Origin: Cryomorpha ignava
GTDB lineage: Bacteria > Bacteroidota > Bacteroidia > Flavobacteriales_D > Cryomorphaceae
Direction: 5' to 3'
Length of the DNA: 64,000 bases
NCBI RefSeq assembly: GCF_010686655.1
Contig: NZ_JAAGVY010000023.1
Location: 1-64,000, forward strand
Shown in pieces: positions 1 through 64,000 of this stretch. Made by a program: the position numbers and the translations under genes. The notes beneath the pieces are model-generated. The model searched no databases. It saw nothing but the letters and a program-made list of their open reading frames with translations, and was not told where the DNA came from. Position 1 is the stretch's first letter. Each line of letters starts with the position of its first letter.

Positions 1-22
1 TTGAATTTTGAGCGATCTAATT

Positions 23-55
23 TTGAGATAATCTGAGAAAACAACGTTATATTTG
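23..55 (+). promoter_or_regulatory. Candidate Bacteroidota sigma-A promoter (TTG ... TATATTTG)
   Basis: TTG at 23-25 is followed after 22 bases by TATATTTG at 48-55, which fits the Bacteroidota pattern TTG then TAnnTTTG. Transcription would begin near position 62. No convincing reading frame follows for 350 bases; a hairpin with a T-rich tail follows at once. The call rests on motif match only. Confidence 0.35.
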
Positions 56-59
56 CCAT

Positions 60-127
60 AAGAGGGAGTGTTTTTGTTGTGCAATTCAAAGTTAATTTGA
101 AATACAAAACTTCCCTCTTTCTTTTTT
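60..127 (+). terminator. Long-loop hairpin followed by T tract
   Basis: AAGAGGGA at 60-67 pairs with TCCCTCTT at 112-119, and the right arm runs into CTTTTTT. The loop is about 44 bases, long for a simple terminator. It may end transcription from upstream of the window, or be the 3' end of a short RNA made from the promoter just before it. Confidence 0.35.
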
Positions 128-241
128 GAAATTTTTAAACGTTTAGGACGCTATTGATTTGATATGTAAAAATAATTTGATCCTTAAAAATAAATTCCAA
201 TTTATTTAAACATTTAACAGATTTAATTGTTTTTAAATTAG

Positions 242-300
242 GATGTTATGACAACAATTCGTGCCAATATATTTATGAAATTGTTAAAAATCATAACATC
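242..300 (+). repeat. Perfect 10-bp inverted repeat upstream of the stress operon
   Basis: GATGTTATGA at 242-251 and TCATAACATC at 291-300 are exact complements, and an inner AACAATT (253-259) pairs with AATTGTT (279-285). The structure lies 110 bases before the first gene of the operon, so it could be a leader RNA structure or an operator. Bases 128-410 otherwise hold no gene that I can see. Confidence 0.5.
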
Positions 301-410
301 GAGAGCGACAAATATATTTTAAAAGAAAAATTACAGGTTCAACAAAGGTCGTTCGTTCATATTTAACAAAAGTAACACCGATTCAAAACTTAAACTAAAA
401 ACAACAAATT

Positions 411-1016
411 ATGACTGAAATCAAAATTGAAAAAAAACAACCTGTCTGGCCTTGGATAATAGTGATTCTCGTAATTCTAGCAGTGGTTTCAGTGGTTTAT
501 TTCTTTTTCTTAAAAGATGATGATACTGCAGATGTTGCTACCGATAAAGTAGAAATGGTAAATGAAGAGCAAACAATTAAACTCTCTGAATCGGCAATCT
601 CGGAAATAACTGATTATACAAGCTTTATAGGCAATGAGGCAAATATGAGTTTAGACCATGAATATACGCACGGCGCTCTTGATAGACTTATTGACGCAAC
701 CGAAGCGGTGTCAAATTCACTTGATATTGACTTAAGAGCAGATTTGGAAACTGCGCGCGCCAATGCTGGCGATATTGAAGATGACCCTTATGAAGTGGAT
801 CATGCAAACACAATTGAAAATGCGGCAAACATTATATTCCAGGCACTGAAAAAAATCCAGGTACAGAAATTCCCTGATTTAGATGAGAGTTGTGCCGAGG
901 TAGGAAATGCAGCAAGTGCTATTGCTCCAGACACACAAACCCTTAATCAAAAAGATGCCATTAATGACTTCTTTCAGAAAGCAGGGCAATTATTAACCAA
1001 TATGAAAAACAAGTAA
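411..1016 (+). CDS. Membrane-anchored hypothetical protein of a stress-type operon
   Basis: This 201-residue protein has a short charged N-terminus, one strongly hydrophobic segment at about residues 13-34, and then an acidic, mostly helical soluble domain. The arrangement suggests a protein anchored in the inner membrane with its C-terminal domain in the periplasm. I do not recognise the soluble domain. It begins with ATG, lies 2 bases before the PRC-barrel gene and is followed by two DUF2382 genes, so it probably belongs to an envelope or general stress operon. Function is unknown; the membrane anchor is visible, the stress role is inferred from neighbours only. Confidence 0.75.
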   Translation: MTEIKIEKKQPVWPWIIVILVILAVVSVVYFFFLKDDDTADVATDKVEMVNEEQTIKLSESAISEITDYTSFIGNEANMSLDHEYTHGALDRLIDATEAVSNSLDIDLRADLETARANAGDIEDDPYEVDHANTIENAANIIFQALKKIQVQKFPDLDESCAEVGNAASAIAPDTQTLNQKDAINDFFQKAGQLLTNMKNK

Positions 1017-1018
1017 TC

Positions 1019-1525
1019 ATGAGCACGGAAAAAGAAAGAAATTTGTTCTATTTAGAAGAATTATCTGATTATAAAGTAGCCGACAATGACAAAGATGTTC
1101 GTGGTTGGGATGTAAAAGACAAAGATGGTACCGTAGTAGGAAAAGTTGACAATTTATTGGTCAATAAAAATACGAAGCGCGTAGTTTATCTCGATGTGGA
1201 AGTTGACGCTTCCATCATAAAAGCAAACCATAAGCCATACAGTAACAAAAGTAAAGATGGCGCGCATGAATTCCTGAATAAAGACGGCGAAGACCATCTG
1301 ATTGTTCCTATCGGTTTGGCAGATCTCAATATGGATAGCGAAACGGTTCTGACCAAAAGTATAGACCGCAACACGTTTTCAGAAACGAAACGGATGAAAA
1401 AAGGCTCTCCCTTGCACAGAGAATATGAAGAAACAGTTTTAGATTCTTACAACCGTGATGATCGGCAATCTGAATATCCGAGAGACGATTCATTTTACGA
1501 CAGGGAAGAGTTTGCGACCAAGTAA
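1019..1525 (+). CDS. PRC-barrel domain protein
   Basis: The 168-residue protein carries a PRC-barrel-like domain at about residues 13-100. The giveaway is the run DVRGWDVKDKDGTVVGKVDN followed by a strand-rich stretch and VPIGLADL, typical of stand-alone PRC-barrel proteins. The C-terminus is charged and low in complexity, rich in D, R, Y and E. No signal peptide is seen, so it should be cytoplasmic. It starts 2 bases after the preceding stop and is probably translationally coupled to it. PRC-barrel proteins of this type often sit beside YsnF/DUF2382 genes in desiccation or stress loci, as here. Confidence 0.85.
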   Translation: MSTEKERNLFYLEELSDYKVADNDKDVRGWDVKDKDGTVVGKVDNLLVNKNTKRVVYLDVEVDASIIKANHKPYSNKSKDGAHEFLNKDGEDHLIVPIGLADLNMDSETVLTKSIDRNTFSETKRMKKGSPLHREYEETVLDSYNRDDRQSEYPRDDSFYDREEFATK

Positions 1526-1633
1526 ATGTTTAATGTAACGAAACTCGAAAACAATACTTATTAATTCGAGATATAACTACAACTGAATTTCTTGAGATCA
1601 AATAGGCTTAAATAAATTTCATACTAAAATAGT

Positions 1634-2026
1634 ATGGAAATGGAAGAAAAAATCAAGATGAAGAAAGAAAAAAAAACGATTAAGGTTCATCGAGAGGATT
1701 TCAACATCTCGAAGGAAGTGGTAGAGAAGGGTAAAGTTACTATTCGCAAAACCGTGAAAACGGAAACATCAAACCACGAAATTCCGCTTGTTCACGAAAA
1801 GATCAACATAGAGGAAATCACCGTGAATAAAGAAGTAGCAGAGATGCCGAAGATTCGGAAAGAAGGCAATACTACCATTATTTCGGTAGTGGAAGAGGTT
1901 GCGGTGGTTACGAAAAAATTGATGCTTATTAAAGAAATTCATATTACTAAGGAGCAAGTCGAAAAAATAGAAAACATAGAAACTGCGCTTAGAAAAGAAA
2001 GCGTTTCGATAGACAGAAAAGGATAA
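1634..2026 (+). CDS. YsnF/AvaK (DUF2382) domain protein, short form
   Basis: The 130 residues are almost entirely one DUF2382-like domain: alternating charged strands of the type VHREDFNISKEVVEKGKVTIRK, then VHEKINIEEITVNKEV, and near the end MLIKEIHITKEQ. This strand repeat is the hallmark of the YsnF/AvaK family of general stress proteins, whose molecular role is not settled. The protein is very rich in K and E, with no signal peptide or membrane segment. It lies between the PRC-barrel gene and a longer DUF2382 gene in the same direction. The start at 1634 is the first ATG; a second in-frame ATG two codons on is also possible. Confidence 0.85.
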   Translation: MEMEEKIKMKKEKKTIKVHREDFNISKEVVEKGKVTIRKTVKTETSNHEIPLVHEKINIEEITVNKEVAEMPKIRKEGNTTIISVVEEVAVVTKKLMLIKEIHITKEQVEKIENIETALRKESVSIDRKG

Positions 2027-2076
2027 AGAACATCCAAAACGATTGGATGAATACACATAATTAAAATATATATATC

Positions 2077-2838
2077 ATGAATTACACAATAGTAGGATTT
2101 TTTAATGAAAAAGACGAGGCACAAAATGCCGAAAAACAACTTATGAGTGGTGGATTTGCAAATAACCAAGTAGATTTATCGCCATTTAAGACCCAAGGTG
2201 AATATACCAACGCCGACTATGACTACAAAGAAGATGACAAGACTTCGGGGTTCTGGAGTTGGTTATTTGATAACAACGACGACAATCGTGAGCGCCACAG
2301 TCGAGTAGGTGCGCGCACCAATGTTGTTACAGTTTATGCTAAGGATAAAGAAGGTGCGAAAAACGCTGCTTCTATTTTAGATAATTGTGGAGCTTTAGAT
2401 GTAGATGATTACGACCAGAAATTAACGGGTAGAAAAAATCAAGACATTAATTCTGGCAAGCGTGGTGATTCTATTGAAGTAAAGAAAGAAGAAATGAATG
2501 TTGGCAAACGTGAAGTTAATCAAGGTGGCGTTCAAATTAAAAGTCGCATTGTAGAAAAGCCGGTACAAGAAAACATCAGACTGCGCGATGAACGCGTTTA
2601 CGTTACTCGTAAGCCTGTGGATAAAGCCGTTTCGGGCAAAGATGCTTTTAAAGACAAAACTATTGAAATGACCGAGCGCGACGAAAAAGCCGTAGTGGAC
2701 AAAAGCACACGTGTGGTAGAAGAAATTGCTGTAAACAAAGACGTAAAAGTCCACGAAGAAAAAGTTTCTGATACCGTTCGCGAGACTGAAGTTGACATTG
2801 ATGAGAATTTCAAGGAGACGGACAAACAAAGAAGGTAA
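2077..2838 (+). CDS. General stress protein: GsiB/YflT-like N-domain plus DUF2382
   Basis: The 253-residue protein has two parts. Residues 1 to about 110 resemble the general stress protein 17M/YflT-type domain (opening MNYTIVGFFNEKDEAQNAEK and ending in a second half VVTVYAKDKEGAKNAASIL). Residues about 130-245 form a DUF2382 domain with repeated charged strands, including GGVQIKSRIVEKPVQENIRL and VEEIAVNKDVKVHEEKV. The two-domain layout is the classical YsnF form. It is the last gene of the operon and is followed by a clear terminator. Cytoplasmic location is inferred from the absence of a signal peptide. Confidence 0.88.
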   Translation: MNYTIVGFFNEKDEAQNAEKQLMSGGFANNQVDLSPFKTQGEYTNADYDYKEDDKTSGFWSWLFDNNDDNRERHSRVGARTNVVTVYAKDKEGAKNAASILDNCGALDVDDYDQKLTGRKNQDINSGKRGDSIEVKKEEMNVGKREVNQGGVQIKSRIVEKPVQENIRLRDERVYVTRKPVDKAVSGKDAFKDKTIEMTERDEKAVVDKSTRVVEEIAVNKDVKVHEEKVSDTVRETEVDIDENFKETDKQRR

Positions 2839-2864
2839 CTTTCTAAGTTGATTCACCTAAAATT

Positions 2865-2898
2865 AAGGGCCACATTTTTTGATGTGGCCTTTTTTTTA
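2865..2898 (+). terminator. Rho-independent terminator of the stress operon
   Basis: AAGGCCACAT-type arms pair around a T loop (GGGCCACAT ... ATGTGGCC), followed by eight T residues at 2890-2897. It starts 27 bases after the stop codon of the DUF2382 gene. Confidence 0.9.
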
Positions 2899-3159
2899 AA
2901 TCTAATAATTAGCAACTAAAAGACATCCGGTTGATGCCGCAGTCTCTGGATTAAGCACGAAAAGTGTACTAGTGAAATTGCATAATTTGGTGGAGTCGTT
3001 TAAGGCTGAAGGCTTACATTTTACTCTAATTTAACTCAAGTTTTAAAAAGTCGCAATAGTAATTTCAGGTCATGGAGATGTCTTAATTTAAAGACTTAGT
3101 CTAAGATTTGGTCTAACGAATTGATCTCAATAATTTCCATCACATTAATCTGATGACTG

Positions 3160-3356
3160 TATGGACAGACACTAATTAGAGTCTGTCAATACACTCACGT
3201 GGCTGGATCATAAAGTCCAATAGCAAGGCGCACGTAGGATTGAAAATCAAGGAGTCCGCTGGGGCGGGATGACTGTTTTCAAGACAAGTGCATCTCGATA
3301 ATGACATTTATCGTCATTAACGCCGATAGTGGACTTTATGGACAGACACTAATTAA
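3160..3356 (+). repeat. MITE-like interspersed element, copy A
   Basis: CATAAAGTCC at 3209-3218 and GGACTTTATG at 3331-3340 are perfect inverted ends. The interior has ATCAAGGAGT, a small GC hairpin (CCGC ... GCGG) and GATGACTGTTTTC. The phrase ATGGACAGACACTAATTA occurs at 3161-3178 and again at 3339-3356 as a direct repeat around the element. TAATGAC (3299-3305) and GTCATTA (3313-3319) form an extra hairpin absent from the two other copies near 26,155 and 31,046. The rest of the gap 2899-3428 holds no gene that I can see. Confidence 0.65.
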
Positions 3357-3428
3357 ACCTTTCGTGATCTTTCATTACACTCCGACAGAAATAATGATAA
3401 GATTTCTGAATTCCTTTTTACAGCTACC

Positions 3429-4844
3429 CTACAACCCAACCCTGTAATACTCCAAAACCTTCGCACGAAGGGTATAGGCATACCTCACATTAGACAGGTT
3501 GATTTCTGCATTGTCAATGTTGTTTTTGCTATTGAGATAATCTACACTATTAGACACGCCGCTGTTAAACCTAATTTCATTGATCCGGAACGATTCGCGG
3601 TAAGCGTTCACTTGATCTTGATGCAATTGAAGCCGTTCGAAAGCAGATTGCATGGCATTGTATGATTGACCGATGGCTTCCTTCAAATCCAACTTGGTTT
3701 GCTGTACGGCAGTGAGCGCTTCATTCTGCCGTATCTTTTGAAGTGTAACGTTGTTCTTGGCTCTGAATCCATTTAAAATAGGAATGGTAACTGCTATGCC
3801 AAATGAAGAATTCAAATTGTTTTCAAATTGATCGCGGTACGATATTTCCAGACTTGAATAATTCATTTGATTTGAAAGAACTTGGTAATCCTGATTATTG
3901 ACCGATACATAATCGTTGGTGCCGACAATATTTGATCCTGTTTCGTTAAAAAGCCTGGCTGCGCTTGAAAAATTTGTGTTTAAACCCGCGAAGAAACTTA
4001 TTTCGGGAGTGAATTGCGAACGGGCAATTGATACGCCTTTTTCGGCGGAAGCCAGACTCAATTCATTCGATTTAATTGTTGGGAATACATTCAACGCTTG
4101 CGCATAAACTTCATCGGCGGAGTAGGGATATTTTTCTAATTCCAGCTTATTATTTAAAGGCGCTGCAGCAATCTTTTCGTCGGAATTTACCAATGTATTT
4201 AAGCCAAGAATCGACGATTTTAGCGTGTTTCTATTTTCTGCAAGATTCGCTAAATCAGCTGCAAGTTGGCCTTGAAGGTCATGATATTCTGCGGGGTTGC
4301 CAGTTTCTGCATCATAGAAAGTTTTTAGTCGCGCCAGTTGATCTTCGGTGGTTTTAATTCGCGCTTTTGCAAGCACCACCAAATCTTGTTCGCTCAATAC
4401 CCGAAGATAAGCAAGTGTAACTTCCAAAATCAGGGCTTGCTTTGCAGCCTGGATTTCCATTTCTGCCGCTTCGAGATTGAGCTTTGCCTGTTTCCATCCA
4501 TTCATAAGCCGGAAACCATTAAAAACAGTTGCATCCAGCGCCAGTCCGGCATTCGAAAATGTGAGGCGCTCGTCGACAAAAGCATTCGTAAATGGATCGA
4601 TATTTCTACCATTTGCCACACCCAAATTGTACGAACCATTGATATTTGGCAACAAGGCATTCTTGCTTTGATTAAAAAACACATCATTGCTCATGGCGTC
4701 CAACTTAACCGATTTCAAATTGAGGTTATTTTGAATGGCCGCATTTATGCATTCATCAAGGGTATATGTTATGCTTTCTTCGCTTTGCGCGAAAAGCGCC
4801 ATACTTGCGAGAAAATACAAGAATATTAAAAGTCTAATTTTCAT
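3429..4844 (-). CDS. TolC-family outer-membrane efflux channel
   Basis: This 471-residue protein starts with a signal peptide (about residues 1-20, ending FAQ) and then the repeated long helices and short strands of the outer membrane efflux protein family. Visible are YTLDECINAAIQNNLNLKSV near the N-terminus and the second repeat around QNEALTAVQQTKLDLKEAI, followed by GVSNSVDYLNSKNNI. Length is normal for TolC. It would form the exit duct across the outer membrane for the ABC transporters encoded upstream. It is the last gene of the unit permease (8080)-ATPase (5545)-TolC and is probably transcribed from the promoter near 8122. Confidence 0.93.
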   Translation of the reverse strand: MKIRLLIFLYFLASMALFAQSEESITYTLDECINAAIQNNLNLKSVKLDAMSNDVFFNQSKNALLPNINGSYNLGVANGRNIDPFTNAFVDERLTFSNAGLALDATVFNGFRLMNGWKQAKLNLEAAEMEIQAAKQALILEVTLAYLRVLSEQDLVVLAKARIKTTEDQLARLKTFYDAETGNPAEYHDLQGQLAADLANLAENRNTLKSSILGLNTLVNSDEKIAAAPLNNKLELEKYPYSADEVYAQALNVFPTIKSNELSLASAEKGVSIARSQFTPEISFFAGLNTNFSSAARLFNETGSNIVGTNDYVSVNNQDYQVLSNQMNYSSLEISYRDQFENNLNSSFGIAVTIPILNGFRAKNNVTLQKIRQNEALTAVQQTKLDLKEAIGQSYNAMQSAFERLQLHQDQVNAYRESFRINEIRFNSGVSNSVDYLNSKNNIDNAEINLSNVRYAYTLRAKVLEYYRVGL

Positions 4845-4876
4845 AATTGCGATGCATTCAAGGATTTAAAATCAGC

Positions 4877-5545
4877 TTAGCTATTGTCAACCATGCCATC
4901 TAATAGCTTTACTATTCGCGAACCATACGCCGCATTCGATTCAGAATGTGAAGCCTGAATAATGGTAACCCCTTCATTGTTCAGCTCTTTAAAAAGCTTC
5001 ATGATTTCTTCACTTTGTGCGGAGTTGAGATTACCGGTTGGCTCATCGGCCAATAGGAGTTTGGGCTTGGCAATTAAAGCGCGCGCTACGCCAACAAGCT
5101 GCTGCTGACCACCACTCAACTGACTCGGAAAAAGATCTTTTTTGCCAACAATATTGAAGCGATCAAGCATATCGGCTACCAGTGCTTTTCGCTCTGCTGA
5201 TTTCACATTTTTGTAAAGCAGGGGCGTTTCGATATTTTCATAAACTGTGAGCTCATCAATTAAATGATAAGCCTGAAATACAAAACCAATATATTCTTTG
5301 TAGAGCTTTGAGCGGTTCTTATCTTTCATAGAATGCACCTGCTCGTCCAGAAAAGTATATGCACCTTCCTGGAAATCATCGAGCATTCCAATCACATTGA
5401 GCAAAGTTGATTTTCCTGAACCCGATGGGCCCATGATGGAGATAAACTCACCTTCTTCGACTTTGAAACTTAAATCTTTGAGCAGGAAAATACGCTTTCC
5501 ACCCTGGTCTACCCACTTGTAAATGTTTTTTAGTTCTAATAGCAT
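4877..5545 (-). CDS. ABC transporter ATPase (MacB/LolD type)
   Basis: The 222-residue protein is a stand-alone nucleotide-binding subunit. Walker A GPSGSGKST is at residues 39-47, the Q-loop is VFQAYHLIDELTVYENIE, the signature is LSGGQQQLVGVARAL at about 140, Walker B is LLLADEPTGNLN, and the switch histidine lies in ASHSES. The signature has L where R is usual after QQQ, and the D-loop has N where D is usual; both differ from the second ATPase of the locus. I chose the ATG at 5545 because it gives the usual family N-terminus MLLELKNIYK; the frame stays open upstream from a GTG at 5611. It should energise one or more of the adjacent permeases. Confidence 0.93.
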   Translation of the reverse strand: MLLELKNIYKWVDQGGKRIFLLKDLSFKVEEGEFISIMGPSGSGKSTLLNVIGMLDDFQEGAYTFLDEQVHSMKDKNRSKLYKEYIGFVFQAYHLIDELTVYENIETPLLYKNVKSAERKALVADMLDRFNIVGKKDLFPSQLSGGQQQLVGVARALIAKPKLLLADEPTGNLNSAQSEEIMKLFKELNNEGVTIIQASHSESNAAYGSRIVKLLDGMVDNS

Positions 5546-5619
5546 AGTTTCGTTTTTTATTCGTCTCTGACCCCAAAGTTTACTTGCTTCGCTGCGTCCA
5601 TACGGAGTCACTTCAATCC

Positions 5620-5659
5620 TGAGAACGCATCGCTAAGTTTTGAAACCTTTGGGGTTTCA
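5620..5659 (+). repeat. Degenerate copy of the GATCGCTTCGC 21-mer next to a small hairpin
   Basis: Bases 5620-5640 match the 21-mer at 28049-28069 at 19 of 21 positions. It is directly followed by TGAAACC (5641-5647) pairing with GGTTTCA (5653-5659). The stretch lies in the gap between the ATPase start and the permease stop. Confidence 0.55.
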
Positions 5660-5680
5660 TTAATTATTTTAATTAATTTC

Positions 5681-8080
5681 CTACTCCGTCCGTAAACTCT
5701 TCACAGGATTGGCAATAGCCGCTTTAATGGCTTGAAAACTTATTGTTAGTAGCGCAATAAACACCGCCATACCGCCGGCGAATAAAAACACCCACCATTT
5801 TATCTCTGTGCGAAATGCGAAATCTAAAAGCCAATTGTGCATGAGCCACCAGGCTAAAGGGCCGGCAATTAAAAAGGCTACAAGCACCAGTTTCAAAAAA
5901 TCTTTGGTGAGCAATCGCACCACCCCCGAAACCGTGGCACCCAAGACTTTTCGTACGCCGATTTCTTTGGTGCGCGCCTCGGCAGTGAAAGCCGAGAGAC
6001 CGAACAATCCAAGACAGGCAATAAAAATGGCGAGGATGGAAAAAGCAGTTGCTGTGTTTGCCGTTTTTTCTTCGGAAGCATAGAAGGCTGCTACGTGCTG
6101 ATCTATAAACGCGTAATCGAAAGCCACATTGGGCAAATGGGCATTAAAAGTGGTTTGCAATTGATCGATCAAAGCCGATAAATTTTGAGAATTGTAGCGC
6201 AGCACCACCGTTCGCACGCCTTCGGGTGCATAGCGCCCGCTGTAATACATATAGCCGCCAACGTCTTCTTTTAAGGATTTGTAGTTGAAGTTTTTTACCA
6301 CACCGGTCACAACAGAATGATCGCCCAATTCGGTATTGATACTTTTTCCCACGGCATCTTCGGGTGTTTCAAAACCCAGATAAGTAAGAATCTTCTCGTT
6401 TATAAGCGTGTAATTGGTCGAGTCGCCTTTGGCGATATGCTCCGGCAGGTCGTTTCCGGCGAGCAAATCGAGTTGCATGGTTTTCACAATTCCCCCAGTG
6501 GTATTGCAACTGCTAATTGGCATTCCCACATTGTCCGTGCTCAACTTTCGCACAGATCTGCCGCTCTCGTTTGCACCGGGAATGGATTGCACAGCCGTTA
6601 CACTTTCTACATTTGGCTGTCGTTTGAAAGCGGCGATCACATTGTCAATTTGGGTTTGTGTTTCCGCCGAATTCACAGAAACGGCCACAACGCCTTCGGG
6701 ATTATACCCCAGATTTTTAGTCCGGATATAATTCATCTGCTGAAGGATAACGGTAACTGCAATGATCAGAATTATGGAAGCTGCAAACTGAAAAACGACC
6801 AAACCTTTCCGAACAAAATCGGCAACTGAATAGGTCGTTTTGGTCTTTTTAACCAATACCAAAGGTGAAATGGCCGACATGGAAATGGCAGGATAACTTC
6901 CGGCAACGATGGTTACAATTACCCATATTGCCAACAGGCTCAAGAGAATAGGCAGAGAAAGCAAATCAGCGTAAGCCAATTCATTGCCTGTAATATTTTG
7001 AAAAACAGGGAGAGATGCAAACGCCACGGCATATCCAATACCAATTGAAATAAGCACAAGAATGCCCGTCTCGATATAAAAAAGCGATAACATCTGACCT
7101 TTGTTGGCGCCCAGAACTTTGTTCATTCCAATGCTTTTTGAGCGCTTTTGTGAATTGGCTGTAGCCAGATTCATATAATTCACGCAGGCAATCAACAACA
7201 CCAAAATTGAAAGAAACAAAAGGCTTTTTACTGTGCCCACACTTCCCAGTTTTGACGTGTAGCCTTCTCCTATATCAGCAGAATAGAGATGGATTTTAGT
7301 CAAAGGCTGCAATAAGAATTTTGTGAAATACTGCTCTTCTTTATCTACGTGTTTATCGATTAATGCTGTGGCCTGGCTTTGCACTTCGGCAACATTGGCA
7401 TCGGGCTGCAACAAAATATAGGTTTCATAGCTCGCATTGCCCCAATACTCATTGGTTCCCATCCACGAATCCAGGATGTTGTAAACCATATTGCAATCAA
7501 TAACACTGTTTTTGGGAAGGTCTTCATAGATTCCAGACACTTCTAAACTGTCGTTGTTGTTGACCGTAATAATTCTACCAATTGCATTTTCGTCGCCAAA
7601 CAATCTGGCTTTCGACGATTGGGAAATCACAACGGAATTTGGTCGTGAGAACGGATTTTGGCCGGCGCTTTCCACAAACTTAAAATCAAACATGTCGAAA
7701 AGCGCAGAATCTGCGAGATACAACCCGTCTTCTTTAAAATTCCTGGTGCCAACTTTCAGTGAAGCTGTTGATCCAAAATCATCTTTGATAAGCCGCGACA
7801 TGTATTTAACCTGCGAAATTTCATTGGCGACAGCCGGGCCAACCGCGTTGGGCAAAGTAGGCCATGTTTCATAATTGTACTCTTCCGAAGTTTCCATATT
7901 GACCCGGTAGATATGCTCTGAATTTGAATACATCTTGTCAAAGCTTAGTTCGTTATTCACAAAAGCGAACAACACAATACAAACGCAAATTCCAATGGCG
8001 AGCCCTGCAATATTGAGGGTGGTGAAGAGCTTATTGGCAGCGATATTTCTCCAGGCTATTTTGAAGTAGTTTTTGAGCAT
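5681..8080 (-). CDS. MacB/FtsX-like ABC permease 1
   Basis: The 799-residue permease opens MLKNYFKIAWRN, then a membrane segment, a periplasmic MacB-type domain, a first FtsX domain marked by QKRSKSIGMNKVLGANKGQ, a second periplasmic domain and a second FtsX domain marked by RTKEIGVRKVLGAT. It ends NPVKSLRTE, like its neighbours. The frame is open to a TTG at 8146, but the ATG at 8080 gives the family N-terminus and lies exactly 42 bases from a -24 element, so I use it. It heads the unit permease-ATPase-TolC, apart from the seven permeases upstream. The first FtsX motif has NKVLGA where the other permeases have RK(V/I/T)LGA or RKILGG. Confidence 0.93.
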   Translation of the reverse strand: MLKNYFKIAWRNIAANKLFTTLNIAGLAIGICVCIVLFAFVNNELSFDKMYSNSEHIYRVNMETSEEYNYETWPTLPNAVGPAVANEISQVKYMSRLIKDDFGSTASLKVGTRNFKEDGLYLADSALFDMFDFKFVESAGQNPFSRPNSVVISQSSKARLFGDENAIGRIITVNNNDSLEVSGIYEDLPKNSVIDCNMVYNILDSWMGTNEYWGNASYETYILLQPDANVAEVQSQATALIDKHVDKEEQYFTKFLLQPLTKIHLYSADIGEGYTSKLGSVGTVKSLLFLSILVLLIACVNYMNLATANSQKRSKSIGMNKVLGANKGQMLSLFYIETGILVLISIGIGYAVAFASLPVFQNITGNELAYADLLSLPILLSLLAIWVIVTIVAGSYPAISMSAISPLVLVKKTKTTYSVADFVRKGLVVFQFAASIILIIAVTVILQQMNYIRTKNLGYNPEGVVAVSVNSAETQTQIDNVIAAFKRQPNVESVTAVQSIPGANESGRSVRKLSTDNVGMPISSCNTTGGIVKTMQLDLLAGNDLPEHIAKGDSTNYTLINEKILTYLGFETPEDAVGKSINTELGDHSVVTGVVKNFNYKSLKEDVGGYMYYSGRYAPEGVRTVVLRYNSQNLSALIDQLQTTFNAHLPNVAFDYAFIDQHVAAFYASEEKTANTATAFSILAIFIACLGLFGLSAFTAEARTKEIGVRKVLGATVSGVVRLLTKDFLKLVLVAFLIAGPLAWWLMHNWLLDFAFRTEIKWWVFLFAGGMAVFIALLTISFQAIKAAIANPVKSLRTE

Positions 8081-8106
8081 TGTATTTTTATTTTCATTAA
8101 ACAGAA

Positions 8107-8122
8107 AGTGAAAACAGTGCCA
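8107..8122 (-). promoter_or_regulatory. Sigma-54-type promoter P2
   Basis: On the minus strand TGGCAC (8122-8117) is followed after five bases by TCACT. The -24 element is perfect; the -12 element is a weak match to TTGCA. The T of TGGCAC is 42 bases before the ATG at 8080, exactly the distance seen at P1 before the adaptor gene, and the intervening TGTnTTCAC is shared. Confidence 0.6.
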
Positions 8123-8175
8123 CAACCCTATACAGCTTCCTGTCAATTCATTACACTTTCGTGAAATTCAGAAAC

Positions 8176-8206
8176 TGTTCGGTTTTAATACACTCTCTGT
8201 TCGGTG
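8176..8206 (-). promoter_or_regulatory. Paired enhancer boxes upstream of P2
   Basis: Two ACCGAACA boxes (complement TGTTCGGT at 8176-8183 and 8198-8205) lie 22 bases apart on the same helix face, 54 bases upstream of the -24 element. The block CACCGAACAGAGA plus TGTATTAAAACCGAACA recurs at P1 with identical spacing. They are the expected binding sites for the neighbouring NtrC-type regulator; that assignment is inferred. Confidence 0.65.
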
Positions 8207-8229
8207 ATGGTACAGGGTTTTTTCCAGTG

Positions 8230-8316
8230 AGACCTGTCAGGTTTTGCAAACTTAGCGAAGCGATCTCATGAACACTTTTAAAAAATAAACACACGTGACA
8301 TAATCCTGGCAGGTCT
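8230..8316. repeat. Interrupted AGACCTG(T/C)CAGG inverted repeat carrying the 21-mer
   Basis: AGACCTGTCAGG (8230-8241) pairs with CCTGGCAGGTCT (8305-8316), 11 of 12 positions. The loop contains, at 8248-8268, the exact reverse complement of the 21-mer at 28049-28069. The same hairpin arms without the insert occur at 13192-13224. It lies just after the stop codon of permease 2 and may end that transcript. Confidence 0.6.
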
Positions 8317-8323
8317 TTTCAAG

Positions 8324-10735
8324 CTACTCCGTTTTTAAACTATCCACAGGGTTAGCAACCGCCGCTTTAATACTTTTAAAACTAATGGTTGCGAAAGCCA
8401 CAGCAGTGGTGATTATAGCAGCTACAGCAACCAACCACCATTTAATATCAATGCGATAGGCAAAGTCTTGAAGCCACATATTCATCAAGTAGATAGCTAA
8501 TGGAAAGGCAATTAAGAATGAGATAAGAATAAGCTTTAAAAAATCTTTGGAGAGCAATGCCACAATTTGAGCAATACTTGATCCCAGTACTTTCCGTATC
8601 CCAATTTCTTTATATCGTTGTTCTGCTGTGTAGGTCACCAGTCCAAATAATCCCAGACAGGCTACCAAAATGGTAAGGATGGCAAATAGGGCAAGGATAT
8701 TTCCCATCTTCTGCTCCGCCAGGTAGGTTTGATTGTACGAGTCGTCCATTATGGAATAGCTAAAAGCTTCCTTGGTATTAAATCCCAACCAAAGAGAATT
8801 TGCCTGATCGATTAAATCAGCCATATCCCCCACTTTGGCACGGACAATTAGACCGCCGTAAGGGTGATTTACCATAATCAATGGCTCAATATTCTGATGC
8901 AGAGATCTAAAATTAAAATCCTTAATAACTCCTACAATCGTTAATATTTGACCTCCATTAGTACTCCCCTTCCTTATCTGTTTTCCAAGCACATCATCAC
9001 CAAAACCCAGTACCTTTGCCGCCTGCTCATTTATAATAACTTTCGTAGAATCGGAACCAAATTCTTTAGAAAAATTACGACCCGAAACCAGCTCCATTCC
9101 CATGGTTGGAATATATTGGTCGTCTACATGATATACAGCCATTCTCCTTATAAGTCTATCACCGATAAAGATTGGCGACATATTATTATCGGTATCTCCT
9201 GCGGGAACGAAAGCAGATTGTGAAACATTCGCAACTGCCGGATCGTGCATTAATTCATTTTTAAAGGCCGCCTCGTTTTGACCCAACAAATAAGAATCGC
9301 GCAATACAAGCAGTTGATCTTTTTCATAGCCGAGCTGCTTATTTTGAATATATTCCATTTGTTGGTGCACCACAAGGGTTGCAAGAATAAGTCCGGCGGA
9401 AATTACGAACTGAAAAACCACCAATCCACTCCTTACAACTCTGCTATTTCCAGGGCCAATAAATTTGCTTTTAAGCGTGGCAACAGGTTTGAAAGATGAA
9501 AGAAAAAACGCTGGGTATCCTCCCGCAAAAACAGTGATTCCTATTACAATTACTATTAGAAAAATTACAACAGGAGGCCGAACCAAATAGCTTATCTCTA
9601 ATTCCTTACCTGAAATAGCATTGAATATTGGCAAAGCAAGAATTAAAAGAAGTACACCAAGAACTGTTGCCAGTAGTGTGGCTATGAATGACTCTGATAA
9701 GAACTGAAAAATAAGCTGCTTTTGATTTGAACCCAATACTTTGCGAATACCAACTTCCTTCGCTCTTTTTGATGCAGAAGCTGTGGCAAGGTTCATAAAG
9801 TTGATGCAAGCGATCAGCAGCATAAAAAGAGCTATGGCACTGAAAATATAAATGTACTTAATATCACCTCCCGGTTCCAACTGCGATGCGCCTGAAAAGT
9901 CTGCGTTTAAATGGATATCTGTGAGCGGTTGAAGCGAAAGTTCAATCTGATTATTCTTTGAAAATTCAGAAAATGACATCCCCATGCTCTCTTGCATTTG
10001 CGGCCCCATATATTTCTCAATCATGGGTGGAATCTTGGCTTCCACTTCGATGATATTTTTTCCTTTTTTCAATACCAAATAGGTAAAGAATTCAGACTCC
10101 ATCCATGATTTCTTTTCTGCAGCAGGATAGCCAATTGTAGAAGCAAACATATCGAAATGGAAATGCGAATTTTCAGGCACTTCATCCATTATTGCAGTAA
10201 CCATGAAGTCTCGATTATAATTTTCCAAATGCAGCACTTTTCCTATTGCATTTTCACTGCCGAAGTATTTCTTCGCCGCTTTGGTTGAAATTACGATACT
10301 ATTGGGTTGGTTCAATGGAGTTTTAGAATTCCCTTCAATAATTTGAAGGGTAAAAACATCAAAGAAATTGGGATCAACATAGGCAAACCGTGTATCTCTA
10401 TAAGTATTGTTTTTATAAGTAATTTTTGGATTAAATAAATTCGTGAGTCGGGTCGCATCAATAACTTCCGGGATTTCTCGCTTAAAAGCCTCGGCAACTG
10501 GAGCCATAACTACAGCTTCTTTAATATTCTCGCCATTCACTCTGGCGTGAAATACTACACGAACTATCTGATCGGCTTTTTCATTGTATTTGTCATAACT
10601 CAACTCATTAAAAACCAATAAAGCTATCATTAAACAGGTCGCAATGCCAATTGCCAATCCGAAAATATTGATGAAGAAGATGCCTTTGTGTTTTACAATA
10701 TTTCGCCAAGCTATTTTAAAGTAATTTTTTATCAT
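8324..10735 (-). CDS. MacB/FtsX-like ABC permease 2
   Basis: The 803-residue permease opens MIKNYFKIAWRNIVKHKG and has the double layout: membrane segment, periplasmic MacB-type domain, FtsX domain (SKRAKEVGIRKVLGSNQKQ), second periplasmic domain, FtsX domain (YKEIGIRKVLGSS), end NPVDSLKTE. It would work as a homo- or heterodimer with a separate ATPase, extruding or releasing a substrate through an adaptor and TolC; the substrate cannot be read from sequence. It is the last of seven permeases behind the adaptor and ATPase genes and lies 2 bases from the permease before it. Confidence 0.93.
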   Translation of the reverse strand: MIKNYFKIAWRNIVKHKGIFFINIFGLAIGIATCLMIALLVFNELSYDKYNEKADQIVRVVFHARVNGENIKEAVVMAPVAEAFKREIPEVIDATRLTNLFNPKITYKNNTYRDTRFAYVDPNFFDVFTLQIIEGNSKTPLNQPNSIVISTKAAKKYFGSENAIGKVLHLENYNRDFMVTAIMDEVPENSHFHFDMFASTIGYPAAEKKSWMESEFFTYLVLKKGKNIIEVEAKIPPMIEKYMGPQMQESMGMSFSEFSKNNQIELSLQPLTDIHLNADFSGASQLEPGGDIKYIYIFSAIALFMLLIACINFMNLATASASKRAKEVGIRKVLGSNQKQLIFQFLSESFIATLLATVLGVLLLILALPIFNAISGKELEISYLVRPPVVIFLIVIVIGITVFAGGYPAFFLSSFKPVATLKSKFIGPGNSRVVRSGLVVFQFVISAGLILATLVVHQQMEYIQNKQLGYEKDQLLVLRDSYLLGQNEAAFKNELMHDPAVANVSQSAFVPAGDTDNNMSPIFIGDRLIRRMAVYHVDDQYIPTMGMELVSGRNFSKEFGSDSTKVIINEQAAKVLGFGDDVLGKQIRKGSTNGGQILTIVGVIKDFNFRSLHQNIEPLIMVNHPYGGLIVRAKVGDMADLIDQANSLWLGFNTKEAFSYSIMDDSYNQTYLAEQKMGNILALFAILTILVACLGLFGLVTYTAEQRYKEIGIRKVLGSSIAQIVALLSKDFLKLILISFLIAFPLAIYLMNMWLQDFAYRIDIKWWLVAVAAIITTAVAFATISFKSIKAAVANPVDSLKTE

Positions 10736-10737
10736 AG

Positions 10738-13158
10738 CTACTCCGTTTTTAAACTATCAACAGGGTTTTGCATTGCCGCTTGAATGGTGCGCACACCAAT
10801 CGTTGCCAAAGCAATGACAAGGGCTATTCCGCCAGCGCCAAGAAAAACCCAAAGAGTAAGATTAATCCGATACACATAATTCTGAAGCCATTGCGATGAA
10901 AAATACCAGGCAATCGGCGTTGCGATAAAAAATGAGAGAGCAACTAATTTTAGAAAATCTTTAGTCAGTAAAATGGTAATAGTTGAAACCGATGCGCCAA
11001 CGACTTTTCTGATTCCAATTTCCTTTCGCCTTTGGGTTACAACCAAAAGTGAAATCGCAAAAAGACCAATACAACTCAAAACAATTGCCAGCAAGGAACC
11101 ACTTGAAATCATGGTGGTCATCATGCGTTCTTTAGTTAATGTTCTGTCTATATTTTCATCTAAAAATGAACCCATAAACAGGGTGCTTGGCTCTATTCTA
11201 CTCCACGCTTCTTTCACCGTTTCATAAGAATCTGTAAGATTTTGGGGCACCACTTTTACATACACGTAGTGCATTGGCGAACCACCATCCATAAAATAAG
11301 TAATAGGCTCAATGGCCATATCAAGGGCATCGAAATTATAATCTTTCACCACTCCTATTACCGAATATTTGACAGAATCATCAAGATAAAACTGAACGTT
11401 TAAAGCATCCTGCTCACCAAGCTCTTTTACCATAGCTTCATTTATTACAACTGAAAGGCTATCGCCGGGAAAACTGCGATCAAAACTGCGCCCTTGAAGA
11501 ATTGGAATATCAAGCGTTTTTGCATAATCGTAATCTACAAAAAGCATATTTGTAGATACCTGTCTATTCTTAAAGTCAAAGCCTAAAACTGTCGCACTTG
11601 CACGTCCGTCGCGACCCAGCCCCAAATTATCATCTGCAGCGGTGAGACCCAATATTTCAGGGCTTTTTGAGAGTTCATTTCGCAAGAGTTGGATTATATT
11701 GTCCGGGTCTTGTTTGGTGTTCAGCGGAAACGCTATGACCTGTTCTTTATTAAAGCCAAGGTCTTTGTGTCGCAAAAATTCGAGTTGCTGCCAAAGCACA
11801 AGCGTTCCGGCTATGAGCAAAATGGTAATGCTAAATTGCAAGACCATTAACACATCGCGCAGCCTGTTTTTGCCTGTGTTTTGCATCTTTCCTTTTAAAG
11901 CTTGCAAAGTACCCAGCTTGCTCATAAGCAGCGATGGGTAGCCCCCTGCCACCAAAGTAATTAGTCCAATCACCAAAAATACTGCGGTAAGAATCGGCAG
12001 ACTTAAAATAGAACCAAAAGAAGCTTTCGTGTCAAATAGCGTTTGGAATGGTTTGAGTAAACCCACTGCCAATAGGCTTCCCAGAACTACTGCAATCAGG
12101 AATACCAAACCACTTTCACCCCAGAGTTGAAAGAACAATTGTGATTTTCCGGCTCCCAATGTTTTGCGCATGCCTATTTCGCGCAAGCGCTGCGCACTCT
12201 TGGCAATACTCATATTAATAAAGTTTACGCTTGCGATAAAAAGTATCAGGAAAGCGATTCCCAAAACGATGTACTGAAGCGTTTTGCTCACTGTAATAAC
12301 GCCATTTTTGATCGATGCAAAACTCTGGTCTTCCACAGGGAGAAGTTTTATTTGGCGATAATTCCCCTCGGCATTTGGCTGTGCTCCATCGCGTTTTGCA
12401 CTCGAGATATTGTCGGCATAATGCAATTCCGAAAAAGTGCGGGTAGATCTTTCGAATTGTCTTGGTGTTACGCCATCGGCCAACTTTAAGTACACACTGT
12501 GATTGTGCGCACTCCAATCATCCAGATTGTCTGCATAAAAAGCATCGGGAAGACTTTTAAAATTAAAAAGGGCGCTAAAATTAAAATCGCTCGTTTCCGG
12601 AATATCTTTTAAAATAGCTGTCACGGTAACGGGTACTTCCATCCCACCCCTTTGCACGGTAACCGTTTTGCCCAAAGCCGGTTCTTCGCCAAAAATTATC
12701 GTTGCAGCCTTGCGGGTAAGAGCAATCGAATTCTTATCTGCAATAAGATTATTCTCATCGCCTTCCAAAACCGGAAAAGTAAAAATCTGGAAGAATTCGG
12801 GATCGGTAAGCGCGCTGCTCATCCCAAGTGTCTTATCCTTGTAGGTAATGAGCACGCCACCGGTAACGTATTTCGCGATATGCTCAACCCCAGGCACTTC
12901 ATTTCGCAATGCTTCCGCAAATGGAATCGGATTGGCTTCATCTGACTCGGCTCCTTCCGGTGTCTGCTCATTTGCATAAACACTGAAGATTGAGCCGGTG
13001 TTTTCGTGAAAACGATCGTAAGAAAGATCGAAAATGGCGTACATGCTCAATAGAAAAGCAACACCAAAGGCGGCGGTCAAGCCAACGATATTCAGGGCTG
13101 TGAACGTTCGGTTTTTCCAGAGATTCCGAAGGGCTATTTTGAAGTAGTTTTTTAGCAT
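10738..13158 (-). CDS. MacB/FtsX-like ABC permease 3
   Basis: The 806-residue permease opens MLKNYFKIALRNLWKNRTF and ends NPVDSLKTE. The FtsX motifs are AQRLREIGMRKTLGAGKSQ and RRKEIGIRKVVGAS, each followed by three membrane segments. It differs from its neighbours in the first membrane segment (LTAAFGVAFLLSMYAIF). Its stop codon is 2 bases from the start of permease 2, so the two are probably translationally coupled. A nearly perfect palindrome separates it from permease 4. Confidence 0.93.
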   Translation of the reverse strand: MLKNYFKIALRNLWKNRTFTALNIVGLTAAFGVAFLLSMYAIFDLSYDRFHENTGSIFSVYANEQTPEGAESDEANPIPFAEALRNEVPGVEHIAKYVTGGVLITYKDKTLGMSSALTDPEFFQIFTFPVLEGDENNLIADKNSIALTRKAATIIFGEEPALGKTVTVQRGGMEVPVTVTAILKDIPETSDFNFSALFNFKSLPDAFYADNLDDWSAHNHSVYLKLADGVTPRQFERSTRTFSELHYADNISSAKRDGAQPNAEGNYRQIKLLPVEDQSFASIKNGVITVSKTLQYIVLGIAFLILFIASVNFINMSIAKSAQRLREIGMRKTLGAGKSQLFFQLWGESGLVFLIAVVLGSLLAVGLLKPFQTLFDTKASFGSILSLPILTAVFLVIGLITLVAGGYPSLLMSKLGTLQALKGKMQNTGKNRLRDVLMVLQFSITILLIAGTLVLWQQLEFLRHKDLGFNKEQVIAFPLNTKQDPDNIIQLLRNELSKSPEILGLTAADDNLGLGRDGRASATVLGFDFKNRQVSTNMLFVDYDYAKTLDIPILQGRSFDRSFPGDSLSVVINEAMVKELGEQDALNVQFYLDDSVKYSVIGVVKDYNFDALDMAIEPITYFMDGGSPMHYVYVKVVPQNLTDSYETVKEAWSRIEPSTLFMGSFLDENIDRTLTKERMMTTMISSGSLLAIVLSCIGLFAISLLVVTQRRKEIGIRKVVGASVSTITILLTKDFLKLVALSFFIATPIAWYFSSQWLQNYVYRINLTLWVFLGAGGIALVIALATIGVRTIQAAMQNPVDSLKTE

Positions 13159-13191
13159 GGTGTTTTGTTTTTATTAATGATTTTTTTATTG

Positions 13192-13224
13192 AGACCTGCC
13201 AGGTTTTGAAAACCCGGCAGGTCT
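13192..13224. repeat. Near-perfect AGACCTGCC palindrome between permeases
   Basis: AGACCTGCC (13192-13200) and GGCAGGTCT (13216-13224) are exact complements; the inner AGGTTTT and AAAACCC also pair. On the minus strand this hairpin follows permease 4, so it could act as a partial terminator or RNA-processing site within the long transcript. The same arms occur at 8230-8316. Confidence 0.6.
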
Positions 13225-13230
13225 TCTGCG

Positions 13231-15678
13231 TTACTCCGTTCTCAAACTTTTTACCGGATTTCTCCGCGCTGTAGAAATCGTTTTAAAGCTCATAATAATC
13301 AAAGCTAAAATCAAAATTCCCAAACCACTACTCACAAAAACCCACCAGCTCAAACTGGTTTTATAGGCATAATCCTGCAGCCAGCTATTCAATCCATACC
13401 AGGCCAGTGGCGCCGCTAAGGCAAATGCGATGACCACGAGAACCAGGAAATCTTTGCAGAGTAAAACATTGATTTGAGCGATGGACGCACCAAGAATTTT
13501 TCTTACCCCGATTTCTTTCACGCGCCGTTCGGTGGTATAAATAACCAGACCCAAAAGCCCAAGGCAGCTAATCAAAACTGAAAGCCCGGTTGCCCAATTG
13601 AGCAGCTTGGTCATGCTGGTTTCCTTTCGGTAAAATTTTTCTACGGTTTCATCCATAAATTGTAAATCAAAATCAGCTCCAGGATAAACCGACTTCCAAT
13701 GGTTTTCGGCTTTTGCTATCACGCCCGACCAATCGGCTGAATTGGCTTCATGTAGTGCTAAATGAACGGTATTAAATTGGGAATACCTCTGTCGACTCCA
13801 ATCGCCAACGAAGGCCATGGGTTCTATTTTCGATTTTAGGGAGCGCTGATTAAAATCGCCCATCACCCCAACAATTGGCACCTTTTCACCACTGTAATCG
13901 ATCATTTTGCCAATGGCATCCTGTGGCGTTTCAAAACCCAGTACCTTACGAAACGTTTCGTTGATGATAAATTCGCGGATGGTATCATTCCGTAATTTTC
14001 GACCGGCAAGAAGGCCAATACCATAAAGATTCAGATAGCTGCTATCACCATAAAGCAATTGCAATTCGCTGTGAATTTGATTCTCTCCATCAAGATAATC
14101 TACTTCCGTAGAATGCCAACTAAATGAAGCTGGCGGTGAACCACCAAGGCTTATTTTTTCAATTTCCGGAATAGCCTTCAGCTTTTGAATAAACAACTCC
14201 CTTTTTTCCATCGAGCTATCAAGCCATGGTGTTCTCACATACGTTATGGCATCTGTTTTGAAACCCATATCTTCCTGCATCAAAAAGTGAATTTGCTTGC
14301 CCACCATGATCGTAGAAATGATAAATACCTGTGCAATTACAAATTGAAAAACGATCAAACTTTTACGTAAAGTTGCGTGACTATTGGAAGAGAAAATTCT
14401 GGATTTAAAAACCGAAACAGGTTTGAAAGATGAAAGAACCAATCCCGGATAAAACCCTGACAGAAAAGTAACTAAAATAATCAAAACCAATGCCGCACCA
14501 ATTATTACCGGATCGGCAAACAAGCCGAAATGCAATCCTTCGGGAATGAAATCGGCAAATATTTTGAGCAATCCTGCCGCCAAAAGAATTGATATCGCCG
14601 CCGCAAACAGTGTGAGCACGAACGTCTCACCAAGAAATTGAAATACGAGTTGCTTTTTGGAGCTTCCCAATGTCTTGCGAATCCCAATTTCTTTGGCGCG
14701 CTGAGACGCCTGAGCCGTATTGAGATTAATAAAATTGATGCAGCCCAAAGTCAGCAGAAAAAGTGCAATTAAGAGCAGACTGATGAGCACAGACTTATCT
14801 GCATGGTGAGGCGTGAAATCAAAAACACCATAGTTCTCACTAAAGTGAAGATCGCTTAAAGGCTGAAGGTGAAATGTGCGATAGTCTCCATATGTTTCAG
14901 CGTCTTCACTTTCATGCTCTTTCGCCAATTCGTCCAATTGGGTCTGAACATTTGTATGGGCATTTTTATTATTTAATTTTACAAAAAGCTGGGTGTTGGA
15001 ACTTGTGCTATGCCAGTTGTCGTCCAATATTTGATCCTTCATATACGACTGATTTGCCGTAGCCAAAGAGATAAATTCTTGAAAAGTAAAATCTGAACGT
15101 CCTTTAAAATCGGCAACAACTCCGGTCACTTTCGCCATCACAGAATCATCGTAAGTAAGCGTTTCACCAATTAGATTATCAAAATCTGTATTTGGAAAAT
15201 ATTTCTTCGCACGGCTTTCAGTCAATACAACTTCATTGGGATTCTGTAGGGCAGTTGCCTGATTTCCCGCAAGGAAATCATAATTCAAAAATTGGAAAAA
15301 ATCAGTATCGGCATAAATAACTTTTTCTGGATTATTGAAAGTTTTTGCCGAAGAACCAGCCTCTACTCTAGCCGGCTCGGAAGTGAAAAAAGTAGTCGAT
15401 TTTTGAACGCCTGTAAATCCTTCTTTTATTGCTTTGGTTAACGGAACCGCAACTCCTGAATTGTAGTTGTCCCCTTCTGGTGAACTATAATCAGTTGTGA
15501 TACGATAAATCAGCTCCCCATCTTCGTGAAAATTATCAAACGTAAAATCGTAATAAACCATCAGGCCAATTACAAAAGAAGCGCTCAAGCCAATGGCCAA
15601 ACTGATGACATTGATCAATGAAAAAAGCTTGTTTTTCCAGAGATTTCGAAAAGCTATTTTGAAGTAGTTTTTTAGCAT
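13231..15678 (-). CDS. MacB/FtsX-like ABC permease 4
   Basis: The 815-residue permease opens MLKNYFKIAFRNLWKNK. FtsX motifs are QRAKEIGIRKTLGSSKKQ and RRVKEIGVRKILGAS; the end is NPVKSLRTE. Its first 60 residues are almost the same as those of permease 5, and the DNA at 15,540-15,680 nearly repeats 18,000-18,160, so 4 and 5 are the most recent duplicates of the locus. The periplasmic domains have diverged much more than the membrane parts. Confidence 0.93.
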   Translation of the reverse strand: MLKNYFKIAFRNLWKNKLFSLINVISLAIGLSASFVIGLMVYYDFTFDNFHEDGELIYRITTDYSSPEGDNYNSGVAVPLTKAIKEGFTGVQKSTTFFTSEPARVEAGSSAKTFNNPEKVIYADTDFFQFLNYDFLAGNQATALQNPNEVVLTESRAKKYFPNTDFDNLIGETLTYDDSVMAKVTGVVADFKGRSDFTFQEFISLATANQSYMKDQILDDNWHSTSSNTQLFVKLNNKNAHTNVQTQLDELAKEHESEDAETYGDYRTFHLQPLSDLHFSENYGVFDFTPHHADKSVLISLLLIALFLLTLGCINFINLNTAQASQRAKEIGIRKTLGSSKKQLVFQFLGETFVLTLFAAAISILLAAGLLKIFADFIPEGLHFGLFADPVIIGAALVLIILVTFLSGFYPGLVLSSFKPVSVFKSRIFSSNSHATLRKSLIVFQFVIAQVFIISTIMVGKQIHFLMQEDMGFKTDAITYVRTPWLDSSMEKRELFIQKLKAIPEIEKISLGGSPPASFSWHSTEVDYLDGENQIHSELQLLYGDSSYLNLYGIGLLAGRKLRNDTIREFIINETFRKVLGFETPQDAIGKMIDYSGEKVPIVGVMGDFNQRSLKSKIEPMAFVGDWSRQRYSQFNTVHLALHEANSADWSGVIAKAENHWKSVYPGADFDLQFMDETVEKFYRKETSMTKLLNWATGLSVLISCLGLLGLVIYTTERRVKEIGVRKILGASIAQINVLLCKDFLVLVVIAFALAAPLAWYGLNSWLQDYAYKTSLSWWVFVSSGLGILILALIIMSFKTISTARRNPVKSLRTE

Positions 15679-15705
15679 GATTGTTCGGTTATTGGTTGGT
15701 ATAAA
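15679..15705 (-). repeat. 27-bp permease spacer S1 (TGTTCGGTT family)
   Basis: The gap between permeases 5 and 4 is 27 bp. It differs at 2 positions from the spacers at 18157-18183 and 20539-20565 and includes TGTTCGGTT, the same core as the enhancer boxes at P1 and P2. It also holds the ribosome-binding region of permease 4. Confidence 0.7.
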
Positions 15706-18156
15706 TTACTCCGTTCTTAAACTTTTTACCGGGTTTTCCATTGCCGTTTTTATGGTTTTAATGCTCATGATAACCAGGGCTAATCCAATCATGGCTATAC
15801 CACAGACAGCGAAAACCCACCAGTTTAATGTCGTTCTATTGGCAAAATCTTTAAGCCAGATATCAAGTGCCCAATAGGCTATGGGAGTTGCAATCGCAAA
15901 TGCTATAACAATCAGCAACACAAAGTCTTTGCATAATAAGGTGTTGATTTGTACGATGGAAGCTCCCATTATTTTACGAATACCGATTTCCTTTACCCTT
16001 CGTTCTGTAGTGTAAATAACCAAGCCAAGCAATCCCAGACAGCTAATTAGCACCGATAATCCCATTGCCCACTTGAGCAACTTGGACATGCTACGCTCTT
16101 TATTGTAAAACTTTAAAACGGTCTCATCCATAAACTGCAAATTGAAATCTGAATCGGGATAAACCTCTTTAAAATCTTCTTCTACTTGCGCTAAAGTTGA
16201 ACTTAGGTTTATCGTATTTTCCATTGGCAGACTTATATGAATAACGGTAAATTGTGTTTTCCAGACTTTTCTGTATAGATCTCCCACAAATGCCATGGGG
16301 TCAATAGCGCCTTTAAGAGACCCTTGGTTAAAATCGGCCATAACTCCTGTTATCACGTAGGGCGTGCCACCGGATAAAACAGTTTTATTTAAAGCTTCTT
16401 CATTATTTGCAAACCCTAGCTTTTGGACAGTTATCGCATTAATTATTGCTTCACGAATTGTATCGTTTCGACGCATTCGACCGGCCAATAGCGGTATATC
16501 GTATAGTTCAAGATAGGTTGAATCTCCGAAGAGAAGTAGCACATTTGCCGTTGTTTCATTTTCACCATTTGTGTAATCAAATGAAGTCATGCTGAAGCCA
16601 AAAGAGGCTGGAGGTTGTCCACCCATACTCACTTTCTCGATTTGTGGAATGTTCCTTAATTTTTGAAGGAGTAATTCTCTGCTATCTACTTTCTTATCGT
16701 GCCAAGGCGTCTCTACATAAACTATTGATTCTGTCTTAAATCCCATATCCTTCTGAACGAGAAAATCGATTTGTTTAGTTACTAAAAACGTTGCGATGAT
16801 AAATATGTATGCTATCGTAAATTGGAATACAATCAAGAATTTTCGCAAACCATTTTTACCCCGAGCAGTTAAATTTTGACCTTTTAGAACTTTGGCCGGA
16901 TGAAATTTTGAGAGTATTATTCCGGGATAAAACCCCGCAAGCAAAGCAACTGATAGCAATAAAATCCCTACGAATGATAGTAGATATGGATCAGTCAAAA
17001 GAGAAATATTTACACCTTCTGCTATAAAATCATCAAATATATTGATCAGCCAAACGGATAGGATTACGGAAACTATTCCCGCAATGACCGTTAACAAAAA
17101 TGTTTCTACTAAAAATTGGACAATCAATTGTTTTTTAGAGCTGCCTAAAGTTTTTCGAATACCTATTTCTTTAGCCCTTTGCGTTGCTTGTGCGGTATTG
17201 AGATTGATAAAATTCGCACAACCCAAGATCAGCAAAAAAAGAGCCACCAGACTTAGCATCACCAATACATCTTTATCAGCAACAGATCTGGTTTCATCAT
17301 AGATATTATAGCGCTCGTTGAAATGTAAATCTGTAATTGGCTGGGTAAAGAATTCTCGTGTTTCACCGGTTTTTATAGATTGTTTGGTTTCGTGGGCACG
17401 TGCTGTTTTTTCTAACTGCTCCTGAACACTTGCTAAAGAGGTAAGCGGCTTTAGTTTTATCCAAAGTTGAGCATTGCCATCTGTCCCATGCCAATTGGAG
17501 TTAAAAACCCGGTCTGCAACATCGGTTTTCGCTGCAGTTTTTAGCGACACAAATTCTTGAAAGACAATGTCTGTTCGCGCTATAAAATCAGCGACGACCC
17601 CTGTAATTTTGACAGGAATAGAATCGTTGTAAATCAACGTTTTACCGATTGCTTGCGAGGGCGTCAAATTCGGAAAATAATGTTCGGCTCTTGATTTGGT
17701 TAAAATGACCTCATAGGGATTCGATAAAACGTTGTTTTGCGACCCAGCCAACCATTTATATTCGAAAAAATCAAAATAGTTCTGGTCTGTAAAAATGACC
17801 AATTGTGGTAGTTTGAATTTTACCTCTTGCTTTTCTTGGGTGACATTGACAGGACTATATTTATAAAAAAACAGTGAAGTTTCAATTCCCGAAAATTCTT
17901 CTCTGACCACATCAACCAGCGGTATTGAAATTCCTGAATTGAAAGCACCACCTTCAGGATCATTAAAAATGGATGTAATTCTAAACATGCGATCACCATC
18001 TTCGTGAAAATTATCAAACGTAAAATCGTAATAAACCATCAGGCCAATTACAAAAGAAGCGCTCAACCCAATGGCCAAACTGATGATGTTGATCAATGAA
18101 AAAAGCTTGTTTTTCCAGAGATTTCGAAAAGCTATTTTGAAGTAATTTTTAAGCAT
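15706..18156 (-). CDS. MacB/FtsX-like ABC permease 5
   Basis: The 816-residue permease is the close paralogue of permease 4, with the same opening (MLKNYFKIAFRNLWKNK), FtsX motifs QRAKEIGIRKTLGSSKKQ and RRVKEIGIRKIMGAS, and end NPVKSLRTE. Between the conserved blocks the periplasmic segments (about residues 60-280 and 440-660) show clear divergence, as expected if substrate or partner contact lies there. Spacers of exactly 27 bp flank it on both sides. Confidence 0.93.
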   Translation of the reverse strand: MLKNYFKIAFRNLWKNKLFSLINIISLAIGLSASFVIGLMVYYDFTFDNFHEDGDRMFRITSIFNDPEGGAFNSGISIPLVDVVREEFSGIETSLFFYKYSPVNVTQEKQEVKFKLPQLVIFTDQNYFDFFEYKWLAGSQNNVLSNPYEVILTKSRAEHYFPNLTPSQAIGKTLIYNDSIPVKITGVVADFIARTDIVFQEFVSLKTAAKTDVADRVFNSNWHGTDGNAQLWIKLKPLTSLASVQEQLEKTARAHETKQSIKTGETREFFTQPITDLHFNERYNIYDETRSVADKDVLVMLSLVALFLLILGCANFINLNTAQATQRAKEIGIRKTLGSSKKQLIVQFLVETFLLTVIAGIVSVILSVWLINIFDDFIAEGVNISLLTDPYLLSFVGILLLSVALLAGFYPGIILSKFHPAKVLKGQNLTARGKNGLRKFLIVFQFTIAYIFIIATFLVTKQIDFLVQKDMGFKTESIVYVETPWHDKKVDSRELLLQKLRNIPQIEKVSMGGQPPASFGFSMTSFDYTNGENETTANVLLLFGDSTYLELYDIPLLAGRMRRNDTIREAIINAITVQKLGFANNEEALNKTVLSGGTPYVITGVMADFNQGSLKGAIDPMAFVGDLYRKVWKTQFTVIHISLPMENTINLSSTLAQVEEDFKEVYPDSDFNLQFMDETVLKFYNKERSMSKLLKWAMGLSVLISCLGLLGLVIYTTERRVKEIGIRKIMGASIVQINTLLCKDFVLLIVIAFAIATPIAYWALDIWLKDFANRTTLNWWVFAVCGIAMIGLALVIMSIKTIKTAMENPVKSLRTE

Positions 18157-18183
18157 GATTGTTCGGTTTTTGGTTGATATAAA
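18157..18183 (-). repeat. 27-bp permease spacer S2
   Basis: This gap between permeases 6 and 5 is identical to the one at 20539-20565, and includes TGTTCGGTT. Identity outside coding sequence points to recent duplication of a permease together with its leader, or to selection on the leader. Confidence 0.7.
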
Positions 18184-20538
18184 TTACTCCGTTCTTAAAC
18201 TTTTTACAGGGTTTGCTATGGCCGCTTTAATGGCCTGATAGCTCACAGACAACAGGGCAATCAAAACAGCTGCAAGCCCGGCAATGGCAAAAACCCACCA
18301 ATCAATATTTATTCTATACGCGTAATTTTGAAGCCAATCATCCATTATCCACCAAGCAAAGGGAAAGCTGATGATACAGGAAAGACCAACGAGTTTTAAA
18401 AAATCAAGAGACAACGAAGCTGTAAGACCTTGAACGCTGGCACCCAAAATCTTTCGCACGCCAATTTCCTTGGTGCGCTGTTCTGCCGTATAAGCGGCAA
18501 GACCGAAAAGGCCCAAACAGGAAATTAGAATGGCCAGCGCGGCAAAAATTCCCGCTAATTCGCCAATTAGGGTTTCCGTTTTGAACGATTTTTCAAATTG
18601 CTCGTCTGCAAATTTGTATTCAAAAGGATAGCTGGGATTGTTCTGCGCCATGATATTTTTGAGAGCCGGCAATGCATTGGCTAGGTCGGTATTTCGCTTG
18701 AACCGTATGTTTAGGTAATTTCCAGACGCGCTTGCGTAGAGCACAAGCGGCGAACTCTTCTCATATAAATTATTGTAAACAAAATCGTTAACAACTCCAA
18801 CAACCGTCAACGGCTCATTTTCCCACTGAATAGTAGAGCCCACAATATTTTTATTCCCTACAACATCTGCAAAAGCTTGATTGACTATAATGTTGGTACT
18901 ATCGGCATCTGTATTGGCATAAAAATCACGACCCGTTTTGACACTAATTCCCATTGTTTTTAGGTAATCTGGCGTAACTCCTTCGTAGGTTATCATAACC
19001 TGGTTTTCCGGATTTTTACCCTGCCAACTGAAGTTTGCGGCACTGCTGCCTTTATCTAATGGGGTATTTGTGCTCATGGAAACATTGTCCACAAAACCGC
19101 TTTGCAAAAGTTCGTTTTTTATCGGGTCAAAATTCTTTTGAATATTCCCGTTCACACTCGCATAGACCAAATGCTCTTTGTCAAAACCCAGATTTCTGTC
19201 CTTTATATGCTGTATTTGTTGATAGATTAATATGGTGCTGATAATCAATATTACCGAAACGCTAAACTGAGCCACTACTAATCCCTTCCTAACCCATCTG
19301 GCACTTCCTTCTTTTATTTTCAGCCCTTTTAAAACTTTAACGGGTTTAAATGAAGACAGGTAATAGGCCGGAAATATTCCCGAAATAACTCCACACAGTA
19401 GCGTTATACTCAATAAACTACTTAAATGAAGCGGATCAAAAAAATTGACTAAAAGTTCTTTTTCGACAAGAATATTAAAAAAGGGCAATGAGATATAGAT
19501 CAATAACACCGCCAACAGTGTAGCGATGAGCGCCGTGATAATAGACTCGCTCATAAACTGAAAAATCAACCTGTTTTTTCCGGCGCCGAGTACTTTCCTT
19601 ATACCCACTTCCCCTGCCCGTTTTTGGGAACGTGCCGTGCTGAGATTCATAAAATTGATACAAGCGATTATCAAAATAATCCACGCAATAAGGCTGAAGA
19701 GTTTGACATATTTTATTCTTCCGGTGATTTCTTTTCCGTTTTCAAACGTATCATACAGTCTCCATCGAGACATGGGATATAATGACATTTTCATTATGGA
19801 TCCTTTATGCTTTGTGCTTATATAATTGTAGAGTGTTTTATTGATGGCGGTAATATCGGTTTTGGGTTCGAGTTCTGCATAGGTGTTTACGCCGATGCTC
19901 GCCCAGTATTCCAGCCAATTATTCTCTTGTTCGTAGACTTTAAAAGGCAAAAGCCATTCGAACTCAAAAGACATGTTGTCGGGAAGATCTTCTATAATCC
20001 CACTCACAACGTACTCTTTTTCCGTATTGATTTTCACGCTTTTGCCAATAACATTATCTGTGGATCCAAAAATCCTATTTGCTAAATTTTGAGTGAGAAT
20101 TACAGAGTACAGTTGATTGAAAGCAGTAGACGGAGAACCTTTTAAAAATTTCAATTCAAACATGTCCAAAAAAGCAGGATCGACATAATTTCCTTTAGCA
20201 TTTAGGTTCTTTTCGTTTATGGAAAAGAGCTTTTGACTAATTACAGAAGAGCGGGCTGAATTTTCGACCCCTGGTATATCCGCCGACAGATTAGCTGCCA
20301 AAAGCCCAGATGTCGCATCATAAGTATTGATACTGTTTTTATCCGCAAGGAAGGTTTTTATCTTATACAGATCAGCTTTATTAGCAAAATAATCATCAAA
20401 ACTCACTTCATCTTGTACCCAAAGAAAAATCAAACTTGCACAGGCTATCCCAATAGCAAGACCAAAAATATTGAGCGCGCTGTATCCCTTTTGTTTCCAC
20501 AAATTTCGAAAAGCTATTTTGAAGTAATTTTTAAGCAT
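18184..20538 (-). CDS. MacB/FtsX-like ABC permease 6
   Basis: At 784 residues this is the shortest of the eight permeases. It opens MLKNYFKIAFRNLWKQKGY, has FtsX motifs QKRAGEVGIRKVLGAGKNR and RTKEIGVRKILGAS, and ends NPVKSLRTE. The periplasmic segment includes DDYFANKADLYKIKTFLADK, with no strong resemblance to the neighbours. All four membrane blocks appear intact, so it should be functional. Confidence 0.93.
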   Translation of the reverse strand: MLKNYFKIAFRNLWKQKGYSALNIFGLAIGIACASLIFLWVQDEVSFDDYFANKADLYKIKTFLADKNSINTYDATSGLLAANLSADIPGVENSARSSVISQKLFSINEKNLNAKGNYVDPAFLDMFELKFLKGSPSTAFNQLYSVILTQNLANRIFGSTDNVIGKSVKINTEKEYVVSGIIEDLPDNMSFEFEWLLPFKVYEQENNWLEYWASIGVNTYAELEPKTDITAINKTLYNYISTKHKGSIMKMSLYPMSRWRLYDTFENGKEITGRIKYVKLFSLIAWIILIIACINFMNLSTARSQKRAGEVGIRKVLGAGKNRLIFQFMSESIITALIATLLAVLLIYISLPFFNILVEKELLVNFFDPLHLSSLLSITLLCGVISGIFPAYYLSSFKPVKVLKGLKIKEGSARWVRKGLVVAQFSVSVILIISTILIYQQIQHIKDRNLGFDKEHLVYASVNGNIQKNFDPIKNELLQSGFVDNVSMSTNTPLDKGSSAANFSWQGKNPENQVMITYEGVTPDYLKTMGISVKTGRDFYANTDADSTNIIVNQAFADVVGNKNIVGSTIQWENEPLTVVGVVNDFVYNNLYEKSSPLVLYASASGNYLNIRFKRNTDLANALPALKNIMAQNNPSYPFEYKFADEQFEKSFKTETLIGELAGIFAALAILISCLGLFGLAAYTAEQRTKEIGVRKILGASVQGLTASLSLDFLKLVGLSCIISFPFAWWIMDDWLQNYAYRINIDWWVFAIAGLAAVLIALLSVSYQAIKAAIANPVKSLRTE

Positions 20539-20565
20539 GATTGTTCGGTTTTTGGTTGATATAAA
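20539..20565 (-). repeat. 27-bp permease spacer S3
   Basis: The spacer between permeases 7 and 6 is identical to S2 (18157-18183). Confidence 0.7.
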
Positions 20566-23034
20566 TTACTCCATTCTTAAACTTTTTACTGGGTTTGCAA
20601 TAGCAGCTTTTACCGCTTGAATGCTCACCGTAATTATCGCAATTGCCAATGCCGAAGTACCAGCCACGACAAATACCCACCAGGGAATATCTATCCTATA
20701 TGCAAAATCTTGAAGCCATTGGTTCATAGCAAGCCAGGCAATGGGCGAAGCCACAATAACTGCGATGAGTACCAGCCGTAAAAAGTCGGTAGAAAGCAGT
20801 TTTACGATTTCGGCAACATTGGCTCCCAGCACCTTGCGAATACCTATTTCTTTGGTTCGCTGTTGTGCGGTAAATGCTACCAAACCAAAAAGCCCTAAGC
20901 ATGCAATAAAAATAGAAAGGGAAGTAAAAATTCCATAAAGCTTGGCCAATTGCTGGTCTGATCGATATGCGGCATTGAGATCATCTTCCAAAAAGGAATA
21001 TTGAAAAGGGACATCCTGCTGATAGCGCTTCCATTTGTTTTCTATACTGGACAGAAGTTCTTTTGGATCGGCAGATTTGTATTTGACAGTGATAAAAGAA
21101 GTGCCGGTATCATAGCTTTTCGATGTATTCGAGAAAAGCGCGAAAGGCTGGATGGACTGATGCAGCGACTGCAGATTGAAATCTTTCACCACACCTATCA
21201 CCGTATAGTCCTCCATATTGCCACCGGGATAGCGAATTTTTTGACCAACAGGATTTACCCACCCGATTTGTTTGGCAGCAGCCTCATTCAGGACTATAGA
21301 AAGGGAATCATTGAAGCGAGCGTCAAATCCCCGCCCATGTATAATTTGAAGGTCGAGCGTAGAGATAAAATGGTCATCAACCAGATACGATTCCAAAACA
21401 ATATCCTTCGCTACCGCATGATTCGCCTCATTGGTTTGCGGCAGATAAAAATCACCAAAAGACCCCTTTGTGAAAATACTTGTAGAGCTTGTGGCCGCCT
21501 TCACCTGCGGCATCGCAGCCAACTCTTGCCTGAAGAAATCCTCACTTTTACGAAGGGTTTCCGTGTTGCTAATTACCAAAATGTTTTCTTTATCGTAGCC
21601 AAGATCGCGCTGCTGAATATACCTCAACTGAATAAACACAATGAGCGTTGAGATGACCATTACGATGGCGATAACAAACTGAAATACCACCAATCCATTC
21701 CGCAGAAAACCATTTTTAGTAGCGGTTAAACCTCCTTTTAATACGGCAACAGGTTTGAATGAAGAAAGGAAAAATGCGGGATAAATACCGGCGAGAAAAC
21801 CAGTGAGTAAAATCAGTCCTATAAGGATTATCCAAATTCCATTATTGAAAATATCCGTGAAGAAAATCGTTTTTCCCGAAAGGGAATTGAAAAATGGAAG
21901 CAGCAAAAAGACAAGTAAAACGGCGAAACCCGCGGCAATGAGCGTGTATAAAAGAGCTTCCGCCAAAAAGAGTTTCATAAGCTGACTTCGAGGCGAACCC
22001 AATACCTTTCTGATTCCAATTTCTTTATTGCGTTTGCCAGCCTGGGCCGTTGCCAGATTGGTGAAATTCACACAGGCAAGCAGGATGATGAAGAAAGCAA
22101 TGAGACCAAAAATATAAAGGTTCTGAATATCGCCTTGATCCGAAATTGCCGAAACAATCTCTCCCGATCGCAAATGAATGTCGGTAAGTGGCTGTAAATG
22201 AAGATCCCAATGGTTGCCGTTTTTCAAGAACTGTTCGTAAGGTTGACCAATCCGATCGAAGGCTCCTGCGGCCTGGGTTTTCACCATGTCTGGAAATTTT
22301 GACTCCAGACGGGCAAGTGTATTTGGGTCTTTCGCGGCCTGATCAGTCAGCTTTACATACGTGGCCACATTGAGCCATACCCAACTCCAGTTGAAATAGG
22401 CTACATCACCGAAATTCTCGACCGGCATAAGCATATCAAATTTTACTGTGGCCGGAAGGCTCGTAAGGTCTTCAAGAACACCCGTTACTTTGAGCGGTTG
22501 TTTTTCACTTCCGTAAAAAAGTGTTTGACCAATGGGGTTGGTTTCACCAAAATACTTTTTGGCTATTTGATGAGTAACGACCGCACTATTGACCGCTTTC
22601 AAACAGGTGGTGGGATCTCCCTGTGCGAGTGGGTATGAAAGCAACTCAAGGAAATTGGCATCTACAGCGTAAATATTTGTTTCGTTAAAAACCAGCTCGC
22701 CATTTTCCGTTTTGGCTTCAACTACATCTGCATTAGGTCGGTAAATGCGTGTAAAGCTTTCAATTTCAGGAAAATTTTCGACCAAAGCTGCCCCGGCGGG
22801 GGGTGGTGTATAGCCGGCGTAGAAAGCATTATCGCCCATTTTACCATCAATATTGACCCGGTAAATCTGATCAGAATCTTTAAAAAAGGTGTCGTAGCTC
22901 AACTCGTCTTGAATGTATAAGCCAATCAAGATCACACAGGTCAATCCAATAGCCAAACCAAGAATATTAATCAGACTATTCACCCGGTATTTCAGGATAT
23001 TCCGCCACGCTATTTTAAAGTAGTTTTTAAGCAT
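20566..23034 (-). CDS. MacB/FtsX-like ABC permease 7
   Basis: The longest of the eight at 822 residues. It opens MLKNYFKIAWRNILKYRVN, has FtsX motifs GKRNKEIGIRKVLGSPRSQ and RTKEIGIRKVLGAN, and ends NPVKSLRME, with M in place of the usual T. The first periplasmic region is long and contains a predicted helical stretch around QAAKDPNTLARLESKF. It lies 26 bases from permease 8. Confidence 0.93.
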   Translation of the reverse strand: MLKNYFKIAWRNILKYRVNSLINILGLAIGLTCVILIGLYIQDELSYDTFFKDSDQIYRVNIDGKMGDNAFYAGYTPPPAGAALVENFPEIESFTRIYRPNADVVEAKTENGELVFNETNIYAVDANFLELLSYPLAQGDPTTCLKAVNSAVVTHQIAKKYFGETNPIGQTLFYGSEKQPLKVTGVLEDLTSLPATVKFDMLMPVENFGDVAYFNWSWVWLNVATYVKLTDQAAKDPNTLARLESKFPDMVKTQAAGAFDRIGQPYEQFLKNGNHWDLHLQPLTDIHLRSGEIVSAISDQGDIQNLYIFGLIAFFIILLACVNFTNLATAQAGKRNKEIGIRKVLGSPRSQLMKLFLAEALLYTLIAAGFAVLLVFLLLPFFNSLSGKTIFFTDIFNNGIWIILIGLILLTGFLAGIYPAFFLSSFKPVAVLKGGLTATKNGFLRNGLVVFQFVIAIVMVISTLIVFIQLRYIQQRDLGYDKENILVISNTETLRKSEDFFRQELAAMPQVKAATSSTSIFTKGSFGDFYLPQTNEANHAVAKDIVLESYLVDDHFISTLDLQIIHGRGFDARFNDSLSIVLNEAAAKQIGWVNPVGQKIRYPGGNMEDYTVIGVVKDFNLQSLHQSIQPFALFSNTSKSYDTGTSFITVKYKSADPKELLSSIENKWKRYQQDVPFQYSFLEDDLNAAYRSDQQLAKLYGIFTSLSIFIACLGLFGLVAFTAQQRTKEIGIRKVLGANVAEIVKLLSTDFLRLVLIAVIVASPIAWLAMNQWLQDFAYRIDIPWWVFVVAGTSALAIAIITVSIQAVKAAIANPVKSLRME

Positions 23035-23060
23035 TGTATTTTCTTTTACAGGCCATTAAT

Positions 23061-25445
23061 CTATTCTGTCTTTAAGCTTTTAGTTGGGTTTGCTGTAGCC
23101 GATTTTATTGCTTGAATTCCGACTGTAAACGATGTTATGAGTAAAGCGATTAATCCGCTAAGCGCAAACATCCACCACTTAATGCTTATGCTATAAGCAA
23201 AACCTGCCAACCATGCGTTCATAACATACCATGCTATCGGGAAGGCGATAAGCGCCGCAATACCAACAAGTAGCACATAATCTTTAGAAAGCAAAACGAT
23301 AATTTTTACTACACCTGCACCCAGAACTTTTCTGATGCCAATTTCTTTTACCCGCCTTTTAGCCATGAAACTAATTAGACCGAACATACCGAGGCAAGAA
23401 ATAAAAATAGTTAAAAGTGCTACCACATTTACCGTTTTTAGCATCCCTTCAATCAAGCGATATTGGCCACTAACTTTGTCAGTCAAAAATTCCTGTTTGT
23501 ATTCTCTGCGAGAATCGATGTTTCCAATACCAGTTGCAATTTGTTGCTGCACACTTTTTTCGTGTCCTTTTTCAACTCTTGCAGAAAGAAACCGATGAGA
23601 TGCTATAGCATCTCTTTCACGATACAAATGAGCCAGCGGCTCAACCGCGTTTTGCATATCCTGATAATGAAAATCTTCCATTACGCCTATCACAGGATAA
23701 TCTGGTGAACCGCTCTCTTTTCCCTTCAACCGCTTTCCTTCAATAGACTCCCATCCAAGGGCCTTCATCGCCGTTCTATTGATAATTACCGAATTATCTT
23801 CGTCTTTATCGAGATTTTCATCAAAATCCCTACCCATAACCAATGGAATTTCAAGTGTTTTGAGGTAACCCTGATCTGTACGAGCATAACGGGTTCTGAT
23901 TTCATTATCTGTTTCAGGATCATAAAATTGAGTATAATTGAAGTTGTAATCGGAAGGAATGGCCTGACTTACCGAATAGGTTTTAACATAAGGGTTTGCT
24001 TCGAGCTTATTTAAAAGCGTATTGAAACTTGCTGAAGCAGATACCTCATCTTTATATTCCAAATTAATGTTCCCAATAATGACATTTTCTTTGTTGAAAC
24101 CCAAGTCAGCATTTTTCATAAAGCCAATTTGGCTATTCAAGATGATGGCCACACAGATGAATAATATGGCTATAGAAAACTGCAGGACGATAAAAGAATT
24201 GCGAACGAAAAAATTACGCTTGATGGCATCAATCTTTCCCTTTATACCTGTTGAAATTGGTACGGAGATAAACCGTAGTGTTGGAAGTATACCTACTACC
24301 AGGGTAACCAACAATCCTAATCCTATCGCGAAAAGGATGACCGGATAATCCTTTGCAACAGTAAAGGAGATCTTACCAAAATCGGCTCCGTAGATATCGT
24401 TCAATTTTGGCAACAAAATTCCGAGAAAAAGAAGTGCTGAAATAGAGATCGATGCAAATACCAATATGCCATTCTCAATACAAAACTGTATGATGACACT
24501 TCTTTTGGTGCCGCCTAATATTTTACGCACCGCGATATTCTTGGTACGGTGAAACATCGTAGAAGCATTCAGATTGAGCAGATTGATAAGTACAATGAGC
24601 AATACAAAAATCGAAGCTGCTATTGAGCCACTGATAATAGTATCGACCACCGGAATCGAATCCGTTCTCATACCCGCGAAAGGCATTAGCTTTATAGCCG
24701 CAATTGTAGTCGGATTTGAGTAGTTTGTCTCGACCAAATCGTTGATACGCCTTTCAAACTGAGCAATATTCGTAGATGGTCTTAGCTTTAAAAAATTCAT
24801 CGTGAAACTGTCGCTCCAATTGGCACGCGCTTTAAAGCTGGGAATGTCTTCTAAAAGTTTGGTAGGCATTATAACACCCAGACGGAATGCGGAATACGGA
24901 CTTATAGGTTCCAAAACTCCGGTTATCGTTAAGTTCAGCGTGTCATGAACACTTATGATTTTACCAACCGGATTCTCTTCGCCAAAAATTTTGAGGCTGA
25001 CCTTGTTGGTCAGTACAATAGAGTACTTTTTATCCAACGCCGTTTCCGGATCACCATATTTGAATGGCAATGAGAAAACTTGAAAAAATTCGGGTTCTAC
25101 ATAATCCGTCTGTTCTTGGAAATCCAATTCGCCATATTCCAACCACGGTTGAGTCCAGCCTTGTATGTGAGTTGCGGCAATAACTTCCGTAGACGCTTTA
25201 ACGATTTCTTTTAGCAGCGGGTATGGAGTCTGCGAATATGAATCGCCGCCGGTGGTCATCGTTTTTAAATAGTAGATGTTCTCTTGATTCTCAATATTAG
25301 AATCTGCATTATAATAAGCATACACTGAGAAAATAAGGGTTAGTACGCTACCAATTCCTATGCTCAATCCCAGAAGATTAAGACTGGAAAGTAGTTTGTT
25401 TTTCCACAAATTGCGAAGCGATATTTTAATGTGATTCCTGATCAT
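23061..25445 (-). CDS. MacB/FtsX-like ABC permease 8 (most divergent)
   Basis: The 794-residue permease opens MIRNHIKISLRNLWKNKLL. The first FtsX motif is TKNIAVRKILGGTKRS, unlike the KEIGIRK form of the others; the second, RRVKEIGIRKVLGAG, is normal. The end is NPTKSLKTE. It is the first permease after the second ATPase gene, from which it is separated by only 4 bases, so the two are probably coupled and may be the original transporter pair of this unit. Confidence 0.93.
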   Translation of the reverse strand: MIRNHIKISLRNLWKNKLLSSLNLLGLSIGIGSVLTLIFSVYAYYNADSNIENQENIYYLKTMTTGGDSYSQTPYPLLKEIVKASTEVIAATHIQGWTQPWLEYGELDFQEQTDYVEPEFFQVFSLPFKYGDPETALDKKYSIVLTNKVSLKIFGEENPVGKIISVHDTLNLTITGVLEPISPYSAFRLGVIMPTKLLEDIPSFKARANWSDSFTMNFLKLRPSTNIAQFERRINDLVETNYSNPTTIAAIKLMPFAGMRTDSIPVVDTIISGSIAASIFVLLIVLINLLNLNASTMFHRTKNIAVRKILGGTKRSVIIQFCIENGILVFASISISALLFLGILLPKLNDIYGADFGKISFTVAKDYPVILFAIGLGLLVTLVVGILPTLRFISVPISTGIKGKIDAIKRNFFVRNSFIVLQFSIAILFICVAIILNSQIGFMKNADLGFNKENVIIGNINLEYKDEVSASASFNTLLNKLEANPYVKTYSVSQAIPSDYNFNYTQFYDPETDNEIRTRYARTDQGYLKTLEIPLVMGRDFDENLDKDEDNSVIINRTAMKALGWESIEGKRLKGKESGSPDYPVIGVMEDFHYQDMQNAVEPLAHLYRERDAIASHRFLSARVEKGHEKSVQQQIATGIGNIDSRREYKQEFLTDKVSGQYRLIEGMLKTVNVVALLTIFISCLGMFGLISFMAKRRVKEIGIRKVLGAGVVKIIVLLSKDYVLLVGIAALIAFPIAWYVMNAWLAGFAYSISIKWWMFALSGLIALLITSFTVGIQAIKSATANPTKSLKTE

Positions 25446-25449
25446 CTTT

Positions 25450-26139
25450 TTAGTGCGTAAACTCTGATAAAATGTTCTCTGTAACTTTCTGGCCGTCGAG
25501 CATTCTGATAATGCGGTGGCTGTACTTGGCGTCGTGCTCGCTGTGCGTGACCATAATGATGGTGGTACCAGCCGAGTTGAGTTCTGTCAGCAAATCCATT
25601 ACGTCATTTCCATTGCTGCTATCCAGGTTCCCTGTAGGCTCATCGGCAAGGATAAGCTTCGGGTGATTTACCACGGCACGCGCTACAGCCACGCGCTGCT
25701 GCTGCCCACCTGAAAGCTGCTGCGGGAAGTGTTTGCGCCTGTGCATAATCCCCATTTTTTCAAGCACTTCTTCTACCCGCTGTTTGCGTTCTGCTGGTTT
25801 TACACCCGTATAAATCAGCGGAAGTTCCACGTTTTCAAAAACGGTAAGCTCATCTATCAAGTTGAAGCTCTGGAAAACAAATCCGAGGTTATGCTTCCGC
25901 AAATTGGCGCGCTTTCGCTCGTTGTAGCCAGCTACTTCGGTGCCATTAAACAGGAAGCTGCCACCATCAGGATCGTCCAATAGACCCAAAATATTGAGCA
26001 GCGTAGATTTGCCGCAACCCGAAGGCCCCATAACGGCAACGAATTCACCTTCTTTCACTTCAAAAGACAATTTGTTCAAGGCAATGGTCTTCACATCTTC
26101 GGTAGCGTAGTACTTTTCTAAATCTTTTATTTTTATCAT
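25450..26139 (-). CDS. ABC transporter ATPase (MacB/LolD type), canonical
   Basis: The 229-residue nucleotide-binding protein has all canonical motifs: Walker A GPSGCGKST at 38-46, Q-loop FQSFNLIDELTVFENVELP, signature LSGGQQQRVAVARAV, Walker B LILADEPTGNLDS and the switch histidine in VTHSEHDAKYSHRI. It is a stand-alone subunit of the MacB/LolD family and should pair with the permeases downstream. One ATPase gene for seven permeases suggests sharing among them. It lies between the adaptor gene (with repeat copy B between them) and permease 8. Confidence 0.95.
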   Translation of the reverse strand: MIKIKDLEKYYATEDVKTIALNKLSFEVKEGEFVAVMGPSGCGKSTLLNILGLLDDPDGGSFLFNGTEVAGYNERKRANLRKHNLGFVFQSFNLIDELTVFENVELPLIYTGVKPAERKQRVEEVLEKMGIMHRRKHFPQQLSGGQQQRVAVARAVVNHPKLILADEPTGNLDSSNGNDVMDLLTELNSAGTTIIMVTHSEHDAKYSHRIIRMLDGQKVTENILSEFTH

Positions 26140-26152
26140 CTTTTCCTTTAAT

Positions 26153-26275
26153 TGGTGTCTGTTTATATAGTTCGCTATCTGCGTTGCACGCTCTTTTGTA
26201 AACAGTCATTGACATGCGTCAACTCCTTGATTTCCAAAAGTGCGTGCACCTTGCTATCAAACTCTATAATTCAAA
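26153..26275 (-). repeat. MITE-like interspersed element, copy B
   Basis: Read on the minus strand, this stretch lines up with copy A (3160-3356) and copy C (31046-31166): GATAGCAAGGTGCACG, then AAATCAAGGAGT, the hairpin TTGAC-GCAT-GTCAA, TGACTGTTT, GAGCGTGCAACGCAGATAG and AACAGACACCA at the end. The terminal repeats are weaker here. It lies inside the adaptor-ATPase transcript; nothing else is seen in the gap 26140-26408. Confidence 0.6.
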
Positions 26276-26408
26276 CACTTATATTTATATTAAAATAATT
26301 CATTTAATCTTTTTTCAAAAAGTGTGTCCTTGTACATAAAGCTCTTTGCGCTTAACCTCATGCCTCTGGCTTGATCCGAGGTTTGCGACTTGGCGATTAA
26401 AAAAAACA

Positions 26409-27662
26409 TCACTCCTTCAACACCAATTCCTTCACATCCCCATAATTATCATAACTGCTCGTAATCACTTTATCACCGGGATTCAAACCACTTAAAACTT
26501 CGTAGTATTCTGTATTTTGACTACCCAATGAAATATCAGTTCTATAAGCCGTATTCCCATCTTCGCTGATTTTGAAAATCCAGTTTCCACCCGTTTGCTG
26601 AAAAAAGCCACCTTTTGGGATCAATACAGCCTGCTTTTCGTCGCTCAAGGCCAGGCGTATTTGCAATGTCTGTCCCCGTCGTATTCCCTGGGGCACCGAA
26701 TCTGCAAATTGCATATCGACTTGAAAACGGCCACTTGTAACCTGCGTGTAGACCTTCTTGATAACCAACGAATACGATTGGTCATTCATCGTAAAACTCC
26801 CCGTCTGACCAGTGTAAATTCTCGAAATGTAATGCTCATCAATGTCTGCACGGACTTTAAATCCACTCAAAACATCGATTTGTCCCAGGCGGTCACCTTT
26901 GTTTTTAGACTGGCCAATTTCTGCATCGAGCGAAGTAAGCTGTCCTGCGATTGGCGATTTCACAACAAGATCAGCCACTTTGCGACGCATCAAATCCAAT
27001 GCGCTTTGGGTGCGGGCATAGCTGCTTTTTACCTGCTCGTTTTCCTGCATGATGGCGATAGAATCCTCCTTCAAAATTTCGCCCGAAAGCTTCATTCGTT
27101 CTTTTTGATAGTTGTAATCATTTTCGGCTTTAATGAAATCCTGTCTTCCAATGGCTCCCTTTTCATGCAGCACTTTATTGAGTTCATAAACCCGTTTTGA
27201 TTCAATCAAACTACTCTCCACATCGGTGTATTGGTTGAGCTTGTTGATGGTGTTTTGGCGTGCTGCATTTTGCGAAATTTGCATTTGCGTAAGCAAGTTA
27301 TAAACCTGCGTTTCCTGGTTTACAAGGCTCAATTCCAAGTCGGTATTTGAAAGTCTCAAAATCGGATCACCTATTTCCAAAACTTCTCCATCCTCAACAT
27401 ATTTTTCTTCTACACGACCGCCTTCAAGGGCATCGAGATAAATGGTAGTGATAGGAAGCACAATTCCATTTACCGGAATATTTTCCTGAAAAACACCATC
27501 GCTCACCGTACTGATACTCATCCGCTCTATCTCCACGTTCAGTTTCGAAACGCCACTAGCAGAAGCAATCACAAAAACAATAAAGCACAAGAGTAAAAGG
27601 ATACCGCCATAAAGCAGGATTTTCTTGGTACTAAATCGTTTCTTTTCAATTGGGATGTCCAT
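26409..27662 (-). CDS. HlyD/MacA-like periplasmic adaptor (membrane fusion protein)
   Basis: The 417-residue protein has a short cytoplasmic tail, one membrane anchor at about residues 14-34, a barrel/lipoyl half (GGRVEEKYVEDGEVLEIGDPI), a long helical hairpin (about 110-230), the returning lipoyl half (VKSPIAGQLTSLDAEIGQSK), and C-terminal beta domains ending ELVLKE. It should link the inner-membrane permeases with TolC. I take the ATG at 27662: the frame is open to 27962, but those 100 residues are low in quality and overlap the promoter and enhancer boxes. It is the first gene of the unit driven from P1. Confidence 0.92.
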   Translation of the reverse strand: MDIPIEKKRFSTKKILLYGGILLLLCFIVFVIASASGVSKLNVEIERMSISTVSDGVFQENIPVNGIVLPITTIYLDALEGGRVEEKYVEDGEVLEIGDPILRLSNTDLELSLVNQETQVYNLLTQMQISQNAARQNTINKLNQYTDVESSLIESKRVYELNKVLHEKGAIGRQDFIKAENDYNYQKERMKLSGEILKEDSIAIMQENEQVKSSYARTQSALDLMRRKVADLVVKSPIAGQLTSLDAEIGQSKNKGDRLGQIDVLSGFKVRADIDEHYISRIYTGQTGSFTMNDQSYSLVIKKVYTQVTSGRFQVDMQFADSVPQGIRRGQTLQIRLALSDEKQAVLIPKGGFFQQTGGNWIFKISEDGNTAYRTDISLGSQNTEYYEVLSGLNPGDKVITSSYDNYGDVKELVLKE

Positions 27663-27688
27663 TTTACATATCTTTTCATAAAATGGGG

Positions 27689-27704
27689 TGTGAATACAGT
27701 GCCA
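27689..27704 (-). promoter_or_regulatory. Sigma-54-type promoter P1
   Basis: TGGCAC (27704-27699 on the minus strand), then TGTAT and TCACA. The -24 box is perfect and the -12 box weak. It lies 42 bases before the adaptor ATG, as at P2. Confidence 0.6.
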
Positions 27705-27757
27705 GAAACGTTGTGCTATGTTTTTCAGTAATTTACACCTTCGTGAAATATTAAAAG

Positions 27758-27787
27758 TGTTCGGTTTTAATACAGTCTCTGTTCGGT
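27758..27787 (-). promoter_or_regulatory. Paired enhancer boxes upstream of P1
   Basis: ACCGAACA boxes (complement TGTTCGGT at 27758-27765 and 27780-27787), 22 bases apart and 54 bases upstream of the -24 element. The same geometry is present at P2. A further shared block, TTTCACGAA(G/A)GTGTAA, lies between the boxes and the promoter. Confidence 0.65.
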
Positions 27788-27997
27788 GGTGGTACAGATA
27801 TATTTTATGCCTTTCGGCGAATGTGAAATTTGTACTATTGTGGGGTGGATGGATGGTTATATACGAACGAATTGATTTGGTTGATTGATTTGTGAAAGAT
27901 GATAGTAATATTCCAAAATTAATCTGTTCGAAAAGGGAGTAATTCGTTTTGCGATTACTCATGAATTCTGGAAGGATGAAGGATAATATACTTTATA

Positions 27998-28270
27998 GTG
28001 CCAGAGGCACGACCATTATTGTAGCCCAGGGTTTACGCCCTTCGGTTGTGAGATCGCTTCGCTAAGTTTAACCCTGGGTTAAGAATATCCCATACCACCA
28101 AAGTGCCAGAGGCACGACAGTTATTACACATTGATTTTCAAATTTTATTTTCTCGAACTAAGAGAATCAGGCAAAAACGATCGTGCCAATGGCACTTGTA
28201 AACTAATAAACGAAATTAACCACGGGTTACAAACCCGTGGTTAAAATAACTATCGTGCCTACAGCACTAA
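27998..28270. repeat. Cluster of short REP-like hairpins
   Basis: GTGCCAGAGGCAC occurs at 27998-28010 and 28103-28115, GTGCCAATGGCAC at 28183-28195, and CGTGCCTACAGCAC near 28254. Between them are CCCAGGGTT ... AACCCTGGG (28025-28078) and a 13-bp stem TTAACCACGGGTT ... AACCCGTGGTTAA (28216-28244). Such GTGCC-GGCAC hairpins are dispersed in many Bacteroidota genomes. They fill most of the gap 27663-28367, between the divergent adaptor and regulator genes; no gene is seen in it. Confidence 0.7.
28049..28069 (+). repeat. 21-mer GATCGCTTCGCTAAG, reference copy
   Basis: The sequence TGAGATCGCTTCGCTAAG followed by TTT lies inside the loop of the CCCAGGGTT/AACCCTGGG hairpin. An exact reverse-complement copy is at 8248-8268, also in a hairpin loop, and a 19/21 copy is at 5620-5640. 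Confidence 0.65.
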
Positions 28271-28367
28271 TAAGTTAAACCGCTATGAAAATACTATCAT
28301 CTATTTTGGAAAAATAACAATTCTCGTCAAACCACCATACTTTCATATCTTGCACCAATTTTAAAAA

Positions 28368-29705
28368 ATGCACCTTCAAAACACCAAAATATTAATCATT
28401 GACGACGACGAAGACGTCCTCACTGCCCTGCGTCTTTTGCTCAAGTCGAAAGTGAAAGAAGTCGTAGTCAGTAAAAATCCAAATCGCATTCAAAACTTGA
28501 TGGAAGCCACTGCTTTCGATTTGGTTATTCTCGACATGAATTTTAATAGTCTCGTAAATACCGGGAATGAAGGCATCTTTTGGCTCAATAGAATTAAGGA
28601 GATTAATCCCGAAATCGATGTGATTTTGATAACCGCTTATGGCGATATCGACTTGGCTATTCGGTCGCTTAAGGAAGGTGCTTCTGATTTTATAATAAAA
28701 CCCTGGCAAAACGAAAAAATATTAAATGCAGTCCAGGCACTTGTCGAGAAAAAGAAAAAGCAACCCAAGCTCAACCTGAACTCCGAAAACCCAATTATCG
28801 GCGACAGCCCCGCCATGGAAAACGTGTTTGTGAAACTGAAAAAAGTAGCTCCGACCGACGCCAACATTTTGATTCTGGGAGAAAACGGAACAGGAAAAGA
28901 TCTCGTTGCCCGTGCCATTCACGATAATTCGCTCCGTAAAAACAAGCCTTTTGTAAAAGTAGATGTCGGTGCGCTCACCGAAACCCTTTTCGAAAGCGAA
29001 CTTTTCGGGTATAAAAAAGGTGCTTTTACCGATGCTCGCGCCGATCGAAAAGGCAGGTTTGAGTCTGCTCATGGTGGAACGCTTTTTTTAGATGAAATCG
29101 GTAATATTCCCCTTCGCCAGCAGGCACGCTTGCTTACGGTTTTGCAAAACAGACAGGTCACTCCACTGGGCTCCAATGAATCTATTCCGATCGATATTCG
29201 CCTGATTTGCGCCACCAACTTGTCCATTGCTGACCTTGCAGATGAGAACACCTTTCGGAAGGATTTGATTTATCGGATTAATACGATAGATTTTACAATT
29301 CCCGCTTTGCGCGAAAGGGAAAGCGACCTCAATCTTCTCGCAAATTATTTCGTTGATTTTTACAGTCAGAAATACAGCAAAGGAAGTCTGTCTATGTCAC
29401 CTGAATTTTTGAAAAAATTAAAAGGGCACCCGTTTCCGGGAAATGTCCGCGAACTGCAATATGTTTTGGAACGCGCCGTGATCATGGCAGAGAAAGCCTC
29501 TTTAGCAGCCGACGATTTAACCTTTTCTGCAATTGAAAAACCGCTCAAAGCGGATGTGCAAAAAGAGACAAATCTCGATGCCATTGAACGAAATACCATT
29601 TACGCCGTAATCGAAAAAAACAACGGCAATATCACGAAATCTGCCAAAGAACTGGGCATTACACGCGCCGCACTTTACCGCCGACTCAATAAATATGAAC
29701 TCTAA
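28368..29705 (+). CDS. Sigma-54-dependent (NtrC-family) response regulator
   Basis: The 445-residue protein has a receiver domain (residues 5-125; acidic pocket DDDED and phospho-acceptor D56 in VILDMNF), a AAA+ domain (Walker A GENGTGKD 171-178, Walker B LFLDEIG 239-245) and a Fis-type helix-turn-helix at the end (NGNITKSAKELGITRAALYR). The sigma-54 contact loop reads GAFTDA (218-223) instead of GAFTGA, a change seen in Bacteroidota members. The kinase gene overlaps its end by 11 bases. It lies divergent to the transporter locus, where two promoters with paired boxes suit this type of activator. Confidence 0.95.
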   Translation: MHLQNTKILIIDDDEDVLTALRLLLKSKVKEVVVSKNPNRIQNLMEATAFDLVILDMNFNSLVNTGNEGIFWLNRIKEINPEIDVILITAYGDIDLAIRSLKEGASDFIIKPWQNEKILNAVQALVEKKKKQPKLNLNSENPIIGDSPAMENVFVKLKKVAPTDANILILGENGTGKDLVARAIHDNSLRKNKPFVKVDVGALTETLFESELFGYKKGAFTDARADRKGRFESAHGGTLFLDEIGNIPLRQQARLLTVLQNRQVTPLGSNESIPIDIRLICATNLSIADLADENTFRKDLIYRINTIDFTIPALRERESDLNLLANYFVDFYSQKYSKGSLSMSPEFLKKLKGHPFPGNVRELQYVLERAVIMAEKASLAADDLTFSAIEKPLKADVQKETNLDAIERNTIYAVIEKNNGNITKSAKELGITRAALYRRLNKYEL

Positions 29706-31044
29706 TAGCTACCGGTTTTCGATTTTTATTCGGGTTATGGCTGTGCTCATCTCCCTGCTGGTTCTGGCATTTGGCGTAAGCCTGCAAAACACCTACGCCA
29801 TTGTGGGTGGATCGGTACTTTCATTAATTTCAGTTTACTATTTGTATCGGTTTCAGGTGAAACGTTTTGTTGAGATGGACGACTTTTTTGAGTCCGTGAA
29901 ATACCGCGATTTTTCAAGGTGGTTTTCAGAAGAACACGGCCCCGCCGACATCCGCCGTTTGCACAGTGGTTTTAATCTCGTAAACAAAACCATAAAGACA
30001 ATTGACCAGGAAAGGCAGGCTCAACTTCTATACCTTCAGAAGATTTTGGAGATGGTGGATGTTGGAATTTTTGCCTACAATGTGGAAACCGGCAAAGTGC
30101 TTTGGGCAAATGATTCTGTTTTAAAAATGTTGAATTTCCCGGCTTTCAAAAACGTGAGCTTTGTTGAAAAAAGGAGTCCGAAAATCTACGACGAACTTTT
30201 TGAAACCTACCATTCAAACACCACTTCTGCAACGCTGGAAATGAATCGGGAAAAGCTAAAAGTATTGATTACCGATACGGTTTTTGAAATGGAAGCCAAC
30301 TCCTTTAAGCTCATCGTCATTCAAAATATTGAAGATACGCTGAACAGAAATGAGAGTGAAGCCTGGAAAAAACTGCTAAGCGTAATGACCCACGAAATCA
30401 TGAATAGCATTGCGCCGATTTCATCACTTGCCGAAACCCTTCAGCTAAACATCCAGAACAGTATCGAAAACCCCAGCTCTGAAAAACTGGAACTGGAAGA
30501 TGTAAACGCCGGCCTGAGAAGCATTAAAAAACGAAGCGAAGGCTTGATGAAGTTTGCAAAGACATACAGAACCTTGAACAAGGTAACCCATGTAAACAAA
30601 GAGCGCATTGAAGCATCCAGCCTGTTTAGCAGTATACATGCCTTGATGAAACCATCGCTGGAAGAAAAGTCTGTAGAACTCCATTTCGACCTCACCGATC
30701 AGAAACTCATTTTTGAAATTGATTCTTATTTGATAGAGCAGGTGCTAATCAACGTCATTTTAAACGCCATAGATGCCACTGAAAATGTTGCCAATCCACA
30801 AATCACGGTTTCTGCCGGATTGAATCACAAAGGCATTGAGCAAATAAGAATCATGGACAATGGAAAAGGCATTCCTGCAGAAATAGCCGACAGTATTTTC
30901 ATTCCATTTTTCAGCACCAAAAAAACCGGAAGCGGTATTGGCTTGAGCCTTTGCAAACAGATCATGACTTTGCACGAAGGAAAAATACAGTTGAATAGTG
31001 AAGTTGGGGTTGGGACTGAGGTGGTTTTGACTTTTCGGAATTAG
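29695..31044 (+). CDS. PAS-containing sensor histidine kinase (NtrY-like)
   Basis: The 449-residue kinase has two membrane segments at about residues 11-28 and 33-50 with almost no periplasmic loop, a linker, a PAS-like domain (about 110-215), the phospho-acceptor H233 in SVMTHEIMNSIAPIS, and an ATPase domain with the N box LINVILNAIDAT, G1 DNGKGIP and G2 GSGIGLSLC. With so little exposed outside, it probably senses a signal in or near the membrane. It overlaps the response-regulator gene and is its evident partner. Confidence 0.95.
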   Translation: MNSNSYRFSIFIRVMAVLISLLVLAFGVSLQNTYAIVGGSVLSLISVYYLYRFQVKRFVEMDDFFESVKYRDFSRWFSEEHGPADIRRLHSGFNLVNKTIKTIDQERQAQLLYLQKILEMVDVGIFAYNVETGKVLWANDSVLKMLNFPAFKNVSFVEKRSPKIYDELFETYHSNTTSATLEMNREKLKVLITDTVFEMEANSFKLIVIQNIEDTLNRNESEAWKKLLSVMTHEIMNSIAPISSLAETLQLNIQNSIENPSSEKLELEDVNAGLRSIKKRSEGLMKFAKTYRTLNKVTHVNKERIEASSLFSSIHALMKPSLEEKSVELHFDLTDQKLIFEIDSYLIEQVLINVILNAIDATENVANPQITVSAGLNHKGIEQIRIMDNGKGIPAEIADSIFIPFFSTKKTGSGIGLSLCKQIMTLHEGKIQLNSEVGVGTEVVLTFRN

Positions 31045-31045
31045 G

Positions 31046-31166
31046 GTATGTCTGGCCATAAAGCCCAATATCTGCGTTATGCTCGATTGGAAAACAGTCA
31101 TTTACAAATGTAAACTCCTTGATTTTCACATCTTCACAAGCCTTGAACTTTATGACCTAGACATAC
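31046..31166 (-). repeat. MITE-like interspersed element, copy C
   Basis: GTATGTCTGGCCATAAAG at the left end and, reading inward from the right, GTATGTCTAGGTCATAAAG form imperfect inverted ends of about 20 bp. The core on the minus strand is AAAATCAAGGAGT, hairpin TTTAC-ATTT-GTAAA, TGACTGTTTTC. It fills the gap 31045-31210 and directly follows the kinase gene. Confidence 0.65.
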
Positions 31167-31210
31167 AATTTGGACGACGGACACTAAATAGTTTAAAGAT
31201 TTCTCATCTG

Positions 31211-31465
31211 TTACGATGCCCTTTTCTCTTTCAATATTCTTAGATTTTCCAAATCAGTTTCCAAATCTTCGATGTCGTACTTAACGTAAACATCTCTTTT
31301 CGCCAATTGCTTTTGAAAAGAAATTTGGTCAAGCTGAGCTAAGTTTCTGGCTTGCCCCATAGATAGCCTGCTAGTATCGTATAGATGAACTGCAATTTCT
31401 ATTGTCAACTCTTCGGCGGTTATTTCCGCCTTCTCTAAAATGTCTTTTTTAATCAAGAGATCCAT
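31211..31465 (-). CDS. UPF0175-family small protein (antitoxin-like)
   Basis: The 84-residue protein has the UPF0175 layout: an N-terminal helix-turn-helix-like part with RLSMGQARNLAQLDQISFQK and an acidic tail VKYDIEDLETDLENL. Members commonly stand just upstream of a DUF3368 PIN-like toxin gene and are thought to be antitoxins. Here no DUF3368 gene follows; the downstream gap holds repeat copy C and then the convergent kinase gene. It is therefore an orphan or a remnant. The ATG at 31465 gives the family N-terminus. Confidence 0.75.
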   Translation of the reverse strand: MDLLIKKDILEKAEITAEELTIEIAVHLYDTSRLSMGQARNLAQLDQISFQKQLAKRDVYVKYDIEDLETDLENLRILKEKRAS

Positions 31466-31545
31466 AACTCAATTTTAAATTAAGGATACTGAATTTGGCG
31501 ATGTATTCCAATTTATGTCTTACCTAAGAAACCGTGTAGCTGCTA

Positions 31546-31773
31546 TTAGTGCCATCTATCAAAACGTTTCATTATCTCTTCATTAGAAATATATTCGCCT
31601 TTATCCGCCTGGTCTAATCCTGTTTTGATTTCTTCTTGCTCTACTTTTGACATTGCACTCCACCAGTCTTCTTGCTCTGCTTCTAACAGAGCTTTAATTT
31701 TAATCAATAAACTTTCTTTTTGCGTTTGAAGCAAAAGCTGCATTAACTCTAATTTAGTGGCTTCGATGTTCAT
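31546..31773 (-). CDS. Small antitoxin-like protein
   Basis: The 75 residues begin MNIEATKLELMQLLLQTQ, go on with a helical middle, and end with GLDQADKGEYISNEEIMKRF, the pattern of small Bacteroidota proteins that stand before RelE/ParE toxin genes and are annotated as antitoxins. I use the ATG at 31773; the frame is open to 31848, but those 25 residues lack the family look. No RelE/ParE frame lies downstream, only the UPF0175 gene after 80 bases. So two antitoxin-like genes stand together without a toxin. Confidence 0.7.
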   Translation of the reverse strand: MNIEATKLELMQLLLQTQKESLLIKIKALLEAEQEDWWSAMSKVEQEEIKTGLDQADKGEYISNEEIMKRFDRWH

Positions 31774-31869
31774 AGTCACAATATTTTCTTTGACCGATAT
31801 CATTTTTATAGGCAGATCCGATTGACCGATAGTCAGCCATAAATTCACCAGGTTATTTTCATTTCAACC

Positions 31870-31904
31870 AAAAAAGCCCCACACCAATTAAGGCGTGAGG
31901 CTTT
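31870..31904 (-). terminator. Terminator of the T9SS cargo gene at 31934
   Basis: On the minus strand AAAGCCTCACGCC pairs with GGTGTGGGGCTTT and is followed by a T run (TTTTTT). It begins about 30 bases after the stop codon of the minus-strand cargo gene. Confidence 0.85.
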
Positions 31905-31933
31905 ACTGAATTCTCACTACTTACTCTTTAATT

Positions 31934-34585
31934 TTACTGTTTCACAATTCGTTGAGTCGCGTTGATATAATCAGACTGTAGACTCAAAACATACACTCCT
32001 TTACTAAGGTTTGAAAGATCAAGTACCGAAGGCTGACCCTTAATAAAAGAACCTGACCCTTGAGCATAAACCATCTTACCGTTCATGTTGAATATTCGAA
32101 TGGCAACTCCTTCTAAATTATCAGCTCCCGTAGGTACAATATTCAAGTAATCGGCAGTTGGGTTAGGGTATACCTGAATGCCACCTTTTTCAATGTCGTC
32201 AACACCCAATGGATTGAGCAATTCGATAAAAATTTTGTCTTCATCCATGCATCCCGTTTCAGAATAAACCTGAACTGAAATTGTGGTTGATTCTGTAACC
32301 TCAACCATTATCTCATTATCGGTCTCGCCGGTACTCCACAGATAAGTTGCACCGGCATCATCGCCCGCTGTAAGCGTTACCATAGTTCCTTCCGTGGCCT
32401 CAATATCGTCTCCTAAATTCACTAAAGGATTCGCAAACACCAGCAATTCTACTGAAACGCTCGCTTCATTTCCGGAAGCATCAGTAGCCAGATAAGTAAG
32501 CGCATATTCGCCTTGAGTGAGGAAATATCCCGGTACAGGACCATCAATTTGCTCAAGCTGTGCAGAGCAATTGTCTGAAACGATGATTGAAACAGATTCT
32601 AAAATTCCTTCACACATTTGTATCGGCTCGGGCTGAATAATTTGTGGTGCCATTTTATCAACCACACTCACACTGAAGCTTGTGCTGCTGGCATTTCCTG
32701 AAAAGTCGCTCACAGTCATTACAATAATTGAGCTACCTAAATCTTCACAACTAAACTGTGTTTTGCTCAAAGTATGGCTTACGATTCCGCAATTATCTCT
32801 CTCCCTCATATCAAGCATTTCCGATGTTAATACCGCCATACCATCGTGATTGAGCTCGATTTCAATATCCATGACTTCAATTTCCGGATAAGATCTATCA
32901 ACCACATTTACCAAGAGTGTTTTCTGCGCACTATTTCCATAAATATCAGTAACCAAAATCTGTGTCGAAGTTCCTTCCTGCAAGCTCTCGCATGAATAAG
33001 ACTGTGTTTGGATTTCTACTTCGGCAATTGCACAATTATCGCTTGCGTATGGAAGCACCATGTTTTGCGAAAGAAAAGAAACACCTTCATCATTCAATTC
33101 GAGTTCAATACTTTCAAGAAAGAAATCTGGCTTTATAGTATCAAGAACGGTAATTGTAGTGGTGGCTGTGGCCTGGCAATTATTAGCATCGGTCGCCAAC
33201 ACTTCATAATCTCCCGCATTTAAATTGCTGTAAGTGGCATCTGCGGGGCCGTCTGTCCAGTGAAATACAAAGGGCGCTGTTCCGTTTGTTGCAGAGGCAG
33301 TCAAAACACCATCACTACTATTTATGCAGTTGGCGTCAGTAACCGTAAAAGTTATTTCAGGATTTCCGGCTGTTGTAATATCTGCGTTTGTAACATTCAT
33401 AAATACAGCATTTGTATCTTCAAGCACGAAATAAGTTTTGTAAGTTGTATTTGGCAGTAGCCCTGAAATACTAAACACATAGGTCGAATCTGTAGTCATA
33501 GCCTGAGATAAAGCGCTTATTGGTGTAACTCCGCCATAAGCTACTCCTGCCTTAATCTGTTCAGCATCGGGGGCTACCGCTCCATCAGGAACGGTCATTA
33601 AATACCCTGTGCCCTGCACATTAGATTGTGCTTCATACACAGCACTGTTGCAAGTTACATTTCCAAGTCCTCCGGCAGCGACGGCTACTTGGCTTATCAA
33701 CGCATCAAGGTCAGTCAAATTGGCCGCGGCATAATACCATATAAATTCATCGCTCTCTTCCGGGGCCAAATCATTCATTCGTACATATATTCCATAGCTC
33801 CCATCATTTGTCACAGAAATTGGTGCGGACGAAGGGTTTTGATAGAGCACATTATCCCACGAGCAGCAATTGTTAATAATTGTCTGCGTGCGGTCTGAAG
33901 TAGAGAAGAATAAGACTCCCTCTTGAGCCGTTTTTATGCGAATAGCCTTTGCCTGATCTGTCGCATTTGCTATTAAGGCAAAATTTCCGCCTTCTAAATT
34001 TCCTCTTTCTTTAAGTGGTTCATCTATACCACCTACATAATCATCACGCGTGCCTATCCAGTAGCGCAGGTTTGGTGCACTCACAGACCCTATGTTAGTA
34101 ATCTTAGTTTTTATGGTAATAAAACAAGAAGATGCAATGGTATAGGTGTTTTCTACTTCTAGTACTCTTCCATCAGCCGAAAGCGTACCCGTAGAAATAA
34201 TTTGACCACTACCCGCGCCGGATGTACCAGTAATATATTCAAAACCAGAGGTATTGACTATTTGGTTGGTCAATGCACAATCTGATATGCGTGTACCTTG
34301 TGTATTCCAGTCATCGGTACCGTCACCACCGAAAGCAATTGTTTCGTTGAGTGAAATATTTGAAAAAGTAAGTCGCCTCCAACTGCTGTGTTGAACGCTA
34401 TAATAAAAGGGCTGCTGAAGATTACCGGTGGCATTCACCGAGTTTTGACTACCATTTCCAAAACGCAGCTTTCCATTTTCAATAACGGTTTGTGCGCTGC
34501 CTTGCATAGATACCATTCCAAGTAATACTAGCAGTACAAACTTGAGTGACGTGGATCGTAAGTTGAGTTGTAGATTTCTTTCCAT
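31934..34585 (-). CDS. Secreted T9SS type A cargo with SprB-like and HYR-like repeats
   Basis: The 883-residue protein has a signal peptide (about 1-32, ending GSAQ), an unassigned beta-rich region (to about 410), a SprB-repeat-like unit (VTDANCINSSDGVLTASATN ... NNCQATATTTITV), three HYR-like repeats each with a SDNC or similar block (ASDNCAIAEVE, RERDNCGIVSH, SDNCSAQLEQ), an Ig-like unit (LGDDIEATEGTMVTLTAG), and a type A sorting tail from VYPNPTADYLNIVPTG to RIVKQ. It should be exported by T9SS and attached to the cell surface. The ATG at 34585 is used; a TTG at 34612 is less likely. Confidence 0.88.
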   Translation of the reverse strand: MERNLQLNLRSTSLKFVLLVLLGMVSMQGSAQTVIENGKLRFGNGSQNSVNATGNLQQPFYYSVQHSSWRRLTFSNISLNETIAFGGDGTDDWNTQGTRISDCALTNQIVNTSGFEYITGTSGAGSGQIISTGTLSADGRVLEVENTYTIASSCFITIKTKITNIGSVSAPNLRYWIGTRDDYVGGIDEPLKERGNLEGGNFALIANATDQAKAIRIKTAQEGVLFFSTSDRTQTIINNCCSWDNVLYQNPSSAPISVTNDGSYGIYVRMNDLAPEESDEFIWYYAAANLTDLDALISQVAVAAGGLGNVTCNSAVYEAQSNVQGTGYLMTVPDGAVAPDAEQIKAGVAYGGVTPISALSQAMTTDSTYVFSISGLLPNTTYKTYFVLEDTNAVFMNVTNADITTAGNPEITFTVTDANCINSSDGVLTASATNGTAPFVFHWTDGPADATYSNLNAGDYEVLATDANNCQATATTTITVLDTIKPDFFLESIELELNDEGVSFLSQNMVLPYASDNCAIAEVEIQTQSYSCESLQEGTSTQILVTDIYGNSAQKTLLVNVVDRSYPEIEVMDIEIELNHDGMAVLTSEMLDMRERDNCGIVSHTLSKTQFSCEDLGSSIIVMTVSDFSGNASSTSFSVSVVDKMAPQIIQPEPIQMCEGILESVSIIVSDNCSAQLEQIDGPVPGYFLTQGEYALTYLATDASGNEASVSVELLVFANPLVNLGDDIEATEGTMVTLTAGDDAGATYLWSTGETDNEIMVEVTESTTISVQVYSETGCMDEDKIFIELLNPLGVDDIEKGGIQVYPNPTADYLNIVPTGADNLEGVAIRIFNMNGKMVYAQGSGSFIKGQPSVLDLSNLSKGVYVLSLQSDYINATQRIVKQ

Positions 34586-34619
34586 ATCTTTCGTTGTTTG
34601 AGGTTCTTTCAAGACTATT

Positions 34620-35136
34620 TTATTTCGATAAATTTTGCTTCTCCCAGTTTTGGGCAGACTTGCGCAGCTTAATCACCTTTGACTCACTCACTTTACCTTC
34701 TCCGTTCTTCTGATGAATGGTTACTACCGCTTCACAACTTGTCCCTTTTTTGTCAAAACCATCTATTGTGAGATAAATATGGAATGGTTATGTCCATCAG
34801 TTCATATTTGGTTAGAACTTTAACTTCCTTTCCAAAAACTTCAAAATCGGCCATACCTTCTTCAAACTGGTCTAAATCCATAATGTAAAGGGTGTTGCTA
34901 CTGTAGCTTTTCAGCATTTCAGCATGACCAGAATTTTCAAGAAGTGCGCGTACTACTTCTGTATCGTTTCTGTTTATTTTACTGTCTATTACTTTCGTGA
35001 ATAAGGCCAATTCATTGGACGTATTTAATGGCGAAGGTGATTCTTGAGAAACCTGAGAGACTGCGGGCATAGCAAAATGAAATAGGAAAATAATAATGCT
35101 GGTCGCAATAGAAGCTTGGGGGATGTTTTTTTTCAT
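34620..35136 (-). pseudogene. Small secreted protein gene broken by one frameshift
   Basis: The first frame (35136 to 34753) gives 127 residues with a signal peptide (about 1-29, ending AVSQ) and stops soon after ELMDITIPY. One frame over, reading continues without a stop from about 34,770 to a TAA at 34620-34622, beginning IYLTIDGFDKKGTSCEA and including VVTIHQKNGEGKVSES. The join ITIP-IYLTIDGF reads like one beta-rich protein of about 171 residues. A single-base loss (or two-base gain) near 34,770 explains it; a read error is equally possible. Product unknown; it lies 34 bases before the T9SS cargo gene. Confidence 0.6.
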
Positions 35137-35381
35137 CTTTCTTCAGAGATTGTTCTGGTATGAATACAGAAAAATGCAAACTGAAGTTCAGGATATTAGC
35201 TTAGTTTGAATTGAGAATCGATAAGATTTATAAATTCACCTATGGATAGCATAATAGATACCAGACGAAAGGCCCGAACAATTAATATGAATCTAGAGAA
35301 TAGGGCGTTATGGGAATTGAACGCAGAGCGAAGCCTAGAAATTTTATTATTAATGCAGAAGGACTCTGACTTTTTTAGTAG

Positions 35382-36986
35382 CTACATCTTAACGAACCGT
35401 GCCATCATGCTAACGTCTCCCGATATGCTCAGGATATAAACCCCCGCCGGAAAAGATCGCAGATCAACTGATTGAATCGAATTACTCAAAACCCCCTGGA
35501 TTAAACGTTTTCCGGAAACGGAATAAATAGAGAAAGACTTTCCGGATAGAGTTGAAGCGTGATTGATTTGAAGAAAATCTGATGACGGATTGGGATACAG
35601 TTGCAGTTCTGATTCCTTAGAAATTTTTGAGATATCGGTTGCTGTTTCACTCAACTTCGCAGTAAATGTTTGATAAAAATCTCCCGTAAAACTGTATTCT
35701 TCTGAAAAAGTACAATTGCCCAACATGAATCCGTTGACATAATAACTATTTCCTGCACGGCTCATAGACAAACCACTGGTAGTTCCCGATTGGGTCTGTA
35801 CCCCTTTATACCATTGAGCATCACCAAGAACATCTAGCTTAAGGACAAAAAGGGAACTCTGTGACCCCGGATCAGCGAGCAGGGTATCCTGATTCCAGGT
35901 GAGGTAATTTCTAAAAAACCCAGTTATGGCCAGCCCGTCATTTTCGGCAACCAGAAATTCTCCTTTACCGGGGTTGGCATCGCCTACAGCAAAATTAGGG
36001 ACTTCTTTGGCCCAATGAAGTTCTCCCTGAGGATTATATTTAGCAATATAAAAATCATATACCCAGTTTGGCCCCTCGAGAGCAATATCTCCCATCATAA
36101 CACCGTCGTATAATTCGTCGCTAAAATAGATGGAATTCCCGTCTGGAGATACCCGCACACTCGGCTCCGGGCAGGTCACATCGTCAAAAATACGTATCCA
36201 CTCAAACTCGTGAGAACTATTGTATTTCACAAGAAATTTATTGTAATCTCCGGCTCCTTCCACCGTTGTTCCATTAAAATCTGAGGTGCCATCCTGACTA
36301 AGGCAAGATCCCGTGAGGTATATATTACTTAAAGCATCCACGTCAAGATCATTGGTAAAAACACTATTCTGACTTATCGTCTCAAGATGCTCAAATGTTG
36401 TTGAATTGTATATTTCAATATAACTGTAATCTACAAAGCCATTGCCGTTTAACATCGCATAGAGCAAATCACCTTTCAGGCAAATAGCGGCAGGATTTTG
36501 ATCTCCGACAGTTGACGATGCAGGAATTACATCTTCAATTGCACCTGCCTCTGAAACACGAATAAGCACGCTTTGAGCCGCTGTCTCCGCTACTGGCAGC
36601 ATAAAGTTTCCCAGAATAAGATTGCCATTAAAACTTCCAAATAGAATGCATCCCCCGCTTGTTGTAGCAACAATTTGGTTGATAAACAAGGTGTCGTTCA
36701 AATTTATCGACCAGATGAGGTTACCCTCAGAATCGTAACGTGTAAGATCTATTGATCCCATATTTCCCGCTCCTGTGTCAATAAAACCTTCAGAAGTAAG
36801 CGCAGTAAATTGATCGCCGGTAGCGCTTACCGCAAATGCATCTGTTCCCAAAAACGGATTCCCCGCTTGTGGGTATGGTGATGCCAATACCCAATCGTAC
36901 TGGAATATTTGAGATTGAGCTAATCCCAAATTGAGAGTGAAAAAATAAGCGAATAGTAAAGCGAGGTAAGAGATTGGTTTTCTCAT
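35382..36986 (-). CDS. Secreted T9SS type A cargo, SBBP-like beta-propeller
   Basis: The 534-residue protein begins with a signal peptide (MRKPISYLALLFAYFFTLNL ... AQ) and continues with repeated blades of the kind GDQFTALTSEGF, IYLTGSCLSQDG, LAITGFFRNYLTW, SYYVNGFMLGNC, suggesting a propeller of the SBBP-like class. The type A sorting tail runs from LQLYPNPSSDFLQINHASTL to MARFVKM. I use the ATG at 36986, which gives a proper signal peptide; the frame extends upstream to 37037 without a signal-like sequence. A TACATTTG element lies just before the start (36995-37002 on the minus strand). Confidence 0.85.
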   Translation of the reverse strand: MRKPISYLALLFAYFFTLNLGLAQSQIFQYDWVLASPYPQAGNPFLGTDAFAVSATGDQFTALTSEGFIDTGAGNMGSIDLTRYDSEGNLIWSINLNDTLFINQIVATTSGGCILFGSFNGNLILGNFMLPVAETAAQSVLIRVSEAGAIEDVIPASSTVGDQNPAAICLKGDLLYAMLNGNGFVDYSYIEIYNSTTFEHLETISQNSVFTNDLDVDALSNIYLTGSCLSQDGTSDFNGTTVEGAGDYNKFLVKYNSSHEFEWIRIFDDVTCPEPSVRVSPDGNSIYFSDELYDGVMMGDIALEGPNWVYDFYIAKYNPQGELHWAKEVPNFAVGDANPGKGEFLVAENDGLAITGFFRNYLTWNQDTLLADPGSQSSLFVLKLDVLGDAQWYKGVQTQSGTTSGLSMSRAGNSYYVNGFMLGNCTFSEEYSFTGDFYQTFTAKLSETATDISKISKESELQLYPNPSSDFLQINHASTLSGKSFSIYSVSGKRLIQGVLSNSIQSVDLRSFPAGVYILSISGDVSMMARFVKM

Positions 36987-37042
36987 AGGAGAAACAAATG
37001 TAATCAATTGACGATGAAAGGGTTTTGATGGTTGCACGGTAC

Positions 37043-37070
37043 ACTTAAATTTTACCGTGGCACTTTAGGG
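37043..37070 (+). pseudogene. Relict 3' end of a paralogous membrane-protein gene
   Basis: The stretch CTTAAATTTTACCGTGGCAC plus TTTAGGGT matches 24 of 28 bases of 37971-37998, the last codons and stop of the membrane protein gene that follows. In the same frame it reads LNFTVAL and stop, against LNFAVAF and stop. It looks like all that remains of an earlier tandem copy. The gap 36987-37213 holds no other coding sign. Confidence 0.4.
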
Positions 37071-37213
37071 TTGTTTTTGTCCACCAAAACTTACAGGAAG
37101 TGACAATACCTATACAGGGCCCAATTGGAAATCGACTATTACTAAAAGTGCTTATAATTGCCCGTTTCAATTAAAAGGGTAAATTCGAAACTGGTTTTCT
37201 ATGAATAAAAACT

Positions 37214-37995
37214 ATGACGGTGATGGGCATTCCAAAGCGAATTAATGCAATCAGGATTTTAACCCTTTTTTTATTGATATTGTGCGTAAATCAAGCGAAC
37301 GCGCAATCAAATTACTGGGACGTAATAATGCTAAAAAGTGCCGAAGTGATTAGAGGCACAATCACTGATAGCATCCCCTCTGAGAGCGTTACAATTCTGG
37401 CAGGAGACACTGCGAGCAGAATCATAGCAAACGAAGAAATTGCCCTCATCACTTCAGAGGTGAGACGATATGCTTACACCAAAAAAGTGGTGACCGGGAA
37501 AAAGAGTTATAGCACTGAAAGATCTGCCTATTATCAAGGAATTTTCTCGGCTGGTTTTGGAATACCTTTATCTGAATCAAGTGTTTCAATATTAACTTCA
37601 TTAACGGTTTTGGTTTTTATGATGTACTCTCCATGGGGGTCGGTATCGGACTTAGGCTACCCTTAGAGAGAGAAGCAGTCATAATACCTTTGTTTTTCGA
37701 TATGCGCTTACGCCCCATGAATACAAAAATTTCTCCTGTGTTCGTTCTCGGTTTGGGTGGGAGTTTTCAGCCAAATTTAGAATGGGCGAATACTGGTCCC
37801 ATACTCATGCTAAAAGGAGGAATTTCTATAAAAAATTCTGGTAAGTCTTCAGTAATGATAACCATTGGTTACGAAAATTTTGACATTTTAAATACGGTAG
37901 AAAACCGCAGAGGTAATTTCTTTACAGGATTCGGCCCTTCAGAAACCCGGGAAACCATTCGAACCCTAACCTTAAATTTTGCAGTGGCATTTTAG
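37214..37995 (+). pseudogene. Outer-membrane beta-barrel-like protein gene with a frameshift
   Basis: The first frame gives a signal peptide (about 1-31, ending NAQ), then a short domain (VIMLKSAEVIRGTITDSIP) and loses barrel character after SESSVS near 37,589, ending at 37666. The next frame is open from 37576 and gives INFINGFGFYDVLSMGVGIG and further barrel-like strands to TLNFAVAF at 37995. The last aromatic residue is typical of outer-membrane barrels. The two parts together make about 260 residues. One lost base near 37,589 would explain the break. The second frame could start at ATG 37633 but would lack a signal peptide. Confidence 0.65.
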
Positions 37996-38052
37996 GGTCA
38001 ATCGGTTTTAAGTCACTAAAGACTCCTTACCCCTTTCGCCCAATAATCATAG

Positions 38053-38274
38053 CTACCGGCTGATTCTGAATAATGTGCCCTTCCCGACTGCGAAGAAGCG
38101 GCTGCGATCAAGAGCCATTTCGGCTTGAACCTGCCTCCCTTCTTTCAAAGTGCAATTTCCAATACCCTCATACAGAGGTTTGTCCTTAAACATCCCGCTC
38201 TTTAATGCGCCTTCAAACTCGGTACATGTGCCAAACGAGGACCTCTTTTTTTGCTGACCGATCCGCAATGAGTC
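38053..38274 (-). other. Open stretch with protein-like sequence, possible gene remnant
   Basis: The minus strand is open for about 70 codons and reads like a real protein (FGTCTEFEGALKSGMFKDK, then LYEGIGNCTLKEGRQVQAEM), but it has only a TTG to start and no recognisable domain. It lies just after the stop of the hybrid sensor gene. It may be the end of a lost gene. I see nothing else in 37996-38290. Confidence 0.25.
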
Positions 38275-38290
38275 AGTAGCTTTTCAGCCC

Positions 38291-41200
38291 TCAATCAGCC
38301 ATTTCTCCATCTGAAGTCCTGAATTGCTTCTGGTAATCAGTAGGGCTCATGCCGTAAGTATCTGCAAAGCACTTTGAAAAATAGCTATGGGTATTAAACC
38401 CTGTCATAAAGGCCACTTCAGAAATATTGGCATCCTTTACTTCCAGCAGTTCGCGGGCTTTTTCAATGCGCACCCGACGTATGAGTGTGCCGGTGGAGTA
38501 ACCCGTAAGTGCCTTTAGCTTTCGGTGAAGCTGTGTACGACTCATCGCCGCTACCTGGCAGAGATGATCTACGCCAATTCCGGTATCAGAAAGGTGAGAC
38601 TCGATGTAAGTCTGCAATTTGCCAATAAAAGCATCTTCGGCGTTGTCGCGACCAGTTTTTTGAATCTTAATGACAGAAGCCCTGTGCAGATTCCAGGTTT
38701 GAGCCCGCAAAACGAGCAGATTTTTTAGCAAGGCGAGAAGCTCTGTTTCGTAAAAAGGTTTGGTAAGGTACGCGTCGGCTCCTTTGGTAAGTCCCGCTTC
38801 ACGGTCGGTACGGTTCGTTTTTGCTGTTAGCATAATAACGGGAATGTGGCTCGTGCTTTGGTTGGCTTTGACTTTTTCAAGAAATTTCAATCCATCCATC
38901 ACAGGCATCATAACGTCGCACAATACCGCATCTGGAATGTGGGCTATAGCCAGGTCGAAGGCTTCCTGTCCATTTGCCGCCTCAATCACAGCATACTGTT
39001 CAGCGAGGCAAGTGTGTAAGAAGCTTCGCAAATCGTCATTGTCTTCGGCGACGAGTACTACTGGTTTTTCATCGTTCAAGTGTTTCTCATCTGCGCCAAT
39101 ATCACCTTCATCTTCTTCAAATTCGTCAACAGGCGTGCGCTCGATGTGGCCATCAAGGAGGTGCTGCCCCTTATCCGTTTCCGGAATGGGCAATGTAACA
39201 GAAAACTTACTTCCCTCACCTAGTGTGCTTTCCAGCCTCAGGTCGCCGCCATATATTCGGGTAAGTTCGCGTACGAGAGCCAGCCCAATACCCGTGCCAC
39301 CACCCGCATTGTTGCTACCTTCGCGGCTGCGGTAATAGCGGTCGAATATGCGCTTTTGGTCGAATGGGGCGATTCCAGGACCAGTGTCTGCGACCTCCAA
39401 ATAAAGCCTGCTATCGCCGTCTTTGACTTCAAAACGCAGATACACATCTACCCTGCCGTTTTTGTCAGTATATTTTATGGCATTGGAAAGAAGGTTGTAA
39501 GTAATCTTTTCCAAGGCACCGGGATCAAAGAGAACTTCGCGGTGCGGATCAGAACAATGCAGTTGCAAGCTAATTTGCTTGCTATTTGCCAAGGGAGCAA
39601 ATGAGTCGACTATTTCGCGCACAAAGCGCACCACTTCGCCTCTGGCATGATCGATATGCATCATTCCGCTATCAATCTTGCTCAGGTCGAGAAGCTGGTT
39701 TATCAGACGTAGCAGCTGATTGGCGCTTCGGTGTATCCGCCGCAATTCGGTGCGCTCTTCCGGTACTTCCGTATTTGCCAGAAGGCGCTGAATGGGATTG
39801 ATGATAAGCGTAATCGGCGTTCTGAATTCGTGCGTAATATTTGAGAAAAACTCGTTTTTTAATCGATCCACTTCCTGGAGTCTGCCAGCTTCAAGGCGCT
39901 GGTTGTTGAAGCTGTATTGCAGCCTTATCCGGTTAGTCCGAACCTTGTACAAGGCATGCACTACTGCTATCAGAAGCAAAATATAAACCGCATAAGCCCA
40001 GCCCGTTTGCCACCAGGGTGCCAAAATGGTAAGTGTGATGGCGATGCCCTCTTCATTCCAAATTCCATTGCTGTTGGTAGCCAGCACCCGAAACTTGTAC
40101 TTCCCTGGGGCGAGATTGGCATAGGTGGCGGTACGTTCAGTCATTGGCGGCGACCAATCCTTGTCAACACCTTCCATCAGTGTGCTGAATTGATTCTTGC
40201 CCGGTGCACGAAAATCGAGAGTGGTGTAGTTAAAAGTCACCACATTGTCGTTCCAGGGCAGGGTTATTGTTTTCGCGAAAGGTATGGGTTTATCGATAAG
40301 ATCAGGGTACGTGGCCGGGGTAAGCACATCGTTGAAACTCTTCACTTGGGTAAATGCCATTTGCGGTGCCACGGTGTCGAGCGATACTTTAAGCGGATCG
40401 AAAGCCACTATACCCTCCAGCGATTCAAACCAAAGGTGTCCATTGTTGATGATTCCATACATGAATCGGTTAAATTCGTTGGTGGGCAAGCCATCCTCAC
40501 GTGTAAAGTGAGAGAAAGACATTGATCTGGTATCGATGCGGATAAGGCCATTATTGGTACTGATCCAGAGCGTGCCGAGTACATCAGGCAGTATGCCGTA
40601 AATTACAAGATTGGACAAGCCCTCTTTTTCTGTATACCGAGTAGTTGTACCAGTAGATTTCTGAAGTTTAATGAGTCCACCACCTTCTGTTCCTACCCAT
40701 AAATAATCATCGGGCACCAGCGGATCATTTAATAGGGAGAGCACGCCATAATTAAGAGCCGAATTGATGTTGCGATAGTGTGTAGCATTCCGAATGGTGG
40801 GATCGTATCGCACGAGGCCTTCGTCGGTTCCAAGCCAAAAAATGCCCTTTCGATCAGAAAGAATCGTACTCACCGTGGTGGTAGAATTAGGTTGATCGAG
40901 CACAACGTGCTTTTGGAAAGTCCAGTTGTTTTCATCAAACAATGCAATCTCCTTGCCGAGCGATATCCACAACTTGCCTTTGGAATCGAAATAGACAATC
41001 TGAACTAAGGGCAAATTGAAATCTTTGCGCTGAATCAACTTCATGTAAGGGTCGTATTCGCGAAGCTCACGGAGCCCATCCTTACCGTTTAAAAATACCC
41101 AGTAATGCCCTCTATTGTCGCGGATGGCCTTGTGTGCAAATTGCGTAGAAATGTGGGCAGGTAAGTGAGACTGGGTAGGGAAAATCTGGTTATCAGAAAA

Positions 41201-42403
41201 AGGCATGTTTCGCTCTGATAGCGGGTCGTAGTACGTTTTGGAAGGTTGGGTCTCGGTAGGAAGCCGCACAAAATGTGGATTGCCTTTTTGAATGAAAAAA
41301 GACTCTCCCGACTTGGGATTCCGGAGTTCGTGTAGCTCTGCTTTGAGATCGTGCACCGAGAAGTTAGCGCTTTTCAAATCGCCACGCATTAAGCCGTAAC
41401 CGGCCGTTCCGCCCCAAACAAGGTCACTTCTCGTAAAAGCGAGCGAAATAAAAAATCGATCCGATCCATTTATTTCATTTGGAACAAGCGTTTCAGAATC
41501 GAATTTGAAGAGCCGATTACTTGCGCTTTCAAATTCGGTGAAATTGTAAACGCTCACCCAAATTGCACCTTTTGGGTCGACCTCTATGGCTCTTATGGCA
41601 CTTCCCTGGGTAAATTCATTTGGCAGTGGCTCGAGAAAAATGCCTTCAATAGGCCGATATATATATAACCGCGCAGATCCATACCATATCCGGTCTTTTC
41701 GATCAATAGCCATGTGGCTTACAGGCGAATCGTTGATTTGCCTGAACTCTTCTTTTGCTCCTGATGTTTCTAAGGCTTTCGCCACAAATAGCCCTGAATT
41801 GCAACCCATGTAAACGTGACCGGAGCTCGAAATGCGCACCACCATTGTCCTTGCCAATTCGGTAACAGAGTAAGCCGGGAATTTCTCAATCAACAACAAC
41901 TCATAAACTTCAGAATCGAACTCACTCGCATTGCTTACCACAACTTTGAAAAGTCCTTTTGAACTCCCCAGCCACATATTGCCATACGGGTCTTCCGCAA
42001 TGCTATGAATCGGGTTTTTCGATAAATCATCAGATTCCGGTTCGGCAATTCGGCGAAATAGTTCGGTCGTCGGGTCGTATATGGCCACCCCATCAGCGGT
42101 TCCGATCCAGATTCTGGAGCCACTGTCTTCATATAGCGATAACACTTGGTTGGCCGGTAGAGATTTCGGGTCATCCGGGTTATGGCGAAAGGGAATAAAA
42201 TCGGTACCGTCAAAGCGGTTTAAGCCATCAGAAGTGCCAATCCAGAGAAAACCTGTTTTGTCCACTAGCATAGTTCGCACCATATTTTGGGTGAGCCCGT
42301 CGTCAATGGTGAGCGTCTGAAACCTTAGGTCGTAATTCGCCATTTGACTACTCGCGCTGCACGCAATAATCATCAGAACGAACCAGAGTAAAACGATTCG
42401 CAT
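38291..42403 (-). CDS. Hybrid two-component system (propeller sensor, kinase, receiver, AraC)
   Basis: The 1370-residue one-protein signalling system has a signal peptide, about 14 two-component propeller repeats (pattern LWIGTSDGLNRFD, FLWLGTDEGLVRYDP, LWISTNNGLIRID), a Y_Y_Y domain, a membrane segment near 801-820, HisKA with H in NITHEFRTPI near 856, HATPase (ADTGPGIAPFD), receiver with D in CDVMMPVMDG near 1164, and an AraC domain ending YGMSPTDYQKQF. Such HTCS proteins usually regulate glycan-use loci; here none is near, and the divergent neighbour is the giant adhesin operon. The ATG at 42403 is chosen for its signal peptide; 42424 is also possible. Confidence 0.92.
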   Translation of the reverse strand: MRIVLLWFVLMIIACSASSQMANYDLRFQTLTIDDGLTQNMVRTMLVDKTGFLWIGTSDGLNRFDGTDFIPFRHNPDDPKSLPANQVLSLYEDSGSRIWIGTADGVAIYDPTTELFRRIAEPESDDLSKNPIHSIAEDPYGNMWLGSSKGLFKVVVSNASEFDSEVYELLLIEKFPAYSVTELARTMVVRISSSGHVYMGCNSGLFVAKALETSGAKEEFRQINDSPVSHMAIDRKDRIWYGSARLYIYRPIEGIFLEPLPNEFTQGSAIRAIEVDPKGAIWVSVYNFTEFESASNRLFKFDSETLVPNEINGSDRFFISLAFTRSDLVWGGTAGYGLMRGDLKSANFSVHDLKAELHELRNPKSGESFFIQKGNPHFVRLPTETQPSKTYYDPLSERNMPFSDNQIFPTQSHLPAHISTQFAHKAIRDNRGHYWVFLNGKDGLRELREYDPYMKLIQRKDFNLPLVQIVYFDSKGKLWISLGKEIALFDENNWTFQKHVVLDQPNSTTTVSTILSDRKGIFWLGTDEGLVRYDPTIRNATHYRNINSALNYGVLSLLNDPLVPDDYLWVGTEGGGLIKLQKSTGTTTRYTEKEGLSNLVIYGILPDVLGTLWISTNNGLIRIDTRSMSFSHFTREDGLPTNEFNRFMYGIINNGHLWFESLEGIVAFDPLKVSLDTVAPQMAFTQVKSFNDVLTPATYPDLIDKPIPFAKTITLPWNDNVVTFNYTTLDFRAPGKNQFSTLMEGVDKDWSPPMTERTATYANLAPGKYKFRVLATNSNGIWNEEGIAITLTILAPWWQTGWAYAVYILLLIAVVHALYKVRTNRIRLQYSFNNQRLEAGRLQEVDRLKNEFFSNITHEFRTPITLIINPIQRLLANTEVPEERTELRRIHRSANQLLRLINQLLDLSKIDSGMMHIDHARGEVVRFVREIVDSFAPLANSKQISLQLHCSDPHREVLFDPGALEKITYNLLSNAIKYTDKNGRVDVYLRFEVKDGDSRLYLEVADTGPGIAPFDQKRIFDRYYRSREGSNNAGGGTGIGLALVRELTRIYGGDLRLESTLGEGSKFSVTLPIPETDKGQHLLDGHIERTPVDEFEEDEGDIGADEKHLNDEKPVVLVAEDNDDLRSFLHTCLAEQYAVIEAANGQEAFDLAIAHIPDAVLCDVMMPVMDGLKFLEKVKANQSTSHIPVIMLTAKTNRTDREAGLTKGADAYLTKPFYETELLALLKNLLVLRAQTWNLHRASVIKIQKTGRDNAEDAFIGKLQTYIESHLSDTGIGVDHLCQVAAMSRTQLHRKLKALTGYSTGTLIRRVRIEKARELLEVKDANISEVAFMTGFNTHSYFSKCFADTYGMSPTDYQKQFRTSDGEMAD

Positions 42404-42958
42404 AAGGGGTGGGCGCACTATCATGACGTAAAGGTGAGAAAACCAGAGACAATTTGAAAGTTGAAAGTGCATTTTGAAACCATTGTGATAGCCTTTGAGA
42501 TGGAATTGATAGGCTGGTGGAATTAAAGCATGAAATATGGGTAGATCTTCCGGAACTATTCTTTGACCTATACCTGCATGAGTCCATAATTCCAAAATTT
42601 CACCTACAATCATCCGACCCGGAATTCCTGAATACAATTGCAAGAATGCACCAATGTTTTGCAACTCGCCAAAGGTGTGTAACCTTCATATATATGAGCT
42701 ATTTGAGTTGTGATTGGCATCAGAGACCCGGAACAATAATGGCAGATTTTAGACCGATTCTGACAATGTATTCCCGAAGGTTGTAAGGATTTGGAACGCT
42801 GGTTTTAGCAACAAACAGGCAGGAGCGGCATCTTTGTTTCGGGAATTGTTTGGCTCTAATTAATTCATTCAATGTCCACCAAAATTTTACCTGTAAACGC
42901 ATCCTCTTTCCAATACTCCACCATCGAAATTGCTTTCTGATCTTTAAAAATCCATATA
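42404..42958. other. Divergent intergenic region before the adhesin operon
   Basis: The 555 bases separate the hybrid sensor from the giant adhesin gene and should hold both promoters; I find no clear TAnnTTTG box. On the minus strand from about 42,961 to a TGA at 42865 the frame reads FKDQKAISMVEYWKEDAF and GKILVDIE, which resembles the C-terminal end of a zinc-type dehydrogenase/quinone reductase and may be a relict; this is weak. Confidence 0.3.
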
Positions 42959-45900
42959 ATGAAGAAGTCAAGTACCATCCTAAAAAGTATCTGCATAAGG
43001 CTGTCGTTCTTATGTACTTTAGCAATTACCGGTCATTTTGCACAAGCTCAGGGACCCCCGGCTTATCAGGATGATTGGTCGAATCTAGTTTTTTTCGAAT
43101 GCAATGGAATTGTAACAGCGCAGTACGCGATTTATTATGATTATTTTAACGTTGCACTTTCGGATGCACTCTTCGCATACACCGGCTTCGAGCAATATGA
43201 GTGGGGTGTAGATTTCCAGCTGAAGTTCGGAAATGACATATCCTGGACCACTATAGCAAAATACAGGCTCTTTCCTCCCGTAGGTACCTTGCCGCCAGGC
43301 TATGTTCTATTGAAAAATGTATTCAGCAATTTCACACCTTACAGACTCGCTTATAGAACTTACAATCAAAGCGAGTATACTTTTTACACCGACTTTTTTG
43401 ACAACAACGATCCGTACATGATATACACCACTTTCGTGGATCTGGGCGACCACATAGGTGAAAATATGCAGTTTCGTCTTGCAAATGGAACATGGTCATC
43501 AGGGGGTGTAAGTCCCGATTTTGCGGACGCACTTATTCCTCCTCAGCCGGCGTTGAGTAATTTTTTAGCTTCTAATAATACCTCCTGCGAGGGAGTAAGC
43601 CTTGAGTGGACTTATCCTCCAAATATCTGTAGCCAAACCCGCGTAAATATTGAGCGGAGCAATGGCAGTCCGGGAAGCCCTTTTGAACTTATTGCTTCGA
43701 TTCCCTATATGGACGGGACATATCTTGATTTGAATGTTGAGAGTGGAGATGAATATATCTATAGGGCTTATATGGAAAATCAATTGGCTCCCACAAATGA
43801 GTCAGGTACGAGTTTCAATAGCGGGCCGCTTTCGGCAAATGTTATTGGTATGCGCAAAGCCCCTCAGCCACCCCCACCCGGTTTTTCCGTGTCCACCACA
43901 AATTGCACTGACAATGTATCCCTCACCTGGAATTTTGTAAACGGCACAGATAGCCTTGAAATATTTCGCGATGGCGCTTCAGTAGGTGCAGTGGCCGGCA
44001 GCGTAACCAACTTCAGCGATCCGGTTCCCGACAGCGATACAGGTTTCAATTACACCATCCGGGCAAAAAATAATTGTGGTTGGGGGCCTTTTTCACAGGA
44101 GTTGGAAGGGGTGTCACCCGGTCTTCCGATCGGTTCGGCCAATGTGCTGCTAGAGATTCTTCCTGGCGAAGGCATTCAAATAGACTGGGAGCCGGTGATC
44201 GGCGTCGATTCTTACCGCGTGGAGCGCACCCAGGTCGGCGGGGGCGGGGGAACCTTCTTTGAGGTGGACAACGATTTGACCACTTTTATGGATGGGTCGA
44301 TTCTGGCCTGCCAAACCTATGAATACCGGGTGCGTTCGGTGAATGGCTGTGCGCCCAATGGAGTACCCAGCGATTCCACCCGTTTTGGGAACCTGGTGCC
44401 CGATCTTTCCAATACATTCAATCCAAATGCCTTGAGCGGATCGAAGGGTTTCTTCTCAAACCGTGTGGAAGTGAGCTGGACGGTGGCCAACAACAACAAT
44501 ATCCTCAACGGATTCAAAATTTACCGGAAGCAGCTTGGTTCTGACGAAGACTCGGTGCAGGTGGCATCTGAAACCTCCGGAACCAACCTTTACATCGACA
44601 ATTTTGCCGATGCCGGGGTACTCTACGCATACACCATCGTGGGCGAAACGCAGTGCGAATCGGCTACGCTCTATACCAATGCCGTGCAAACCGTGGGCTT
44701 TCGGCGTCCTTTTGGCACCGTAACCGGAAAAGTGACCTATACCGGCGGAATTGCCGTGGAAGGTGTGAAGATTGCTGCCGAGAGCACATCCCAGATTTTC
44801 GGTAAAAGCGTCCTGCTCGATGGGAGTTCGCAGATTGATGTGGCGCATGATACCGACCTGAACCCCGATACGGCCTTCCTCATGGAAGCCTGGGTTCGAC
44901 CCACCGCACTTTCGGGTACAGCAGTCTTTTTCCAAAAGGGATCGGACTACTATGCGCAGTATGATGCGCTGGCTGACATCATGGAATTTGGTATTACAGC
45001 GACTGATGGAACCGGCTATACCCTGACGCATTCAGACCCGGATTTCGCACTGAATAATTACAGTCACCTCGCCTTTCAGCTCTATCAGGACAGCCTGCAG
45101 CTATTCATCAATGGGCAGCAGGTAGCATCCACCTTCACCACCACCGATGCCGCTGTGGAAGCCGGTGCAGATGACTTCATTCTGGGCAACGGTTTTCAGG
45201 GCCACATGGACGAGGTGCGCTTTTGGAAAGCCGGAAAGGATTCCCTTCAAATGGCCCAGGACCACAGCAGACTTATGCTGGGCGGTGAAGCCAATCTACG
45301 TCTGTACCTGCGTATGGACGAAGGCTACGGATCTTTTGCCTACGATGTATCGAAAGTGGGCAATTCCTTTAACCGGAACCATGGAAGCTTTGCGGGCAAC
45401 ATCGTTTTTTCGGAAACCATACCCAGTGTGAACCAGTTGAGCATCGCGGCCTACACCAATGCCCTTGGCAATTATACCATGAGCATACCTTACAACAATA
45501 CCGGTGAGAGTTTCGTGCTCACGCCTTCATTTCTCATACACCAGTTCGATCCCTCCACCAGGGCCCTTTTTGTGGGCGATGGCTCCGCTGTTTTCAACAA
45601 TATTGACTTTGAAGATATATCCAGCTTTATGGTTTCGGGCACCGTTTTTTATGACAATACATCCTGTCCGGCGCCAGGCATAGGTCTCTTTATAGATGGC
45701 AATCCCGTGATAGAAGATGGCCTTCCCCTGGAAACGTCCAATGACGGAAGTTTTTCCATACAGGTTCCCATCGGCCTGCACCATATCACTGTGCAGAAGC
45801 AGAACCATACTTTTTCTGTTGGCCGTTTTCCGGAAACGGGGAAATACAATTTTCAGGACGACCTTGCCAATATCGAATTTCAGGATGCCACGCTGATCAC

Positions 45901-48900
45901 AGTTGTGGGCCGTGTGGTGGGTGGCTTGCGCGAAGGCAATAAAATCCCCGGTTTTGGCAAGTCGACCAACAATATCGGCCTTGCCCAGCTCACGTTTCTT
46001 TCAGAGTCGGGGCCCGCATGTGCAGGAGATACCATTGTTACTTCTGCCGAAACCGGTGAGTATATCATGCACCTTCCGCCATTGCGCTATACACAGGATG
46101 TAGAAGTTTTGAATACCAGTGAAATCGTTGATTTTGGGGTGCTCAATGTACTCGACCTTTCGGTAAATCTGAACCTGCAAACGGTGTACGATACCTTGTA
46201 CGATACCAATGGGGATGTGCTGGGACTCGATTCGGTACAGTACCACAGAAGGCTGGACTACGTGCACCGCAAAAACCCTGTGGTGGAAGTAAAAGACCGC
46301 GATGGGGTAAACCCCTTCATCGGCGATACGCTTTACACCTATATATCAGCGACCACGGGCGATACGCTCACCCGCGACCTGCGAGACCAGCCCATGCGCT
46401 GGCCGGTATTTGCAAACAGTGACGATGAATACTACTACCGCTGTATGATTTGGGTTTATGAGCCATACATCAACTATGACGGATCGGAAGATATTCTGGA
46501 CCGCGTGCCCACCACCGATGGCACCCTTGTGGTGAATAACAGTCTTGCAACACTCGAATCGTCGTCGGTATCGCTGGCGGGTGTAAACGAGCTGGATACG
46601 CTGCGCGCCATGGTGTACAGTTTTCAGTTGGGTAGCCCAAACTTTGCCCAAAATCCCAGCATCCCCGCCTACAGCTACACCCGAAGTTTGTCAATGACCC
46701 TGCTTACAGCCAATGGCCAAAGCATATTTTGGGAGCCCGATTACGGCTTTGAAGAGCCTGCAAACAGCGACGGACAATTTCGCGGTTATGTGCTGGCAGG
46801 TCGGTCTAACGGTGAGAACTTCCTCACCGAAGGCCCACAGGTACCGGAGTACGTGCTGCGCGACCCGCCCGGAAGCGGCAGCTTTGCTTCCCGGGAAGTT
46901 GGTACGACCCGCAGCACGGTGAACAACTGGAGCTGGACACTGGAAAGTGCCGCGCACGCCGAAGACAATATTTTTGTCGGGGTATCTCTCGCCACCGGGC
47001 TGGGTGTAAGCATCGATACCGAAGTGGAAGCCAATGTCTCCGTGGGATTTAACAGCACCATTACCGGTGGGCGCAGCGGAAACCAATTTATGACCACCAC
47101 CAATACCCAAGCATGGACTACCAACGGCAGTTCAGATCTGCCCGGAAAAGGCAGCGACATTTACGTAGGTAAAACCCAAAATGTACAATTTGGCATAGCC
47201 GAGCATCTGGCCATTATACCCGATTCGGTTTGTGCACAGGTGGAGTGTCTCGGAATAGCCATTGACGGTGGCGAATTCAAGCTGGCCAAAAAATACGGCA
47301 TGTCGGTGGTGCCGGGTGGCTATGCCACCACTTTCATATACAGCGAGAACGATATTCTGAACTATGAGATACCCGAAATTCTTGAAGCCCGCAACATTGC
47401 CATGCAGGCCAATCCATTGTATACAAGCAATTTGATAATAGGGCATCCCAATTATGGCAAGAGCAATGACGATCCCGTTTTTGGCACCGCGGTGAGCACC
47501 GATACCCCCGAGACCGGCGAATACGAAGATTTTAACGGGCCGAGCTACACCTATTTGCCCGTTACGGCAGAAGACAGTGTGCGGGATTTTGTGCGCTTTG
47601 CGAACGATCAAATCCGCCACTGGGAAAATGCGATACGGCTGAATGAATGGGAAAAGGTAAATGTGGACAATACACAGGCCCGCGACAGTGTGAAGACGCT
47701 GGAGATAGCGCGGCTTGACGCCAAATTTGCCGATGTTATAGCAAAGCACCAGGAGCTGGAAGAAGCCGATTTCGAGTTGTCGCCGGAGTTTGCCTTTTCG
47801 CTGGCATCGATTCCTGTGCCCGGTACTGCCTATTTGGGTATACCTGTATTTGCCCTTACCACTGCCCAGGGCATCTCTATCGGTGAGCACATTGACGATT
47901 ACGAAAAGTACCTGGCTGCAAAGGCGCGGATCACTGCGCGTTTCTTACCAATAGCAGGAACAAATGTCTCCTTCGGGGGCGGCGTGGAATACACCGCCAG
48001 CAGTACACAGGAAACTGGCCATGCCACCACAGAGCTTTACGAATACGAAATCGGTACCGAGCTGCGCCTGGAAGTGAGTGCGAAAATCAGCAACAACGGA
48101 ATAGGTTTCGGAAAAAATATCGGAGTAAACTTCTCTTCGGGCCGCGACTGGACGAATGAAAGTTCCGAAACGGAAACGGTAGCCTATACCCTGCAAGATC
48201 CGGATGAAGGAGATCAGATTTCGGTGAGCGTATTTCCTTCTATGCTGGGATGGGGTCCCATTTTCCGGAAGGAAGCCGGCGGCCAGACTGCATGTCCGCA
48301 TGAAGGGGCAGAACTCACCCAATTTTATGAGCCGGGCACCCAGATTTCGGCATCGACCGACCAAATAGACAAGCCGGCCATCGCAGCTGCCCCGACCATA
48401 CTCTTCAACACACCCGTGGATGATGCGGCTGTATTTAACCTCACGCTCACCAATGAGTCCGAGAGCGGATCTGGCCGGGAGTACACGGTGCAATTGGTGA
48501 GTACCAGCAATCCTTTCGGCGCCATCGCGCGGATAGACGGGCAGTCGTCCATTGATATTGTGATCAACGCGGCCACTTCGGTAAACAAAGTGCTGACCGT
48601 TGAAAAAGGACCCGGTCCGGTATACAATTACGACAGCCTGCTGTTTGTGATTTACGCCCCTTGTCAATACAGCGCGGGGACCAGCGACGGTGTGGATATT
48701 GTCGATTCAGTGTATATCTCGGCGCGGTTTATACCAGCCTGCACGGATGTGGAATTTATCGATCCCGAGCTATTGTGGGTAGCAAATAATTTCAACAACG
48801 ATACCATCAATACCCGCATGGCAGGTTACAATATCAACTTTTTTGACTTGGAAGAACTGCGTGTGGAATACAAGCCTTCTAACGAGGCCGTCTGGAACGG

Positions 48901-51900
48901 ACTGCAGACCTTCTACAAAGACACAACGGGATTCAACGACCCGAATGCGCTGCCCATCCCCACCGGTTTGGCCTTTACGGATTACGACTGGCTTATTGGA
49001 CAGTTGCCCGATGGAAACTACGACTTGCGGGCGCGCTCGCAGTGTGCGCTGGCCGAGAAAAGTTCCGTGACTTATTCGGGGATCATCGACCGCATCAATC
49101 CCCACCCCTTTGGGTCGCCTTCGCCAGCCGATGGCATTTTAAGTCCCAACGACGAGCTCTCCATCCGCTTCAACGAGCCGATCGATCAGGGTTCGCTTAC
49201 CTTCCAGAACTTCGATATACGCGGTGTGCTGAACGGTACCGAAACTGGCCATGCCGCGAGTCTATTCTTTGATGGGGTGGATGATTTTGTAGAAGTATCG
49301 GGTGGTGCGGCATTGACCAACCGCGACTTCACCATTCAAATGGCCATCAAGCCCACGGGCAGCGGCGAGCGCTCACTCTTTGCGCAAGGCGCCGATCCCG
49401 GTGAGCAGCTTTATCTTGGCCTTACGGCAAATAACCAGATCGTATTCCGCATCAACGACCAGGAAGTAATGTCAGATGCGGTGCCGCTCGCCAATGACAT
49501 GTGGCATTATATTGCTTTGGCTTACAGTTTAGAAAACGAATCTGCTGAAATATTTCTTGCCAACGAATTGAACAGCGGACTGATCAACAATGGCAATACT
49601 TCGATTTTCCCCAACTACCAGGGCGCAGGCCGGGTGTGGATGGGCAAAAAAGGCCATGGCGATGCCAGCTGGTTTCACGGCAATATGCACGAAGTACGCG
49701 TTTGGGACCGCACCCTTTCCCTCTCCGAATTTACCACCACCATGAACCGCATTCTCGGCGGCGGCGAAGCGGGGTTGCTCTACAACTGGCGCATGGATGA
49801 AGTGGAAGGCAACCTTGCGATCGACCATGTGCGCCGCCGCGATGCGGCCATCTTCGGCCCTACCTGGAGCGTGGAGCCGGGTGGATCGGCTGCCGATTTT
49901 GACGGAAGTACCAACTACCTGAAAGTGGGCTCGGGCGATGTGGCGATTACCCAGGATATGGACTTCACGCTCGAATTCTGGTTTCGCGGAAGCGGAACCA
50001 ACCCAGGCGTGCTCTACTCCAATGGCAAGGCCGACGGTATCAACTCCGACTCGCTCTATGCCTGGGTGCTCGAAAAAGATGCCAACGGGCTGCTGCACCT
50101 GCGGAATAACGGGATCGACTTTCTGATTTCGCAAAACAATTATTTCGACGGGCAGTGGCACCACCTGGCAGTGGTGATGAACCGCAGCGCCAATCTCTCT
50201 GCCATTGTGGACGGAAATCCGCAGCTGGCCGCACAAGCCACACCTTTCAAACAACTTTCGGGTGCTGCCATGTATATCGGCGCGCATGGGTATCTCACTG
50301 GTGTGGTGGAAACTGTCGAAAACCATTTTGACGGACAGATCGACGAATTTCGTTTCTGGAATACCGCCCGCAAGCTGGAGCAGATACGCCGCGACAAGCG
50401 CAACCGCATGTTAGGCAACGAGCCATCGCTCAAGCTCTACCTGCCTATGGAAAATTACGAACTTGACCTCACCGGCATTGCCATACTCACACCCTCATTC
50501 AATGAGCAGATCGACACGGATGGTCACCTTGTGGAAAGCAATGGCACTGTGCTTACCGAAGAAGTTCCCACCATCAAAATCCAACGTCCTGTTGGGTCTA
50601 TAGCCTATACCTGGTCTGTGAATAACGACGAAATTATTTTCACGCCCACCACCGCACAGGAAATGGTAGAGAATGTGACGCTGGACGTAACGGTATTAAA
50701 TGTGAGAGACCTGCAAGGAAATGTGATGGCTTCACCGGCCACCTGGATCGCCTATGTCGACAAAAATCAGGTGGTATGGGGCGACGATTTGCTAAGCTTT
50801 GAAAAGAATGTAGGCGAAACCCTTTCATTTTCCACGCAAGTGGTAAATCAAGGTGGAGCAGCCAAAGCCTTCAATATCCAAAACATACCTTCCTGGCTAT
50901 CTGCCAATCCCGCATCAGGGACAATACCGCCAAACAGCAGCATGAATGTGAATTTCACTGTAGATCCTTTAGTAAACATCGGCGACTATGCCCAAGACGT
51001 ACAATTGCTCACGGACTTCAACTTTCCTGAAAAGCTTACCATAGCGCTCAAGGTGCGGGAAACCCCGCCCGAATGGACGGTGGATCCCTCGCAGTGGAGC
51101 CAAGCAATGGGCATCGTGGGCTTGATCAGAATCAAGGATATTGTTTCAAGCGATTCGGAAGATTTGCTTGCAGCTTTTGTGAATGGCGAAGTTCGCGGTA
51201 GTCAAAATGTAGAATATATTGAAGCCATAGACCGCTACCTGGTGTTTATGGATGTGTATAGCAATGTGAATGCAGGCGAAAACCTGACCTTTAAAATTTG
51301 GGATGCCAGCGCAGGAATCATTTACAGCGAAGTAACACCCGAATTGATTCCTTTTGCAACGAACAGTTTGGTAGGCTCGGCGCTTGACCCCCAAATATTC
51401 AGCACAAATTATCAAATAGAAACAGAAATACCACTTGACGCCGGCTACAATTGGATCTCACATTTCTTGCTCAATGCCGACAGTACGAATTTCAATGTCC
51501 TTCTAGAAAGTCTTGATTCTGAAACAGGCGATCAGCTTAGTGGTCAAACACAATTTGCAAATTACAGCACGGGCAGCGGTTGGAACGGGCCTTTGCAAAA
51601 TGCGGGATTGCGACCGGAGCAATTGAATAAACTCTACACTTCCGATGCCGATACGTTAATCATTAAGGGTGATATCATAGACCCAACCACAAGGCCAATT
51701 ACACTGAGTACAGGCTGGAACTGGATTGGTTTTATCTCAATTCGCAACCAGGGCATCGCGCAGGCATTGGGCAATCTCAACCCAGCACCGGGTGATCAGA
51801 TAAAGGGAAGGTCTCAATTTGCGGTGTATGTAAATCAGCAATTGGGTTGGCAGGGTACGCTTCAAACCCTTGTTCCCGGGCGTGGCTACATGTACAAATC

Positions 51901-52606
51901 TGCCCAAAACACGGCATTCACCTACCCCTTTGCAGGCATGTTCAAAAGCGGGAATCAAAAACCTTCGAAACCTATTGACCCCCGCTGGATGCCTGATTAC
52001 GCCGCTTATTCTACCAATATGACCATGATTGTGCAGCCATCCGATTCTTGCGCGCAATCAGCTTTCGATGCGGGATTGCTCATAGGAGCTTTCGATCGCC
52101 AGGGCCAAATTCGTGGGATTTCAGAACTCGTTGAAGTAAGCGATAATGCGTACAGCTTCTTGACCATTGGGGGCGATGCCATTGAAACTATTGATCTGCA
52201 CTGGATAGACCGAGAGAATGGTGAAATTTGGCAAGCTACGGGCGGCGTGGGTTACAATGGCAACGACCATATTGGCAGCATCGACCAGCCGTACATCTTA
52301 CAGCTTCCATCGGACTTTTGCCGGTCATCTTCCGCTCCTGCTTCCAGTATATTCAGCGTATACCCCACCCTTTTCCAAAACTATTTGGAGATCAAATTTA
52401 TGGCTTCCGCCAACGAAGGTACCGCGGTGGTAGTAATCCGCGATATGAGCGGCCGCGACATTTACAGTGAGCAATTAATAGCAGTAGAAGGCTTGAATCA
52501 ATGGATCTTGGATTTGCCGGAAGGTAAGTTTGCCACTGGTGCTTACGTAATCACGCTTACAACAAATGCTGCGATACACACCGAAAAGATTTTTAAATCA
52601 CGCTAA
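42959..52606 (+). CDS. Giant T9SS type A surface protein (FN3, LamG x3, Big_5-like)
   Basis: At 3215 residues this is the largest protein here. Order: signal peptide (1-31, ending AQA); four FN3-like units (about 195-580); a carboxypeptidase-regulatory-like strand block (GKVTYTGGIAVEGVKI, about 590); LamG 1 (615-800); a long unassigned part with a charged helical stretch near 1540-1600; a Big_5-like unit (NDELSIRFNEPIDQGSL, about 2060); LamG 2 (2099-2290) and LamG 3 (2310-2500); a BACON-like unit (2612-2700); a GEVRG module (2705-2820); two GWNWI repeats (2825-2990); and a type A sorting tail (3130-3215, end KIFKSR). LamG and FN3 suggest binding to glycans or surfaces. It is followed after 10 bases by the next gene of the operon. 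Confidence 0.9.
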   Translation: MKKSSTILKSICIRLSFLCTLAITGHFAQAQGPPAYQDDWSNLVFFECNGIVTAQYAIYYDYFNVALSDALFAYTGFEQYEWGVDFQLKFGNDISWTTIAKYRLFPPVGTLPPGYVLLKNVFSNFTPYRLAYRTYNQSEYTFYTDFFDNNDPYMIYTTFVDLGDHIGENMQFRLANGTWSSGGVSPDFADALIPPQPALSNFLASNNTSCEGVSLEWTYPPNICSQTRVNIERSNGSPGSPFELIASIPYMDGTYLDLNVESGDEYIYRAYMENQLAPTNESGTSFNSGPLSANVIGMRKAPQPPPPGFSVSTTNCTDNVSLTWNFVNGTDSLEIFRDGASVGAVAGSVTNFSDPVPDSDTGFNYTIRAKNNCGWGPFSQELEGVSPGLPIGSANVLLEILPGEGIQIDWEPVIGVDSYRVERTQVGGGGGTFFEVDNDLTTFMDGSILACQTYEYRVRSVNGCAPNGVPSDSTRFGNLVPDLSNTFNPNALSGSKGFFSNRVEVSWTVANNNNILNGFKIYRKQLGSDEDSVQVASETSGTNLYIDNFADAGVLYAYTIVGETQCESATLYTNAVQTVGFRRPFGTVTGKVTYTGGIAVEGVKIAAESTSQIFGKSVLLDGSSQIDVAHDTDLNPDTAFLMEAWVRPTALSGTAVFFQKGSDYYAQYDALADIMEFGITATDGTGYTLTHSDPDFALNNYSHLAFQLYQDSLQLFINGQQVASTFTTTDAAVEAGADDFILGNGFQGHMDEVRFWKAGKDSLQMAQDHSRLMLGGEANLRLYLRMDEGYGSFAYDVSKVGNSFNRNHGSFAGNIVFSETIPSVNQLSIAAYTNALGNYTMSIPYNNTGESFVLTPSFLIHQFDPSTRALFVGDGSAVFNNIDFEDISSFMVSGTVFYDNTSCPAPGIGLFIDGNPVIEDGLPLETSNDGSFSIQVPIGLHHITVQKQNHTFSVGRFPETGKYNFQDDLANIEFQDATLITVVGRVVGGLREGNKIPGFGKSTNNIGLAQLTFLSESGPACAGDTIVTSAETGEYIMHLPPLRYTQDVEVLNTSEIVDFGVLNVLDLSVNLNLQTVYDTLYDTNGDVLGLDSVQYHRRLDYVHRKNPVVEVKDRDGVNPFIGDTLYTYISATTGDTLTRDLRDQPMRWPVFANSDDEYYYRCMIWVYEPYINYDGSEDILDRVPTTDGTLVVNNSLATLESSSVSLAGVNELDTLRAMVYSFQLGSPNFAQNPSIPAYSYTRSLSMTLLTANGQSIFWEPDYGFEEPANSDGQFRGYVLAGRSNGENFLTEGPQVPEYVLRDPPGSGSFASREVGTTRSTVNNWSWTLESAAHAEDNIFVGVSLATGLGVSIDTEVEANVSVGFNSTITGGRSGNQFMTTTNTQAWTTNGSSDLPGKGSDIYVGKTQNVQFGIAEHLAIIPDSVCAQVECLGIAIDGGEFKLAKKYGMSVVPGGYATTFIYSENDILNYEIPEILEARNIAMQANPLYTSNLIIGHPNYGKSNDDPVFGTAVSTDTPETGEYEDFNGPSYTYLPVTAEDSVRDFVRFANDQIRHWENAIRLNEWEKVNVDNTQARDSVKTLEIARLDAKFADVIAKHQELEEADFELSPEFAFSLASIPVPGTAYLGIPVFALTTAQGISIGEHIDDYEKYLAAKARITARFLPIAGTNVSFGGGVEYTASSTQETGHATTELYEYEIGTELRLEVSAKISNNGIGFGKNIGVNFSSGRDWTNESSETETVAYTLQDPDEGDQISVSVFPSMLGWGPIFRKEAGGQTACPHEGAELTQFYEPGTQISASTDQIDKPAIAAAPTILFNTPVDDAAVFNLTLTNESESGSGREYTVQLVSTSNPFGAIARIDGQSSIDIVINAATSVNKVLTVEKGPGPVYNYDSLLFVIYAPCQYSAGTSDGVDIVDSVYISARFIPACTDVEFIDPELLWVANNFNNDTINTRMAGYNINFFDLEELRVEYKPSNEAVWNGLQTFYKDTTGFNDPNALPIPTGLAFTDYDWLIGQLPDGNYDLRARSQCALAEKSSVTYSGIIDRINPHPFGSPSPADGILSPNDELSIRFNEPIDQGSLTFQNFDIRGVLNGTETGHAASLFFDGVDDFVEVSGGAALTNRDFTIQMAIKPTGSGERSLFAQGADPGEQLYLGLTANNQIVFRINDQEVMSDAVPLANDMWHYIALAYSLENESAEIFLANELNSGLINNGNTSIFPNYQGAGRVWMGKKGHGDASWFHGNMHEVRVWDRTLSLSEFTTTMNRILGGGEAGLLYNWRMDEVEGNLAIDHVRRRDAAIFGPTWSVEPGGSAADFDGSTNYLKVGSGDVAITQDMDFTLEFWFRGSGTNPGVLYSNGKADGINSDSLYAWVLEKDANGLLHLRNNGIDFLISQNNYFDGQWHHLAVVMNRSANLSAIVDGNPQLAAQATPFKQLSGAAMYIGAHGYLTGVVETVENHFDGQIDEFRFWNTARKLEQIRRDKRNRMLGNEPSLKLYLPMENYELDLTGIAILTPSFNEQIDTDGHLVESNGTVLTEEVPTIKIQRPVGSIAYTWSVNNDEIIFTPTTAQEMVENVTLDVTVLNVRDLQGNVMASPATWIAYVDKNQVVWGDDLLSFEKNVGETLSFSTQVVNQGGAAKAFNIQNIPSWLSANPASGTIPPNSSMNVNFTVDPLVNIGDYAQDVQLLTDFNFPEKLTIALKVRETPPEWTVDPSQWSQAMGIVGLIRIKDIVSSDSEDLLAAFVNGEVRGSQNVEYIEAIDRYLVFMDVYSNVNAGENLTFKIWDASAGIIYSEVTPELIPFATNSLVGSALDPQIFSTNYQIETEIPLDAGYNWISHFLLNADSTNFNVLLESLDSETGDQLSGQTQFANYSTGSGWNGPLQNAGLRPEQLNKLYTSDADTLIIKGDIIDPTTRPITLSTGWNWIGFISIRNQGIAQALGNLNPAPGDQIKGRSQFAVYVNQQLGWQGTLQTLVPGRGYMYKSAQNTAFTYPFAGMFKSGNQKPSKPIDPRWMPDYAAYSTNMTMIVQPSDSCAQSAFDAGLLIGAFDRQGQIRGISELVEVSDNAYSFLTIGGDAIETIDLHWIDRENGEIWQATGGVGYNGNDHIGSIDQPYILQLPSDFCRSSSAPASSIFSVYPTLFQNYLEIKFMASANEGTAVVVIRDMSGRDIYSEQLIAVEGLNQWILDLPEGKFATGAYVITLTTNAAIHTEKIFKSR

Positions 52607-52616
52607 TTAAAGAGAT

Positions 52617-53924
52617 ATGAAAGCGATAAAAACATGGAATTGCGCGATTGGGGCTACAATATTACTGCTCTTCGCTCATACAGCATTCGCACAACCCAAT
52701 TGGGAAGTCAACGCGCCCGACTATCAATACACCATGACGGCAACAGGAATGGGAATATTCAATTGTACCAACTCGAATAACCCTATGGATCGGGTGGCGG
52801 CATTTATCGATGGCGAAGTGCGCGGGGTAGCAGCTTTTGGCACCGAAGTGAACGGGGTGCAACTCGCCTATCTCACCATTTACGACCATGTAGCAGCGGG
52901 AAGTGTCGTGAGTTTTAAGCTCTACAACGCCGCAGATGACGTGGTGACAGATGCTGTTGAAGAATTCGTTTTTTCGGATGGCCTAATAGCCGGAAACCAG
53001 GATGCCCCTTTTCAGTTTCGCGATCAGTATGGTATCGGACAGCTTTCCCTTTCGGCAAATACCATTTTTGATTTTACGGAAACGGGCGAATCGGTTGGTG
53101 AGCTTTTCCTGATCAATGAAATTGGAGATACATTGGTGGGAGATTTCACTTTTGTAAACGACAGTCTCGGGTCGGACAATTCGCTATTTAGCATTCTCAC
53201 CTCGTTTCTAATCTGGGAAGGTGAAGTGGGTGCTACACTTCCTGATACGCTTAGCGTGCATATAAGTGGCACTACTCCAGATGGTTGCTCGCTTGATCAA
53301 GTGTTAGCAATCACTGTACAAAACACCAACGTGCCGCCCACAGGTCTGACTACAGACACCCTTTTTGTTCCCGAAAATGAACCTTCTGGAAGGCTGGTAG
53401 GAACCCTCGAAGCTCTCGACGAAACCACCGGCGACGAACATGTTTACGCTTTCGACGAAAGTGGAGATGTCAATTTAGACCATGCAGCATTTGAACTTAC
53501 CGGCGATAAGCTCTACACCACTCGACCGCTCGATTACGAAACACAAAACACCTACCACTTGGATATCCGCATTACCGACCTTTCAGGCAATTCGATATCG
53601 ACCACAATCTTGGTGCGTGTCATTGACGTGATAGAATTGGGCGAATTGCAAGCCAGCAATCTTCTATCGCCAAATAGTGACGGATACAACGACACCTTTT
53701 TTATTCCCAATTTGGCCTTTTATGTCAATTACGAATTGCTGGTGTACAATGCCATCGGCAATTTAGTTTACGACATGCGCGACTACGACAATTCCTGGTA
53801 TGGGAACACCAACCGCGGCGTTGCTTTGCCCACCGGAACTTACTACTATATATTTCAAGAAGTTGATAATAACCAAAATCGGTTTGAAGGTGACATTCAC
53901 CTCTACCGGGAAAATAAATTTTAG
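52617..53924 (+). CDS. Cadherin-containing protein with T9SS type B (gliding) C-terminal domain
   Basis: The 435-residue protein has a signal peptide (about 1-25), a module around VAAFIDGEVRGVAAFG that is also found in the giant protein before it, a cadherin-like unit (about 245-340; VPENEPSGRLVGTLEALDE ... LDYETQNTYHLDIRITD), and the gliding-motility-associated type B tail (about 345-435) with LLSPNSDGYNDTFFIPNL and the end GDIHLYRENKF. Type B cargo proteins such as SprB in Flavobacterium johnsoniae need a PorP/SprF protein, and one is encoded 2 bases downstream. Confidence 0.92.
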   Translation: MKAIKTWNCAIGATILLLFAHTAFAQPNWEVNAPDYQYTMTATGMGIFNCTNSNNPMDRVAAFIDGEVRGVAAFGTEVNGVQLAYLTIYDHVAAGSVVSFKLYNAADDVVTDAVEEFVFSDGLIAGNQDAPFQFRDQYGIGQLSLSANTIFDFTETGESVGELFLINEIGDTLVGDFTFVNDSLGSDNSLFSILTSFLIWEGEVGATLPDTLSVHISGTTPDGCSLDQVLAITVQNTNVPPTGLTTDTLFVPENEPSGRLVGTLEALDETTGDEHVYAFDESGDVNLDHAAFELTGDKLYTTRPLDYETQNTYHLDIRITDLSGNSISTTILVRVIDVIELGELQASNLLSPNSDGYNDTFFIPNLAFYVNYELLVYNAIGNLVYDMRDYDNSWYGNTNRGVALPTGTYYYIFQEVDNNQNRFEGDIHLYRENKF

Positions 53925-53926
53925 CC

Positions 53927-54823
53927 ATGAAAAATTCCGCAATAAGATTCACCATACTCGCTTACAGCATTTTGTTATGCCTTTCGGCAAATGCGCAAGA
54001 TGCATTGCTGATGCAGAACATCAACTTTTCTGAATTTGGCTACAACTCCGCCTTTATCGCAGACGATGACGCCACCTTCACCGTAGCGCTTACAAACACG
54101 ACAGGCGGTGGTATACAGAATACCGGACAGATCAACTTTCAAGGGTTTACCCAACTGGAAAAGTCAGGTTTGGCTATTGGTACGCGGGTAGAGTCGAAAT
54201 ACTACGGCCTTTTTCGAACCAGCACAATGCAGTTCGAAACCGCCAAGAAAGTGCGCCTTAACGCCAACAGCCATCTCTTTGCAGGTTTCGGCGCTGGAAT
54301 GCAATTCAATTCACTGCGCACCAATGAGCTCAATGAGTTTGTAAACCGCACCGACCCCATGCTTGTGGACAATGCCTTTCCGCAATACCGCTTCATCTTT
54401 GGTTTTGGCCTGGGCTACAACTACCTCAACAAGCTGAAAGCCGGATTTTCAATGCCCTCCTTCGCACGTACCGAGAGCGATTTTAACCCAATATACCTCG
54501 CCAATGTGTCATACCGCATCCAGGCCGGCGAAGTAATTGGCATCCGACCCGAAGCGCTAATGTTCGGCTCAAACGTAGCTCCAATCTCTGCCGAGTTTAG
54601 TGCAAAAATCGACTTCAAAAATCAAGTCTGGATCAAGGCCGGCGCCCGCACCACCAACACCCTCGTAGGTGCCATTGGGGTCGACACCAGATACATTACG
54701 ATAGGCTATGCGTACAATGGATTTCTTCAGGAGTTCAGTGCCATTGTGCCCGCCATCCACAATATCAACATCACCTTCCGCTCTGGTTCTAAAAATCCCG
54801 AAAAGAGATTGCAGTTGTGGTAG
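53927..54823 (+). CDS. PorP/SprF-family type IX secretion membrane protein
   Basis: The 298-residue protein has a signal peptide (about 1-24, ending NAQD), then the PorP/SprF pattern: LMQNINFSEFGYNSAFIAD near the start, the repeated beta strands of an outer-membrane barrel and a middle block FGFGLGYNYLNKLKAGFSMP. Size and form match the family. SprF-like proteins act as partners for type B cargo; its place 2 bases after a type B gene gives it a specific client. It ends the operon. Confidence 0.92.
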   Translation: MKNSAIRFTILAYSILLCLSANAQDALLMQNINFSEFGYNSAFIADDDATFTVALTNTTGGGIQNTGQINFQGFTQLEKSGLAIGTRVESKYYGLFRTSTMQFETAKKVRLNANSHLFAGFGAGMQFNSLRTNELNEFVNRTDPMLVDNAFPQYRFIFGFGLGYNYLNKLKAGFSMPSFARTESDFNPIYLANVSYRIQAGEVIGIRPEALMFGSNVAPISAEFSAKIDFKNQVWIKAGARTTNTLVGAIGVDTRYITIGYAYNGFLQEFSAIVPAIHNINITFRSGSKNPEKRLQLW

Positions 54824-54976
54824 GCATTGATTCAACGAGAACTGCCTTGTGAGGAAACAGCATAAACAGTGCTGATGGAGATAAGTGCGACCCTGCCGTA
54901 ATACAAGTGTTGTTGAGGCCGTGCCTTCCGGACGAACATTTTGATAAGCCAGGGGGGTTTATCACCGATAGCCAAA

Positions 54977-55066
54977 GCAGATATCGCCAGCGTGCCGCAG
55001 GTACGCTCCTTATTGTAAGCCGGAGATTTACATTAGGTAACCCATGAGCTGTTGGCGCCAGCGTGT
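54977..55066. repeat. Two REP-like CGTGCCGCAGGTACG hairpin repeats
   Basis: GCCAGCGTGCCGCAGGTACG at about 54977-54996 and GCCAGCGTGTCGCAGGTACG at about 55042-55061 are near-identical copies of a hairpin phrase related in style to GTGCCAGAGGCAC at 27998. They border the transposase remnant that follows. Confidence 0.6.
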
Positions 55067-55264
55067 CGCAGGTACGCCCAGTGTAAAAAGATATAGTAAG
55101 ATAGGCGGATGAAAAAGATATCGCTCATCATAATCCACATCGTCCATTTTGAGTAGATCTACATACTCATCTCGAAAAATATTGTTTTTTATGATGCGCT
55201 TCTTGATTTAGGATATAATTATAAACCTCATCAATTTCCTTTTTGCTGTAGCTGAACGCTCCAT
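55032..55264 (-). pseudogene. Remnant of a Y1 (REP-associated / IS200-like) transposase C-terminus
   Basis: On the minus strand from about 55,264 the frame reads GHGAFSYSKKEIDEVYNYIL, NQEAHHKKQYFRDEYVDLL and YDERYLF. This is the C-terminal signature of Bacteroidota Y1 transposases of the RAYT/IS200 group. The catalytic HUH part and the tyrosine are missing, and a stop codon lies directly upstream. The frame ends at a stop near 55,032. The hairpin repeats at 54977-55066 adjoin it, as expected for a RAYT and its REP sequences. The rest of 54824-55470 holds no gene. Confidence 0.65.
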
Positions 55265-55388
55265 GACCTTATTGCCAGTGAAATTCCGATTTATGAAATT
55301 TCGAATCATTCATTCATTTGGAAGAATTGCATTTCATCAATTTCAGAACGTCTGCGATAGCGCAAACTACTCCGCCACTGAAAAACAC

Positions 55389-55426
55389 AAAGCCGGAAAC
55401 TCTAAAGTTCACGGCTTTGCTTTTTT
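55389..55426. terminator. Bidirectional terminator after the aldehyde dehydrogenase gene
   Basis: AAAGCCG (55389-55395) pairs with CGGCTTT (55412-55418), with an inner AACT/AGTT pair, and there are T runs on both strands. It lies 45 bases past the stop codon of the minus-strand dehydrogenase gene. Confidence 0.8.
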
Positions 55427-55470
55427 AATTTCTATACATCCCGAAAATATTCGAGAGCATTAGTACTTAA

Positions 55471-56871
55471 TTATTTCGATTTTCCTAAAATCACAGACTT
55501 CACATTCACAAATTCCTTCAACCCAAATCCGCCGTGCTCGCGTCCGTAACCGGAGTCTTTCACACCGCCAAATGGCATCGCCGGATCGGCCAGTCCAAAG
55601 GTATTGATGAAAATCATTCCTGTGTCGAAGTGTTTTTGTGCAAGCTCAATGGCTCCTTTCTCATCTTTCGAGAAAATTCCGCCACCCAAACCAAATCTAC
55701 TGTCATTGGCTATGCGCATGGCATCATCGGTGTCTTTCGCTTTTATAAGCGATGCCACCGGTCCGAAAAGCTCATCGTCATAAGCAGGTTGTCCGGGCTT
55801 AACCGATCCAAGCACTGTGGCCGGATAGTAAAATCCTTTCCCATTGGGAATCTCGCCACCGCAGAGAATTTCAGCGCCATGGCTTACACTTTTGGTAACC
55901 TGTTTGTGCAGGGTTTCGCGGAGGTCTTCTCGTGCCATGGGGCCTAATTGGGACTCATCGTTATTGGGATCACCCAATTTGATAGCTTTCATCGCAGCGA
56001 CAAATCCTTCTTTAAACTTATCGTATATTTTATCTACTACGATAAACCGTTTTGCGGCAATACACGTCTCGCCATTGTTGTAGATTCTACCTTTTACACA
56101 CATTTTAACTGCGAGTTCTAAATCCGCATCTTCAAGCACAATATATGCATCGTTACTACCTAGCTCCATCACCGATTTCTTAAGCTCAGAGCCCGTCTTT
56201 TCGGCAATTTTTCTACCAGCACTCGGACTTCCCGTAAGGGTAACGCCGCGTATCAGATCGTTTTCAATGATCGCATCAGACTGATCGTGCTCAATAACCA
56301 ATGTGGAAAATAAATGATCTGGCAACCCGGCATCTTTAAAAATCTTTTCAAGCATTTTACCTGTCCCGGTTACATTAGATGCGTGCTTTAGTATAACGCC
56401 ATTACCAGCCATCAAACTGGCAATTGCAAAGCGGATAACTTGATAAGATGGATAATTCCAAGGCTGAACTCCGTAAATAACTCCTATCGGCTCATAAGAC
56501 ACAAGTCCTTTTCCGCCGTTTAGCCTAGTCCGCTCATCGCCTTTCAACTCTTCGGGGCCATGCTCGGCTGTATAAGCGCATATCGCAGCGCAGAGATCAA
56601 CCTCTTGCCCGCTTTGCTTTAGGAGTTTTCCCATCTCATCGGTCATGAGTTGACCCAATGCATCTTTATTTGCTGTAAGCTCCTTGCCTATTGCTGCTAT
56701 CGTTTTGGCGCGCTTTTCTAGTGGCACATGCCTCCAGTTCAAGAAAGCTTTGTGGCAATTTTCAATGGCATTCGTCACTTCCGTGTCCGTATGGTATGGG
56801 TAATGCTCCAACTCTTCGCCCGTGGTTGGATTCACGGTGGTAATTTGATCTTCAAGTGTTTCGGTACTCAT
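55471..56871 (-). CDS. NAD(P)-dependent aldehyde dehydrogenase (succinate-semialdehyde type)
   Basis: The 466-residue enzyme covers the whole aldehyde dehydrogenase fold. The N-terminus DQITTVNPTTGEELEHYPYH, the asparagine region GVQPWNYPSYQ, the general base E in VMELGSNDAYIVLEDADLE (about 237) and the nucleophile C in NGETCIAAKRFIV (about 270) are intact. The phrases ELGSNDAY and NGETCIAAKR fit the succinate-semialdehyde dehydrogenase-like subgroup that oxidises aldehydes to acids. It lies 41 bases from the short-chain dehydrogenase gene, so both may be one operon for aldehyde/alcohol handling. Substrate is inferred from subgroup likeness only. Confidence 0.9.
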   Translation of the reverse strand: MSTETLEDQITTVNPTTGEELEHYPYHTDTEVTNAIENCHKAFLNWRHVPLEKRAKTIAAIGKELTANKDALGQLMTDEMGKLLKQSGQEVDLCAAICAYTAEHGPEELKGDERTRLNGGKGLVSYEPIGVIYGVQPWNYPSYQVIRFAIASLMAGNGVILKHASNVTGTGKMLEKIFKDAGLPDHLFSTLVIEHDQSDAIIENDLIRGVTLTGSPSAGRKIAEKTGSELKKSVMELGSNDAYIVLEDADLELAVKMCVKGRIYNNGETCIAAKRFIVVDKIYDKFKEGFVAAMKAIKLGDPNNDESQLGPMAREDLRETLHKQVTKSVSHGAEILCGGEIPNGKGFYYPATVLGSVKPGQPAYDDELFGPVASLIKAKDTDDAMRIANDSRFGLGGGIFSKDEKGAIELAQKHFDTGMIFINTFGLADPAMPFGGVKDSGYGREHGGFGLKEFVNVKSVILGKSK

Positions 56872-56912
56872 TATAGTCTATTTTAAGGTTCTTAACATTA
56901 TTTTTTGAACGA

Positions 56913-57653
56913 TTATTGCTGCTCGGTGGGCATGATATAAACATCATTGATGTTCACCCTGCCCGGTTGTGATATGGCATAATATATCGCTTCGGCAATA
57001 TCTTCAGCTTCCATGGTTGTCATATCTTTCATTCCTTCCATTTGCTTCAATACTTCTTCGTCGGTAATGGTGTTAAATAAATTGGTATCAACTGCTCCGG
57101 GTTCAATAGAAGTAACGTTGATTCCGTATTTCTTTGCCAGCTCTTGTCTCATTCCTTCAGAGAGCATTTTCACGGCCGCCTTAGTTGCACAATACACGGC
57201 ACCACCGGGAAAATAGCGGTGAGCTGCTGAAGATGAGATATTTATAATATGGCCTTCTTTATTTTCAATCATAGTGGGCAGCACAGCGGCCACTCCATTC
57301 AAAACACCTTTTATGTTCACGTCAACCATTTCTTCCCAATCGTCCGTTTTCAGATTTTTTAGATAAGAAAGTGGCATTAGGCCTGCGTTATTTATCAGGC
57401 AATGTACAGCCCCGTATTCATCCACAGCCGCTTTAACCGCATTTTTAAAATCGGCGGGCTTTGTTACATCGCAAGTAACGACCATCGCCGTTCCACCTTC
57501 TGCTTCAATTTCTTTTTTGAGTTTCTCAAGCTTGTCTTCGCTCCGGGCGCACAATACTACTTTGGCTCCCTTGCCTGCAAGTTTCATAGCTGTAGCTTGT
57601 CCTATTCCGCTTGATGCTCCTGTAATCAGGATTACTTTCTTGTCAATTTTCAT
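56913..57653 (-). CDS. Short-chain dehydrogenase/reductase (SDR)
   Basis: The 246-residue enzyme is a classical SDR: cofactor motif TGASSGIG at 11-18, CDVTKPADF, the NNAG motif in CLINNAGLMPLSY (about 90), catalytic S in ISSSAA, and YCATK (about 155) with the active Y and K. The residues after the second strand (CARSEDKLEKL) fit an NADP-preferring type. The C-terminal EDIAEAIYYAISQPGRVNIN is typical of the YdfG/clavulanate-type SDR with broad substrates. It precedes the aldehyde dehydrogenase gene. Confidence 0.92.
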   Translation of the reverse strand: MKIDKKVILITGASSGIGQATAMKLAGKGAKVVLCARSEDKLEKLKKEIEAEGGTAMVVTCDVTKPADFKNAVKAAVDEYGAVHCLINNAGLMPLSYLKNLKTDDWEEMVDVNIKGVLNGVAAVLPTMIENKEGHIINISSSAAHRYFPGGAVYCATKAAVKMLSEGMRQELAKKYGINVTSIEPGAVDTNLFNTITDEEVLKQMEGMKDMTTMEAEDIAEAIYYAISQPGRVNINDVYIMPTEQQ

Positions 57654-57990
57654 ATTTTCTTATTTTTGATTCGTTAATTTTCTATCTAAGTATTCGCAAT
57701 ATTCAGACCTGTTTATGAGGAAACTCTACACTGCGCTTGCCTGCTGATGCTTGATGCGAACAAGCCGAAAATAGGATATGTGCTGAATGGGGAATTCTGG
57801 AGAGTTTGGAGAAACTTTGCCCCGCGACAGTTTCGGCACAGCACTTCAAATAGTGGATTATAAGGTCGTTATAAAATAAGATTTCCCATTTAGGGCAAAT
57901 AATTATTTCTGTCTTCGACAGCGACGAAGTTTCAGCAAAAACTTTTACCAAAAGTTTAACTTGGGCTATGGCAGGTCAAAGTCTTTAAGG

Positions 57991-58037
57991 ATTCGTGTAT
58001 TCGTAGCGTTAATGTTCTTAGCTACGAATACACGAAT
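57991..58037. repeat. Perfect 17-bp inverted repeat
   Basis: ATTCGTGTATTCGTAGC (57991-58007) and GCTACGAATACACGAAT (58021-58037) are exact complements with a 13-base loop. There is no T run on either side, so it is not a classical terminator. The gap 57654-58165 shows no gene; a minus-strand frame at 57703-57951 has no family resemblance. Confidence 0.7.
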
Positions 58038-58165
58038 AAAAACCTTACAAATACCGCAGCATTGAAAATGACTGCGGAGATTAAGAAACGAAATTGATAT
58101 TAGCTTCACTATAGGGTCGATACCCAGCAGAGCAAACATCATACAAGCGACGCGAGTACTTAAAA

Positions 58166-61100
58166 TCACCTAAGCATCATAAACTTCACAGTCTCCTCTC
58201 CGCCTGTGCCGTCCAACTTTAAAAGATAAATTCCATTGGCCATAACACCATTAAGCTCAATAATATGGTCGCTGAATTCAGAATAGAGTGGTTTCGTGAA
58301 AATCAGTCGGCCTTCACTATTGTAAATAAATACGTTTTGATATTTTCCGATATCGCTTTCGCGAAAAGCAAAAGAAATAGAACTACCACTTACAGGATTT
58401 GGGTAAACCATAATACCATCTTCTTCTGAGCTGCCACTTAAAGCTTTCGAAAAACTCAAATCATCTCTTCGTGAAATCAGCCAGGTATTCATCCCAACAG
58501 ATTCCACCGGCATAGTAGTAAGTCCATCAATACTTCCATTCCACATTTGCTGACCTGTAATAATTACCCCACCATCAGGGTGAAGCTTCATGCCGAATTT
58601 ATTCTCACTCAATTTTTCGTCATAATCGAATCTTGACAATGTGGTAAGCCATCTGAGTGAATCAATAAGATTTCCACTTCTATTCATTCGGTCTATTTGC
58701 AGAGACCAGCGCCCATCGCCCCCGTATATAGGTCTGGGAAAATAATCTTCTTCATATACCAGTGATAGTGAGTAAAGTAAATCATCTTTAAAATCAAAAT
58801 CCTGAACAAATTTTAAACGTGAGGCATCATTGTTTCTTAGATATAGCACGCTGCCGGCCGACTTGCTCAAGCAAAGCATAAAGCCATTTTCGCCGCAATC
58901 CACATAATTTGGACGGATAGAAAGCGACTTTTCTCCTACCGACATATTACCGCGTGTATAACCTCCCAGCCATAATTGATCCTTATCAAGCGAACGGATG
59001 GTGGTAATTCGCATTACGTCATCGGCAATACAGGTTTGCTCCCATACGATATCACCATTTGATTTATCTAAACCTGCTAATCTATAATTCCATTCTAAAT
59101 ATGAACATGTGCTGCTCACATTATATCCTGACCCTCCACTACTCACGTAAACACGGGTATCATCTATATCTAAAGTATTTAATCCCGGACCAAACAAAAA
59201 TTGATCTGTTTGAAGTGGTTTAATCCAAACTGGCTCCAGGTTAAAATCATATTTAAACAATATGGTCCTTACATTATGACCGGGGTCCACATAGATAGGC
59301 GGACATGCATCCATAGAAAATCCTGTGCGAGCTTGACCCAGCATATATATTCCGCCCGCTTCAATTTTAATTTGGCTCATATCCATTAAATCCTTCCCTC
59401 CGGTAGGCAGAAGCTTAGATTGAACCAGATGACCAAAATTGTCTAACTCAATTAAATAATGTCCTTTTATGTTACCAATAAGCTCAGTATTATTTACAAA
59501 AATATCTGAATTCGACAAACTGCCGGTTAGATGCGAAACGACTAAAAAAACATGACCATCGCTCGCTCGGCGACCAATTATTCTTCGTTCAAGCTCTGAT
59601 GCTCTAACTATTCCTGTAGCGCTTAAGGAACCGTCTGAATTCAGATATTGAATTGCTGTATTGAAATAGAAACCGGGAATATGGCGTCCCCGCAAAACCC
59701 ATTTGTGGTTTATTGAAAAATAATCAACCCAGACATCCATTCTTTCCAGAACAAATACCATTGAGCCATCATCGGCCAACATAACTTCCGGATGATTCAA
59801 ACTAATAGTCCTTACTCCCGAAAAGACGATAGGATTTTTTGTATAAGTTACCTCCCAATTCTTCTCATTCGGCAATGTGTCTGTAACTGGCTGAGAATTT
59901 TCATCAAGCTTGTATAAATAAACTTGATCATTAGAATACTTTATCGACACCATAATATCGTCTTCCTGTTCTGAAAAAAATGCTTCTTTAATTCCCTTTT
60001 TTTCGGGAGTTATATTTGTTATTGCAAAAGTTCCTTCTGCGGTGCCATCTGATCGCCAAATTTGATGCCCCAATCCTGGAGAAATAGCTGAAAAATAAAG
60101 AATTCCGTTTTTTGAAATTATATCGAGTGGGCTCAAATCTTCTAATGGCAGATATACACCGATATTTGGGAAGCCATCAAAATTCATACTATTGCCAAAC
60201 CCCGGATATATATCTTTAAGCACCTCTACTCCACTTGAAGAGATTCTATATGGTTCAATACCTTCGTAACCCATTCGCCCAAAAAGTAAAGGGCCATTTC
60301 CTGTTTGCTTTAATATTGGTTGTAACCTAAGAGTATAGATTTCCAGATTGTTGCTGAAATCGGTAAAAACACCTAAATTGGGGTTTATCAAACCGGAACC
60401 TGTGGGGTTAACAATGCGATTATTATCGTTTGCATAATGCCCGTTTCCGGCAAGTAGAAACTGACCCTCTATTTCTCCTACTGGCAGCAAAAATGAGGGA
60501 ACGATAATTTCTTCTCCATTCGCATTTGTTATAGGAGTCAGACTCTCAATATCTTCACGGTATGTGGCCAAAGACCGATCTGGAAACCCAAATGGAACTG
60601 AATTGGTGAGCAAAAAATCACCATTGAGATAGGCTCCATCAAATGATTCCCATTCGTCGGGAAAAGAATAGGAAGAGACAAGATTAAAATCCAAATCTAT
60701 CGAATTGACAGTATGAGAAGTTATTGCAATAAAGCCCGATTCTTGCGGAATAATATTTAACACGCGTTCACCCAAATTTAATTCCGGCTGGATTGCCCCT
60801 TCCGTAAAAAGAGCTATTCCTGAATATGTCGATCCCACCACCCCATTTAGCCCGGGCATTACCCACATATCATAACTCGGATTCATATAAGTTGAAAGAA
60901 GTGTTAGCTCACCCGAAGAGTACGCCATAACCCATGTGCCGGCAGAACTGGATGCGTATCGAATATAGAAATACCACACATCGTTGTACTCTGCATAGGT
61001 ATAAATTACCCCTTCTACGGTCTCTATTACCTCTCCTGTATTGATATCAAATAATACAATATCAACATATTTATTTTCGGCAAAATTTACACCAAGTGCC

Positions 61101-61237
61101 TTGTTCCCATCGATCTGAAGGACTTTTTGACACGGGATTTCGATATCTGTTATTGGCTCTAACTGGGCGAAAGAAATACCCGAAATGAGCATGAACCATG
61201 TAAACTGTAAAAAGGATATGGTTTTTCGAATATTCAT
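58166..61237 (-). CDS. Large secreted T9SS type A cargo, beta-propeller-like
   Basis: The 1023-residue protein starts with a signal peptide (about 1-24, ending SFAQ) and ends with a type A sorting tail from IMVYPNPVSGSSISFAFRES to KFMMLR. Between them lie repeated short beta units with tryptophan and aspartate, for example LYFSAISPGLGHQIWRSDG and AEGTFAITNITP, which is the ELWKSDGT-type repeat often found in secreted Bacteroidota propellers. I recognise no enzyme site. It is a single-gene unit, divergent to the AAA ATPase. Confidence 0.85.
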   Translation of the reverse strand: MNIRKTISFLQFTWFMLISGISFAQLEPITDIEIPCQKVLQIDGNKALGVNFAENKYVDIVLFDINTGEVIETVEGVIYTYAEYNDVWYFYIRYASSSAGTWVMAYSSGELTLLSTYMNPSYDMWVMPGLNGVVGSTYSGIALFTEGAIQPELNLGERVLNIIPQESGFIAITSHTVNSIDLDFNLVSSYSFPDEWESFDGAYLNGDFLLTNSVPFGFPDRSLATYREDIESLTPITNANGEEIIVPSFLLPVGEIEGQFLLAGNGHYANDNNRIVNPTGSGLINPNLGVFTDFSNNLEIYTLRLQPILKQTGNGPLLFGRMGYEGIEPYRISSSGVEVLKDIYPGFGNSMNFDGFPNIGVYLPLEDLSPLDIISKNGILYFSAISPGLGHQIWRSDGTAEGTFAITNITPEKKGIKEAFFSEQEDDIMVSIKYSNDQVYLYKLDENSQPVTDTLPNEKNWEVTYTKNPIVFSGVRTISLNHPEVMLADDGSMVFVLERMDVWVDYFSINHKWVLRGRHIPGFYFNTAIQYLNSDGSLSATGIVRASELERRIIGRRASDGHVFLVVSHLTGSLSNSDIFVNNTELIGNIKGHYLIELDNFGHLVQSKLLPTGGKDLMDMSQIKIEAGGIYMLGQARTGFSMDACPPIYVDPGHNVRTILFKYDFNLEPVWIKPLQTDQFLFGPGLNTLDIDDTRVYVSSGGSGYNVSSTCSYLEWNYRLAGLDKSNGDIVWEQTCIADDVMRITTIRSLDKDQLWLGGYTRGNMSVGEKSLSIRPNYVDCGENGFMLCLSKSAGSVLYLRNNDASRLKFVQDFDFKDDLLYSLSLVYEEDYFPRPIYGGDGRWSLQIDRMNRSGNLIDSLRWLTTLSRFDYDEKLSENKFGMKLHPDGGVIITGQQMWNGSIDGLTTMPVESVGMNTWLISRRDDLSFSKALSGSSEEDGIMVYPNPVSGSSISFAFRESDIGKYQNVFIYNSEGRLIFTKPLYSEFSDHIIELNGVMANGIYLLKLDGTGGEETVKFMMLR

Positions 61238-61404
61238 TGCTCCTGCAATGTACTAAAAAATCAAAATCTGTTTTATCAAATGAACAATTCCTATTCGACT
61301 CTTTTCTTTCAATTAATATACTGCCAACTTAGAATCTCGTAATAAAAGTAGATCATAACACTCGGCTTCTTTACCCAACGACATATCTTGTCGCACCTCC
61401 CCAA

Positions 61405-61412
61405 TATCTTTG
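61405..61412 (+). promoter_or_regulatory. Candidate -7 promoter element TATCTTTG
   Basis: TATCTTTG matches the Bacteroidota TAnnTTTG element exactly. It places the transcription start near 61419, just before ATG 61431, and so argues against a TTG start at 61410. No TTG lies at the ideal -33 distance. Otherwise nothing is seen in 61238-61430. Confidence 0.4.
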
Positions 61413-61430
61413 CTAAAAAGAAAAAGGGAA

Positions 61431-63110
61431 ATGATTATGAAAACAGAAAAAAACATCAAACAGTCAATCTTAAATAGCATCGCAAAAATATACGACCAGG
61501 GAGATTGCTGTAATCTCTCATCAGAATTTTTCGAAAAGATAGAACCCGAACTGGGTGTGCTTTCTGAATATTTTCAGACTACAAATAACCAATCCCTTTT
61601 AATCGCAATGGTCTTTGCATTTAATTCAAAAGGGGAAACGCTCAATCTGAATGATCTGAACAGCTATTTTCACAGCAATCCAATGAAATTATTGGAATAC
61701 AGCGATGACTTTGATTTTCTGCATCAAACAGGAATTTTACACAAAGAACAAGCAAAGAATCGCAGCCGAATTTCACTCACCAGCCACAAATTTACTATCA
61801 ATGAAAAAATCACAGAAGCCATTCTCCAAAGCAAACAAATACCAGATTTAAAGCCTAAAAATATAGACACTATTTACGATCTACTCGAAAAACTGGGGAA
61901 ATTATACGATTCAAGAGACGAGGAAAAAATTTCGACAGCCCAGCTCTTTCGAGATTTTGATGAAGTGATTAATAATGGCCGGCACTTTCCGTTGATAGCG
62001 AATATGAATAAGTATGATTTGAATGTCTATGATACTTTGCTCTTCTTATATTTAATATGGCAAGTAATGAATGGTAGCCAGTCAATAATGATTGGAACTG
62101 TACTGGAAGTCATTTTTGATGATGTAAACGAGCGGATGCAATACATGCAGGAAATCAATCTGGGTAAAAATGAACTGATCACGAATAAGTGGGTTGAATT
62201 GGAAAAGAGTAATTTTTTCAACTACACTTGCATCGAACTGGCAGAGGGTGGCAAAACATTATTGAGTGAATCAGAAATAAATCTGTTTAGCAACGAGAAG
62301 AAAAGCAGCAATATTTTATATCCGGAAGATATCCTTGAACGGGAATTGATTTTTAGTGAAGTTGAGATGCACCAATTATTTCTTCTAAAAGATTTGCTAA
62401 AACCCGAAAAGCTTGAAGAAATGCAGAAGCGATTAACTTCGAAAAACTTGCCCAAAGGACTCACCACTTTATTGCACGGCGCACCCGGAACCGGGAAAAC
62501 CGAAATAGTAAAACAAATTGCTCGTGAGACCGGAAGAGCTGTGATGAAAGTTGAAATCAGTCAATCAAAATCAATGTGGTTTGGCGAAAGCGAAAAGGTT
62601 ATCAAGCGCGTTTTTACAGATTATCAAGCTTTCGCAAAAAAGTGCAAACTCACTCCTATCCTATTCTTTAACGAAGCCGATGCTATTCTTTCAAAACGTC
62701 AGGGTATAGGATCTTCGAACGTAGCACAAACCGAAAATGCCATTCAAAATATTCTGCTAGAGGAATTTGAAAACTTTGAAGGAATTCTATTCGCAACCAC
62801 AAATCTGATCGCCAATCTGGATTCGGCATTTGATCGGCGATTTCTTTTCAAAATAAGATTCCAAAAACCCAACGTGTCGGTCAAAGTCAGAATATGGAAA
62901 CTCAAATTGCCGGTTATAAGCAATTCCGAATGCGAACTACTGGCGACACAGTTTGATTTTTCGGGCGGACAGATTGACAATATCGTTAGGAAAGTTGACA
63001 TTCGCGAACTGATATACGGTGAAGAAGTCGCTTTTAATCAAATACTCGATTTTTGCAGGGAAGAAACTTTTGGTGAAAGCCGCGTGAGAATTGGGTTTAG
63101 TAATGGCTAA
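61431..63110 (+). CDS. AAA ATPase with unassigned N-terminal half
   Basis: The 559-residue protein has an N-terminal part (1 to about 330) of unknown fold, helical and acidic, and one AAA module: Walker A GAPGTGKT at about 350-357, Walker B LFFNEADAIL near 411 and the arginine-finger block NLDSAFDRRFLFKI near 465. Walker B has N in place of the first acidic residue, though E is kept. The module resembles the proteasome/FtsH-type AAA class rather than the clamp-loader class. It probably remodels a protein partner. The start is ATG 61431 (or 61437), consistent with the promoter element. A 145-bp tandem array follows. Confidence 0.85.
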   Translation: MIMKTEKNIKQSILNSIAKIYDQGDCCNLSSEFFEKIEPELGVLSEYFQTTNNQSLLIAMVFAFNSKGETLNLNDLNSYFHSNPMKLLEYSDDFDFLHQTGILHKEQAKNRSRISLTSHKFTINEKITEAILQSKQIPDLKPKNIDTIYDLLEKLGKLYDSRDEEKISTAQLFRDFDEVINNGRHFPLIANMNKYDLNVYDTLLFLYLIWQVMNGSQSIMIGTVLEVIFDDVNERMQYMQEINLGKNELITNKWVELEKSNFFNYTCIELAEGGKTLLSESEINLFSNEKKSSNILYPEDILERELIFSEVEMHQLFLLKDLLKPEKLEEMQKRLTSKNLPKGLTTLLHGAPGTGKTEIVKQIARETGRAVMKVEISQSKSMWFGESEKVIKRVFTDYQAFAKKCKLTPILFFNEADAILSKRQGIGSSNVAQTENAIQNILLEEFENFEGILFATTNLIANLDSAFDRRFLFKIRFQKPNVSVKVRIWKLKLPVISNSECELLATQFDFSGGQIDNIVRKVDIRELIYGEEVAFNQILDFCREETFGESRVRIGFSNG

Positions 63111-63150
63111 GATTTGAAATACTTCATCCGCGCACGGTTGCGCCCCGGTT

Positions 63151-63860
63151 CCCGCCCTCATTCCCTAAAGGGATGCCATATGAACAAAACTAAATCTATG
63201 ATGAATAAATATATCAAAAGAAGTCCGGTTCGATCTCTTAGCTCGTGCGTGGATTTCCCTTTAGGGTTAGGGCGCGCGGAGGAGATGACCTCATTCCCGC
63301 CCTCATTCCCTAAAGGGATGCCATATGAACAAAACTAAATATATGAGGAATAGATATATCAAATGAAATCCCGTTCGATGGTAGCTTGTGCGTGGATTTC
63401 CCTTTAGGGTTAGGGCGCGCGGAGGAGATGACCTCATTCCCGCCCTCATTCCCTAAAGGGATGCCATATGGACAAAACTAAATCTATAATGAATAGATAT
63501 ATCAAAAGAAGTCCGGTTCGATCTCTTAGCTCGTGCGTGGATTTCCCTTTAGGGTTAGGGCGCGCGGAGGAGATGACCTCATTCCCGCCCTCATTCCCTA
63601 AAGGGATGCCATATGGACAAAACTAAATCTATGAGGAATAGATATATCAAATGAAATCCCGTTCGATATGGTAGCTTGTGCGTGGATTTCCCTTTAGGGT
63701 TAGGGCGCGCGGAGGAGATGACCTCATTCCCGCCCTCATTCCCTAAAGGGATGCCATATGAACAAAACTAAATCTATAATGAATAGATATATCAAAAGAA
63801 GTCCGGTTCGATCTCTTAGCCCGTGCGTGGATTTCCTTTAGGGTTAGGGCGGGATAGGGC
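63151..63860. repeat. Tandem array of five ~145-bp units in alternating A-B-A-B-A order
   Basis: Units begin at 63151, 63296, 63439, 63584 and 63729 (periods 145, 143, 145, 145). Each opens CGCCCTCATTCCCTAAAGGG and closes TTTCCCTTTAGGGTTAGGGC, so its two ends are inverted repeats. Two variants alternate: A has AGAAGTCCGGTTCGATCTC, B has ATGAAATCCCGTTCGAT followed by GGTAGCTTGTGCG. The last unit is cut short and its end differs. The array lies between the AAA ATPase and the next gene. Confidence 0.9.
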
Positions 63861-63942
63861 GAGTTAAGGCGGCGCGCAGATTATCGAATAACAATACTAA
63901 ATTTAAACCAAAACATTCAACACCAAAACAAAATTAAATACC

Positions 63943-64000
63943 ATGGCTTTAAGAGAAAAAATAGCACGCATGAACCTGATAATAACAAAACTGCGTCGCA
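63943..64000 (+). CDS. Start of a gene cut by the window end, possibly a WYL-type regulator
   Basis: ATG at 63943 opens a frame reading MALREKIARMNLIITKLRR up to the window end. The opening resembles the first helix of Bacteroidota WYL-domain transcription regulators (pattern I-x-R-x-x-L-I-I-x-K-L). Nineteen residues are too few to be sure. Confidence 0.35.
   Translation, partial: MALREKIARMNLIITKLRR

Follow-up and report, generated by a model that had tools for sequence, protein, structure and literature searches.

Promoters of the standard sigma-54 type follow a fixed layout: with the GG of the -24 box numbered 0 and 1, they read T10 T11 G12 C13, so that GC, or at least its G, follows 10 nt after GG and G12 corresponds to -13. 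Contact with the -12 element normally silences the closed complex. The E. coli pspA and the nif promoters combine this -24/-12 arrangement, with its canonical -12 GC, with paired activator sites and a bend made by IHF, a protein whose consensus core is WATCAR-N4-TTR. Among exporters, the MacAB-TolC systems are built around MacB, in which the ATPase is fused to the permease. A link between sigma-54 and such permeases has been proposed: in its accessible text, a computational study (PMC12316311) claims sigma-54 control of COG0577/FtsX-like permeases, calls this the first evidence, and finds such control enriched in gamma-Proteobacteria, Opitutia and Bacteroidia.

Here we describe two sequence blocks that, from their sequence and conservation, are very probably enhancer-dependent sigma-54-type promoters and would turn a single transporter locus into a regulon of its own. 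The locus lies in the window, the whole 64,000-nucleotide stretch of Cryomorpha ignava DNA that was analysed, next to genes for a regulator and a kinase:

29695..31044, plus strand: sensor histidine kinase (HATPase_c; PAS_8 below cut-off; N-terminal hydrophobic segment seen by eye)
28368..29705, plus strand: NtrC-type activator with receiver, AAA+ domain (GAFTDA loop) and Fis-type HTH (Pfam)
26412..27662, minus strand: HlyD-type periplasmic adaptor, gene 1 of unit 1 (Pfam; orthologues back the start at 27662)
25450..26139, minus strand: ABC ATPase 1 (Pfam and matches in relatives' loci)
8324..25445, minus strand: seven tandem permease ORFs of about 800 aa each (MacB_PCD/FtsX in the first and last)
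5681..8080, minus strand: permease 8, gene 1 of unit 2 (Pfam and matches in relatives' loci)
4877..5611, minus strand: ABC ATPase 2 (Pfam and matches in relatives' loci)
3429..4844, minus strand: TolC-type outer-membrane efflux protein (Pfam and matches in relatives' loci)

A preliminary description of this DNA had split the genes into one unit of adaptor, ATPase and seven permeases and another of permease, ATPase and TolC, and the ORFs and Pfam domains match that layout. All parts of a MacAB-TolC-type exporter are present (PF13437, PF12704, PF02687, PF00005 and PF02321; the Pfam scan of permeases covered permeases 1, 7 and 8), with both ATPases encoded as separate ORFs, unfused to a permease. 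For comparison, an adaptor search gave 348 stretches, 321 of which encode relatives; we used the best 80 of these 321, nearly all labelled Flavobacteriaceae or its genera, which are related sequences, not independent events. When the proteins were compared with these 80 loci, all eight permeases matched the same relatives' loci.

Direct reading agrees exactly with the promoter geometry proposed earlier. Promoter 1 precedes the adaptor (ATG 27662), with TGGCAC at 27704-27699 and ACCGAACA boxes at 27765-27758 and 27787-27780; promoter 2 precedes permease 8 (ATG 8080), with TGGCAC at 8122-8117 and ACCGAACA boxes at 8183-8176 and 8205-8198. The two promoters have the same spacing: 42 bp from the start of TGGCAC to the ATG, 54 bp from the end of the proximal box to TGGCAC, and 22 bp from box to box. 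The start coordinate of 8107 given previously falls just beyond promoter 2, off its boxes. Each ACCGAACA box forms the right-hand end of a 17-bp site, TGT-N11-ACA (TGTACCAYCACCGAACA and TGTATTAAAACCGAACA). With the first G of TGGCAC (27703 and 8121) as reference, both copies have the two sites beginning at 93 and 71 bp on the upstream side and the ATG at 41 bp on the downstream side. The elements are as follows:

27780..27796, minus strand: promoter 1 distal activator site UAS1 (TGT-N11-ACA), conserved in relatives
27758..27774, minus strand: promoter 1 proximal activator site UAS2 (TGT-N11-ACA), conserved; second-best dyad centre of the alignment (-63)
27733..27748, minus strand: promoter 1 palindrome TTTCACGAAGGTGTAA, common to the two window copies only
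27711..27735, minus strand: promoter 1 symmetric IHF/HU-type dyad position, 12/17 consensus bases
27690..27704, minus strand: promoter 1 -24 box TGGCAC and atypical -12 region TTCAC, read directly
8198..8214, minus strand: promoter 2 distal activator site UAS1, read directly
8176..8192, minus strand: promoter 2 proximal activator site UAS2, read directly
8151..8166, minus strand: promoter 2 palindrome TTTCACGAAAGTGTAA, read directly
8129..8153, minus strand: promoter 2 IHF/HU-type dyad position, 12/17 consensus bases
8108..8122, minus strand: promoter 2 -24 box TGGCAC and atypical -12 region TTCAC, read directly

The blocks that the preliminary description listed as shared are indeed present in both copies; one of them, the palindrome TTTCACGAARGTGTAA (8166-8151 and 27748-27733), lies outside the conserved architecture and was found in the window's two copies alone among the relatives' loci compared. 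A single ACCGAACA box is not special, with 46 matches (at most one mismatch) in the window against 44 expected. The spaced pair, on the other hand, occurs exactly twice in the 5.0-Mb genome, at promoters 1 and 2, and no third copy of the 39-bp pair appears there even when three mismatches are allowed; box pairs at many unrelated genes, the outcome named beforehand as contrary to the proposal, were not seen. A weight matrix trained on relatives' promoters, with the window left out, scored the window's promoters at 72.3 and 65.8, whereas 20 shuffles of the window (one strand, single-base) reached -14.1 at most. Lone ACCGAACA boxes also lie just 5' of three permease start codons (15682-15689, 18160-18167 and 20542-20549); they sit within recently duplicated permease junctions (AACCGAACAATCATG) and are accompanied by neither a partner site nor a GGCA box.

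The regulator carries the three domains of an NtrC-type protein (PF00072, PF00158 and PF02954 by Pfam). An activator loop was found in 77 of the 80 loci, reading GAFTDA in 69, as in the window, GAFTGA in 7 and GAYTDA in 1; GAFTDA is listed in the accessible text of PMC4641369 as a loop variant that keeps activity. The genome has one rpoN, a Sigma54_DBD gene (E 9.4e-52). A second activator-like protein of 392 aa, encoded on the host's contig C3 (L126:9492-10670), has a GAFTSA loop and, by eye, apparently lacks the Fis-type end. A pattern scan of the host's own genome for other sigma-54 promoters gave 30 matches with one mismatch. Most of the 28 that were inspected lie inside ORFs; one (L113) is 47 bp 5' of a 106-aa ORF, and the remaining inspected matches showed no clear promoter. 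By eye, the neighbourhoods of the host's other activators held weak promoter candidates only.

The architecture is conserved in relatives. In an unconstrained count over 1.4 kb upstream, the inner activator site lies 71 bp from GGCAY in 63 of the 80 loci, 72 bp in 7 and 70 bp in 2, and the outer site 93 bp from it in 49. The two sites are 22 bp apart in 54 pairs and 21 bp apart in 9, with no other spacing up to 200 bp in the 80 loci. Both window copies show the 71-bp and 22-bp spacings, so that the distance from activator site to GGCA is fixed there as in most of the 80 loci. A constrained filter (69-73 bp, GG[CT]A required) placed 74 of the 80; because it demands the GG and A of GGCA, only the place of GG is informative. 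The six loci outside the filter (L044, L045, L047, L051, L080 and L088), together with L072, hold weaker or displaced candidates, and in L047, L051 and L088 additional ORFs separate the promoter from the adaptor. The matrix was trained on the 74 loci, and its scores for these are therefore circular; neither the window nor the second promoters nor the six loci that the filter missed were in the training set. The matrix and the dyad counts below contain one misplaced row (L072, set on a wrong GGTA).

The alignment consensus consists of UAS1, UAS2 GTGTATCAAAACCGAACAC, TAA-N4-YTGATWATCAR-N4-TTA, TTTTTGGCAY and T at +10. Because several second promoters carry an inverted UAS1, TGTTCG-N4-CGAACA or near it, CGAACA is probably the half-site of the activator. 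Among 37 distant homologues (31-74% adaptor identity; 8 from a search of the host's own order and 29 from further places), 22 fit the geometry and 15 do not; T10 is present in 21 of the 22, the exception, L134, looking like a false fit. Overall, the joint conservation of regulator, site pair, -24 box and spacing argues, at the level of sequence, for the earlier suggestion that the regulator drives both units.

Between the activator sites and the -24 box lies a predicted bend site. Dyad symmetry over the alignment profile peaks at -20, the position of this site, and at -63, in UAS2. Of the 17 dyad bases, whose consensus was derived from these very promoters, 13 or more are matched in 92% of 74 promoters and in 0.1% of shuffled spacers. 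Both arms of the -20 dyad carry the WATCAR-N4-TTR core, always at the same offset; 8 or more of its 9 bases are matched on the right arm in 50 of the 74 promoters and on the mirrored left arm in 42. The window copies are weak: they retain the left arm of the dyad, yet match 12/17 bases in total. A homodimeric DNABII protein would fit such symmetry, and the host genome has two genes of the HU/IHF family.

We then consider where the element occurs. A strict pattern, UAS2 plus TGGCAY, was scanned across 35 whole genomes of relatives and gave 30 matches in 23 of them, with none in a reversed control. Adaptors follow 22 of the matches, permeases 6 and serine-hydrolase-type ORFs 2 (two permease calls, L216 and L239, were made by the N-terminus alone, and the L218 hydrolase call by likeness to the L051 protein). 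Every strict match in the 35 genomes precedes a transporter gene of this type of locus or a gene embedded in it, and a single array can have as many as four. Because the remaining 12 genomes have no strict match, though each has an adaptor promoter by looser criteria, the test of this confinement covers the strict form alone. Where a genome has more than one match, the additional ones, seven in all, are found 12-32 kb off on the same contig and strand; six precede permeases and one a serine hydrolase.

Three of the five multi-match arrays were mapped, and showed four promoters in Winogradskyella flava and two each in Nonlabens antarcticus and Aquimarina latercula. In all three the last promoter opens a unit that has a permease first and ATPase 2 within it, with TolC next in Winogradskyella and Aquimarina. 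A matrix scan added four permease promoters (L056, L068, L076 and L094) and, in L064, a promoter preceding an ORF whose start resembles a signal peptide. An extra promoter splits at least 10 of the 80 loci, a lower limit because the locus sequences reach at most 10 kb beyond the adaptor. These extra promoters make the window's split a recurring design, and the division into units proposed for this genome is not private to it, since all three mapped relatives have a further promoter before the last permease.

Other genes are embedded in some arrays. A beta-lactamase-family serine hydrolase gene, or what by eye are its decayed remnants, is operon-first in several Aquimarina loci. The hydrolase gene or its remnants lie between promoter and adaptor in L047, L051, L053, L059, L063 and L065, and the gene has its own promoter in Winogradskyella flava (L245:2208-3404); PF00144 was tested in L051 and L245. 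An S41 peptidase, a DUF2807 adhesin-like protein (two loci) and a DUF2268 Zn-protease are also found (L245:8546-9802, L250:6892-7632, L068:19690-20430 and L088:8861-9979). The presence of serine hydrolases, the S41 peptidase, DUF2807 proteins and the Zn-protease inside some arrays hints at an envelope or peptide-related function.

The -12 region departs from the standard promoter. T10 is present in 80/80 loci, undemanded by the search. Position +11 is G in 44, C in 18, A in 13 and T in 5; position +12 is A in 53, C in 20 and T in 7, that is, A or C in 73/80 and never G. G at -13 is thus found in 0/80 transporter promoters, and the window copies read TTCAC. By the looser published pattern TGGCAC-N5-7-TGC, TG stands at N5 in 44/80; because the accessible text of PMC12316311 allows TGGCAC and TGC to lie 5 to 7 nt apart, part of the variant promoters would pass as short-spaced. 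As a control we used groES, which in F. psychrophilum has a mapped start with a sigma-54-type motif, SM4, according to the accessible text of PMC9723704. The protein was found in 34 of the same 35 genomes, and promoter DNA was compared in 30. G12 is present in 30/30 groES promoters and in 0/30 transporter promoters of the same genomes (Fisher p 1.7e-17, a value that is only descriptive because the genomes are related). The host's own groES site, TTGGCACATTATATGA, likewise has G at +12. The contrast implies that the same polymerase meets two kinds of -12 region. Canonical G12 also occurs in 5 of the 22 geometry-fitting distant homologues.

A lineage-wide change of sigma-54 specificity is ruled out by G12 at groES. 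The GAFTDA loop is rejected as the cause of the odd -12 region on two counts: loci with a GAFTGA loop (L037, L039, L040, L041, L043, L091 and L094) likewise have no G12, and the distant GAFTDA loci L206 and L211 have canonical T10-T11-G12. T at +11 is commoner in GAFTGA loci, in 4/7 (two of them near-identical) as against one GAFTDA locus (L093), but the independent cases are few. What the preliminary description had remarked on as an oddly poor -12 box turns out to be a conserved feature of the regulon; as read in these alignments, the -12 region is a regulon-specific variant without the usual G at -13.

How this variant is to be read is less certain. The transporter promoters may be sigma-54 promoters of the ordinary kind with nothing more than a weak -12 box, G at -13 being dispensable with an activator bound right beside the promoter and the variation being a product of drift, an explanation to which we give appreciable weight, a little short of an even chance. 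The 5 to 7 nt spacing in the accessible text of PMC12316311, which T10-G11 in 44/80 fits at its short end, and the free variation of position 11 speak for it. Nevertheless, a T10 fixed in 80/80 and a +12 that is A or C in 73/80 are not the pattern of drift, and drift should have left some G12 where the groES promoters of the same genomes keep it in 30/30. A more far-reaching proposal, which we advance only tentatively and regard as rather unlikely, is that these sequences define a lineage-wide class of sigma-54-type promoter. Selection would have eliminated the G at -13 and made T at -15 invariant, with ordinary G-13 promoters still served by the same polymerase in these cells. Within this one regulon another contact would stand in for that at -12, or the contact would be shifted elsewhere, in combination with activator dimers in tandem and a symmetric bend in the DNA. 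The non-standard -12 region could also mean that TGGCAC is part of a sigma-A type promoter (TTTG / TAnnTTTG) and that the regulator works without sigma-54. We find this hardly credible: by eye, the alignment profile has no conserved TAnnTTTG downstream, GGCA keeps a fixed distance from the activator sites, and the regulator has a sigma-54 interaction domain with a GAFTDA loop, the variant that keeps activity in the accessible text of PMC4641369.

The likeness of the window's two promoters raises a separate question, whether promoter 1 was recently copied and site 2 is without function. The two copies share a 65-bp stretch at 88% identity that includes the palindrome unseen in the relatives' loci compared, and 13 of the 14 permease 8 orthologues examined have no promoter before them, so that a second promoter is not universal. 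The boxes, their spacing and the -24 box are kept while intervening bases differ, however, and the second copy stands directly 5' of a permease with a leader of the same length. Moreover, a promoter does precede the Nonlabens permease 8 orthologue, the one exception in the 14, and the last permease in Aquimarina and Winogradskyella. We therefore consider a functionless copy improbable; because the palindrome, among the loci compared, is common to the window's two copies only, the second promoter may still be a lineage-specific duplicate.

If both blocks are enhancer-dependent promoters, as we favour, the switch would work as follows. The kinase would phosphorylate the divergently encoded NtrC-type regulator. 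Two regulator dimers would occupy the tandem pair of TGT-N11-ACA sites, at roughly 88 and 110 bp 5' of the predicted start. A DNABII (HU/IHF-family) protein would bend the DNA at the dyad between the activator sites and the -24 box, and the AAA+ ring would then remodel sigma-54 polymerase at TGGCAY. The second copy, before permease 8, would repeat the signal after 19.6 kb of operon and keep the distal genes expressed, so that permease, ATPase and TolC would be made together with the adaptor, ATPase and permeases. Sites, spacing, conservation, confinement of the strict element and the presence of an activator and rpoN come from the sequence; from these we infer phosphorylation, binding, bending, sigma-54 use and the transcription start.

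Flavobacteriaceae are the probable source of the locus, which would have arrived with its switch. In the host's own order the adaptor was matched at E 1e-60 in 9 of 249 genomes (the window's included), the best other match having 38% identity, whereas identity to Flavobacteriaceae reaches 83% among the best 80 of 321 relatives; GroES is much more divergent, at 50-59% identity to the same relatives (best match per genome). Best-scoring matches, against the 80 loci only, gave 78% for the regulator, 76% for the kinase, 92% and 86% for the ATPases and 50-77% for the permeases. A quick adaptor tree of 81 rows (the window, 43 of the 80 loci and the 37 distant homologues) places the window in a set of 48 rows (SH-aLRT 100) that includes every one of the 43 taken from the 80 loci, adjoining Aequorivita, Gelidibacter and kin (SH-aLRT 92, not starred) and far from the two homologues of its own family, a family sampled by 8 genomes, the window's included. 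The 48-row set includes one row of another family (L185), and the window need therefore not be the only transfer. The two own-family homologues (L136 and L137) have CGAAC-type boxes by eye, their geometry being unfitted by the script.

The contig is native, contamination being ruled out by a dispersed short repeat: of its 35 matches, spread over 21 contigs, one falls within the locus. This MITE- or REP-like repeat lies at 31040-31200 of the window and also at 26176-26236, between adaptor and ATPase. Elsewhere in the window, a 3215-aa ORF at 42959-52606, in a region of about 52% GC compared with about 40% near the locus, lies 5' of CHU_C and PorP_SprF genes and is a probable type IX secreted adhesin, and at 63149-63957 a unit of about 145 bp is present in five tandem copies.

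These data give a large, little-characterised family of Bacteroidota multi-permease exporters a defined regulatory code of predicted activator sites, bend site, promoter and spacing. The whole switch, enhancers included, would move between orders, and further copies divide long operons in other loci. Each array is tied to one sensor kinase, so that a reporter could serve to look for inducers and cargo. The consistent loss of G-13, with a control inside the same genomes, makes the role of the -12 element testable by single-base changes.

Our searches of the open-licence literature turned up nothing on the activator or its sites, on the dyad, on a layout with several promoters, or on the -12 variant. 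What is new here is the conserved odd -12 region, sigma-54 control of FtsX-type permeases being already predicted in the accessible text of PMC12316311. That prediction concerns the same permease family; the activator, its sites, the dyad, the multi-promoter layout and the atypical -12 region are not described in that text. The F. psychrophilum sigma-54 regulon (SM4; PMC9723704) comes from the same bacterial family as most of our relatives and, in its accessible text, has -24/-12 promoters with mapped starts, groESL included. The selection in its Table 2A holds mainly chaperones, proteases, gliding genes and exported proteins, with no permease array, and groES promoters in 30 relatives have the G at -13 that transporter promoters never have. 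Like MacAB-TolC exporters, the window locus encodes a HlyD-type adaptor, MacB_PCD/FtsX permeases and a TolC-type protein; it differs in its separate ATPase genes, two per locus, and in its permeases of about 800 aa, eight per locus. Finally, the layout of paired activator sites and -24/-12 elements, recognised here from sequence alone, is that of the E. coli pspA and the nif promoters, and the predicted bend site would correspond to their IHF bend; those promoters have other activators and targets and a canonical -12 GC, and the bend site predicted here is symmetric.
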